DNA of 44,868 bases, from assembly GCA_001898425.1 (NCBI GenBank), contig MKTV01000056.1, positions 104,018 to 148,885 on the forward strand. Reading direction: 5' to 3'. Made by a program: the position numbers and the translations under genes. The notes beneath the pieces are model-generated. The model was not told where the DNA came from. It did not search any database and worked only from the letters and a program-made list of their open reading frames with translations. Positions 1-44,868 of this stretch are shown in pieces. The DNA comes from Rhodospirillales bacterium 69-11. GTDB taxonomy: Bacteria; Pseudomonadota; Alphaproteobacteria; Acetobacterales; Acetobacteraceae. The stretch's first letter is position 1. Each line of letters starts with the position of its first letter.

Positions 1-50
1 TCGTCCTGGGCCTCGATCCGGAGGCCGTCATGGAAGGGAGAGTGCGATGA
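1..50 (+). CDS. 3' end of an unidentified upstream gene (partial)
   Basis: An open frame enters from the left edge (codons from base 3) and encodes [15 protein letters not shown] before a TGA at 48-50. That TGA overlaps the ATG of the next gene as ATGA, the usual sign of translational coupling inside an operon, which is the main reason to think the frame is real. Only 15 residues are visible, so the product cannot be named. Confidence 0.45.
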
Positions 51-433
51 GCCAGTTTCTGCACACCATGCTGCGCGTCGGCGACCTGCAGCGCAGCATC
101 GACTTCTACACCAAGGGCTTCGGGATGAAGGAGCTGCGCCGGCGCGACGTGCCGGACGGCAAGTACACCCTGGCCTTCGTGGGCTATGGCGACGAGAGCA
201 GCCACACGGTGATCGAGCTGACCTACAACTACGGCACCGAGAACTACGAGATGGGATCGGCCTTCGGCCACCTGGCGATCGGCGTGCCGGACGTGGCGGC
301 GACGACCGAGAAGCTGCGCGGCATGGGTGCCAAGGTGACGCGGGAGCCGGGCCCGGTGAAGTTCGGCACCACGATCATCGCCTTCGTCGAGGACCCGGAC
401 GGCTACAAGATCGAGCTCGTCCAGCGGGGGTAG
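47..433 (+). CDS. gloA: Lactoylglutathione lyase (glyoxalase I)
   Basis: A cytosolic enzyme that isomerises the hemithioacetal of methylglyoxal and glutathione to S-lactoylglutathione, the first step of methylglyoxal detoxification. The 128-residue protein is a two-module vicinal-oxygen-chelate fold of normal bacterial length. The four metal ligands can be assigned by analogy with E. coli GloA (H5, E56, H74, E122), shifted by one: H6 in FLHTMLRV, E57 in VIELTYN, H75 in FGHLAIGV and E123 in KIELVQ. A GGGAG-like ribosome site precedes the ATG. The start overlaps the stop of the preceding frame by ATGA, so it is probably co-translated with that gene. Its stop faces ruvX across a repeat-bearing gap. 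Identification is firm. Confidence 0.96.
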
Positions 434-468
434 GCCTCTTCCGGCGTGGCTGCGCGGGCGGCAACGCC

Positions 469-572
469 CGCGTCCCGGCCGGGCCTCCCCGCGTCCTGGC
501 CCGCCCGCTCCGTGTCACGGCCGGCGCAGGCCATGACACGGGGCGCCGCGACAGGCGCGGCATGACACGGGG
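469..572. repeat. Degenerate copy of the GTGTCATGGCC palindromic repeat family
   Basis: In the convergent gap between gloA and ruvX. Bases 510-522 (CCGTGTCACGGCC) and 529-541 (GGCCATGACACGG) form a hairpin with one mismatch, and a third half-copy (GGCATGACACGGGG) follows at 559-572. Upstream, 469-509 holds weaker GCGTCC-GGCC units with a similar rhythm. The arms match the other copies in this window. No protein-coding signal is seen here. Confidence 0.75.
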
Positions 573-583
573 GGAGGGCGCGT

Positions 584-1051
584 TCATCCACCCCGTGTCG
601 CGTCCAGCGCGGCTTGCAGCATCCAGGCGGCAGCCGCGCGGTCCACCGCCTCGGCGCGCTTGCCGCGGCTCAGATCCGCCTCGCCGATCAGGAACCGGTT
701 GACCGCGGCACTCGACAGCCGCTCGTCCCAGAGCGCGGCGGGTAGGCTGGTCGCCTCCGACAGCGCGATCGTCCAATCGCGCGCCGCCTGCGCCGCAGGG
801 CCCATCGTGCCGTCCATCGACAGCGGCAGCCCGACCACCAGCCCGCCCGCGCCCTCCTTCCGCGCGATCGCCAGCACCTCGGCGGCGTTGGCCTTCAGCT
901 TGCCCCGCCTGAGGCTGCCATAGGGCGAGGCCAGCATCAGCCCCACGTCCGACAGCGCAATGCCGATCGTCTTCGCCCCGGGATCGAGGCCGATCAGCCG
1001 CATGCCGCGCGGCAAGCCGGCCCGCAGGTCGGTCAGGTTGAACAGCGCCAT
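584..1051 (-). CDS. ruvX: RuvX/YqgF family Holliday-junction-resolvase-like nuclease (pre-16S rRNA processing)
   Basis: A 155-residue RNase H-fold protein of the YqgF family. Members are implicated in 16S rRNA 5'-end maturation and were originally annotated as putative Holliday junction resolvases. Family marks seen are the N-terminal [17 protein letters not shown] strand with its first catalytic Asp, the [10 protein letters not shown] block, the WDERLSS motif carrying the conserved Glu, and a C-terminal Asp in [12 protein letters not shown]. The ATG at 1051 is chosen: it gives normal length, whereas the longer frame would begin at a TTG at 1087. It is divergent from gatCAB, a neighbourhood I associate with alphaproteobacteria. 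Confidence 0.93.
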
Positions 1052-1102
1052 GCCCGTCGTTATGGTCCCGCGCTTCAATCCAGCCAAGGAACAGGCCCGC
1101 CC

Positions 1103-1390
1103 ATGTCGCTCGATCCCGCGACCGTTCGCCGCATCGCAACGCTCGCCCGCATCCGGGTGGAGGAGGCGGAGGTCGCGACCCTGCAGAACGAGCTCAATGG
1201 CATCCTCTCCTGGATCGAGCAGCTGAACGAGGTGAACGTGGACGGGGTGGCCCCGCTCACCGGCGGCGCGCAGATGACGCTCCGGCTGCGGGAGGACGTG
1301 GTGACGGATGGCGGCTATCCCGACCAGGTCCTGGGCAACGCCCCCGACCGCATCGGCGACTTCTTCGCCGTGCCGAAGGTGGTCGAGTGA
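1103..1390 (+). CDS. gatC: Glutamyl/aspartyl-tRNA(Gln/Asn) amidotransferase subunit C
   Basis: The small 95-residue subunit that belts GatA to GatB in the GatCAB complex, which amidates Glu-tRNA(Gln) and Asp-tRNA(Asn). It shows the typical GatC pattern: [16 protein letters not shown] at the N-terminus, [22 protein letters not shown] in the middle and a C-terminal FFAVPKVVE tail. AAGGAA at 1086-1091 lies 11 bases before the ATG. Its stop overlaps gatA (TGATG), and all three gat genes are coupled by overlaps, consistent with stoichiometric synthesis. Confidence 0.96.
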
Positions 1391-2874
1391 TGCTGACCGA
1401 CCTCACCATCGAGCAGGCCCGCGCGGGGCTCCGCGCCGGCGAGTTCACCGCGGTCGACCTCACCATGGCGCACCTGCACGCGATCGAGGTGCTGAACCCG
1501 CGGCTCAATGCCTTCATCGACGTCCGCCACGACCGCGCGCTCGACCAGGCGCGGGCCGCCGACGCGGCACTCGCGGCCGGGGAGGCGCGGGCGCTGACCG
1601 GCATCCCGCTCGCGATCAAGGACCTGTTCTGCACAGCCGGCGTCCGCACCACGGCGGGCAGCAGGATCCTCGAGCCGTTCGTGCCGCCGTACGAGAGCAC
1701 CGTCACCGCCAACCTGCTGCGGGATGGCGCGGTGTTCCTGGGCAAGACCAACATGGACGAGTTCGCGATGGGCTCGTCCAACATGACCTCCGCCTACGGG
1801 CCGGTGGAGAACCCGTGGAAGCGCCGGCAGGACGCCGCGGCCGTGCTGGTGCCGGGCGGCTCCTCCGGCGGGTCGGCCGCGGCGGTCGCGGCCCGGCTCG
1901 CGCTGGGCGCGACGGGCACCGACACCGGCGGGTCCATCCGCCAGCCGGCGAGCTTCTGCGGGCTGGTGGGCGTGAAGCCGACCTACGGGCGATGCTCGCG
2001 CTGGGGCGTGGTCGCCTTTGCCTCCTCGCTCGACCATCCGGGCCCGTTCTCCCGCACCGTGCGGGACGGGGCGATCCTGCTGGGTTCCATGGCCGGGTTC
2101 GATCCCAAGGACTCGACCAGCGCCGAAATGCCCGTGCCGGATTGGGAAGCCGCCTGCGCCCGTTCCGTGAAGGGGCTGCGGATCGGCGTGCCGCGGGAAT
2201 ACCGGATGGACGGCATGCCCGCCGAGATCGAGGCGCTCTGGCGCCAGGGCCTCGACTGGCTGCGCGACGCCGGGGCCGAGATCGTGGACGTCTCCCTGCC
2301 GCACACGAAATACGGGCTCGCCGCCTACTATGTCGTCGCGCCGGCGGAGGCCTCCTCCAACCTCGCCCGCTACGACGGCGTGCGCTTCGGCGCCCGCACC
2401 GACGGATCGGACCTGCGCGACCTGTATGAGCGCACGCGGGCGAGCGGCTTTGGGGACGAGGTGCGGCGGCGCATCATGATCGGCACCTACGTACTCTCGG
2501 CCGGCTATTACGACGCCTATTACCTGCGCGCGCAGAAGGTCCGCGCGCTGATCCTGAAGGACTTCACCGACGCGTTCGGCCAGGTCGACGCGCTGCTGAC
2601 CCCGACCGCGCCCTCGGCCGCGTTCGGCCAGGGCGAGAAGATGGACGACCCGATCACGATGTACCTGAACGACGTGTTCACCGTGCCGGCGAACCTGGCG
2701 GGCGTCCCCGGCATCTCCGTTCCCGCCGGCCTCGACCCGAACGGCCTGCCGCTCGGCCTCCAGGTGCTGGCCAAGCCGTTCGACGAAGCGACCATGTTCA
2801 CCGTCGCCGCGGCGCTGGAACGCGCGGCCGGGTTCGAGGCACTGCCCACGCTGCGGGCGGGAGGCGAGGGATGA
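1390..2874 (+). CDS. gatA: Glutamyl/aspartyl-tRNA(Gln/Asn) amidotransferase subunit A
   Basis: The glutaminase subunit of GatCAB, 494 residues, of the amidase-signature family. It releases ammonia from glutamine and channels it to GatB. The Ser-cisSer-Lys triad can be placed as K77 ([10 protein letters not shown]), S158 (PGGSSGGSA) and S182 ([12 protein letters not shown]); the 24-residue serine spacing equals that of S. aureus GatA. The ATG at 1390 overlaps the gatC stop by one base; a GTG three bases earlier is also possible. The stop overlaps the gatB ATG (ATGA). Having GatCAB implies that tRNA(Gln) and/or tRNA(Asn) is charged by the indirect route, as in most alphaproteobacteria. Confidence 0.97.
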
Positions 2875-4325
2875 GCTACACGATCCAGGGCCGCACCGGC
2901 GACTGGGAGCTCGTCGTCGGGCTCGAGGTGCACGCCCAGGTCATCTCGAAGGCCAAGCTGTTCAGCGGCGCCGCGACCGCCTTCGGCGCGGACCCGAACA
3001 GCCAGGTCAGCTATGTCGACGCAGCCTTCCCGGGCATGCTGCCGGTGGTGAACCGGTTCTGTGTGGAGCAGGCGGTGCGCACCGGCCTCGGCCTCGCCGC
3101 GCACATCAACCCGGTCAGCCGCTTCGACCGGAAGAACTACTTCTACGCGGACCTGCCGCAAGGCTATCAGATCAGCCAGTTCGACCATCCGATCGTCGGC
3201 ACCGGGACGATCGAGATCGAGCTCGCGGACGGATCCACCCGGCAGATCGGCGTCACCCGCCTGCATCTCGAGCAGGATGCCGGCAAGTCGATCCACGATC
3301 AGCATCCGACCAAGTCGCTGATCGACCTCAATCGCGCCGGCGTCGCCCTGATGGAGATCGTCTCCGAACCGGACATCCGCTCCCCCGAGGAGGCGGGCGC
3401 CTATCTGCGCAAGCTGCGCTCCATCCTGCGCTACCTCGGCACCTGCGACGGCAACATGGAAGAAGGCTCCATGCGCGCCGACGTCAACGTCTCGGTGCGC
3501 AAGCACGGGGAGCCGTACCGGACGCGCTGCGAGGTCAAGAACGTCAACTCCGTCCGCTTCGTCATGCAGGCGATCGAGGCGGAGGCGATGCGCCAGGTCG
3601 AGATCTGGGAGAGCGGGGGCACCGTCGAGCAGGAGACCCGGCTGTTCGATCCCGGCCGCGGCGAGACGCGCTCCATGCGCTCCAAGGAGGATGCGCACGA
3701 CTACCGCTATTTCCCGGACCCCGACCTGCCGCCGCTGGTCTTGGACGAGGCGTGGATCGAGACGCTGCGCGCCAACCTGCCGGAACTGCCCGACGCGAAG
3801 AAGGCGCGGTTCATGCGGGAGTATGGACTGAGTCCCTACGATGCCGGCGTGCTGGTCGCCGAACAGGCCACGGCGCAGTTCTACGAGACGGTGGCGCGTG
3901 GGCGTGATGCGAAGATCGCGGCCAACTGGGTGACCGGCGACTTCTTCGCCGCCCTGAACCGCACCGGCCGCAGCATCGAGGATCCGCCGGTCACCGCGAC
4001 GGCGCTGGGCCAGCTTCTGGACCTGATGGCCGACGGTACGATCAACGGCCGCATCGCCAAGGACGTGTTCGAGGCGATGGTCGACACCGGCAAGGCCCCG
4101 GCCGCGATCGTGGAGGAGAAGGGGCTGCGTCAGGTCACCGACACCGGCGCGATCGAGGCGGCGGTCGACGCGATCCTGGCCGCCAATGCCGGCAAGGTCG
4201 CGGAATACCGCGGCGGCAAGGACAAGCTGTTCGGCTTCTTCGTCGGCCAGACCATGAAGGCGATGGCCGGGAAGGGGAATCCGGCCCTGATCAACGAGAC
4301 GCTGAAGCGCAAGCTGGCGGGGTGA
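2871..4325 (+). CDS. gatB: Glutamyl/aspartyl-tRNA(Gln/Asn) amidotransferase subunit B
   Basis: The kinase/amidase subunit of GatCAB, 484 residues. It activates the misacylated tRNA with ATP and transfers ammonia to it. Diagnostic segments are the N-terminal [12 protein letters not shown], the [19 protein letters not shown] signature at about residues 151-169, and the MRADVNVSV and [13 protein letters not shown] blocks. The last roughly 150 residues fit the YqeY-like tRNA-binding tail, ending in [13 protein letters not shown]. The start is fixed by the ATGA overlap with gatA. The last 35 bases overlap the 3' end of the convergent gene on the minus strand, so no terminator fits between the two coding regions. 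Confidence 0.97.
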
Positions 4326-5463
4326 GGCCGGCGGCGCCACGCCGATCCTCGGTTTCCGATGGCGGTCGCGGCCCCGCCTGCTCCCGCCCAGCCCAGATCT
4401 CGGCGGCCTGTCGCGTCGCCTCGGCCGGATCGGCGGCACGCCCGGTCGCGAGCAGGCCGAGGCCGATCGTCGCCTGGATCGTCGCCACCACCGTTGGCGG
4501 CGCCTCCACGCCGCGCCAGACCGCGGCGAGCAGCGCCGGCGTGTCGGCTTGCGGCGTGAGCGGGGAGAGGTCCGGATCTGCCGGCAGCACGCATTCGCTC
4601 GCACCGGTGCGCCCGTCCCAAAGATGCGCGGTCGTGGGTTTCAGCGGCGCACGCTCCGCCTCCCCGCCGCCGCCCTTCAGCACCAGCAGGCGCGATCGAC
4701 CGAGGCGTTCCGCCACGCCGAGATGCACCGCGATGTAGGCCGGATGGAACACGCCATCGACGCCGGCCGGTGCGTCCGCCGGGTTGACCAGCCGGGCCGC
4801 GGTATTGACCGGGGACCGCAGTCCGAACAGCCGGCGCAGGCCAAGCAGGGTGGCGGTCGGCGGGGAGAGCGCGGCGATGGGCAGGTAGGCGAAGCCGGTG
4901 GCGGCCACCTGGCGCTTCGCCGCAGTCAGGCTGCCGGCCGGTGCCAGGCCCAGAGCCGCAAGCCCCTGTTCGGCGGGGATGCCTCCGCTGAATTCGTTGC
5001 TGCCGTGCATGAGGACACGAACGCCCGCGCGCGCCAGCGCAAGCGCCGCGAGCAGGTACCACGGCGCCCCGCGTGTCCGTCCCGCGCCATAGGACGGCCA
5101 GTCGAGATCGACCCTGCCATCCCCCGCCGCCGCTCCCCGCACGCCGGCCGCCGTGCCTTCACCCGTCATGGCCGGCCCTGAGCCGGCCATCCCCACCGGC
5201 ACACCCCCACCGGCCGCCACACGCGCCGCCACGTCATCACGGATCGCCTCGACGATGCCGGCAATCTCCTCCGCGTCCTCTCCGCGGAATCGCAGCAGCA
5301 TCAGGAACGCACCCACCTGGTGCGGATCCGCCTCGCCGGCCAGCACCATGCCGAACGCTGCCCGCGCCTCCGCGCGGCTGAGCGCGCGGGACCGGCCGGG
5401 GCCACGGCCGAGAATGGTCACGAAGCGGGCAAACGCGTCCTCGGTGGCTTGGGTGCGGCTCAT
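4291..5463 (-). CDS. TrpD-like glycosyl transferase family 3 protein (YbiB/TrpD2 type)
   Basis: The 390-residue protein has the two-domain layout of the anthranilate phosphoribosyltransferase superfamily. An N-terminal helical domain (about 1-80, with [31 protein letters not shown]) is followed by a phosphoribosyltransferase-like domain starting at [11 protein letters not shown]. It is not a standard TrpD: it sits outside any trp operon and lacks the usual GTGGD glycine loop. It resembles the YbiB/TrpD2 group, whose members bind nucleic acid and whose function is uncertain. Residues about 83-116, between ARV and VDLDWPSY, look like an insertion, and part of it is encoded by the genome's palindromic repeat. 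The C-terminal tail overlaps the end of gatB. It is divergent from the CbiX-like gene. Confidence 0.8.
5168..5190. repeat. Palindromic repeat core inside a coding sequence
   Basis: A perfect 9-bp stem, ATGGCCGGC (5168-5176) and GCCGGCCAT (5182-5190), with a 5-base loop, preceded by GTC. The arms are identical to the hairpin arms of the intergenic copies at 25.2 and 37.2 kb. It lies in frame in the TrpD-like gene and encodes MAGSGPAMT, at a place where related proteins as I recall them run directly into the conserved VDLDWPSY block. Confidence 0.7.
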
Positions 5464-5560
5464 CCATTCCCGCTACCCCGCCCGCGCGCCGCGCGGCAAG
5501 CGCAGGCTTGATGTCGCCGCCGAACCGCCGATCTCTGCGGCACCGATCGTGAGGAGCCGC

Positions 5561-6328
5561 ATGCCTGGACGTGACCTGCTGCTGGTGGCCCATGGCTCCG
5601 ACCGCTTCATCGATGCCGGCGCGCCGGTCGAGGCGCATGCCGCCGCCTTGCGGGCCACCGGCCTGTTCGGCCGGGTCGCGGTCGCGCTGCTGGCCGGTGG
5701 TCCACCGCCCGCCGAAATTCTCGCCTCATGTCCCGGTCCGCGCGTCGACGTCGTGCCCTTCTTCATGGAAGCAGGGTGGTTCACCGCCGTCGCCGTGCCC
5801 CGTGCGCTGCAGCTCGACGGCCAGGTTCCACCCGAACGCAGCGTGCGGATCGTGGAGCCGGTCGGCACGCACCCGGCACTGGCGGCGGTGATCGCCGCGC
5901 GGGTCGCGCGCCACGCCCCGGAGGCCCGCCGTCTGCTGCTGATCGGCCACGGGTCTGCGCGCCGCCCTGGCCGCCGGCTTGCGCTGCACGACCATGCCGA
6001 CCGGCTGGCGTCTCTGTTCGAACGCGTGGAGGTCGCGCTGCTCGAGGAGCCCCCCTTCGTTCCCGACGCCCTCGCGCGGTTGCGTGGCGCACCGGTCGCC
6101 ACCCTGGGCCTGTTTCTCGGCGCCGGCGGCCATGTGCGGGAGGACGTGCCCGCCCTGCTCGCCGCGGCGGCGGCGGACGGAGCGCTGCGCGATTGCGGCA
6201 CGATCGCCGAGGAACCGGGCTTGCGGTCCATCGTGCTGGACCGGGTGGGGCTGGCGACCGATCGGGTCGCAGGCGTGCCTCTTGAATGGCCGGCGGGAAC
6301 GCCGAATACTCGGCGCATGGAAGAATAA
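5561..6328 (+). CDS. CbiX/SirB-like sirohydrochlorin (cobalto/ferro)chelatase family protein
   Basis: A 255-residue protein with two tandem chelatase half-domains, as in long CbiX. Each half opens with a chelatase strand and His: LLLVAHGSDR (H11) and LLLIGHGSAR (H130). The second half also keeps the second His in LGAGGHVREDVP (H191). The equivalent point of the first half reads FFMEAGWFTAVAVP, with no His, so probably only the second site binds metal. Known members insert Co2+ or Fe2+ into sirohydrochlorin; the metal cannot be told from sequence. The ATG at 5561 follows GAGGAG at 5551-5556. The next gene starts 11 bases after the stop, so the two are likely co-transcribed. No other cobalamin gene is nearby. 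Confidence 0.8.
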   Translation: MPGRDLLLVAHGSDRFIDAGAPVEAHAAALRATGLFGRVAVALLAGGPPPAEILASCPGPRVDVVPFFMEAGWFTAVAVPRALQLDGQVPPERSVRIVEPVGTHPALAAVIAARVARHAPEARRLLLIGHGSARRPGRRLALHDHADRLASLFERVEVALLEEPPFVPDALARLRGAPVATLGLFLGAGGHVREDVPALLAAAAADGALRDCGTIAEEPGLRSIVLDRVGLATDRVAGVPLEWPAGTPNTRRMEE

Positions 6329-6339
6329 AGGGGGAACGC

Positions 6340-7335
6340 ATGGCCAGAGTCGTCTCCGCACGCACTGCCGCCGGCCGGTCGGGTGACGGTCCGGTGCGAT
6401 CCAGGACCTCCTTGAAGACCACGCCGATCGTGGTCACCGCGAGCGCCGAACGCCCGGCGAAGCCGGCCGCACCCCGCAGTTCCGTGAAGATGGAGGGGAC
6501 GCGGTCCATTCGGTCCGACGCGAAGCCCACCAGCGGCAAGGCCGCGCCACGCGGCCCCGCGAAGCCGGGAGCCGTCACCGTCACCTCGTCCACGCGTCGG
6601 GTCGGCGAGCTCGCCGCCGGGACGGACGCGCCGCCGCGGCGCACCCCAGGGAAGGCGCCGAACGGGAAGGCCATGGCCGAACGGACCGCAGGTGCCGCGT
6701 CCGCCGCTGCGAAACCCGTTGGCCGCTCCGCCGCTGCGGCGCGGTCCGCTGCCGTCGAGCCCACTTCCCTGCAGCGTGGCGCCGGCACGCCGGCCGGGGC
6801 CCGCATGGCCAAGCGCCGCGCCGCGACAGAAGGCCCTTCGGCGAAAGCCGGGACCGGGGCAGGCACGACGAGGGCCGGCGCGAAGCCCGGCCGCACCGCC
6901 ACCAGGATGCAACCGCAACCCGAGGCGACGCCGGCGGCCCGCCCGCGGGCCGATGCCAAGCCGCAGCGCTTCACCGTCAGCCATTTGCGCGAGTCCGACT
7001 TCAAGGCGGACGGGCTGCGCCCCTATGCGCGCTACCGCGACCTCGGCATTGCCGACGCCACGGGCGGGCTGTGCCAGGCGCACGTGATCCGCTTCGTCGA
7101 TCCGCCCAGCGATCTCGTCCGCAAGCGCCATCGGCACACGACCGAACTGCAGCTGGTCTACGTGCTGAAGGGCTGGGTCAAGAACGAGTTCGAGGGCGTG
7201 GGCGAGCAGATGATGTCGGCCGGCAGTTGCTGGATCCAGCCGCCCGGCATCCCGCATACCGTGCTCGACTACTCGCCCGACGTGGAACTGCTCGAGATCG
7301 TGGTACCGGCGGATTTCGACACCGCGGAGCTGTAG
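6340..7335 (+). CDS. Cupin-domain protein with a long basic low-complexity N-terminal tail
   Basis: A 331-residue protein in two parts. Residues 1 to about 206 are rich in Ala, Lys, Arg, Pro, Gly, Ser and Thr with no hydrophobic core, resembling a histone H1- or AlgP-like disordered tail. From about residue 210 a compact cupin follows: the first motif is RKRHRHTTELQLVYVLKGW and the second is PPGIPHTV, giving plausible metal-binding His residues. Small cupins of this kind are usually sensors or simple enzymes; the substrate is unknown. AAAGGGGG at 6327-6334 overlaps the upstream stop and precedes the chosen ATG. The tail shares its local GC-rich codon usage, so it may have grown by slippage, or be a nucleic-acid-binding tail. 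Function is unassigned. Confidence 0.8.
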   Translation: MARVVSARTAAGRSGDGPVRSRTSLKTTPIVVTASAERPAKPAAPRSSVKMEGTRSIRSDAKPTSGKAAPRGPAKPGAVTVTSSTRRVGELAAGTDAPPRRTPGKAPNGKAMAERTAGAASAAAKPVGRSAAAARSAAVEPTSLQRGAGTPAGARMAKRRAATEGPSAKAGTGAGTTRAGAKPGRTATRMQPQPEATPAARPRADAKPQRFTVSHLRESDFKADGLRPYARYRDLGIADATGGLCQAHVIRFVDPPSDLVRKRHRHTTELQLVYVLKGWVKNEFEGVGEQMMSAGSCWIQPPGIPHTVLDYSPDVELLEIVVPADFDTAEL

Positions 7336-7453
7336 CGTCCGCCCGGCCGAATAATCGCCGCGCCGGGCCGCCGCTCGCCGGCGCGTCTTCCGCCGAGCGG
7401 CGAGCCCGACGCGCATGCTCGGGCAGCCGCCGCCACGCCGGAACCGGTCGCCG

Positions 7454-7912
7454 CTACGTCAAAAGGACGATCGCCTCGATCTCGACGGCGATGTTGCGTG
7501 GCAGGCTGCCCATGCCGACGGCCGACCGAGCGGGGCGGCCCGCGTCGCCGAACACGTCCACGAACAGGTCGGTGCAACCGTCGATCACCTTCGGATGGTC
7601 GCCGAACCCCGGCGCGGCGTTCACCATGCCCAGCACCTTCAGCACCGTGTCGACCCGGTCGAGCGAGCCCAGGGCCGCGTGCATGTTGCCGAGGAGATTG
7701 AGGCCGCAGAGCCGCGCCGCTTCGTAGGCCTGCTCGATCGAGACGTCCTGGCCGACGGTGCCGGCGATCATCGACCCGTCCGGCCGGCGCGGGCCGACCC
7801 CCGAGAGGAACAGCATGTTCCCCCCGATCCGGAACGGAACGTAGTTGCCGAGTGGCTTGGGCGGGGGAGGAAGGGTCAGGCCGAGTTGCGCGAGGCGGTC
7901 GGTGGCGGACAT
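7454..7912 (-). CDS. RidA/YjgF/YER057c family protein
   Basis: A 152-residue member of the Rid family. Well-studied RidA proteins hydrolyse reactive enamine/imine intermediates released by PLP enzymes. The C-terminal block PARSAVGMGSLPRNIAVEIEAI carries the family Arg (R129) and Glu (E144). The N-terminal half (LGNYVPFRIGGNMLFLSGVGPRRPDG) is of the slightly longer Rid subgroup often annotated as 'RidA family protein', so the exact activity is less certain than for archetypal RidA. The ATG at 7912 is the natural start. It is convergent with the cupin gene, and no clear terminator is seen in the 118-base gap. Confidence 0.92.
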   Translation of the reverse strand: MSATDRLAQLGLTLPPPPKPLGNYVPFRIGGNMLFLSGVGPRRPDGSMIAGTVGQDVSIEQAYEAARLCGLNLLGNMHAALGSLDRVDTVLKVLGMVNAAPGFGDHPKVIDGCTDLFVDVFGDAGRPARSAVGMGSLPRNIAVEIEAIVLLT

Positions 7913-8028
7913 CGGGGCGCTCCTGCAGGTGAAGCCGCAGCGTCGGCCCGGCGCGGCGAGCGTGCAAGCGCGGCCTCCACGGCTGCCGCTCCGGCGCAGC
8001 CGGGGTCAGGCGCGTTTCGCGGCACGCC

Positions 8029-8565
8029 TCAATGCCGCTTCTTCTGCGCGCGCCGGGGCGGGGGCTGGTCGGGCGCCATCGCGACCTCGAGCGCTTCCTC
8101 TTCGGGCCGCTCCACGCACGGTGCCAGCGCCAGGAACGGCTTCGGATCCACCGCTCGGCCGTTGATCCGCACCTCAAAATGCACATGCGCGCCGTGTGCG
8201 CGGCCAGTGGCGCCGACCCGGCCGATGACCTGCCCCGCAGCCACGGGCTCGCCGGGGGCGATGGCGGGAGCGAACGCCGACATATGGGCGTAGCGGGTGA
8301 CCACGCCGTCCGCGTGGCGGATGTCGACGATCTGCCCATAGGCGAAATACCAGCCGGCATAGATGACGGTGCCGCCATCGGCCGCACGGATCGGCGTCCC
8401 CCAGGCCGCCATCAGGTCGAGCCCCTCATGGCCGCGGCTGAAGCCACGGGAGATCTCCCGGAGTTCGGCGGCCGGCATCCGCATGGCGCCGCACATGGTG
8501 GCCGCTTGGGCCGCCTGGGTGGCGAGGATCAGGAGTGGCAGGCAGAGCAATGCAGACGCGCGCAT
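8029..8565 (-). CDS. M23 (LytM) family metallopeptidase, secreted
   Basis: A 178-residue periplasmic peptidoglycan endopeptidase of the M23 family. The ATG at 8565 gives a clean signal peptide (MRASALLCLPLLILATQAAQA, likely cleaved near residue 21-22). The zinc site is intact: H46 and D50 in HEGLD, H93 in RYAHMS, and H127 and H129 in GAHVHFEV. The short C-terminal tail ends in a basic run (RRAQKKRH). A longer upstream frame exists, but it would bury the signal peptide. The gene follows a second M23-like gene on the same strand after 35 bases, so the two are probably co-transcribed. Confidence 0.92.
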   Translation of the reverse strand: MRASALLCLPLLILATQAAQAATMCGAMRMPAAELREISRGFSRGHEGLDLMAAWGTPIRAADGGTVIYAGWYFAYGQIVDIRHADGVVTRYAHMSAFAPAIAPGEPVAAGQVIGRVGATGRAHGAHVHFEVRINGRAVDPKPFLALAPCVERPEEEALEVAMAPDQPPPRRAQKKRH

Positions 8566-8600
8566 GCCACGTGGGTAACGCGGCGGTGATGAAGAGTCCA

Positions 8601-9287
8601 TTAACGGCCGGCGACACTCTTCGACAGCGGCGCGGCGGCCTTCGGCGCGTCTGGCCCGAACGCGGCCGTCGAGCCGGCCGGCGGTGGCACGGCACCGGCC
8701 GCATGGTCGCCCGCATCTGCCTCCGGGACCCCGCAGTGGGTCAGGTCGAGCCACGGCGCGGGATCGACGGGCTTCCCGCCGACCAGCATGCCGAAATACA
8801 GGTGCGCCCCGTAGGTGACCCCGCTGCGGCCCACCGTGGCGATCGGCTGGCCCGCGGTCACGGCCAGGCGGCCCTCCGCGATCGGCGGGGCAACATGGCC
8901 GAGATGGCTGTACACCCCGACGAAACCGTCATGCTGCACCAGCATCTCGAGCCCGCCCGGCCCGTGGCGCTGGGCGCGGATCACCCGGCCCGCCGCGACC
9001 GCGCGCACCGGGGCGCCGACCGGCGCGGGCAGGTCAATGCCCGGATGGAAGGTGCCGGCGAGGGGCCGGTTCGGGAGCACGCGCGGACCGAACGGGGAGG
9101 AGATGCAGGCCGGCGTCACCGGAGCCAGGAGCGGCGTTCCGCGCGCCGGTTCGGCCGCACGTGAAGGCGCCGCCGCGGTCAGCAGGACGATCGCCGCCAT
9201 GACCCGCACGGCCTGCCCCACCGCCCCGGCCCCGCGCGGCGGCAGGCGGCGAAGTGCGGGACAGACGGCGAGCCGAGGGTGGACCAT
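8601..9287 (-). CDS. M23/LytM-like protein with a substituted zinc ligand
   Basis: About 228 residues. A hydrophobic segment (VMAAIVLLTAAAPSRA) suggests export. The LytM fold is recognisable: H81 and D85 in FHPGIDL, H128 in YSHLGH and H162 in GAHLYFG. The usual HxH is HxY here (Y164), which removes one zinc ligand, so the protein may not be a peptidase. Degenerate LytM proteins such as EnvC and NlpD activate amidases instead, which is a reasonable analogy but unproven. The C-terminal 45 residues are Ala/Pro-rich. The start is uncertain: ATG at 9287 (used here), 9200 or 9359 are all in frame and none has a convincing ribosome site. Confidence 0.82.
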   Translation of the reverse strand: MVHPRLAVCPALRRLPPRGAGAVGQAVRVMAAIVLLTAAAPSRAAEPARGTPLLAPVTPACISSPFGPRVLPNRPLAGTFHPGIDLPAPVGAPVRAVAAGRVIRAQRHGPGGLEMLVQHDGFVGVYSHLGHVAPPIAEGRLAVTAGQPIATVGRSGVTYGAHLYFGMLVGGKPVDPAPWLDLTHCGVPEADAGDHAAGAVPPPAGSTAAFGPDAPKAAAPLSKSVAGR

Positions 9288-9377
9288 GACCGCGGGATGC
9301 GGCATCGGCGCCGCCGCGTCAACGCGGCAGCGCGATGCATCCCGGCCCGCAGCCGCCATTCGCGCGACGCAGCGCCG

Positions 9378-11585
9378 TCAGGCCGATCCCAGCACGTCCT
9401 CGATGCGGATCGGCAGCTTGCGCACGCGCATGCCGGTCGCATGGTACACCGCATTCGCGATCGCCGCGGCGACGCCGACCATCGGCAGTTCTCCGGCACC
9501 CTTCACGCCCAGCGGGTTGGAGCGGGACTCCGCGTTCTCCACGACGATGGTCTCGATCGCCGGAATGTCGGCGTGCACCGGCACCACGTATTCCGCGATG
9601 TTGGCGTTGACGATGCGGCCCGTCTCGCCATCGACATGCGTCTCTTCCAGCAGCGCCATGCCGATGCCGTAGGTAATCCCACCGATGAGCTGGCTGCGTA
9701 GCGTCTTGGCGTTGAGCGGCTGGCCGACGTCGAACGCGCCCACGTAACGCGCCACGCGGATCTCGCCGAGATCGGCATCCACCCGCACCTCCACGAAATG
9801 GGAGCCGAACGCGTGCAGCGAGAAACGCTTCTTCTCGTCTCCCGGCCCGCTCTCGGACGTCGCGTCCACGAAGGACTGCCCGCGGCGCGCGAGCAGGGCG
9901 GCGATGGCGATGCGCCGGTCCGGCCCGATCACCGCGCCCTCCCGCACCTGCAGGGCGGACGCATCGAGATCGCCCCAGCCGAGATGCGGGTCGCTGCGGG
10001 CCAGGTCGCGCAGCTTGCCGGCAGCGGCCTCGCACGCCGCTGCCACCGCGGGCGCCACGCTCGGCACGGTGGAGGAGCCGCCGGAGACCGGCGCATGCGG
10101 CAGGGCGCTGTCGCCAAGTTCGAAGCGCACGCGTGAGACCGGGATGCCCAGCGTGTCGGCGGCCACCTGGCTCATGACCGTGTAGGTGCCGGTGCCGAGG
10201 TCCTGCGTGCCGCTTTGCACCAGCACCGACCCGTCCGCGGCGATGCGCACGCGCACCGTGGCCTTCTGCCGGTTCGTCGGATAGGTGGCGGTCGCCATGC
10301 CCCAGCCGATCAGCACGTTGCCCTCACGCATCGAGCGCGGAGCCGCGCCGCGCGCCTTCCAGCCGAACGCTTGCGCGCCCTGCGTGTAGCAGGCCATCAG
10401 CGCCTTGCTCGCATACGGCTTGCCCTCATGCGCATCGTTCTCGGCGTAGTTGCGCATGCGGAAGGCGAGCGGGTCCATGCGCACCTGTGCCGCCAGCTCG
10501 TCGATCGCGGATTCCAGCGCGAACATTCCGGACGCCTCGCCGGGCGCGCGCATATACGTGGGCAGCGGCATGTTCGTCGCGACCAGGCGGTGCGACACCG
10601 CGACGTTCGGGCACGCGTAGAGGAACTCGGTCGACAGCGCGACGGGTTCGCAGAACTCGCCCAGGTTCGGCTGCGACATCAGGCTGAACCCGTCATGCCG
10701 CAGCGACTGCAACGAGCCGTCGGTCTCGGCCGATGCGCGCAGCTTCTGCACGGTGCGCGGGCGATAGCCGTTGGACGTGAACATCTGTGCCCGCGTCAGC
10801 ACGAGCTTCACCGGACGGCCCGTCATCTTGGCTGCCATGGCGGCGAGCGTCACGGGCGGCCACGTGTTGCCCTTGCACCCGAAACCGCCACCGACGAATG
10901 GACAGATCACCCGCACCTGCGACGGGTCGAGGCCGAAATGCCCGGCCAAGGTGGTCTGTGCGCCCGAAATCCCCTGGGTCGAGGTCCAGACTGTCAGCTT
11001 GTCGCCCTGCCACCGCGCGATCGTCGCGTGCGGCTCCATCGGGTTGTGATGCTCGATCGGCGTGATGTAGGTCACGTCGAGCTTGGCGAACGCCGCGTCA
11101 TGCGCCGCCTCCGGATCGCCGCGCCGGCTGTCGGCGGGCCGCGCGCCATTGCGGAAGGATTTCGGCACGTAGGCCTGGTCCAGCATCGCATCCATGTCGG
11201 TGACCGCCTCGTCGCGCTGGTAGCGCACCCGCACCCGCGCCGCGGCGGCCAGTGCGCGGTCCAGCGTGTCGGCCACCACCACGGCGACGTGCTGGCCGTT
11301 GAACAGGATGTCCCGGTCCTGCAGCAGCGGCGCCTTCACCGCCTGCTGCACGCCTTTCGCCTGCGTCAGTCGCAGCGCATTGTCCGGCGTGATGATCAGC
11401 AGCACACCCGGCATCGACTTCGCTTCCGCGAGATCGAAGCCGGTGATGCGTCCAGCGGCGATCGTGCTCTGGACGAGCACCGCGTGCACGAGGTCGGGGA
11501 CCGTGAACTCGGCCGCGTAGGTGGCGTGTCCGGTCACCTTCAGGTGTCCATCCACGCGATCGATCGGCTTGCCGATGCTGCCCAT
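9378..11585 (-). CDS. paoC: Aldehyde oxidoreductase molybdenum-cofactor-binding subunit (PaoC/YagR-like)
   Basis: The 735-residue large subunit of a xanthine-oxidase-family enzyme that oxidises aldehydes to carboxylic acids. It begins GKPIDRVDGHLKVTGHATYAAEF, the usual start of this subunit. It contains the molybdopterin-binding glycine motifs (CPFVGGGFGCKG; PTYMRAPGE) and near the C-terminus GVKGAGELPMVG, where the Glu (about residue 699) matches the catalytic base of the family (E692 in E. coli PaoC). Length fits PaoC rather than the longer CoxL or XdhB types. The ATG at 11585 lies 11 bases after the FAD-subunit stop. It is the last gene of the three-gene unit. A PaoD-like maturation chaperone is not visible nearby. 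Confidence 0.93.
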   Translation of the reverse strand: MGSIGKPIDRVDGHLKVTGHATYAAEFTVPDLVHAVLVQSTIAAGRITGFDLAEAKSMPGVLLIITPDNALRLTQAKGVQQAVKAPLLQDRDILFNGQHVAVVVADTLDRALAAAARVRVRYQRDEAVTDMDAMLDQAYVPKSFRNGARPADSRRGDPEAAHDAAFAKLDVTYITPIEHHNPMEPHATIARWQGDKLTVWTSTQGISGAQTTLAGHFGLDPSQVRVICPFVGGGFGCKGNTWPPVTLAAMAAKMTGRPVKLVLTRAQMFTSNGYRPRTVQKLRASAETDGSLQSLRHDGFSLMSQPNLGEFCEPVALSTEFLYACPNVAVSHRLVATNMPLPTYMRAPGEASGMFALESAIDELAAQVRMDPLAFRMRNYAENDAHEGKPYASKALMACYTQGAQAFGWKARGAAPRSMREGNVLIGWGMATATYPTNRQKATVRVRIAADGSVLVQSGTQDLGTGTYTVMSQVAADTLGIPVSRVRFELGDSALPHAPVSGGSSTVPSVAPAVAAACEAAAGKLRDLARSDPHLGWGDLDASALQVREGAVIGPDRRIAIAALLARRGQSFVDATSESGPGDEKKRFSLHAFGSHFVEVRVDADLGEIRVARYVGAFDVGQPLNAKTLRSQLIGGITYGIGMALLEETHVDGETGRIVNANIAEYVVPVHADIPAIETIVVENAESRSNPLGVKGAGELPMVGVAAAIANAVYHATGMRVRKLPIRIEDVLGSA

Positions 11586-11596
11586 GCGTCGTTCCT

Positions 11597-12571
11597 TCAC
11601 GCCGTCGCGGTCTGCAGCGCGCGCAGCACCGCGCGGCGCAGCAGCACCTGTTTGAAGCCGTTCTGGCTTGCGGGCTTGGCCCCCTGGCCCGCGAGCGCCG
11701 CCGCGTCGGCGAGCGCCTTCGGCGTGAGCGGACGACCGCGCAACGCCTCCTCCACCTCCGGCAGGCGCCATGGCTTGGCGCCGACCCCGCCCGCCGCGAC
11801 GCGGATGTCGTGCACGGTCCCGGCGCCGGCATCGACCGCGACCGCGGCGGAGACCAGGGCGAACTCGAAGCTCGCTCGGTCGCGCACCTTGAGATAGTGC
11901 GAGCGCATCGCCGCGCGGCTCGCGGGGACGGATACCGCGGTGATCAGTTCGCCCGGGGCGAGCGTCGTCTCGACATGCGGGGTATCGCCCGGCAGCCGGT
12001 GGAGGTCGGACAACGGCAGGGTGCGTGTCGTTCCATCGGTCGCGCGCAACTCCACCGAGGCGTCCAGGATGATCAGCGCGACGGCCAGGTCGGAGGGATG
12101 GCTGGCGATGCAGTGATCGCTCGTCCCGAGGATCGCGAGCATGCGGTTCTCGCCCTGGATCGCGGGGCAGCCGGAGCCGGGAGCCCGCTTGTTGCAGGCG
12201 AAACCGGTGTCGCGGAAATAGCCGCATCGTGTGCGCTGCAGCAGGTTCCCGCCGATTGTGCCCATGTTGCGGACCTGCGGCGAGGCGGAGGCGAGCAGCG
12301 ACTGCGAGATCACCGGCCAGCGTGCGACGACGGCCGGATGCGCGGCCACGTCGCTCATGCGCGCCATCGCGCCGAGGCGCAGCGCGTCGTCCGTCGCGGT
12401 GATCTCGGTGAGGGGCAGCGGCTCGAGATCGATCAGCCGGTCGGGTGTCTCGACGTCGTTCTTCGCAAGCTGCAACAAGTCGGTGCCGCCGCCGATGTAG
12501 CGGCCGCCTTGCGCGGCGGCTGCGGTCGCCGACTCGAGCCCATCGGGCGTGGTGAGGGTGAAGGCCTGCAT
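11597..12571 (-). CDS. paoB: Aldehyde oxidoreductase FAD/[4Fe-4S] subunit (PaoB/YagS-like)
   Basis: The 324-residue medium subunit that passes electrons from the iron-sulphur subunit to FAD and the acceptor. FAD-binding motifs are GGRYIGGGTDLL (about 22-33) and RNMGTIGGNLLQRTRC (about 101-116). The segment 116-154 holds four Cys (C116, C126, C135, C154: RCGYFR, FACNKR, GSGCPA, SDHCIA), the arrangement that in E. coli PaoB binds an extra [4Fe-4S] cluster. This marks the PaoABC class rather than ordinary xanthine dehydrogenase. It lies four bases after the 2Fe-2S gene stop and 11 before paoC, so one transcript is likely. Confidence 0.93.
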   Translation of the reverse strand: MQAFTLTTPDGLESATAAAAQGGRYIGGGTDLLQLAKNDVETPDRLIDLEPLPLTEITATDDALRLGAMARMSDVAAHPAVVARWPVISQSLLASASPQVRNMGTIGGNLLQRTRCGYFRDTGFACNKRAPGSGCPAIQGENRMLAILGTSDHCIASHPSDLAVALIILDASVELRATDGTTRTLPLSDLHRLPGDTPHVETTLAPGELITAVSVPASRAAMRSHYLKVRDRASFEFALVSAAVAVDAGAGTVHDIRVAAGGVGAKPWRLPEVEEALRGRPLTPKALADAAALAGQGAKPASQNGFKQVLLRRAVLRALQTATA

Positions 12572-12575
12572 GAGC

Positions 12576-13181
12576 TCAGCCCTCCTGCACGGAGCCGCGG
12601 ATCGCCGCGACGATGTTGGGATAGGCGCCGCAGCGGCAGATGTTGCCGCTCATCCACTCCCGGATTTCCGCATCCGAACCGGTATGGCCTTCGTCGATCA
12701 GCGCGACGGCGGACATGATCTGGCCGGGCGTGCAGTAGCCGCACTGGAACCCGTCCTGTTCGGCGAAGGCGGCCTGCACCGGATGCAGCGTGCCGTTGAC
12801 CGCGAGCCCCTCGATCGTGGTGATCGCCTTGCCCTGCGCCCGCACCGCGAGCGTCAGGCAGGACACGACCCGCCGGCCGTCGAGATGGACCGTGCAGGCG
12901 CCGCAGGACCCGTGGTCGCAGCCCTTCTTCGTGCCGGTGAGTTGCGCCTGTTCCCGGAGCGCATCGAGCAGGGTGGTGCGTGGCTCCACCGTCAGCGGCA
13001 CGGCCGACCCGTTCACCTGCAGAACGATATCCAGCGCCTCGGCTGACCGTGCCGGAGAGGATGGCGCTTGCGTGCCGGAGGGCGAGGCGGGCGTGGTTTC
13101 ATCAGCCTGTCCTCGTTGCGGCGCGAGAGCGAGACCCGTCAACGTCGCGCCCAATACACCTCGTCGCGACACTGTGCTCAT
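12576..13181 (-). CDS. paoA: Aldehyde oxidoreductase [2Fe-2S] subunit with Tat signal (PaoA/YagT-like)
   Basis: The 201-residue small electron-transfer subunit. The N-terminus MSTVSRRGVLGATLTGLALA is a twin-arginine signal, so the folded heterotrimer is probably exported to the periplasm as in E. coli PaoABC. A plant-ferredoxin-type cluster uses C88, C93, C96 and C108 (KKGCDHGSCGACTVH, SCLT). The second [2Fe-2S] domain has C147, C150, C182 and C184 (QCGYCTPGQ, ICRCGAYP). The ATG at 13181 follows a G-rich ribosome site; a TTG at 13217 would add a poor extension ahead of the Tat motif. It is the first gene of paoABC and starts 63 bases after the PTS-IIA-like stop, so read-through from kdp is possible. 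Confidence 0.94.
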   Translation of the reverse strand: MSTVSRRGVLGATLTGLALAPQRGQADETTPASPSGTQAPSSPARSAEALDIVLQVNGSAVPLTVEPRTTLLDALREQAQLTGTKKGCDHGSCGACTVHLDGRRVVSCLTLAVRAQGKAITTIEGLAVNGTLHPVQAAFAEQDGFQCGYCTPGQIMSAVALIDEGHTGSDAEIREWMSGNICRCGAYPNIVAAIRGSVQEG

Positions 13182-13244
13182 GCGGATGCCCCCAAACGAT
13201 CGCGTTGCTGACTTCAAGGTGGGCGTGAGAGGGCGGAGTGACGC

Positions 13245-13691
13245 TCACAAGCGCGTGGTGAGCGCCGTCAGCGCTTCGAGCGGATCGCGGCAGCGGCGCA
13301 GCCGGTCGGTCACGGCCGGATCCCGGCCCAGCCGCGCGACGGCGGCCAGCGTCGCGATCGCGGCGGCATCGTTGCCGGTCGGGATCAGCAGGCCGAACAC
13401 AAGGTCCACCGGCGCGCCGTCGATCGCCGCGAAGTCGATCGGGCGCGCCAGCCGGAAGAAGGCGCCGATGAAACGATCGAGCCCGTCGATGCGCGCATGC
13501 GGCAGGGCGAAGCCGCGGCCGAGACCGGTCGACCCCAGCGTCTCCCGCGCGTCGAGAGAGGCTTCGATCGCGGCGGATGACGGGCCGGTGTTCGCCAGGC
13601 GGTCGGCCACCAGGCGCAGCACCTGCGCCTTGTCGCGAGCCTTCGCGTCCAATGCCACCCGTTCCGGGCCGAGCAGGTCGGCGATCTCCAT
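13245..13691 (-). CDS. PTS IIA (fructose/Ntr class) domain protein, last gene of the kdp operon
   Basis: The 148-residue stand-alone EIIA domain is of the fructose/nitrogen-PTS type. The phospho-accepting His is in LGRGFALPHARIDG (H65), and a later VDLVFGLLIPTGND strand is typical of PtsN-like proteins. No EIIB, EIIC, HPr or EI gene is near, so a regulatory role is more likely than sugar transport. Its ATG overlaps the kdpE stop (TGATG), so it is translationally coupled to the potassium operon. In E. coli, PtsN binds the KdpD kinase and the Trk system; that precedent makes modulation of KdpDE a sensible inference here. It could instead be a second PtsN-like protein whose partner lies elsewhere. 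Confidence 0.88.
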   Translation of the reverse strand: MEIADLLGPERVALDAKARDKAQVLRLVADRLANTGPSSAAIEASLDARETLGSTGLGRGFALPHARIDGLDRFIGAFFRLARPIDFAAIDGAPVDLVFGLLIPTGNDAAAIATLAAVARLGRDPAVTDRLRRCRDPLEALTALTTRL

Positions 13692-14419
13692 CAGGGCGCG
13701 GCTCCGCGCCGGCCACCGTCGTGATCCGGCGCCCGCAGCCGGTAACCAACGCCCGTTTCCGTGAGGATATGACTGGGGCGTTCCGGATCCGGCTCGATCT
13801 TCTGCCGTAGCGCGCGGATGTAGATGCGCAGGTATTGCACGTCGGTGTCGCTCCCCCAGACCTCACGCAGGATCATGCGATGTGTCAGCACCTTTCCGGC
13901 ATGCTGCACCAGGAGCCGCAGTAGCGCGTATTCGCGCGGGGAGAACTTCACCTCCTCGCCGCGGACGGTCACGATCCGGCGCACCAGGTCGACCGTGAGA
14001 TCGCCGCTGCGGAACAGCGGGGCCTCACCCTGCTGCTGCAGCCGGTGCCGCTGCGCCGCGCGCAACCGCGCGAACAACTCCTCCATGCCGAAGGGCTTGG
14101 TCACGTAGTCGTCCGCGCCGAGATCGAGCGCCGCGACCTTCGCCGCCTCGTCGTCGCGGCTCGACAGGACGATGATCGGTGCGGTGACGTCGGCGCCGCG
14201 GAGCCGGCGGATGACCTCGAGCCCGTCGAGATCGGGCAGGCCGAGATCGAGCACCAGCAGGTCGGCGGCGCGCCGGCGCATGGCGTCGATCGCGGGGGCG
14301 CCGGTGTCCAGTTCGGAGACGACATAGCCCTGGGCCGCGAGGCCGGCGCGCAGGAAGCGCCGGATCGCAGGCTCGTCGTCGACCACCAGGATGCGCAGGG
14401 GGATCGCGCCCTCGGTCAT
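13691..14419 (-). CDS. kdpE: Potassium-responsive response regulator KdpE
   Basis: A 242-residue OmpR/PhoB-family regulator. The receiver domain (about 1-120) has the acidic pair in LVVDDEP, the phospho-acceptor D58 in [10 protein letters not shown] and the conserved Lys in [12 protein letters not shown]. The C-terminal winged helix includes [23 protein letters not shown] and [17 protein letters not shown]. It activates kdpFABC under potassium limitation or osmotic stress in the known system. The ATGA overlap with kdpD and the TGATG overlap with the next gene show tight coupling. The operon places the regulators after the pump, so they should be autoregulated. Confidence 0.97.
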
Positions 14420-17100
14420 GCTTCCTCCTCCGCCAGCGGCGGCAGGTCGGGGACGGGCAGGTGGATCGTGAACACGGCGCCGGAACGGTCGGGGCGATTG
14501 GCGGCGGTGATGCGACCGCCCATCGCCTGGACGAAGCCGCGGCAGATCGCCAGGCCGAGACCCGTCCCGGCGCGGCGACGGTCCGCGCCCTCCGCGCGAT
14601 AGAACTTCTCGAAGATCCGCTCCTCCGCTCCCGGCGGCAGGCCGTCGCCCTCGTCCATCACCTGCAGCACGACCTCCTCCTCCACGCGACGCGCGGCGAT
14701 CCGGACCGCGGACCCAGGGGGCGCATATTTGGCCGCATTGTCGAGCAGGTTGAACAGCACCTGCTCGAACAGCACCATGTCGAGCCGCACCGGCGGCAGG
14801 TCGGGCGCGACATCCAGCACGACGGTGTGGCCGGCCAGGATCTTCGCCGCCCGCCGCAGCGCAGCGCCCACCACGTCGGACAGGTCCGCCAGCCCGTCGC
14901 GCGGCCGCACCGCACCCGACTCTAGCCGCGTCATATCCAGCAAGTTCCCAATGAAACGATTAAGCCGCTCGGATTCCTCGACGATCGTTTCGAGCAGGTC
15001 CCGCCGGGTCGACGGGTCCAGCGTCGCGGTCGCGAGGCTGGATGCGGATCCCTGGATCGAGGCGAGCGGCGTGCGCAGGTCGTGCGAGATGGAGGTGAGC
15101 AGCGCGGACCGGAACCGTTCGGTCTCGGTCTGCACGCGTGCTTCCGCGAGTTCGCGCGCCAGCGTGACACGCTCGATCGCGAGCGCCGCCTGGTCGGCCA
15201 ACGCGTCGAGCAGGCGCTGCTGGTCGGGGGTGAGCAGCGGTCCCGGCTCGTCGCGGATGATGCCGACCACGCCGACGGGCCCGCGGCCGGTGCGGAGCGG
15301 CAGGAACAGCCATTTGGCACCCGGCAGCGTGTCCGACTCCCGCCCCGCGACGTGGTTCTTCGCGTAGCTCCAGCGTGCCGCGGCAAGGTCGGCCTCCTCC
15401 AGCTGGTCCTCGGGCGGGAAGCCGGCATGGACCGCGAGCCCGTCCTCGGTGGGCAGCAGGAGCACGACCCGCACCTGGAGCATCGTCGCGATCTGGTGCG
15501 CGGTCGCCCAGAGCAGGTCGTCGCGCGTCACCGCGACGGCCAGCTTGCGGCTGAACTGGTAGAGCTGGTCGGTCGCATGGGCGCGCTGCCGCGCGGCGAG
15601 CGCCTGGCCGCGCACGCGGGCGCCGAGATTGCTCGCGATCACCGCGACGGCGGCGAAGAAGAACAGCGCCACCACGTTCTCGGGGTCGGCGATGGTGAAG
15701 GTGTAGAGCGGGGGCAGGAAGAAGAAGTTGTAGGCCAGCACGGCCGCAAGGCTCGCCAGCAGCGACGGGCCGAGACCGACGCGCACGGCGCTGAGCAGGA
15801 TTGCGGTCAGGAACACGAGCGTGACGTTCGCGACCGAGAGCACGCCGTGCAGCAGCCAGGCGATCGGCAGGGCGGCCGCGACCGGCAGCAGGCCGGCGCC
15901 GTAGGGAGAAAGCCGCACCCGCCCACGCGGCGGTGCCGGCGGCGGATGCAGGTCGGGTGGCAGGTCGGGTTCGACCACGTGCACGGTGATGCCGCCCGCG
16001 CGGGCGATCAGCCGCTGCGTGACGCTGCCGAACAGAAGCTGCGTCCAGCGGTTGCGATGCGAGCGGCCGACGATGACATGGGTGACGTTGTGCGCGCGCG
16101 CATGCTCGATCACCGCGTCCGCGACGTCGTCGCCGGGCCGGATCACCGTCTCCGCTCCCAGCCTCTCCGCAAGACGCAGCGCGGCTGCGAGGTCGGCGCG
16201 CGCGCGCTCGGACAGGCGGCTGGATTGCGGCGTCTCGATGCAGATCGCGGCCCAGGGTGCGCGGAGCTGGTCAGCCAGGCGGCGGGCATGCCGGATGATC
16301 GCGCTGGGCCGTGCGCGCGGCTCCACGCAGACCAGCACACGCTCCCCCGCCGCCCAGGGTCCCTGGATGGCGTGGCTCTGCATGTAGTCGCGCATCTGCG
16401 CGTCGACGCGCTGGGCGGTGCGGCGCAGCGCGAGCTCGCGCAGCGCGGTCAGGTTGCCGGCCTGGAAGTAATGGCGGACGGCGCGGTCGGCCTGGCGCGG
16501 GACGTAGACCTTGCCCTCGCGCAGGCGCTGGATCAGGTCGGCCGGGGTGAGGTCGATCAGCTCGATCTCGTCCGCGTCGTCGATCACCCGGTCGGGCACG
16601 GTCTCCCGCACGCGGATCCGGGTAATGCGGGCGACCACGTCGTTCAGGCTCTCGACGTGCTGGATGTTGAGCGTGGTCCAGACGTCGATCCCGGCGGCGC
16701 GCAGTTCCTCCACGTCCAGGTGGCGCTTCGGGTGGCGGCTGCCGGGCGCATTGGTGTGGGCGAGCTCGTCGACCAGCACGAGCGCGGGCTTGCGCGCGAG
16801 GATGGCGTCGAGGTCCATCTCCGGCAGCGTGCGGCCCTTGTACGGGATGGGGTGACGCGGGATCGTCTCGAGGCCCGCGAGCAGCGCCTCGGTCTCAGCG
16901 CGGCCATGCGTCTCGACCACGCCGATCATCACGTCCTGCCCGGCTCGTCGGCGGAGTTGGGCCGCGCTCAGCATCTCGTAGGTCTTGCCGACCCCGGGGG
17001 CCGCGCCAAGGAAGATCTTGAGCCGTCCGCGCCCGCCCGCGCCGGCCAGCTTCAACAGCGCGTCCGGCGAAGGGCGGGCGGGATCGGCACGTTCGTCCAT
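14416..17100 (-). CDS. kdpD: Potassium sensor histidine kinase KdpD
   Basis: An 894-residue membrane sensor, the same length as E. coli KdpD. Order of domains: the N-terminal KdpD domain with Walker A (GAAPGVGKT, residues 32-40) and the [16 protein letters not shown] block; a universal-stress-protein-like domain; about four membrane segments near residues 400-500 ([32 protein letters not shown]); a GAF-like region; the phospho-acceptor His in [17 protein letters not shown]; and an ATPase domain with N, G1 (DEGDGLPPG) and GTGLGLAI boxes. The ATG at 17100 gives the expected N-terminus. It starts 22 bases after the kdpC stop. Confidence 0.97.
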
Positions 17101-17122
17101 GCGCGTCTCTACCACGCCGCGA

Positions 17123-17728
17123 TCAGGCCGGCGGCATGGCATCGAGCGCGCGGTTCAGCTGCAGGACGTTCACGCGAGGTTCGCCGAGGAGCCCCAGCAG
17201 CCGGCCTTGCGTCTGCTGCAGGACGAGCGCGCGGACGCGGTCCTCCGGCAGGTTGCGGGCGCGGGCGACCCGTTTCACCTGGAACAGCGCGGCGGCGGGG
17301 GAGAGGTCGGGGTCGAGCCCGCTTGCGGAGGTGGTGACGAGGTCGGCGGGGATGGGCGTACCGGGGTTCTCGGCCTGCAACGCGGCGGCCTCGGCCTTCA
17401 CCCGGTCGACCAGCGCCTGGCTGGTGGGGCCGAGGTTTGAGCCGCCGGAGTTGGCGGCGTTGTAGGGGGCGGGGACGGTCTTGGCGGGATCGTTCGGATC
17501 GGCCGCGCTCGTGGCGGAGGGACGGCCGTGGAAATAGCGCGGGCTGGTGAAGGCCTGCCCGATCAGGGTTGAGCCGATCACGGTGCCGTTCTGCACGACC
17601 AGGCTGCCATTGGCCTGGGACGGGAACAGGAGCTGCGCGACGCCGGTGATGGCGAGCGGGTAGGCGAGGCCGGTGATCAGCGTCATGCCGAGGATCATCA
17701 CCAGCGCGGGGCGGATGTGGGAGGTCAT
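17123..17728 (-). CDS. kdpC: Potassium-transporting ATPase subunit KdpC
   Basis: The 201-residue accessory subunit of the KdpFABC potassium pump. It has one N-terminal membrane helix ([28 protein letters not shown]), then a soluble domain carrying the family blocks [47 protein letters not shown] and the C-terminal [12 protein letters not shown]. KdpC helps assembly and raises ATP affinity in characterised pumps. The ATG at 17728 is chosen because it places the helix at the N-terminus; the frame stays open far upstream through the 68-base gap into kdpB, which is a GC artefact. Confidence 0.97.
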
Positions 17729-17796
17729 GGTGTGGTGCCTTGATGGGGAGCGTCGTGCGCGGTCGCGATCGGCCACGAGTCGGGCGTGCCTGCCGG

Positions 17797-19911
17797 TCAT
17801 GCCAGTCCCGCGGCGGAGACGAGCATGTCGATCAGCTTGATCCCGACGAAGGGCGCGACCAGGCCGCCCAGGCCGTAGATCAGCAGGTTGCGGCGGAGCA
17901 GTGCCGCGGCGCCGATCGGGCGGTAGGCGATGCCCTTCAGCGCCAGCGGGATCAGCGCCACGATGATCAAGGCATTGAAGATGATGGCCGACAGGATCGC
18001 GCTCTGCGGCGTCGCCAGGTGCATCACGTTCAGCACCTGGAGCTGCGGGTAGAAGGCGAGGAACATCGCCGGGATCATCGCGAAATACTTCGCGACGTCG
18101 TTGGCGATGCTGAACGTGGTCAGCGCGCCGCGGGTCATCAGCAACTGCTTGCCGATCTCGACGATCTCGATCAGCTTCGTCGGGTCGCTGTCCAGGTCGA
18201 CCATGTTGCCCGCCTCGCGGGCCGCGACGGTCCCGGTGTTCATCGCGACGCCGACATCGGCCTGCGCGAGCGCCGGCGCGTCGTTGGTGCCGTCGCCGCA
18301 CATCGCCACCAGCTTGCCGTGCGCCTGCTCGTCGCGGATCAGCTTGAGCTTCGTCTCGGGCGTGGCCTGGGCCAGGAAGTCGTCCACGCCCGCCTCGGCC
18401 GCGATCGCCGCCGCGGTGAGCGGATTGTCGCCCGTGATCATCACCGTGCGGATGCCCATCCGCCGCAGCGCGGCGAAGCGCTCGCGGATGCCGCCCTTCA
18501 CGATGTCCTTCAGCGCGATGACGCCGAGCAGGCGGCCGTCGCGGGCGACGGCGAGGGGGGTGCCGCCAGCCTTGGCGATCTCGTCCGCGCGGGCGGTCAG
18601 TTCGCGCGCCGCCGCGTCGGTGACGGTGTCGCGCACGGCGACCCCGCCGCGATCGCGCTCCGCGCCCTGTCGCACCCAGGCGAGCACCGCGTCCACCGCG
18701 CCCTTGCGGATCGAGACCCGGTCGTAGTCGATGCCGGACAGGCGGGTCTGCGCCGAGAACGGCACGAACTGCGCGCCGATCGGCGCCATGTCGCGGCTGC
18801 GCAGCCCGTACTCCTCCTTCGCGAGCACGACGATGGAGCGGCCTTCCGGCGTCTCGTCTGGGAGGGAGGCGAGCTGTGCCGCTTCCGCCAGCTCCTGCGC
18901 CGAGACGCCGGCGATCGGCAGGAAGGTGGTCGCCTGGCGGTTGCCCAGCGTGATCGTGCCGGTCTTGTCGAGCAGCAGCGTGTCGACGTCGCCCGCGGCC
19001 TCCACCGCGCGGCCGGACATCGCGAGGACGTTGAAACGCACCAGCCGGTCCATGCCGGCGATGCCGATCGCGGACAGCAATGCGCCGATCGTGGTCGGGA
19101 TCAGCGCGATGAACAGTGCCGCCAGGACCACCACCGGGATCGAGCCGCCGGCATAGGCCGCGAAGGCGGGGATGGTTGCGACGGCAACGACGAAGATGAT
19201 GGTCAGGCCGGCAAGCAGGATGTTCAGCGCGATCTCGTTCGGCGTCTTCTGCCGTTCCGCACCCTCGACCAGCGAGATCATGCGATCGAGGAAGGTCGAG
19301 CCCTGGGCTGCGGTGATGCGCACCACGATCCAGTCGGACAGCACGCGGGTGCCGCCGGTCACCGCCGAACGGTCGCCGCCGGATTCACGGATGACCGGGG
19401 CGGACTCGCCGGTGATCGCGCTCTCGTCGACCGAGGCGATGCCCTCGACGACCTCGCCGTCGGAGGGGATCAGGTCGCCCGCCTCCACCAGCACGATCTC
19501 ACCGGATGTCAGGTCGGGGGCCGCGACCGGCTCCCACAGGCCTTGGGGCGAGAACCGTCCGTCGCTGCCGGGCAGCAGGCGCTTCGCCTGCGTTTCGGTG
19601 CGCGCGCGCCGCAGGCTGGCGGCCTGCGCCTTGCCGCGCCCCTCGGCCACCGCTTCGGCAAAGTTGGCGAACAGAACGGTCACCCATAGCCACAGGATGA
19701 TCTGCAGGGTGAAGCCGAGACCGGCGCCGCCGCTCGCGAGGTCGCGGATTGCGAGCACCGTGGTGAGGGCGGCGACGACCTCGACCACGAACATCACCGG
19801 GTTGCGCGCCATCTGGCGCGGGTCGAGCTTGCGGACGGCCTGGCCGATCGCGGGCACCAGGATGGCCGGGTCCAGCAGCGTGGGCTGGGCGCTACGAGCA
19901 TGGGAGGACAT
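17797..19911 (-). CDS. kdpB: Potassium-transporting ATPase ATP-binding subunit KdpB
   Basis: The 704-residue P-type ATPase subunit that energises potassium uptake. It has the phosphorylation Asp in [10 protein letters not shown] (D315), the actuator TGES loop (167-170), the hinge [21 protein letters not shown], and N-domain elements between them. In E. coli KdpB the Ser of TGES is an inhibitory phosphorylation site; that Ser (S170) is kept here. The start [15 protein letters not shown] at 19911 lies 14 bases after the kdpA stop. The same frame stays open through the whole of kdpA, a side effect of high GC. The N-terminus is somewhat longer than in E. coli. Confidence 0.98.
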
Positions 19912-19925
19912 GGAAGGGTCTCGTC

Positions 19926-21635
19926 TCAAAACAGGGTGCCGGCGCGCATCGAGAGATGCTCGACGATCGGGCCCAGGGCGAGGGAGGGCAGGAAGGTGAG
20001 GCCGCCGGTGATCAGGATCACGCCGGTGACGAGGCCGACGAACAGGCCGCCATCCGTGGGCAGGGTTCCAGATGAAACCGGCACGATCTTCTTGCGTGCG
20101 AGCGAGCCCGCCACCGCCAGCATCGGCACGATCACCAGGAAGCGGCCGATGAACATCGCGAGCCCCAGCGTATCGTTCCAGAACGGCACGTTCGCGGACA
20201 GGCCGGCGAAGGCGCTGCCGTTGTTGCCGGTGGCCGAGGTGTAGGCATACAGCGCCTCGGAGAACCCGTGCGGGCCGGCATTGGACAGCGCGGCGGTGCC
20301 GGCGGGGATCACCACCGCGAGCGCGGTGAAGCCCAGGATCGACAGCGGCAGGCACAGGATCGCCAGCATGGCCATCTTGACCTCCTTCGCCTCGAGTTTC
20401 TTGCCGAGGTATTCGGGCGTGCGGCCCACCATCAGCCCGGCCACGAACATCGCCACGATCACGAACAGCAGCATGCCGTAGAGGCCGGAGCCGACGCCGC
20501 CGAAGACGATCTCGCCCAGCATGATGTTCAGCATCGGCACGAGCCCGCCCAGCGGCATGAGACTGTCGTGCATGGCGTTGACGGCGCCGCAGGACGCATC
20601 CGTGGTGATGGTCGCGAACAGCGCCGAGTTGGCGATGCCGAACCGCACCTCCTTGCCTTCCATGTTGCCGCCGGTCGGATCGACGTGGAACGCGGCGAAG
20701 GCGGGATTGCCCGCGGCTTCGGCCCAGTAGAGGGCGGTGACGCCGGCCAGGAACAGCAGCGCCATCACCGCGAAGATCGCCCAGCCCTGTCGCTCGTTGC
20801 CGACCGCGCGGCCGAACACGTTGGTCAGCGCCGCGCCGATCGCGAAGATCAGCAGCATCTGGATCAGGTTGGTCAGCGCCGTCGGGTTCTCGAACGGATG
20901 CGACGAGTTGGCGTTGAAGAAGCCGCCGCCATTGGTGCCGAACATCTTGATCGCCTCCTGCGAGGCGACCGGCCCTTGCGCGATGAGCTGCTTCGCGCCC
21001 TCGAGCGTGGTGGCATCGGTGTAGGCGGAGAGGTTCTGCGGCACGCCCTGCCAGACGAAGACCAGGGCGACGACGATGCAGACGGGCAGCAGCACGTAGA
21101 GCGTGCACCGGGTCATGTCGACCCAGAAGTTCCCAACCGTGTCCGCGCCGCGCCGCGCGAAGCCGCGGATCAGCGCGAGCGCGAGCGCCACCCCGGTCGC
21201 GGCCGAGACGAAGTTGTGCACTGTCAGCCCGGCCATCTGCACCAGGTACGACAGCGTCGCTTCCGGCACGTAGGACTGCCAGTTGGTATTGGTGACGAAG
21301 CTCACCGACGTATTGAAGGCGAGGTCGGGCGCGGGCGCCTGCAGGCCCTGCGGGTTGAAGGGCAGCACGCCCTGCAACCGCTGCAGCGCATAGAGCAGGA
21401 CGAAGCCGGCCAGGGTGAACACCAGCATCGCGACCGCGTAGCCGGTCCAGTGCTGCTCGATGCGCTCGTCCACGCCGGCGAGCCGGTAAAGGCCGCGCTC
21501 GACCGGTCGCAGCACGGGGGAGAGCAGGGTGCGCTCGCCCGCGAAGACCCGGTGCATGTAGCCGCCGAACGGCCGGGTGATGAGGAGGAGGAGGGCGAGG
21601 TAGAGGCCGATCTGCAGCCATCCGTCGAGGGTCAT
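19926..21635 (-). CDS. kdpA: Potassium-transporting ATPase potassium-binding subunit KdpA
   Basis: The 569-residue, channel-like subunit (superfamily of K+ transporters) that selects and conducts potassium. Around ten hydrophobic segments are visible. Selectivity-filter-like loops are recognisable in [47 protein letters not shown] and [12 protein letters not shown], each matching one of the four pore loops of KdpA. Length is close to the 557 residues of E. coli KdpA. It starts four bases after the kdpF stop and belongs to the same transcript. Confidence 0.98.
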
Positions 21636-21639
21636 GGCG

Positions 21640-21729
21640 TCAGAACCTCTCGGGCCGGATCAGGGCGTAGGCGAGATAGGCCAGCAGGCCCAGCATCACC
21701 ACGGCCCCCAGGATGAGGTCGAAGGTCAT
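21640..21729 (-). CDS. kdpF: KdpF small membrane subunit of the potassium pump
   Basis: A 29-residue single-helix peptide, translated by eye from the minus strand: [19 protein letters not shown], then [10 protein letters not shown] and TGA. KdpF stabilises the KdpFABC complex in E. coli and has the same size and pattern: one hydrophobic helix, then a short basic end with a PERF-type tail. It stops four bases before the kdpA ATG and starts seven bases after the stop of another tiny membrane-peptide frame. Confidence 0.92.
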
Positions 21730-21736
21730 CGGTGCC

Positions 21737-21820
21737 TCACAGCCGCTCGCAGCCGAACGCGTAGAGCACGCAGCCGCCGAGGAAGGCGGCGCCAAGCAGG
21801 AGGTAGAGAAGGTCGAACAT
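21737..21820 (-). CDS. 27-residue membrane peptide, first frame of the kdp operon
   Basis: Minus-strand ATG at 21820 encodes MFDLLYLLLGAAFLGGCVLY then AFGCERL and TGA. It is a single hydrophobic helix with a short charged C-terminus ending ERL. It resembles KdpF in size and topology but differs in sequence and has two Cys. Its stop lies seven bases before kdpF, and it is the first open frame after the predicted promoter. From memory, a similar tiny frame ending in CERL precedes kdpF in other alphaproteobacteria, which would argue that it is translated; I cannot check this here. The function is unknown; a second accessory helix of the pump is the simplest guess. Confidence 0.7.
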   Translation of the reverse strand: MFDLLYLLLGAAFLGGCVLYAFGCERL

Positions 21821-23083
<1,263 letters not shown>

Positions 23084-23092
23084 GGCTCTGCG

Positions 23093-24289
<1,197 letters not shown>

Positions 24290-24290
24290 C

Positions 24291-25166
24291 ATGGCCATCC
24301 TGGTCGACGCCAACACCAAGGTCATCACCCAGGGCTTCACCGGCGCCCAGGGCACGTTCCACTCCGAACAGGCGATCGCCTACGGCACCAAGGTCGTGGG
24401 CGGGGTCACCCCCGGCAAGGGCGGCACGACGCACCTGAACCTGCCCGTGTTCGACACGGTGTGGGAGGCGCGGGAGAAGACCGGCGCCGATGCCTCCGCG
24501 ATCTACGTCCCGCCGCCCTTCGCGGCCGACGCGATCCTGGAAGCGATCGACGCCGAGGTGCCGCTGATCGTCTGCATCACCGAGGGCATCCCGGTGCTCG
24601 ACATGGTCCGCGTCAAGCGGGCCCTGTCCGGCTCCAAGTCCCGGCTGATCGGGCCGAACTGCCCCGGCGTCATCACCCCCGACGCCTGCAAGATCGGCAT
24701 CATGCCCGGCCACATCCATCGCCGCGGAACGGTCGGCATCGTCTCGCGCTCCGGCACGCTGACCTACGAGGCGGTGGCGCAGACGACCGCCGCGGGCCTT
24801 GGCCAGACGAGCTGCGTCGGTATCGGCGGCGACCCGGTGAAGGGCACGGACTTCATCGAGGTGCTGGAGATGTTCCTCGCCGATCCCGAGACCAAGCAGA
24901 TCATCATGATCGGCGAGATCGGCGGGCAGAGTGAGATCGACGCCGCCGAGTTCCTCGCTGCGAACAAGGTGAAGAAGCCGACGGTGGGCTTCATCGCGGG
25001 CGCCACCGCGCCGCCGGGCCGCCGCATGGGTCATGCGGGCGCGGTCATCAGCGGCGGCAAGGACACGGCGGCCGCGAAGATGGATGCGATGCGCAGCGCC
25101 GGCATCCACGTGGCCGACAGCCCGGCCGCGCTGGGCAGCACGATGGTCGAGGTGCTGAAGGGCTGA
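24291..25166 (+). CDS. sucD: Succinyl-CoA synthetase alpha subunit
   Basis: The 291-residue subunit that binds CoA and carries the phospho-His. The CoA-binding Rossmann segment begins [28 protein letters not shown] and [10 protein letters not shown] are strict family motifs. The phosphorylated His is H248 in [13 protein letters not shown]. The ATG at 24291 follows GGGAGG at 24276-24281. In many alphaproteobacteria sucA, sucB and lpd follow; here the operon ends at a palindromic repeat and a convergent monooxygenase gene, so those genes must lie elsewhere. Confidence 0.98.
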
Positions 25167-25172
25167 CGGCTG

Positions 25173-25313
25173 GTGTCATGGCCGCCGTAGGGCGGCCATC
25201 CACGACTTTCGCCTCCCCGTTTCGTTTCGTGTGGAACGAAGTCGTGGATGGCCGGCACAAGGCCGGCCATGACACGGGAGGCGGCCGGCACGGCGCAGCA
25301 CCGGCCATGACAC
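25173..25313. repeat. Full nested palindromic repeat (cruciform) plus an extra half-copy
   Basis: Between convergent sucD and the monooxygenase gene. The outer arms GTGTCATGGCC (25173-25183) and GGCCATGACAC (25265-25275) pair perfectly. The inner arms GGCCATCCACGACTT (25194-25208) and AAGTCGTGGATGGCC (25239-25253) pair perfectly over 15 bp. Each flank is also a hairpin by itself (ATGGCCGCC/GGCGGCCAT on the left, ATGGCCGGC/GCCGGCCAT on the right). A further half-copy is at 25303-25313. The apex is about 30 bases. The structure could end transcription from both sides. Confidence 0.85.
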
Positions 25314-25322
25314 TGGGTCGCC

Positions 25323-27194
25323 TCACCCCGCCGCCTCGAACACGTACGGCGCCAGCGTCGCCTGTGCCTCGCGCCTGATGCGGTGCCAGGTCTCCGGCCC
25401 GCCGTAATAGGCAAGGCTCCCCGGCGCCGCATTGCCGTCGCCGTTGTAGTAGGACAGGCAGTCGCGCAGCGGCGCGGTGCGGAGGTCCGCCTCCCGGCAA
25501 TGCGCGGCGTACTCGTCCTCCGGCGCCTTCTGGATGTCCACCACGGCCGCGCCCCGTTCCCGGATCGTGCTGAGCATCCACACCACGTAGTCCGTGTGAC
25601 CCTCGATGCCGCGGGTGAAGTTGAACTGCGCCCCGCCGCTCTGCGGTCCCGACATGATGAACAGGTTCGGAAATCCCTGCGTGTGCAGGCCGAGGAACGT
25701 CCGCACTCCGTCCTGCTGCCACTTCTCCCGCAAGGTCCGCCCGCCGCGGCCGGTGATCATGTTGAACGTGGAAGTCGCCATCCACTGGAATCCGGTCGCG
25801 TAGATCAGCACGTCGAGCGGGTACTCCACCCCGTCATGCACCACGCCCCGCTCGTTGATGCGCTGGACGCCGAGCGGCGCGGTGTCGACGAGGTGGACGT
25901 GCGGGAGGTTGAAGGCGGGCAGGAACTCGTCGTGGAAGGTCGGCCGCTTGCAGCCGTACGGGTAGTAGGGCTTCAGCGCCGCCGCGGTCTTCGGGTCCTT
26001 GACGATCGCGTCGATGCGGGCGCGGATCTGCTCCATGATCCGGAAGTTGCTCTCGAGCTGCTTCTGGATCAGCTCTTCCGGCGTCAGCTCCCGCTCATAC
26101 GTGCGCTTGGGCTTCACCGTCTCAATCTTGCCCGCCATGTAGTCGTCGTTCGCCTTCAGCGCCGTGCGGCCGGACGAGATCTTCGCCAGCCGCTCCCGCC
26201 GCGCCTTGGCCCAGCCGGGCTCCTGCTGCCATTGCGCGATCTCCTCGGCGGTCGTCGCGCGCTGGTCGCGCACGTCGATCGTCGAGGGCGTGCGCTGGAA
26301 CACGTAGAGTTCGCCGGCCACTTTCGCGAGCTCCGGCACGACCTGCACCGCGGTCGCGCCGGTGCCGATGATGCCGATGCGCTTGCCGCGCAGCTCCACC
26401 TCGTAGTTCCAGCGGGAGGTGTGGAACGACTCGCCCTGGAACGTCTCCATCCCTTCGATCCGCGCGAGCTTGGGCGTGGTCAGGATGCCGTTCGCCAGCA
26501 CGACGAACCGTGCCCGCATGCGGTCGCCGCGATCGGTGTGCACGATCCAGCGGCGGGCCGCTTCGTCCCACACCGTTTCCTGCACCGTCGTGTGGAACAG
26601 GCAGTGGTCGTAGAACCCGGTTCGGTCCGCCATCGCCTGGCAGTATTCGAGGATCTCGAACCCCGACGCGAACTTCATCTTCGGGAAGTATCCCATCTCC
26701 TCCAGCAGCGGCAGGTAGCTGTAGGATTCGACGTCGCAGGCGATGCCGGGATAGCGGTTCCAGTACCATGTGCCGCCGACATCGCCGCCCTTCTCGCAGA
26801 ACCGCACGTCCTGGAATCCGGCCTCGCGCAGCTTCCACCACAGCAGCAGGCCGGCGAAGCCCGCGCCGACCACCAGGATCTCGCAATCGTCGGTCAGCGC
26901 CGGGCGCTCGATCGGCGGGGCGGAGTAGACGTCGGCCAGGTATTTGGCGAACGCGCCTTCCATCGCGATGTAGTCGGCCGCGCCGCGCCGCGTCTCCTTG
27001 AAGTCGCGGTAGCGCGCCCGCTCGTCGTCGGTGAAGCGTGCGTCGGGCGGGGGTGGCGGGAGGCTGGTCAGCGACGCGTCGGCGATGGGCACGTAGCCCT
27101 GGCCGGTGATCTTGTCGGAGGCCTTGGCCGCGCGCGTGGCGAACAGCTTGAGGCCGGTGGCGGGATCGGTCCGGACGGGCGGGGTCATGGGCAT
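25323..27194 (-). CDS. Flavin-containing monooxygenase, Baeyer-Villiger type
   Basis: A 623-residue class B flavoprotein monooxygenase. After a roughly 100-residue N-terminal extension comes the FAD motif ILVVGAGFAGLLLWWKLREAG (G110, G112, G115). The Baeyer-Villiger fingerprint FxGxxxHxxxW is present as FQGESFHTSRWNYE, directly before the NADPH motif IGIIGTGATAVQVVPELA. The DVGGTWYWNRYPG block is also typical. These enzymes turn ketones into esters or lactones using NADPH and O2; the substrate cannot be told. The long N-terminus occurs in a subset of such enzymes. The gene stands alone, with an unusual repeat array upstream and the convergent TCA operon downstream. Confidence 0.92.
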   Translation of the reverse strand: MPMTPPVRTDPATGLKLFATRAAKASDKITGQGYVPIADASLTSLPPPPPDARFTDDERARYRDFKETRRGAADYIAMEGAFAKYLADVYSAPPIERPALTDDCEILVVGAGFAGLLLWWKLREAGFQDVRFCEKGGDVGGTWYWNRYPGIACDVESYSYLPLLEEMGYFPKMKFASGFEILEYCQAMADRTGFYDHCLFHTTVQETVWDEAARRWIVHTDRGDRMRARFVVLANGILTTPKLARIEGMETFQGESFHTSRWNYEVELRGKRIGIIGTGATAVQVVPELAKVAGELYVFQRTPSTIDVRDQRATTAEEIAQWQQEPGWAKARRERLAKISSGRTALKANDDYMAGKIETVKPKRTYERELTPEELIQKQLESNFRIMEQIRARIDAIVKDPKTAAALKPYYPYGCKRPTFHDEFLPAFNLPHVHLVDTAPLGVQRINERGVVHDGVEYPLDVLIYATGFQWMATSTFNMITGRGGRTLREKWQQDGVRTFLGLHTQGFPNLFIMSGPQSGGAQFNFTRGIEGHTDYVVWMLSTIRERGAAVVDIQKAPEDEYAAHCREADLRTAPLRDCLSYYNGDGNAAPGSLAYYGGPETWHRIRREAQATLAPYVFEAAG

Positions 27195-27362
27195 GGTCCT
27201 TGGTATTTCCTCGTATACGCGACTCTACCCGGCGGTAGGTGGGGTGGCCAGGGACCGGCGCCTCCGCGCTCCCGAGTGCCGCGCGTCTCATCGGCGTCTC
27301 ACGTCGCCGCAAACGATCTGGCGAGGTAATGGAGTCTCGGAGGTCGGGACGGGCGCCGCCCC
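27195..27362. other. Upstream region of the monooxygenase gene
   Basis: Left part of the 505-base gap between the monooxygenase start (27194) and the stop of the 181-residue gene (27700). It presumably contains the monooxygenase promoter; AT-rich words near 27200-27225 (TATTTCCTCGTATACG read on the plus strand) stand out, but no clear -35/-10 pair was found. No gene is seen. Confidence 0.4.
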
Positions 27363-27677
27363 GTGTCATGGCCGGCGCAGGCCCCGCCCGTGCGCTGGCC
27401 GGCGCAGCCCGCGCCCCCCGCGTCGTGGCCCAAGGCGGCGGCCCCGCCCCCCGCGTCGTGGCCCGAGGCGCCGGCCGCGCCCCCCGTGTCGTGGCCCGAG
27501 GCGGCGGCCGCGCCCCCCGTGTCATGGCCGGCGCAGGCCGGCCAACCACGACTTCGTGCCGTCCGGAAAGTCATGGATGACCGCCCTCCGGCGGCCATGA
27601 CACAGGGGGACGTCCCACGACACAGGGCCGGCCATGACACAGGGGAACGTCCCACGACACAGGGGCGGCCATGACAC
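27363..27677. repeat. Compound array of the palindromic repeat with 33-bp tandem units
   Basis: The array opens with GTGTCATGGCC at 27363-27373. Then follow units with the core G(C/T)GTC(G/A)TGGCC. Those starting near 27420, 27453, 27486 and 27519 repeat every 33 bases exactly; the two steps before them are 27 and 30. A full nested palindrome sits at 27519-27603 with degenerate inner arms (AACCACGACTT / AAGTCATGGATGACC). Then come inverted half-copies, GGCCATGACAC at 27593-27603 and 27667-27677 and others between, separated by GACGTCCCACGACACAGGG-type spacers. Long frames read across it in several phases but encode only the repeat. Confidence 0.85.
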
Positions 27678-27699
27678 AGGGGGACGCCCGTTCCAGCCC

Positions 27700-28245
27700 T
27701 CAGCCCACCCCGCCCGCATCGCCCCGCGACACGGGCGGCAGCGCCGGCGGACGCGGCCACACGCCCTCGCACCCCAGCGCCTCCGCCATCCGGCTGAGCG
27801 CGATGTGCTCGGTCCACGCCGCTTGGTCGCACACCGCTTCCCGCGCCTCCTGCTTCCGCCGCACTCCCTGCACCCGCAGCAACAACGAGCGCGTGCCCGC
27901 CGCATGCCGCATCATCGCCGCCGCTTGCGCGTTGCACTTGAGCGCCAGCGCCGTATCCGCCTCGTGCACCCGCGCAAGCCGCAGGCTCTCGAGCGCCTGG
28001 GACTGCGCCGCGACATACTGCGCCGCCAGCGCCGCCTCCTCCGCATTGACCGGCAACAGCGAGGCGACCATCGCCATCGCCGCATTGTCGCGGATCGTGA
28101 GCGCATCCGGATCGGGCGACGCCGGCGGCGGCAGCGCAGCCCGCAACGCGTGGATCACGTGGTGATAAAGATCGGCCGGAAGCCGGAGAGTGAAGTCTGA
28201 CCTGTCCACACCGGCACTATGCACGTTAGCTATTCTGACGGGCAA
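27700..28245 (-). CDS. Uncharacterised 181-residue helical protein
   Basis: I do not recognise a characterised family. After a short strand-like start (DFTLRLPADLYHHVIHALRAAL) the protein is almost wholly helical and Ala-rich. It has a block MAMVASLLPVNAEEAALAAQYVAAQSQALESLRLAR and a later KCNAQAAAMMRHAAGTRSLLLRVQGVRRKQEAREA. From memory, similar blocks occur in a hypothetical family abundant in Acetobacteraceae genomes. The start is uncertain: TTG at 28245, or GTG at 28224 or 28209; none has a good ribosome site. The C-terminus ends beside the repeat array. The steady non-repetitive sequence and conserved-looking blocks favour a real gene. Confidence 0.65.
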   Translation of the reverse strand: MPVRIANVHSAGVDRSDFTLRLPADLYHHVIHALRAALPPPASPDPDALTIRDNAAMAMVASLLPVNAEEAALAAQYVAAQSQALESLRLARVHEADTALALKCNAQAAAMMRHAAGTRSLLLRVQGVRRKQEAREAVCDQAAWTEHIALSRMAEALGCEGVWPRPPALPPVSRGDAGGVG

Positions 28246-28353
28246 GCGTGATCAGGGGTCTGCTGGCCCGGCCGGTCACCGGCAGCCCCGCAACGCTGGC
28301 CGTGGTCTCGCTTCGCTGCTACCTCCCGCGCTCCAAGACCGAAGGACCCGCAA

Positions 28354-28785
28354 GTGACCCCATCCATCGCTCCCAAGATGCAGGATGAAGCCCTGCTGAT
28401 CGGCCGCATCCTGCTGGTGCTGCTCTTCGTGGTGTTCGGCTGGGGCAAGATGCTCGACTACGACGCCACCGTCGCCACCATGACCCGGGTGGGCGCGCCG
28501 ATGCCGTCGCTCGCCGCACTCGTCGCGATCGTGGCGGAGGTGCCGCTGGTGCTGCTGATCGCGATCGGCGCCTGGACCCGGCCGCTCGCGCTGCTGCTGG
28601 CGGTCTATACGCTCGGCACCGCGCTGATCGGGCATGCGTTCTGGAACCTGGAAGGCGCCGCGCGCTATTCCAACGCCATCAACTTCTACAAGAACATCAG
28701 CGTCATCGGCGGCTGCCTGCTGCTCTACGCCGCCGGGGCGGGGCGGTACTCGGTGGATGCGTGGCGCGCGCGCAGGGTGAGGTGA
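28354..28785 (+). CDS. DoxX family membrane protein
   Basis: A 143-residue protein with four hydrophobic segments: ALLIGRILLVLLFVVFGWGKM, MPSLAALVAIVAEVPLVLLIAIGAW, PLALLLAVYTLGTALIGHAFW and ISVIGGCLLLYAAGAG. The RILLVLLFVVFGWGKMLDY start and the HAFWNLEGAARYSNAINFYKNISVIGG end match the DoxX/DUF417-like group. Members are poorly characterised; some act in thiosulphate oxidation or redox stress. It starts with GTG at 28354. It stands alone, divergent from the 181-residue gene. Confidence 0.9.
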   Translation: MTPSIAPKMQDEALLIGRILLVLLFVVFGWGKMLDYDATVATMTRVGAPMPSLAALVAIVAEVPLVLLIAIGAWTRPLALLLAVYTLGTALIGHAFWNLEGAARYSNAINFYKNISVIGGCLLLYAAGAGRYSVDAWRARRVR

Positions 28786-29117
28786 ACGGAGAAGGGGCCG
28801 GTCCCGGCTGACGGCACGACGGCGCCAACCGCAACGTGCCGATCGGGAACGTCAGTCCAGGTCTGGAGCCTGCAACGAAACCCCGGCGCAAGGAGGATCG
28901 AACGCGCCAGCGTCATCGGGACCAGCCAGCAGATCGATCCTTGAAGGCCGGTTCAAGGTTCGTCCTAGCCGGCGAGCCATATCCTGGAGCCGCCGCCGCG
29001 TGTGCTCCCCCCTGGACAACCCCCCCTGGACAAACCCCCCTGGCAAACCCCCCTGGACAAACGGCGCCCCGCCCCGCCCCATAGCGCCCAACGCCATCCA
29101 CGGGAGGACCCACCCCA
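28786..29117. other. Intergenic region upstream of the serine hydrolase gene
   Basis: A 332-base gap without a convincing gene. It holds a short tandem repeat at 29007-29062 (annotated separately) and the ribosome site GGGAGGA at 29102-29108 for the next gene. Elsewhere nothing clear is seen. Confidence 0.5.
29007..29062. repeat. Four tandem ~14-bp units with C6-7 runs (G-quadruplex-prone on the minus strand)
   Basis: Four copies of a CCCCCCTGGACAAA-like unit, with TGG at 29013, 29027, 29041 and 29054 (steps 14, 14, 13). Each carries a run of about six C. The minus strand therefore has four regularly spaced runs of six or more G with loops of about 8 bases, a layout capable of forming a G-quadruplex. 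It ends 55 bases before the ATG of the serine hydrolase gene. Confidence 0.8.
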
Positions 29118-30368
29118 ATGACCAGCCCCAGCGCCGCCGGCTTCTCCCCCGAACGCCTCGCCCGCCTCGACGACGTCATGCGCACCCGCTACGTCGACAG
29201 CGGCCGGCTGCCCGGCATCCTCACGCTGATCTATCGCAACGGTCAGCTCGCCCATACGGGCATGGCCGGCCAGATCGACCGGGAGCGCGGCGCGAAGATG
29301 CGGGAAGACGCGATCTTCCGCATCTACTCCATGTCCAAGCCCATCACCGCCGTCGCGCTGATGATGCTGGTGGAGGAGGGGCTGATCGGCCTCGACGACG
29401 AGGTCGCCACCCACATCCCCTCCTGGCGCAACCTCGGCGTCTACGCCACCGGCGTCGCCTCCCTGCTCGGCGGGTCCGGCCAGTGGATCACCACGCCGGT
29501 GCAGCGGCCGATGAAGGTGATCGACCTCGCGACCCACACCGCCGGCCTCACCTACGGGTTCCTCAACCGCACCGCGGTGGACGCCGCCTACCGCAAGCTC
29601 GACATCGCCGGGTTCCAGGCCGAGGGCGGGCTCGACACGATGGTCGAGAACCTGGCCGGACTGCCGCTCGAGTTCTCGCCGGGCACCGCGTGGAACTACT
29701 CGGTCTCGATCGACGTGCTGGGCTACCTGGTGCAGAAGCTCAGCGGCATGTCGTTCGGGGAGTTCCTGCGCACCCGGCTGTTCGAGCCGCTGGGCATGAC
29801 CGACACGGCGTTCTTCTGCCCCGAGGAGAAGCGCGACCGCTTCGCCGCCTGCTACATGCAGACGCCGAACGCGCCGCTCGCGCTGCAGGACGACCCGCAG
29901 GGCGGCATGTTCACCCAGCCGCCCAAGCTGGAATCCGGTGGCGGCGGGCTCGTGTCCACCGCGCACGACTACCTGCGCTTCTGCCGCATGATGCTGAACG
30001 GCGGCACGCTGGATGGCGTGCAGATCCTCAGCCCCAAGACGGTGGCGCTGTTCAGCCTGAACCACCTGCCCAACAACGGGCAGATCGCGGCGCTGGCGCC
30101 GCCCGGCAGCTTCAGCGAGTCCGGCTACGCGGGGGTCGGCTTCTCGCTGGGCTGCGGGGTGAACGTGGACGTGGCGGGCACGCGGCTGCCGGGCACCCTG
30201 GGCGAGTATTTCTGGGGCGGCGCCGCGGCGACCGCGTTCTGGATCGACCCGAAAGAAAAGCTGACGGTCGTGTTCATGACCCAGGTGCTGGCGAGCGACG
30301 TGCGCCTGACCTTGCGCCGCGACCTGCGCACGCTGGTCTATTCGGCGATGACCGAGAGCTACGCCTGA
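29118..30368 (+). CDS. Beta-lactamase-family (class C-like) serine hydrolase
   Basis: A 416-residue protein of the serine beta-lactamase-like superfamily, which also includes EstB-type esterases and D-amino-peptidases. The nucleophile motif SxxK is S71-M-S-K74 in FRIYSMSKPITAV, and the Tyr motif is in TAWNYSVSIDVLGYL. The third motif region reads YFWGGAAATAFWIDP, the WGG form common in esterase-like members rather than KTG of true beta-lactamases. No signal peptide is seen, so a cytosolic esterase role is more likely than antibiotic resistance. GGGAGGA at 29102-29108 supports the start. Confidence 0.93.
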   Translation: MTSPSAAGFSPERLARLDDVMRTRYVDSGRLPGILTLIYRNGQLAHTGMAGQIDRERGAKMREDAIFRIYSMSKPITAVALMMLVEEGLIGLDDEVATHIPSWRNLGVYATGVASLLGGSGQWITTPVQRPMKVIDLATHTAGLTYGFLNRTAVDAAYRKLDIAGFQAEGGLDTMVENLAGLPLEFSPGTAWNYSVSIDVLGYLVQKLSGMSFGEFLRTRLFEPLGMTDTAFFCPEEKRDRFAACYMQTPNAPLALQDDPQGGMFTQPPKLESGGGGLVSTAHDYLRFCRMMLNGGTLDGVQILSPKTVALFSLNHLPNNGQIAALAPPGSFSESGYAGVGFSLGCGVNVDVAGTRLPGTLGEYFWGGAAATAFWIDPKEKLTVVFMTQVLASDVRLTLRRDLRTLVYSAMTESYA

Positions 30369-30386
30369 ACCCGGTCTGACCGCGCG

Positions 30387-31124
30387 CTAGGCCTGAGCCT
30401 GCCTTGGGGCATCGGCGTGGGCCTGGGCAGCCGGGGGGCGCGCGGCCGGTGCGTCCGCCTCGTCCGGAACGGCGGCGGCGAGCAGGGTCAGCACCGCCGC
30501 CATGGCCGGCAGCGGCCACAGCAGGTCGGCGCCCGCCGCCTGCTCCGCCCGCACCGCGGCCACGGCGCCGGCCAGCAGGCAGAGCCATAGGGCGGCCTGC
30601 AGCGCCCATCCCGCGGCGGGACGCCGGCCGCACAGCAACAGGCCGATGCCCTGCGCGACGCGCACCAGCGTGCCGGTGACGTAGGTCAGGCTGACGCTGG
30701 CGCGGCCGATCCGCGTCATCGCGGCGTTCAGCAGGCCCATGGCCACGATCAGGATCCAGGGCGCGGCCGGCGGCCAGGGCAGGGCGGCGGCGAGCAGGGC
30801 GGTGGTCGCCGCCATCACCGCCAGCGCGTGGCGCCGCGGCAGCAGCGTCGCGAGCACCGTCCCCGCCGCGGCGCCCGCGACGAACAGCCCGATCACCGCG
30901 GCGATGCGCCCCGCATGCGGCAGGTCGGCCTGCCCGAGCGCGAGGCCGAGGAGGGTGGTATTGCCGCTCATGAAGGAGACGAAGAGGTCGCGCAGCCGCA
31001 CCAGCCCCGCGATGTCGGTGGCGCCGGCGAGGAAGGCCATGCCCGCGGCCAGCGCGACCGAGGGCAGGCGGGTGGCCGGGAGCCGTGCGGTGACGGTGGT
31101 GGTCTCGGGCGGCGGGGGCGGCAT
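30387..31124 (-). CDS. DUF1275 (YoaK-type) integral membrane protein
   Basis: A 245-residue protein with six or so hydrophobic helices and the family block VALAAGMAFLAGATDIAGLVRLRDLFVSFMSGNTTLLGLAL, then AMGLLNAAMTRIGRASVSLTYVTGTLVRVAQGI. This matches DUF1275, inner-membrane proteins of unknown function. The chosen ATG at 31124 begins MPPPPPETTT; the frame is open far upstream, but that part is antisense to the NDH-2 gene. The C-terminus is Ala/Pro-rich. It converges with the serine hydrolase gene, with only 18 bases between the stops. Confidence 0.9.
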   Translation of the reverse strand: MPPPPPETTTVTARLPATRLPSVALAAGMAFLAGATDIAGLVRLRDLFVSFMSGNTTLLGLALGQADLPHAGRIAAVIGLFVAGAAAGTVLATLLPRRHALAVMAATTALLAAALPWPPAAPWILIVAMGLLNAAMTRIGRASVSLTYVTGTLVRVAQGIGLLLCGRRPAAGWALQAALWLCLLAGAVAAVRAEQAAGADLLWPLPAMAAVLTLLAAAVPDEADAPAARPPAAQAHADAPRQAQA

Positions 31125-31262
31125 CGGCCGAGGATAGCGGGGCTGGCGGTCCGGCCGCCATGGCCGGGCTCGCGCGGTCTTGGCTTGGCAGGGCCGGGGG
31201 GACGCGTCGCGATGCGGCGCCAGTGCGGCGAGCGGCCGCCCCGGCCAGTGTAGGAGTGACGC

Positions 31263-32555
31263 ATGGAGCCAACACCTGCCTTGCCGCGCGTGGTGATCAT
31301 CGGCGCGGGGTTCGGCGGCCTCGCCGCGGCCCAGGCGCTGGCGCGGCAGCCCGTCGCGCTGACGGTGATCGACCGGCGCAACCACCATTTGTTCCAGCCG
31401 TTGCTCTACCAGGTCGCGACGGCGGGCCTGTCGCCGGCCGACATCGCGACCCCGATCCGCAGCCAGTTCCGTGGGCGCGACCATGTGCGCGTCCTGATGG
31501 CGGAGGTGACCGGCATCGACCTCGCCGCGCGGCGGGTGCTGACGACGGCCGAACCGGTGCCGTACGACACGCTGGTGCTCGCGACGGGCGCGCAGGACGC
31601 GTATTTCGGCCATCCGGAGTGGGAGCGCTTCGCCCCCGGCCTCAAGACGGTGGAGGATGCGGTCGCGATCCGGCGGCGGATCCTGCTCGCCTTCGAGCAT
31701 GCCGAGGCGGAGCCGGACGCCGATCGCCAGTGCCGGCTGCTGACCTTCGTGGTGGTGGGGGGTGGCCCGACCGGGGTCGAACTGGCGGGCGCGATCGTAG
31801 AACTGGCGCGGGTGGCGCTGGCGCGGGACTTCCGTCGGATCGATCCGCGCAGCGCGCGGGTGGTCCTGGTCGAGGCCGGCCCGCGGGTGCTCGCGACGTT
31901 CCCCCAGGCTCTGTCCGATGCGGCAGCGCAGGGGCTGCGCGACCTGGGCGTGGAGCTGCGCACCGGCGCGGCGGTGACCGCCTGCGATGCCGAGGGCGTC
32001 GTGGTCGGGTCGGACCGGATCGCGGCGGCGACCGTGCTGTGGGCCGCGGGCGTTCGAGCGTCGCCGGCCGCCGCATGGCTGGACGTGCCGGCCGATCGCG
32101 CGGGGCGGGTCGTGGTCGGGCCGGACCTGACCGTGGCGGGTCATCCGGAGGTGTTCGTGATCGGCGACACCGCGCATGCGGAAGGAGCGGAGGGACGTCC
32201 GCTGCCCGGCGTCGCGCCGGTGGCGAAGCAGCAGGGCGAATACGTGGCCCGCGCGATCGCGGCGCGGCGGAGCGGCGCGACGCCGGCGCCGTTCCGCTAC
32301 CGCGACCTGGGCAGCCTGGCGACGATCGGGCGGGGGCGTGCGGTCGCGGATTTCGGCTGGATCCGCCTGACCGGGCGCATCGCGTGGCTGCTCTGGGGAA
32401 TCGTGCACATCGCGTTCCTGATCGGCTTCCGGAACCGGATCGTCGTGCTGCTGGACTGGCTGTGGGCCTACGTCACGTTCCGCCGCGGAGCTCGGTTGAT
32501 CACCATGGATCGTGCGGGAGGCGAGGAGACGCCGGCGTCCGCTGCGGAGGCGTGA
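31263..32555 (+). CDS. ndh: Type II NADH dehydrogenase (NDH-2 family)
   Basis: A 430-residue flavoprotein that oxidises NADH and reduces quinone at the membrane without pumping protons. FAD motif VIIGAGFGGLAAAQAL (about residues 9-24); NADH motif FVVVGGGPTGVELAGAI; second FAD block VFVIGDTAHAEG. After RPLPGVAPVAKQQGEYVARAI comes the C-terminal membrane anchor WLLWGIVHIAFLIGFRNRIVVLLDWLWAY, typical of bacterial NDH-2. It is divergent from the DUF1275 gene. Its 3' side is a gap holding two kinds of repeat. Confidence 0.93.
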   Translation: MEPTPALPRVVIIGAGFGGLAAAQALARQPVALTVIDRRNHHLFQPLLYQVATAGLSPADIATPIRSQFRGRDHVRVLMAEVTGIDLAARRVLTTAEPVPYDTLVLATGAQDAYFGHPEWERFAPGLKTVEDAVAIRRRILLAFEHAEAEPDADRQCRLLTFVVVGGGPTGVELAGAIVELARVALARDFRRIDPRSARVVLVEAGPRVLATFPQALSDAAAQGLRDLGVELRTGAAVTACDAEGVVVGSDRIAAATVLWAAGVRASPAAAWLDVPADRAGRVVVGPDLTVAGHPEVFVIGDTAHAEGAEGRPLPGVAPVAKQQGEYVARAIAARRSGATPAPFRYRDLGSLATIGRGRAVADFGWIRLTGRIAWLLWGIVHIAFLIGFRNRIVVLLDWLWAYVTFRRGARLITMDRAGGEETPASAAEA

Positions 32556-32629
32556 CGGGCGTGCTCCCGGCTGGGGCGTCCGCGCGCGGCCTGGGCTGGA
32601 AGGCAGCCCGGCGGCGGCGGGGAGCGGGA

Positions 32630-32890
32630 TTCACCACGAAGGAACACCGAGGGCCACGGAGCGCCACGGAGGGAGCCGGACCTCGGCGCGGGCCGTGCGC
32701 GCTTCCAGGGGCGGTGTCCGACGGATCGCGCCGGGCCGCGGGGTCGGCACGCGGCCGCAGACCACTCGATCAGCATCATTGATTCCAGCGCTTCGCGCCT
32801 CTCGGACCTTCGATCGTCCCCGAGCAGCCTCGTTCCGCTGGATTGCTCCGTGGCCCTCCGTGGTCCTCCGGCTTCCTCCGTGGTCAACCC
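32630..32890. repeat. Second repeat family: long imperfect inverted repeat of CACGGAGG units
   Basis: The left arm (about 32630-32677) has CACCACGAAGG, CACCGAGGGCCACGGAG and CGCCACGGAGGGAGCC in series. The right arm (about 32840-32890) has the reverse-complement words CTCCGTGGCCCTCCGTGG, TCCTCCGGCTTCC and TCCGTGGTCAACCCC. The arms enclose about 160 bases of ordinary sequence without a gene. Repeats of CACGAAGG type are known from many proteobacterial intergenic regions; this seems to be a GC-rich version. Confidence 0.65.
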
Positions 32891-32934
32891 CGACGCTTCC
32901 CGCCCGCATGGACGTCGCCGATTGGAAGACGGGG

Positions 32935-32993
32935 ATGGCCGCCCTTCGGCGGCCATGACACTGGGGCACCGTGGCCGGACCACGGCCTGACAC
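32935..32993. repeat. Partial copy of the GTGTCATGGCC palindromic repeat family
   Basis: The hairpin ATGGCCGCC (32935-32943) / GGCGGCCAT (32948-32956) continues into GGCCATGACAC (32951-32961), and a further half-copy GGCCTGACAC lies at 32984-32993. The left outer arm is missing. It sits 3' of both ndh and paaK. Confidence 0.8.
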
Positions 32994-33023
32994 AGGGGGC
33001 CGCCACCGCTACGCCACAGGAGC

Positions 33024-34304
33024 CTATCGGCGGTCGATCACGCGCTTGGCCTTGCCGATGGAGCGCTCGATCGTGCCGGGCGGCTCCACCACCATGCGCA
33101 CCGTCACGCCCACCGTGTCCTTGATGCGCGCGGCGGCGAGCTTGGCCTCGGCGGCGAGCAGGTCGGGATCGGCATAGCCGGGGCGCGCCTCGACATGCAC
33201 GGCGACCTCGTCCATCCGGCCCTCACGCGTCAGCACGATCTGGTAGTGGCCGGTCAGCACCTCGGAGCGCAGCACCTGCGTCTCGATCTGGTTCGGGAAC
33301 ACGTTCACGCCGCGGATGATCATCATGTCGTCGGAGCGGCCCAGCACGCGGTCGATGCGGCGCATGGTGCGGGCGGTGCCGGGCAGCAGGCGCGTCAGGT
33401 CGCGCGTGCGGTAGCGCACGACCGGCATCGCCTGCTTGGTCAGCGAGGTGAACACGAGCTCGCCGGACGCGCCCTCGGGCAGCACCGCGCCCGTGTCGGG
33501 GTCGATCACCTCCGGGTAGAAATGATCCTCCCAGATGGTCGGCCCGTCCTTGGTCTCGACGCATTCGTTGGCGACGCCGGGACCGATCACTTCGGACAAG
33601 CCGTAGGTGTCGAGCGCATCCATCGCGAATCGGCTCTCGATATCGGCGCGCATCTCGTTGGTCCAGGGTTCGGCGCCGAAGATGCCGGCGCGCAGCGAGC
33701 AGGCGCGCGGGTCGAGACCCTGGCGGAGGAATTCGTCCAGGATCGCCAGCATGTAGCTGGGCGTGACCATGATGATGTCGGGGCGGAAATCCTGGATGAG
33801 CTGCACCTGGCGTTCGGTCATGCCGCCCGAGACGGGGACGACGGTGCAGCCCAGCCGCTCCGCGCCGTAATGCGCGCCGAGGCCACCGGTGAACAATCCG
33901 TAGCCGTAGGCGACGTGCACCATCATGCCGGGCCGCCCGCCCGAGGCGTAGATCGAGCGCGCGACGACGTTCGACCAGGTCTCGATGTCCTGCTGCGTGT
34001 AGCCGACCACGGTGGGCTTGCCGGTGGTGCCGGAGGAGGCGTGGATGCGCACGATCTGCGCGCGCGGGACGGCGAACATGCCGAACGGGTAGTTGGCGCG
34101 CAGGTCCTGCTTGGTGGTGAAGGGAAACCTGTGCAGGTCGTCGAGGGTGCGGAAATCGCCGGGATGCACGCCGGCTGCGTCGAACGCCTGCTTGTAGTGC
34201 GGCACGTTGGCGTAGGCGTGGCGCAGGGTCCAGCCGATCCGTTCCTGCTGCAGCGCGGAGAGTTCGTCGCGCGAGGCGGTTTCGATCGGATCGAGGCCGG
34301 CCAT
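33024..34304 (-). CDS. paaK: Phenylacetate-CoA ligase
   Basis: A 426-residue adenylate-forming ligase that converts phenylacetate, CoA and ATP to phenylacetyl-CoA, the first step of the paa pathway. The P-loop motif is HASSGTTGKPTVVGYT (about 89-103). It has YGYGLFTGGLGAHYGAERLG, GAEPWTNEMR and TYGLSEVIGPGVA, which mark the PaaK subgroup, and a C-terminal domain with GRSDDMMIIRGVNVFPNQIE and the Lys-rich IGKAKRVIDRR end. It starts right at the paaI stop, so it is the last gene of the paaG-paaI-paaK run. Confidence 0.96.
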   Translation of the reverse strand: MAGLDPIETASRDELSALQQERIGWTLRHAYANVPHYKQAFDAAGVHPGDFRTLDDLHRFPFTTKQDLRANYPFGMFAVPRAQIVRIHASSGTTGKPTVVGYTQQDIETWSNVVARSIYASGGRPGMMVHVAYGYGLFTGGLGAHYGAERLGCTVVPVSGGMTERQVQLIQDFRPDIIMVTPSYMLAILDEFLRQGLDPRACSLRAGIFGAEPWTNEMRADIESRFAMDALDTYGLSEVIGPGVANECVETKDGPTIWEDHFYPEVIDPDTGAVLPEGASGELVFTSLTKQAMPVVRYRTRDLTRLLPGTARTMRRIDRVLGRSDDMMIIRGVNVFPNQIETQVLRSEVLTGHYQIVLTREGRMDEVAVHVEARPGYADPDLLAAEAKLAAARIKDTVGVTVRMVVEPPGTIERSIGKAKRVIDRR

Positions 34305-34730
34305 CTAGTCCTCCGCGAAGAATTTGCCGATCGTGCGTGTCTGGCCGCGGAACTCCGCGACGATGGTGCCGTCCTCGCCGGTGACGCGGACGTCGTAGAG
34401 TCCGTTGCGCCCGGCGCGGGCGCGTTCCTCGGCGCGGGCGGTCAGCAGTTCGCCTCGCTTGCCGGGCCGCAGGAAGTCGATCGCCGCATGCTGCGCGACG
34501 GCGCGCTCGCCATGGCTGTTGGAGGCGAAGGCCATGGTGGAATCGGCAAGGGTGAAGATGAACCCGCCATGGCAGAGGCCGAGGCCGTTCACCATCTCGT
34601 CGCGCACGCGCATGGTGATTTCCGCACGGCCGGGCGCGACCGCCGTCAGGATCATGCCGAGACCGGCGGAGGCGCGATCGTCCGCCCACATCGCATCGGC
34701 GCAGGCGCGGGCGAGCGCCTCCGGGGTCAC
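34305..34730 (-). CDS. paaI: Hydroxyphenylacetyl-CoA thioesterase PaaI
   Basis: A 141-residue hot-dog-fold thioesterase. In the paa pathway it hydrolyses stalled ring-hydroxylated phenylacetyl-CoA esters to recover CoA. The motif NGLGLCHGGFIFTLADSTMAFASNSHG carries N48, H54 and the catalytic Asp D63. A GTG at 34730 is used: it overlaps the paaG stop as GTGA and gives the normal length. The next gene, paaK, starts one base after its stop. Confidence 0.94.
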   Translation of the reverse strand: MTPEALARACADAMWADDRASAGLGMILTAVAPGRAEITMRVRDEMVNGLGLCHGGFIFTLADSTMAFASNSHGERAVAQHAAIDFLRPGKRGELLTARAEERARAGRNGLYDVRVTGEDGTIVAEFRGQTRTIGKFFAED

Positions 34731-35524
34731 GTCGTGGCTCGTTGGCCGAAGCGCGGGGGCCGCTTCTCCTGGAACGCGCGCACGCCTTCCGCGTAGTCCT
34801 CGGTGCGGCCGGCCTTGCCCTGCAGCGCGGCTTCGAGATCGAGCTGGGCGGAGAGGTCGTTGGTCGCGGCGGCGGCGAACATCTGCTTGATCATCGCGTG
34901 CGACTCGGCCGGTCCCTGGGCGAGGCGCGCGGTCAGCGCCGTCGCTTCGGACATCAGCGCGCCGTCGTCGACCGCCTTCCAGATCATGCCCCACTGCTCC
35001 GCCTGCTCCGCGCTCACCGCATCGCCCAGCAGGGCGAGGGCGCGGGCACGGGCTTCGCCGATGGTGCGCGTCAGGAAGAAGGACGCGCCGGAATCGGGCA
35101 CGAGGCCGATCTTGACGAAGGCCTGCACGAACTTCGCGCCGCGGGCCGCGAGCACGACGTCGCAGGCGAGGGCGAAGCTCGCGCCGGCCCCAGCCGCGAC
35201 GCCGTTCACCGCGCACACGACGGGCAGGCGAGAGTCGCGGAGGCGCCGCACGACCTCGTGGTGGTAGGTGCCGGCGAGCGTCTCGAGATCGGGCGGGCCG
35301 TTCGGGCCGGGCGTCAGCGAGGGGCCGAGTTCCTGGCCGGCGCAGAAGCCGCGGCCGGCGCCGGTGAGCAGCAGCGCGCGGCAGCCGGCATCGGCCTCGG
35401 CCTCGTCGATCGCGCGCAGGAGGTGGGTGAGCATCGCCTCGTTCACCGCGTTCAGCTTGTCCGGCCGGTTCAGCGTGAGCTGGCGCCAGCCGTCCTGCGT
35501 CTCGACCAGGATATCGTCGGACAT
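34727..35524 (-). CDS. paaG: 2-(1,2-epoxy-1,2-dihydrophenyl)acetyl-CoA isomerase PaaG (enoyl-CoA hydratase family)
   Basis: A 265-residue crotonase-fold enzyme. In the phenylacetate pathway PaaG isomerises the ring epoxide to an oxepin. Motifs: GRGFCAGQEL (about 57-66), the oxyanion-hole segment NGVAAGAGASFALACDVVLAAR (about 107-128) and IGLVPDSGASFFL with D144, the Asp typical of isomerases such as PaaG rather than the Glu of hydratases. The gene order G-I-K is a paa cluster fragment. The ring epoxidase (paaABCDE) and PaaZ are absent from this window. Confidence 0.9.
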   Translation of the reverse strand: MSDDILVETQDGWRQLTLNRPDKLNAVNEAMLTHLLRAIDEAEADAGCRALLLTGAGRGFCAGQELGPSLTPGPNGPPDLETLAGTYHHEVVRRLRDSRLPVVCAVNGVAAGAGASFALACDVVLAARGAKFVQAFVKIGLVPDSGASFFLTRTIGEARARALALLGDAVSAEQAEQWGMIWKAVDDGALMSEATALTARLAQGPAESHAMIKQMFAAAATNDLSAQLDLEAALQGKAGRTEDYAEGVRAFQEKRPPRFGQRATT

Positions 35525-35532
35525 GGTTCGGC

Positions 35533-36096
35533 TCAGAGCGGCTTGAGCGGCGGGGTCTCGCCGGCGGGCAGCTGCACCTGCGCGACATTGAGCACCATGG
35601 ACACGAGGCTGTAGTACCCGACCGCCCCCACCAGATCCATCACGCCGCGCTCGCCGAACCGGTCGAGGACGGGCTGGTAGTGCGTGTCGGAGACCTGGCC
35701 GGTGCTGAGCAGCTCGTTGGCGAAGTCGTAGACCAGGGCTTCGTCCTTGCTCATCGCCTCGGGGCGGCGGCCATCGGCCACGGCGTCAAGGATGGCGGGG
35801 TTGAGCCCCGCTTCGATGCTCAGCTTGCGGTGCGCGTAGAACTCGTACTGGGCGGACCATTTGCGGCCGGCCATGCAGATCGCGAGCTCGTTCAGCGGCG
35901 CGGGGATCGAGCTGCCGAAGCGCACATAGGCGCCGACGCGCTGCACGAGATCGCAGAGATCGGGGCTGCGCAGCAGCGCGTTGAACGGGCCGCGCAGGCC
36001 GGAGCCGCGCGGGCCCGACTGGATGGCGTCGGCGACCTTCTTCTGGTCCGCGTTCATCGTCTCGGGCGTGAGGGTGGGGAAGCGTCCGGCGCTCAT
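35533..36096 (-). CDS. Carboxymuconolactone decarboxylase / AhpD-like family protein
   Basis: A 187-residue protein of the CMD family. The core block LNELAICMAGRKWSAQYEFYAHRKLSIEAGL with a conserved Glu and His is clear, followed by ALVYDFANELLSTGQVSD and the LVGAVGYYSLVSMVLNV helix. There is no CxxC, so an AhpD-like peroxidase role is unlikely. Proteins of this subgroup are often found beside aromatic or CoA-ester catabolic genes, but their substrates are mostly unknown. It lies eight bases before paaG and 14 after the SDR gene, in one probable transcript. Confidence 0.88.
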   Translation of the reverse strand: MSAGRFPTLTPETMNADQKKVADAIQSGPRGSGLRGPFNALLRSPDLCDLVQRVGAYVRFGSSIPAPLNELAICMAGRKWSAQYEFYAHRKLSIEAGLNPAILDAVADGRRPEAMSKDEALVYDFANELLSTGQVSDTHYQPVLDRFGERGVMDLVGAVGYYSLVSMVLNVAQVQLPAGETPPLKPL

Positions 36097-36110
36097 GGGA
36101 GAAACTCCGC

Positions 36111-36917
36111 TCAGGGCATGAAGGTGGTGAGGCCACCGTCGACGATGATCTCGGTGCCGGTGATGTAGCCGGCCTCGTCGGAGGCCAGGAACAGCACGGC
36201 GTGGGCGACGTCCCAGCCGGTGCCCATGTGGCCCATGGGCACGACGGCGTTACGGGCGTCGATCAGCTTCTGCGCGTCGTTGCCGGCGACCGTCTTGGCG
36301 AGGCGGGCTTCGACCAGGGGCGTGTGCATCAGGCCGGGCACCACGGTGTTCACGCGGATGCCCTTCTTCGCGTAGGTGCCGGCGGTCGAGCGCGAGAGCT
36401 GGATGACGCCCGCCTTCGACGCGCTGTAGCCGACATGGGAGCGGCCGGAGTGCCAGTCGTTGCGCATGCCGGCGACGGAGGCGATGTTGACGATCGCGCC
36501 CTTGCCCTGCTCGAGCATCACCGGAATCGCGTATTTGCAGCCGAGGAACGCGGTCTTGAGGTTGTAGTCGATCTGGCGGTCCCAGACCTCCTCCGACATG
36601 GCGACGGCATCGCCGGGAGCGGAGCCGCCCACGTTGTTGACCAGGATGTCGAGACGTTTGAAACGATCGACGCAGGCCTGCACCATCTCGGCCACGTCGG
36701 CCGCCTGCATGACGTCGCAGGAATGCGTGGCGCAGGTGCCGCCTTCCGATTCGATGATTTCGCGCGTTTCGTCCGCGGCGGCTGGATTGAGGTCGACGAG
36801 GAAGACCTTGGCGCCCTGACGCGCGAGCAGCGTGGCCGTTGCCTTGCCGTTGCCCCAGCCGGGTCCGATCGATCCCGCGCCGGTGACGAGCGCGACTTTG
36901 CCCGCGAGGCTGAGCAT
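36111..36917 (-). CDS. Short-chain dehydrogenase/reductase (SDR)
   Basis: A 268-residue classical SDR. The cofactor loop reads VTGAGSIGPGWGNGKATA, longer than the usual TGxxxGxG. NNVGG (94-98) follows, and the catalytic set is S147, Y164 and K168 (YSASK). D42 after the second strand (FLVDLNP) suggests NAD(H). The substrate is unknown; the position before the CMD-like and paaG genes suggests oxidation of a hydroxyacyl-CoA or aromatic intermediate. It is the first gene of this run; a repeat array separates it from livM. Confidence 0.92.
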   Translation of the reverse strand: MLSLAGKVALVTGAGSIGPGWGNGKATATLLARQGAKVFLVDLNPAAADETREIIESEGGTCATHSCDVMQAADVAEMVQACVDRFKRLDILVNNVGGSAPGDAVAMSEEVWDRQIDYNLKTAFLGCKYAIPVMLEQGKGAIVNIASVAGMRNDWHSGRSHVGYSASKAGVIQLSRSTAGTYAKKGIRVNTVVPGLMHTPLVEARLAKTVAGNDAQKLIDARNAVVPMGHMGTGWDVAHAVLFLASDEAGYITGTEIIVDGGLTTFMP

Positions 36918-37316
36918 GCCGTTGGTTTCCTCCTTCTTGGTCGGGGCAGGTTATCGGGTTTGGTCCGGGTGGCAAGCGTGCGGGGGGCGGGCGTTCCGGG
37001 TGAGGCCGCCGAGCGGGGGCGCGTCGAGGCCGCGGAACGGGGAAGCGCGTCATGGCCGCCGCAGGGAATGTCCCCGTGTCATGGCCGCCGCAGGGTATGG
37101 CCCCGTGTCATGGCCGCCGAAGGGCGGCCATCCACGACTTACCGTGCCGCACGACGTCGTGGATGGCCGGCCTGCGCCGGCCATGACACGGGGGGCGCCG
37201 CCTGCGCCGGCCATGACACGGGGGGCGCCCGCCTGCGCCGGCCATGACACGGGGCGTATCGCACACGGGACGCGCCTGCGCCTGCGCCTGCCTCGCGCCG
37301 TGGGGGATGCCGCCGC
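36918..37316. other. Gap between SDR and livM genes
   Basis: A 399-base gap with no supported gene. It must hold the promoter of the SDR-paa run unless that run is read from the liv operon. Most of it (37047-37250) is the symmetrical repeat array annotated separately; no clear promoter is visible in 36918-37046. Confidence 0.6.
37047..37250. repeat. Symmetrical array: three direct, a central cruciform, three inverted palindromic units
   Basis: Left half-copies (G(C/T)GTCATGGCC) at 37047-37057, 37076-37086 and 37105-37115 (steps of 29). Right half-copies GGCCATGACAC at 37179-37189, 37209-37219 and 37240-37250 (steps 30 and 31). The centre is a nested palindrome with inner arms GGCCATCCACGAC (37126-37138) and GTCGTGGATGGCC (37156-37168), perfect over 13 bp. 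The two flanks have equal copy number, suggesting growth by paired duplication or fusion of two arrays. It lies 3' of livM. Confidence 0.87.
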
Positions 37317-38354
37317 CTACTTCCCCGCCTTCTCGCGCAGGTGCATGGGCGTGACGCGCGCGGTCTCGTCGGTGACGGCGGCCGGCTGCTCCGCGGGGCC
37401 GAGACGGCGCGTCACGCGGCGCCATTGCTGCGCGAAGAAGCCGCCCGCGCCCTGCGGCATCAGGAACAGCATGGCGATCAGCAGCACGCCATAGACGGCG
37501 CCGGGCGCGGCCTTCGACACCTTGTCCGCGAGGTTGGGCACGAACTCGATGAACAGCGCGCCCACGATCGTCCCACCGATCGAGGCCGCGCCGCCGGCCA
37601 CCAGCCCCACGAACAGCGTGATCGAGACGAACACCGAAAAACTGTCGGGGGCGACGAACTGGATCGCGATCGCGCCCAGCGAGCCCGCCACCCCGGTGTA
37701 GAGCGCGCTGACCGCGAAGGTCCGGGTCTTCAGCATGGCGATGTTGATGCCCATCGCCTCGGCCGCGAGGGCATGGTCGCGGATCGCCATCATCGCGCGC
37801 CCGATGCGCCCGTGCACCAGGTTCCAGGCCAGGCCGTAGAGCACCACGCCGACCACGAAGGTGAACAGCCACAGCCACTGGTCGGGGGACAGGGGCAGGC
37901 CGAACGGCGCCTCGGGCTTGTCGATCACCAGCCCCTGCACGCCGCCGGTCCAGGTATCGATCAGCTTGTGTTTCAGGATCTGCGGGATTGCGACCGCCAG
38001 GGCGAAGGTGGTGAGCGCGAGGTACAGCCCGCCCAGCCGCAGCGCGGGCAGGCCGATCAGGAAGCCCACCGCCGCGCAGACGACGGCGGACACCGGCAGC
38101 GTCGCCCAGTACGGCACGTCCCAGGTCGTCATCAGGATCGCCGTCGTGTAGGCGCCGATCGCGTAGAACGCGCCATGACCCAGCGAGATCTGGCCGTTGA
38201 AGCCGGTGAGGATCGCGAGCCCGAGGATCGCGATGCCGTAGACCACCACCATCGTCAGCTGAAACAGGTGGTAGTCGCTGAAGGCCAGGGTGGGCCAGGC
38301 GGCGGCGGCGACGAGCAGCAGGGGCAGCAGCCAGGAGATCCGCATCGTCGTCAC
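37317..38354 (-). CDS. livM: Branched-chain amino acid-type ABC transporter permease LivM
   Basis: A 345-residue permease with about ten membrane helices. It carries the family block GFNGQISLGHGAFYAIGAYTTAIL near residue 50 and MAIRDHALAAEAMGINIAMLKTRTFAVSA with the EAA-like loop that contacts the ATPases. In characterised systems it pairs with LivH. GTG at 38354 overlaps the livH stop (GTGA); an ATG at 38345 is an alternative start. It is last of livGFHM. Such transporters also carry aromatic acids or amides, which the neighbouring paa genes make worth considering. Confidence 0.94.
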   Translation of the reverse strand: MTTMRISWLLPLLLVAAAAWPTLAFSDYHLFQLTMVVVYGIAILGLAILTGFNGQISLGHGAFYAIGAYTTAILMTTWDVPYWATLPVSAVVCAAVGFLIGLPALRLGGLYLALTTFALAVAIPQILKHKLIDTWTGGVQGLVIDKPEAPFGLPLSPDQWLWLFTFVVGVVLYGLAWNLVHGRIGRAMMAIRDHALAAEAMGINIAMLKTRTFAVSALYTGVAGSLGAIAIQFVAPDSFSVFVSITLFVGLVAGGAASIGGTIVGALFIEFVPNLADKVSKAAPGAVYGVLLIAMLFLMPQGAGGFFAQQWRRVTRRLGPAEQPAAVTDETARVTPMHLREKAGK

Positions 38355-39220
38355 ACCCGGCTGTAGAGGGTCCGGCCCATCAGGCCGGAGGGCTTCACGG
38401 TCAGCACCGCGACGATGATCACCAGCGCGAGCGTCAGCTTGAGTTCGGTGCCGACGAGATAGGCGCCGCCCAGGTTCTCGATGATGCCGACGGCGAAGCC
38501 GCCCAGCACCGCCCCCAGCGGATTGTCGATGCCGCCCAGCAGCGCACCGGCGAAGGCGTAGAGCAGGATGCCGGCCATCATGTTGGGATCGAGGAAGACG
38601 ATCGGCGCCACCATGCAGCCCGCGACCGCACCGATCGCGGCGGCGAGGCCCCAGCCCAGCGCCAGCATCCAGCCGACGCGCACGCCGACCAGCCGGGACG
38701 AGGCCGGGTTGAACGCGGCGGCGCGCATCGCGAGGCCCAGCTTGGTGTGGCGGAAGAACAGGTAGACCGCGATCAGCACGGCGAGGGTGACGCCGGTCGA
38801 TCCGAGTTCATGACCCGAGATGAAGCCCCCCAGCATGGGCTCGTCGGGGAAGGGGGAGGGAAACTGCTTGATCGTGTAGTCGAAGAACCAGCCGGAGAGG
38901 CTGTTGATGATCAGCAGCAGCCCGACGAAGACGCCGACCGACGACAGGACGGGCGCGTGGGCCATCGGGCGCATCAGCACGCGCTCGATCGCGACGCCGA
39001 TCGCGAAGGAGACGATGATGGTCAGCACGAAGGCCACCCAGTAGGGCAGGCCGAAATCGATCATCGTGAGTGCGATGTAGGTCGAGAACGTCGCCATCTC
39101 GCCCTGCGCGAAGTTCACGTGATGCGTCGCCTGGTAGATCATGACGAGTGCCAGGGCCACGCTGGCATAGATGCCACCGGTGGCGATTCCCGACATGACC
39201 TGGTGGATCAAGCCGTCCAC
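38351..39220 (-). CDS. livH: Branched-chain amino acid-type ABC transporter permease LivH
   Basis: A 289-residue permease with about eight hydrophobic helices. Family signs are the N-terminal GIATGGIYASVALALVMIYQATHHVNFAQGEMATFSTYIA and the loop TKLGLAMRAAAFNPASSRLVGVRVGWML. It forms the inner-membrane channel with LivM. It starts 38 bases after livF and overlaps livM by four bases, so one transcript is likely. Confidence 0.95.
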   Translation of the reverse strand: MDGLIHQVMSGIATGGIYASVALALVMIYQATHHVNFAQGEMATFSTYIALTMIDFGLPYWVAFVLTIIVSFAIGVAIERVLMRPMAHAPVLSSVGVFVGLLLIINSLSGWFFDYTIKQFPSPFPDEPMLGGFISGHELGSTGVTLAVLIAVYLFFRHTKLGLAMRAAAFNPASSRLVGVRVGWMLALGWGLAAAIGAVAGCMVAPIVFLDPNMMAGILLYAFAGALLGGIDNPLGAVLGGFAVGIIENLGGAYLVGTELKLTLALVIIVAVLTVKPSGLMGRTLYSRV

Positions 39221-39258
39221 GCGCGTTGCTCCCTCGACGTGTTTTTCGTTTGGCCGCG

Positions 39259-39969
39259 TCAGTATCCGAGATACGAGCGGCGGATGGATTCGTCCTTGCT
39301 GATCTCGGCGGCCGCGCCCGACACGACGATGCGTCCGGTCTCCAGCAGGTAGGCCTCTTCCGCGAAGGCCAGGGCGAGGTTGGCGTTCTGCTCGACCAGC
39401 AGGATGCCCACGCGCTCCTCCTCGCGGATGCGGCGCATGATGCCGAAGATCTCCTGCACGATCAGGGGCGCGAGGCCGAAGGACGGCTCGTCCAGCAGCA
39501 AGAGGCGCGGGCGCAGCAGCAGCGCACGGGCGATGGCCAGCATCTGCTGCTCCCCGCCCGAGAGCGTGCCGGCCTGCTGGCGGTAGCGTTGCTTCAGGCG
39601 CGGGAAGTAGTCGAACATCTTCTCGAAATCGGCCGCCACGTCGCGGTCGTTGCGCGTGTAGGCCCCGAGCTTCATGTTCTCTTCGACGGTGAGTTCCATG
39701 AAGGTGCCGCGGCCGTCGGGCACGTGGGCGACGCCGCGCCGCACGACGTCCTCGGTGGCGCGGCCGTCGATGCGGGTGCCGGCCAGCCAGATCTCGCCCT
39801 CGGTGCGGACCATGCCGCAGATGGCGCGCAGGGTGGTGGTCTTGCCCGCGCCGTTCGCGCCCAGCAGCGCGGTGACGCCGCCTTCGGAGACCCGGAAGTC
39901 GATGCCGTGCAGGACCTTGGTCTCGCCGTAGGCGGCGCGCAGGCCCTTGGCCTCAAGCAGCGCCGGCAT
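39259..39969 (-). CDS. livF: ABC transporter ATP-binding protein LivF
   Basis: A 236-residue ATPase: Walker A LLGANGAGKTTTLR (about 35-48), signature TLSGGEQQMLAIARAL, Walker B RLLLLDEPSFGLAP and the switch His region ILLVEQNANLAL. LivF pairs with LivG. Its start overlaps the 3' end of livG by 17 bases. Confidence 0.96.
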   Translation of the reverse strand: MPALLEAKGLRAAYGETKVLHGIDFRVSEGGVTALLGANGAGKTTTLRAICGMVRTEGEIWLAGTRIDGRATEDVVRRGVAHVPDGRGTFMELTVEENMKLGAYTRNDRDVAADFEKMFDYFPRLKQRYRQQAGTLSGGEQQMLAIARALLLRPRLLLLDEPSFGLAPLIVQEIFGIMRRIREEERVGILLVEQNANLALAFAEEAYLLETGRIVVSGAAAEISKDESIRRSYLGY

Positions 39970-40759
39970 GCGTGTCCTCCTGCGTGTCGCCGAGATAGGC
40001 GCGGATCACCTCCGGCTCGTTGCGGACTTCGTCGGGCGTTCCGTCGGCGATCTTCATGCCGAACTCGAGCGCCACGACCTTGTCGGAGACGCGCATGACC
40101 AGGCTCATGTGGTGCTCGACCAGCAGGACGCTGAGGTTGAAGTGGTCGCGGACCTGCTGGATGACGCGGGCGAGGTCGTCGACCTCGCTGTGGTTCAGGC
40201 CGGCCGCGGGCTCGTCCAGCAGCAGCAGCTTGGGGCTGCCGATCAGGGCGCGGGCGAGTTCGACGCGCTTCTGGAAGCCGAAGGGCAGCGTGCCGGCGGG
40301 GCGCTGCGCGACCGCGCGCAGGTCGAGGAGATCGAGCAGGTCGTCGCAGCGCGCCTCGGCCGCGCGGTCTTCCTGCCGCACGAAGGGCAGGCGCAGCGCG
40401 TTGGCGACGAAGCCGGAGCGGCCGAGGTGATGGGCGCCCACCAGGATGTTGTCGCGCACGCTGAGCGGGCGGAACAGGGCCACGTTCTGGAAGGTCCGGC
40501 CGAGGCCGATGCCCGCCATGCGCCAGCGGGGCAGGCCGGTGAGCGACTGTCCCTCGAACTGGATGTCGCCCTCGGTGTAGCGATAGATACCGCTGATACA
40601 ATTGAACAGCGTGGTCTTGCCGGAGCCGTTCGGGCCGATCAGGCCGCAGATCTGGCCGTAGCCCACGTCGAACGAGACACCGCCCAGCGCGACGACGCCG
40701 CCGAAGCGCATCTTGACACCGGAAATGCGGAGCAGGGGACGCTGCGGGTCGGCTGGCAT
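39953..40759 (-). CDS. livG: ABC transporter ATP-binding protein LivG
   Basis: A 268-residue ATPase, first gene of livGFHM. Walker A IGPNGSGKTTLFN (about 41-53), the LivG-specific insertion after it, signature GTLPFGFQKRVELARAL (here FGFQKR in place of SGGQ), and Walker B KLLLLDEPAAGLNHSEV. The ATG at 40759 (MPADPQRPLLRISGVKMRFGG) gives normal length. No periplasmic binding protein gene (livK type) lies in or next to the operon in this window. Confidence 0.95.
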   Translation of the reverse strand: MPADPQRPLLRISGVKMRFGGVVALGGVSFDVGYGQICGLIGPNGSGKTTLFNCISGIYRYTEGDIQFEGQSLTGLPRWRMAGIGLGRTFQNVALFRPLSVRDNILVGAHHLGRSGFVANALRLPFVRQEDRAAEARCDDLLDLLDLRAVAQRPAGTLPFGFQKRVELARALIGSPKLLLLDEPAAGLNHSEVDDLARVIQQVRDHFNLSVLLVEHHMSLVMRVSDKVVALEFGMKIADGTPDEVRNEPEVIRAYLGDTQEDTHAGAA

Positions 40760-41150
40760 CACGCCCTGCGGATCGACGGCAGGCACGACCAGCACGCAGC
40801 GCGCAGCATGAAGCGGCGGCTTTCCATCCGTTTCCTCATTCTTATGCCGTCTCGGTTGAACCCGATCGGCTCGTTCCCAGACACGCTGAAGGTGACGAAG
40901 CGAGGTCGCAGTGTCAATCGTCGAGAAAGGGCCGGCGTGCCCCCCGGTGGCGGCCCGCCGGGGGCGCCGTTCCGCACCGGTTCGGGGCGCGATGGCCCTG
41001 GTTGTCTCGTCGGGCGGAGCATGCGAGAGGAAAGGCGATCTGCGTCTGGCGAGACAGGGATCGGACCGGGCACGATCGGGGCATTGCCGCGGCGTCGAGG
41101 CCGGTTCCGCTGCCGGAGTCGCGGGATGAGGCGACGTATTAGGAATGGCG
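40760..41150. other. Divergent gap between liv operon and glycosyltransferase gene
   Basis: A 391-base gap without a supported gene. It should hold promoters for both directions; one weak minus-strand candidate is listed separately. AGGA at 41141-41144 is the ribosome site for the glycosyltransferase. No repeat-family copy is present. Confidence 0.5.
40889..40917 (-). promoter_or_regulatory. Weak candidate promoter for livGFHM
   Basis: The minus strand has a perfect -35 hexamer TTGACA (40917-40912), then a 17-base spacer and CACCTT (40894-40889) at the -10 position. The -10 is poor, so the call rests mostly on the -35, its spacing and its position about 130 bases before the livG ATG. Confidence 0.3.
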
Positions 41151-42158
41151 ATGCTTGACGACCAACTGACGATCACCGCGATCATCCCGCTTTATAATGG
41201 CGCTCGTTTCATCGAGGACTCACTGAACAGCGTCCTGGCGCAGACGCGCCCGCCGCAGGAGATCCTGGTGGTCGATGACGGATCGACCGACGACGGCGCG
41301 GCCGTGGTGGAACGGTTCATCGAGAAGCATCCGCAGGTCCAGCTGCTGCGAAAGGCGAACGGGGGCCAGTCCGCGGCGCGGAACTTCGCGGTGAAGCATT
41401 CCACGGGGCGGCTGATCGCGCTGCTGGACCAGGACGACATGTGGTACCCCCACCACCTCGAGCGCCTGGTCGAGCCGTTCTTCAAGCAGCGGCCCATCCC
41501 GTTGGGGTGGGTCTACTGCAACCTCGACGAGGTCGACATCACCGGGCAGATGGTGACGCGCGATGCGTTGCGGGCGCTGAGCTACGTCAAGCATCCGAAG
41601 CGGGATCTGCTGGGCTGCCTGCAGACCGACATGTTCGTGCTGCCGTCGGCGTCCCTGATCTCACGCGAGGCCTTCGAAGCGGTGGGCGGCTTCGACGAGT
41701 CCCTGTCCGGCTTCGAGGACGACGACCTGTTCCTGCGCATCTTCCGCGCCGGATACGACAACGTGTACATCGACGAAGCGCTGACGAAGTGGCGGATCTT
41801 CACCGGCAGCGCGTCATTCTCCGCGCGCATGGCGCGAAGCCGCATGATCTACGTCCGCAAGCTGCTGGAGATGTTCCCGGACCAGCCGGACCGTGAGTTC
41901 TATTACAGCCGCGACGCGATCGCGCCGCGGTTCCTGCCGTGGCTCGTCCGCGAGTACATGATGGCGTTGCGGCGCGGCGACACGGCCACCGCGCTTTCGG
42001 CGGCGGAGGATCTGCGGTTCGTCGCCCACTATCACCGGCCCCGCGTGCGGGCCACGGTCGAGATGCTGACCCCGATCCTGCGCCGCCCTGCGCTTGCGCG
42101 GACGCTGCTGCCGGTCAGCGACACGGTGCGGCCGCTGCTCCGCCGGATCTTCCGCTGA
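41151..42158 (+). CDS. Family 2 glycosyltransferase
   Basis: A 335-residue GT-A-fold transferase. It starts with ITAIIPLYNGARFIEDSLNSVLAQT; nucleotide-sugar binding is shown by EILVVDDGSTDDG, and the metal-binding DxD-like motif by LIALLDQDDMWYPHH. GGFDESLSGFEDDDLFLRIFRAGY contains the ED acceptor-site acids. GT2 enzymes of this kind build exopolysaccharide, O-antigen or protein glycans; the acceptor is unknown. The second ATG (41151) is chosen since AGGA at 41141-41144 is six bases before it and touches the earlier ATG at 41145. The methyltransferase gene follows after 25 bases. Confidence 0.93.
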   Translation: MLDDQLTITAIIPLYNGARFIEDSLNSVLAQTRPPQEILVVDDGSTDDGAAVVERFIEKHPQVQLLRKANGGQSAARNFAVKHSTGRLIALLDQDDMWYPHHLERLVEPFFKQRPIPLGWVYCNLDEVDITGQMVTRDALRALSYVKHPKRDLLGCLQTDMFVLPSASLISREAFEAVGGFDESLSGFEDDDLFLRIFRAGYDNVYIDEALTKWRIFTGSASFSARMARSRMIYVRKLLEMFPDQPDREFYYSRDAIAPRFLPWLVREYMMALRRGDTATALSAAEDLRFVAHYHRPRVRATVEMLTPILRRPALARTLLPVSDTVRPLLRRIFR

Positions 42159-42183
42159 TTCCTGCCGCCGACCGGAGAAGACC

Positions 42184-43263
42184 ATGACCGAAGACGAAGC
42201 GGCTGCGGAATTGGACGCGATCGCCTCGCGGCACTACGCCGAAGGCGACGTCACGCGGAAGCATCGGAGCTATTTCGAAGGGTACGCCCATCTCCTCGCG
42301 CATCGCCGCGAAGAACCGCTGCGCATCCTCGAGCTCGGCGTTTCCTCCGGCGCGTCTCTGCTGATCTGGCGCGACTTCCTGCCGAATGCGCAGATCGTGG
42401 GGATCGACATCGCCGAGATGCCTGAGCGGGTCCGCGACCAGCCGCGAATCCACCTCCTCCAGGGCAGTCAGGACGATCCGGCCATCCTGGATCGGGCCGG
42501 CTGGCTCGCCGGAGGCGGGTTCGACCTGATCATCGATGACGCATCGCATATCGGGTTTCTGACGAAGCGATCTCTGGTCCATCTGTTTCCGCGCTGGCTG
42601 GTGCCTGGCGGCCATTACGTGATCGAGGATATCGGCACCGGGTTCATGCCGGAATACCCCGATGGCATCGCCTTCGAGGCCCCGCCCTGGGCGGATGCCG
42701 TGGCCGGGACCAAAGAATTCCCAAGCAGCCAGTTCGGGATGATCGGGGTGGCGAAGCAGTTGCTGGACCACATGATGCAGCCGCTCGCCACGGGCGAGCC
42801 GTCCTATCTGCCGATCGACAGCCTGTCCATGACCGCGAACATCGTGTTCGTGAGGAAGGGCACGCAGCCTGGCGCTGCCGCTCCGGGCGCTCTGCCGGGG
42901 GGTGACTTCGCCGGTCCGGGCTCGCTCTGGGGGCGCCGCGAGCAGATCCTGCGCCAGCTCGCGCAGCTGGAATCGGTGCCGGAGCGGCTCGAGGCCGTGG
43001 GCGGCACGGTGGACGGGCTGATTGGCACGGTGGGTGAGCTCTCCGGCGCCTTGGGCGGGCTCACCAGTTCCACCGGGGAGGTGGAGGGGCGCGTGTCGCG
43101 GCTTGGCGGCCGGCTGGATGAGGCGGAGACGACGGTGAACGTGCTTGCGCGCGAGCTGGGCAGCCAGGGCGAGCGGCTGACCGCGCTGGAAACGGTCGTC
43201 GGGCGGGCCCTGGCGCGTCTCGGGGGTGTGCGACGGGTCTGGGGGCGGTTGCGCGGCGGCTGA
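42184..43263 (+). CDS. Class I SAM-dependent methyltransferase-like protein with a C-terminal coiled coil
   Basis: A 359-residue protein. Residues 1-220 form a methyltransferase-like domain: motif I LRILELGVSSGASLLIW, the acidic loop IVGIDIAEMP and FDLIIDDASHIGFLTKRSLVHLFPRWLVPGGHYVIEDIGTG. This fits the group that includes macrolide O-methyltransferases (MycE-like) and sugar methyltransferases. After a Pro/Gly linker (about 225-245), residues 250-350 form long amphipathic helices with heptad-like spacing (REQILRQLAQLESVPERLEAV; RVSRLGGRLDEAETTVNVLA), probably for oligomerisation. GGAGAAG at 42174-42180 supports the start. It is likely co-transcribed with the GT2 gene, so it may methylate the glycan made there. 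Confidence 0.85.
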   Translation: MTEDEAAAELDAIASRHYAEGDVTRKHRSYFEGYAHLLAHRREEPLRILELGVSSGASLLIWRDFLPNAQIVGIDIAEMPERVRDQPRIHLLQGSQDDPAILDRAGWLAGGGFDLIIDDASHIGFLTKRSLVHLFPRWLVPGGHYVIEDIGTGFMPEYPDGIAFEAPPWADAVAGTKEFPSSQFGMIGVAKQLLDHMMQPLATGEPSYLPIDSLSMTANIVFVRKGTQPGAAAPGALPGGDFAGPGSLWGRREQILRQLAQLESVPERLEAVGGTVDGLIGTVGELSGALGGLTSSTGEVEGRVSRLGGRLDEAETTVNVLARELGSQGERLTALETVVGRALARLGGVRRVWGRLRGG

Positions 43264-43366
43264 CCCGTCCTGGTGGCGGTGACGTTCGGTCCGGGCGACC
43301 CGGCGGACCGGTCGCGTCTGGGCTGAGGCGCGCGGTGCGGCGCCTGGGAGCGGGGTGTTGGAATGA

Positions 43367-43402
43367 AAAAACCCCAGGCAGGGGATCCTGCCTGGGGTTT
43401 TT
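43367..43402. terminator. Bidirectional Rho-independent terminator
   Basis: A perfect 16-bp stem: left arm 43367-43382 (AAAAACCCCAGGCAGG), loop GGAT, right arm 43387-43402 (CCTGCCTGGGGTTTTT). A-runs on the left and T-runs on the right make it work in both directions, as suits its place between the convergent methyltransferase and repeat-protein genes. Confidence 0.95.
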
Positions 43403-43423
43403 GCTGCCGATCTGCGGCGGGGG

Positions 43424-44868
43424 TCAGCCGTAGAAGATCTTGCCGTTCAGCTGGCTGGTGCTGGTGAGGTTGGAGAAGGTGATCTGGGTGTTGTCGGACA
43501 GGGTCAGCGTCACGCCGCTGGCGTTCACCTGGGCGTTCTGCAGCAGGCTGTTTGCCGACTGGGACGAGTTGTAGCCCAGCAGGAAGAGGGAGTCGTCGCT
43601 GCTGAAGTCCGTGACGTAGTCGTGCAGGCCCTGGGTATTGGCGTTGAAGAACATGAAGTAGTCGCTGCCTGCGTTGCCGGTCATGGTGTCCGAGCCGGCG
43701 CCGGCGAGCATCGTATCGGACCCGGAGCCGCCCACCATGGAGGTGGTTTCCGAACCGAGGGTGGAGGCCGCGAAGAAGTTGTTGCCCGAGGACCCGGCGG
43801 CGTTGAGCGTCTCGCTGCCGCCCGAGGCGACGAGGGTGGCCGAGCCGAGGCTGCCGCTGAAGTTGATGACCGATCCGGAGCCGCCGAAGATGGTGGATCC
43901 GCCCGTGCCGGCGACGATGTTCGCGGTCTGGTTGCTGTTCGCACCGAACACCAGACCGCCGCTGCCGACCGAGACATCGGTGGTGGCGCCGCTGGCGCCG
44001 ACCACGGTGGAGGTGCCGGCGCCGCCGACGAAGGAGAGGCCGCCGCCGCCATCGAACACCACGGCGCTGCTGCTGGCCTGGACCGTCGCGGGGCTGGCCG
44101 CGCCGGTGAGGACGGTGTCATTGGACCCGTTGATCACCAGGTTGAGCGTGCCGTTGCCGAACAGCTGGTTGCCGCTGCCGCCCAGGGTGACGGTGGAGGT
44201 GCCGCTGCCGAGGCCGATCGTGTCGTTGCTGCCGTTGTCGACCAGGTTCAGCGAGCCGCTGCCGCCGATCAGGAGGCCGTTGCCGCCGGACATGGTCACC
44301 AGGGCGTTGTCAGCCCCGCTCATCAGGATGCCGACGCCCGTGCCGGTGGCGACGACCCGGCCCGCGCCGGAGGCGAGGATGACGGTGTCGTTGGTGCCGC
44401 TCGAGAGGATGACGTTGCTGAGACCGTCGGCGACCAGGAGGTTCGTGCCGCCGCCACCCGCGAGAGTGCCGCTGCCGGCGCCGAAGACGGTGTCATCGGT
44501 CCCGGGGGCGTCCGCGCCGGAGAGCTGGTAGCTCGACCCGTTCGCCGAGATGAAGTTGTCGCCGCCCGTGGCTGCCACGGTGCTGGTGCCGGAGAGGAAG
44601 TAGACGCCGCCCGTGCTGTTCCCGAGCAGCGTCGTGTTCGACGCGGTGATCGTGGATGGGGCGGTCGAGTTGTCGATGATGTAGTTCCAGCCGGACCCCA
44701 CGGTGACGTTCGGCCCGGTGTTGCCGTCGATCAGCAGCTCCGTGACCGTGTTGCCGCCGGCGGTGGTCGGGGGGATCGTCGACGGGCCGGAAGCGGGCAC
44801 CGTTGCTGCGACGTCGACTGTTCCGCCACTTGCCGTCACCGCGCCGAGCTGACCGGAGATGACGTTCG
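43424..44868 (-). CDS. Large repeat-rich secreted protein with RTX-like C-terminus (5' part outside window)
   Basis: The frame is open to the right edge, so 481 C-terminal residues are visible and the N-terminus is missing. Most is a Gly/Ser/Thr/Asn-rich, Asp-poor beta-repeat (units such as GSNDTIGLGSGTSTVTLGGSGNQLFGNG), likely a beta-solenoid. Near the end are RTX-type nonapeptides (GGSGSDTMLAGAGSDTMTGNAGSDYFMFF). Then comes a tail like serralysin/T1SS substrates: HDYVTDFSSDDSLFLLGY and ITFSNLTSTSQLNGKIFYG. It is probably a type I-secreted adhesin or surface protein. No HlyB/D/TolC genes lie in the window. It shares a strong terminator with the convergent GT2-methyltransferase pair. Confidence 0.85.
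   Translation of the reverse strand, partial: NVISGQLGAVTASGGTVDVAATVPASGPSTIPPTTAGGNTVTELLIDGNTGPNVTVGSGWNYIIDNSTAPSTITASNTTLLGNSTGGVYFLSGTSTVAATGGDNFISANGSSYQLSGADAPGTDDTVFGAGSGTLAGGGGTNLLVADGLSNVILSSGTNDTVILASGAGRVVATGTGVGILMSGADNALVTMSGGNGLLIGGSGSLNLVDNGSNDTIGLGSGTSTVTLGGSGNQLFGNGTLNLVINGSNDTVLTGAASPATVQASSSAVVFDGGGGLSFVGGAGTSTVVGASGATTDVSVGSGGLVFGANSNQTANIVAGTGGSTIFGGSGSVINFSGSLGSATLVASGGSETLNAAGSSGNNFFAASTLGSETTSMVGGSGSDTMLAGAGSDTMTGNAGSDYFMFFNANTQGLHDYVTDFSSDDSLFLLGYNSSQSANSLLQNAQVNASGVTLTLSDNTQITFSNLTSTSQLNGKIFYG

Follow-up and report, generated by a model that had tools for sequence, protein, structure and literature searches.

We consider it likely that the palindromic repeats described here, which are dimers of inverted REPs, repeatedly seed locus-specific minisatellites at both of their ends while the dimer core stays. 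These minisatellites, called wings below, are outward tandem arrays of half-REPs beside the dimer cores, and they are probably seeded by slippage induced by the fold of the DNA. The window referred to in the text is a stretch of 44,868 nucleotides of Rhodospirillales bacterium 69-11 (contig MKTV01000056.1), for which a preliminary description had proposed a dispersed palindromic repeat family at six loci.

The existence of the family was borne out, as GTGTCATGGCC occurs 422 times in exact form in the whole genome and its reversed control occurs twice. When up to one mismatch was allowed, we counted 18 occurrences in the window (1.3 expected; none of 100 shuffles reached 18). Curated Rfam families gave no matches at gathering score within the window. 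The repeat unit is a dimer of two inverted REPs arranged head to head, with a spacer of mostly 13 or 18 nt, and there are two related subfamilies: family I with a TGTC tag and family II with a true CGTC tag. Strict family I dimers with the tags outside were found 36 times in 1.18 Mb of the own genome (G000) and 42 times in 1.06 Mb of a sister species, G007. The sequence read was 1.18 of 6.48 Mb and 1.06 of about 5.3 Mb, respectively, both picked partly for containing copies. These 78 cores (156 halves) include 11 orthologous pairs counted twice, once per species; cores interrupted by N runs or off the strict patterns (e.g. C29:47412) lie outside the set. In a family I half, ATGGCC and 3 further base pairs form a stem of 9 bp, the apical part measures 10 or 11 nt, and a CCA tail follows. 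The loop is 4 nt long in 90 and 5 nt long in 66 of the 156 halves. In the core alignment (31 of 37 cores, restricted to spacers of 12, 13, 14 or 18 nt), the TGTC tag of family I was invariant at columns 5-7 and at least 90% conserved at column 8. The copies in the window are listed in the table.

Copies of the repeat family in the window, with their wings. Distances are given to the nearest stop codon.
Positions	Strand	Feature	Distance (nt)	Remarks
512..571		degenerate family I copy: tag-stem-loop-inverted tag (512-539) and one right-hand unit ending GGCATGACAC	11	between genes 47-433 (+) and 584-1051 (-)
5164..5192	+	half of a family II REP with true CGTC tag, CGTCATGGCCGGCCCTGAGCCGGCCATCC		inside called gene 4291-5463 (-)
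25173..25275		complete family I dimer core, spacer 30 nt	6	past the sucD stop
25276..25313	-	right wing, one outward half-REP unit, 38-nt period
27363..27518	+	left wing, half-REP units, period mostly 33 nt	22
27519..27603		complete family I dimer core, spacer 13 nt
27604..27677	-	right wing, two half-REP units, 37-nt period
32926..32993	-	right half of a family I core (32926-32961) and one degenerate outward unit (..GGCCTGACACAGG)	30
37047..37104	+	left wing, two half-REP units, 29-nt period	66
37105..37189		complete family I dimer core, spacer 13 nt
37190..37250	-	right wing, two half-REP units, 30- and 31-nt periods

All six proposed loci exist, but the copy at 5168-5190 represents the second, related subfamily with the CGTC tag. 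The loci at 512-572 and 32926-32993 are present in degenerate or partial form, and complete dimer cores were found only at 25173, 27519 and 37105. What had been taken for arms at 27363 and 37047 are composites of a central dimer and mirrored tandem arrays of half-units. The core at 37105 is the best match of the covariance model in 1.18 Mb and is itself among the 31 cores used to build that model. Together with both wings (37040-37256) it folds as a single long hairpin (z = -10 to -11).

Across the 31 aligned cores, 96.3% of the cells were paired and 8 pairs showed double changes (0 of 500 shuffles were as high). Compensatory changes in the arms, on which the earlier claim had been made to depend, were thus found. 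The three variable apical pairs of the stem formed in 155, 154 and 154 of the 156 halves from the two species, while independence would give 139.9, 85.4 and 91.6, respectively. We observed 16 matches between the left and the right half of a dimer compared with 15.8 after shuffling, i.e. the halves vary independently, which argues for maintenance of the clover form and not of one long hairpin. The long hairpin is the minimum-energy fold, yet its halves are unmatched across the dimer, and we rejected it as the maintained structure. The computed anatomy and covariation are best explained if each half is kept as its own hairpin; judging from the sequence, the dimer could open into a four-armed (clover or cruciform) DNA fold, and in the clover model the two opposite tags are able to pair with each other (helix 1). 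Two ideas that are usually merged for REPs come apart here, namely the maintained fold (each half alone) and the long hairpin predicted by folding programs.

At least one outward unit was detected at 62 of the 78 cores (30 of 36 in the own genome, 32 of 42 in G007), compared with 5.6-5.8% of random positions, and a regular array was present at 37. The detector overlooks a degenerate array visible by eye at G007 C129:8338, and likewise the right side of L224. The wings are polar: 88 of the 156 sides had a unit in the same orientation and 4 had one in the opposite orientation. The apical part of the unit was closer to the adjacent half on 50 sides, closer to the opposite half on 8 and equally close on 12 (sign test, p = 1.6e-8). 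Within a wing, 73 of 124 successive period differences were zero. Left and right wings were not significantly correlated in unit number (rho = 0.15, p = 0.18) or, for the 23 two-winged cores, in period (rho = 0.31, p = 0.15). This is as for independent growth of the two wings, and correlated growth was rejected. The match between unit and core, assessed on 78 sides, ended in the 5' arm (6), the 5' apical stem (22), the loop (20), the 3' apical stem (16), the 3' arm (12) or the tail (2). The end point is scattered over the hairpin; a single sharp breakpoint would have been stronger support.

TRF arrays lay at most 60 nt from 26 of the 36 family I cores of the own genome, compared with 18% of random intergenic points. 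Among gaps of at least 150 nt, 30 of the 44 with a core and 64 of the 303 without one contained an array (Fisher, p = 1e-9). Minisatellites are therefore also abundant elsewhere and part of the effect is general, as would be expected if the wings were ordinary minisatellites of a GC-rich genome that lie near REPs by chance. That explanation is highly improbable and already disfavoured by the share of core-containing gaps with an array, by the presence of the REP tag in 37 of 50 arrays near cores, and by the resemblance of the units to the adjacent half. For family II, an array was located within 60 nt of 9 of 15 cores and tag-bearing wings of at least two units were found at 2 of 15, and part of the arrays close to cores may therefore be something other than wings.

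Up to 7 tags were counted beyond the core on one side (G007 C51:13317), and gyrase targets REPs in E. coli (PMC3733652); both would suit wings whose units were multiplied under selection as sites bound by a protein, be it gyrase, a nucleoid protein or a regulator. We regard such an origin as very unlikely. The unit spacing ranges from 14 to 60 nt, and both number and period shift between orthologs, so that helical phasing is not kept; the arrays located in a coding linker preserve the reading frame instead.

We compared the cores with those of the sister species. The ortholog test was attempted on 36 family I and 15 family II cores, and eight sites were aligned. Both flanks were alignable to G007 sequence for 16 cores, of which 12 were kept and 4 were missing; in the reverse direction, 12 of 13 G007 cores were kept in the own genome. 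On the 22 sides of 11 family I ortholog pairs, units were present in both species on 9, in one species only on 9 and in neither on 4. The first period was common on just 1 of the 9 sides winged in both species (27 nt, with 4 and 1 units). In the window, the core at 25173 has an orthologous core in G007 (L068) with a different, longer wing in place of that at 25276, while the core at 27519 is missing at the orthologous place. Wings are apparently made afresh in each species. Orthologous cores were 93.5% identical and unrelated copies 90.5-91.5%. As the former are hardly more alike than the latter, this comparison is no demonstration of selection on individual cores.

In four other species, 6 of 15 cores had a unit and 2 had two, hence wings are not private to one lineage. 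Of 16 loci selected by similarity to a core, 15 contained a strict core. The ratio of tags to exact half-REPs was dropped as a cross-species index of wings, because diverged tails break the exact pattern. One site, C5:114382, showed clean presence and absence. No outgroup covering both of its flanks, besides G000 and G007, was among the matches listed, and no target-site duplication was recognisable at this one site. The idea that long palindromes are tolerated because SbcCD has been lost was rejected, since TIGR00619 (SbcD) matched weakly in all 33 genomes, with none over the cut-off, and gave no contrast.

Five of the loci had been described as intergenic, and this proved correct: 512-572, 25173-25313 and 32926-32993 lie in convergent gaps, 27363-27677 and 37047-37250 in tandem gaps. 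None of 45 strict cores of both subfamilies was found in a divergent gap in 1.18 Mb of the own genome (12.9 expected from residual intergenic length), and none of 36 in 1.06 Mb of G007 (9.6 expected). For looser clusters the count was 1 of 57 (15.8 expected). These counts omit midpoints in called genes or at contig edges (6 of 51 and 10 of 46 strict cores, respectively, and 15 of 72 looser clusters). The proposed placement after genes, with strict cores absent from divergent gaps, thus holds in the 1.18 of 6.48 Mb read, and the copies are not placed at random.

The preliminary description had also suggested a job in ending or protecting mRNA, which was unsupported. The elements would then act at the RNA level: their transcribed hairpins would terminate transcription or shield mRNA 3' ends, a function proposed for REPs of enterobacteria, and the wings would lengthen the hairpin. 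Their location after stop codons and the absence of all 81 strict intergenic cores from divergent gaps agree with this, and the + strand of 37040-37256 folds as RNA at -166.8 kcal/mol (z = -10). Promoter avoidance would account for the placement equally well. We observed 19 G-U, 18 A-C and 39 other mismatches in the sense orientation of 32 tandem cores; G-U is as common as A-C, which leaves no RNA-strand signature. A long RNA hairpin would require matching, whereas the left and right halves and the wings are mutually unmatched. Moreover, wings of orthologs mostly differ and 4 of the 16 testable elements are missing in the sister species, and we find an RNA role unlikely. T-tailed terminators were detected in 3 of 104 convergent gaps without a core and in 0 of 16 with one, too rare to test substitution. 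We infer that the bias towards gene ends chiefly arises because copies survive away from promoters and coding sequence, and not from an RNA job. The repeats look more like seeds of new variable DNA than like gene-end signals.

A search for a RAYT/TnpA-REP transposase had been advised. The profile of the REP transposase (Y1_Tnp, PF01797) had no match in the own genome (97.8% complete), and a RAYT was rejected as the mover. Within the genus, PF01797 was found in 5 of 33 genomes, i.e. in 2 of 5 high-copy genomes (G019, G027) and 3 of 28 others. Four Y1_Tnp loci were read (2-3.4 kb each); they contained no tag pair, and single one-mismatch tags occurred in three. A transposase that cuts at the TGTC tag might add half-units by repeated abortive insertion or re-copying, and the wings would be transposition scars rather than products of slippage. 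The outward direction of the units from the tag fits this, and REPs of the GTAG type are tied to RAYTs (PMC3116915, PMC3733652). We still hold it to be quite unlikely, given the absence of a PF01797 match from the own genome (the search covered this transposase family) and the lack of tag pairs in the four loci read. The constant period within wings speaks for tandem duplication.

Two copies were located in frame within a PKS-NRPS gene. Wing periods were divisible by three in 14 of 14 cases in this gene, compared with 81 of 196 intergenic ones. Frame preservation was computed in, and rests strictly on, one megasynthase gene; other cores called genic may represent start-site errors of the gene caller. 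The process that makes wings between genes would also write repeat peptides into the linkers of a PKS-NRPS enzyme.

Our preferred reading, seeding of minisatellites by the dimers, may be put as follows. The CGTC/TGTC-tagged head-head REP dimer would be a once- or still-mobile palindromic repeat, located mostly just past stop codons, that may open into a clover or cruciform. At its two outer ends, this fold would cause the terminal stretch to be duplicated in tandem; the stretch comprises a short linker, the tag and the hairpin's 5' arm as far as roughly the loop. We infer that the folded DNA makes the polymerase slip or switch templates, which would start the duplication. The duplicates would expand into locus-specific wings, which are mirror images of each other since one end is an inverted copy of the other. 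Each species would gain and lose wings on its own, with the core retained, and inside genes only frame-preserving wings would survive. It is possible, though rather doubtful, that the element is a palindromic mobile repeat which itself grows at both ends, with REP dimers as inherited seeds from which new locus-specific minisatellites arise again and again, through addition of tag and half-hairpin at the ends, both in gaps and in protein linkers; in the linkers they would add new repetitive peptides to a megasynthase. In the strongest form this addition would be active and enzyme-driven at the tag. The birth of a minisatellite is hard to observe, and usually only its later growth is visible. 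Here, at least two species offer dozens of near-identical seeds whose positions are known and which have arrays on one side, on both or on neither, so that birth can be counted and tested.

The proposed kinship with REPs was supported by the fit to the CGTC-tagged REP superfamily (Di Nocera et al. 2013, PMC3733652). The superfamily is marked by an unpaired CGTC motif (or TGTC/CCTC) at one end of the stem. In that paper, as here, the tag (TGTC/CGTC) stands outside an AT-led stem of 8-9 bp with a loop of 4-5 nt and an unpaired CCA tail; inverted dimers have a short spacer and heterodimers are common; and there is no dedicated tyrosine transposase. Copies lie between convergent or co-directional genes, rarely divergent ones, and some are intragenic. 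The superfamily forms mostly HH dimers with the tags outside. Compared by stem and loop size with the four published subfamilies, 9 bp with 5 nt (66 halves) fits families 3/4, and 9 bp with 4 nt (90 halves) fits none listed in the text. By the account of that paper, clusters are rare in CGTC families and Acetobacteraceae are named among the families where they are missing, whereas most cores read here, from Acetobacteraceae, have tandem half-unit wings. REPINs of Pseudomonas fluorescens (Bertels and Rainey 2011, PMC3116915) also consist of two inverted REPs and a spacer, with compensatory changes. That paper discusses the hairpin and the 'clover' fold and reports tandem clustering of entire REPINs together with their flanks, as well as REP arrays with even spacing. 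REPINs have a RAYT, which was not found here, and a GTAG tag in place of TGTC/CGTC; the arrays here are half-REPs at both dimer ends, mirrored and differing between orthologs. Br-REP1 and Br-REP2 of Bradyrhizobium (PMC5082802) are likewise palindromic repeats of Alphaproteobacteria that occur in 3' untranslated regions, one example lying in a convergent gap; their sequence differs, and end arrays are not among the features described in the parts available. In the literature searched (titles and abstract beginnings, with subscription journals largely outside), we found no description of half-REP arrays at REP dimers. The RepRanger survey (PMC12306157) lists 1,369 REPs for the Acetobacteraceae species Lichenicola cladoniae, which means that an abundance of REPs has already been published for this family; wings and a CGTC classification are not among the features described in the accessible part of that survey.

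We detected 18 matches to GTGTCATGGCC at no more than one mismatch in the window, where 1.3 were expected. The whole genome contained 422 exact copies, and the reversed control motif occurred 2 times. Within the 1.18 Mb read of the genome holding the window (G000), a half of the TGTC-tagged subfamily (family I) reads 5'→3' GTGTC-ATGGCC-(apical 10-11 nt)-GGCCAT-CCACGACTT, and a core consists of this half, a spacer and the reverse complement of the half. The spacer was 13 or 18 nt long in 26 of 40 pairs. A longer count placed 51 of 78 cores in the same two classes, which there appear as 21 and 26 nt, since that count took in some of the conserved tail. A second subfamily (family II) in the genome is tagged with a true CGTC and has a different spacer, often with a GGCACGGTGCC-like palindrome (e.g. 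L028:13502-13589 and L067:15705-15791, two fetched loci). No Rfam family was matched in the window at gathering score.

Further, we analyzed the fold of the core. In 31 cores a four-helix clover structure had 96.3% of cells paired and contained 8 pairs with both sides changed, which was reached by 0 of 500 shuffles. The three apical pairs were formed in 155, 154 and 154 of 156 halves (139.9, 85.4 and 91.6 predicted from independent columns), and the left and right halves agreed in type in 16 of 78 cores (15.8 when shuffled). Since the apical pairs were kept and the halves were not matched across the dimer, each half is maintained as a separate hairpin. Energy folding gave a long hairpin of -74.7 kcal/mol (z -9.6) for the core alone and of -166.8 kcal/mol (z -10) for the core with its wings, the outward tandem arrays of half-REP units beside it. 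We rejected this hairpin as a conserved structure; it is a by-product of the palindrome, and the conservation is in the separate halves.

Two cores differed in arrangement from their orthologs in the sister genome (G007). The spacer of C29:75296 matched at 15/18 positions when inverted and at 6/18 directly. In C5:74194 the left and right apical parts were swapped, and its spacer was uninformative (7/13 in either orientation). At the level of sequence these two cases, the only ones, fit flipping or exchange between halves of orthologous dimers.

Placement was counted with genes from an in-house caller, which in the window agrees with Pfam-supported genes, and expectations were derived from residual intergenic length. 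The strict intergenic cores of both subfamilies were found in 16 convergent, 29 tandem and 0 divergent gaps in G000 (n = 45; expected 7.6, 24.6 and 12.9) and in 21, 15 and 0 in G007 (n = 36; expected 4.9, 21.5 and 9.6). Among looser clusters, 1 of 57 lay in a divergent gap (15.8 expected). Family I clusters were located a median of 30.5 nt from a stop codon. Therefore the position after genes and the avoidance of divergent gaps, proposed in the preliminary description, hold in the DNA read. The job in ending or protecting mRNA 3' ends suggested there gained no support, as sense-orientation mismatches were 19 G-U vs 18 A-C (32 cores).

At least one further outward tandem tag was present beside 62/78 family I cores, compared with 5.6-5.8% of random positions; 45/78 had at least two on a side and 37/78 a regular array. 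Orientation was strict (88/156 sides in the same direction, 4/156 opposite). Units were 14 to 60 nt apart, 206/226 distances being at most 40 nt. The period was mostly constant within a wing (73/124 successive differences were zero) and varied by locus and side (17, 24, 27, 30, 33, 36, 37 and others). The apical part of a unit matched the adjacent half better on 50 sides, worse on 8 and equally on 12. Left and right wings showed no significant correlation in unit number or period. TRF, an array finder blind to the tag, placed arrays within 60 nt of 26/36 family I and 9/15 family II cores, and of 18% of random intergenic points. Family II wings of at least two tag-bearing units on a side occurred at 2/15 cores in G000 and 2/4 in G007. 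A 15-nt array (GGGGCGGCCACGACG, 10.6 copies) at G000:C29:52176-52335 adjoins a family II core broken by an N run (L023:12089-12210), and appears to be the longest wing observed for family II.

The G007 region orthologous to the window lies on contig JAFKLG010000022.1 of a Rhodospirillales MAG, which we infer to be G007. The two genomes were 79-94% identical in 63 aligned blocks. Sixteen G000 cores had both flanks in G007, where 12 were present and 4 absent, with one clean absence (site C5:114382); in the reverse direction 12/13 were present. In 11 orthologous family I pairs the conserved core part was on average 93.5% identical, and unrelated copies reached 90.5-91.5%. Orthologous cores are thus hardly more alike than unrelated ones, so core conservation alone is no proof of selection at the site. 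On the 22 sides of these pairs, units were found in both species on 9, in one only on 9 and in neither on 4; the two species shared the first period on 1 of the 9 sides winged in both. Of 15 cores picked by similarity from four other species, 6 had any unit and 2 had two. At the site of window element 27363-27677, G007 has an unrelated short-period array. The called gene 27700-28245 (-), adjoining the window's largest element, had no Pfam match at E <= 0.001.

Locations of individual features (G, genome; C, contig; L, fetched locus)
Feature	Location	Remark
Family II copy	window 5164-5192	
CACCACAGCCGCAG-like array	L068, reverse-complement coordinates about 11735-11900	opposite window 27345-27709
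Hybrid PKS-NRPS gene	G000:C29:62322-74132 = L024:2322-14132	3,936 residues; Pfam
Ortholog pair, inverted spacer	G000:C29:75296 and G007:C103:16118	
Ortholog pair, swapped apical parts	G000:C5:74194 and G007:C69:2602	
Y1_Tnp matches	G019:C111, G019:C85, G027:C108, G031:C60, G008:C58, G010:C146	scattered in genus

Two cores lie in frame within interdomain linkers of a PKS-NRPS gene, where one follows the ketosynthase extension and precedes the PKS linker domain that comes next, and the other lies after the AMP-binding domain; both are also in G007. Wing periods there were divisible by 3 in 14/14 cases, vs 81/196 in intergenic DNA (by sides, 5/5 vs 26/78, p = 0.006). RPSPAMTQ-like peptides are among the repeats that the wings encode in one species, and the repeat peptides of the other species differ from them. 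Before the last methyltransferase-like stretch of the gene stands a third REP-like peptide (SWMAGPSPAMT).

The unusual part is that REP dimers apparently give rise, at their ends, to minisatellites particular to each species. The simplest explanation of the wings is polymerase slippage or template switching at the folded dimer; a bolder one, also possible, is the action of an enzyme at the tag.

Exact family I halves were present in 10/33 genomes of the genus, with 142 in G000, 92 in G007, 89 in G023, 61 in G019 and 46 in G027, and 1-3 copies in each of the other five. They occurred in 2/200 genomes sampled from the taxonomic family, both of the same genus. A RAYT/REPIN system was ruled out, because the profile search of G000 gave no PF01797 match. 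Across the genus PF01797 was found in 5/33 genomes (2/5 high-copy ones, 3/28 others). The Y1_Tnp matches of G027:C108 and G010:C146 were interrupted by internal stops, and no tag pair was found in the four Y1_Tnp loci read.

The element is a CGTC-type REP dimer, real and of a mostly known kind. The strict family I dimers counted, 36 in 1.18 Mb of G000 and 42 in 1.06 Mb of G007, are of the head-head type, with tags outside. The features testable here fit the CGTC-tagged REP superfamily, as far as the parts of its description consulted go (PMC3733652): both have the tag, a stem opening with AT, a loop of 4-5 nt and a CCA tail, both lack a tyrosine transposase, and both prefer convergent over divergent gaps.
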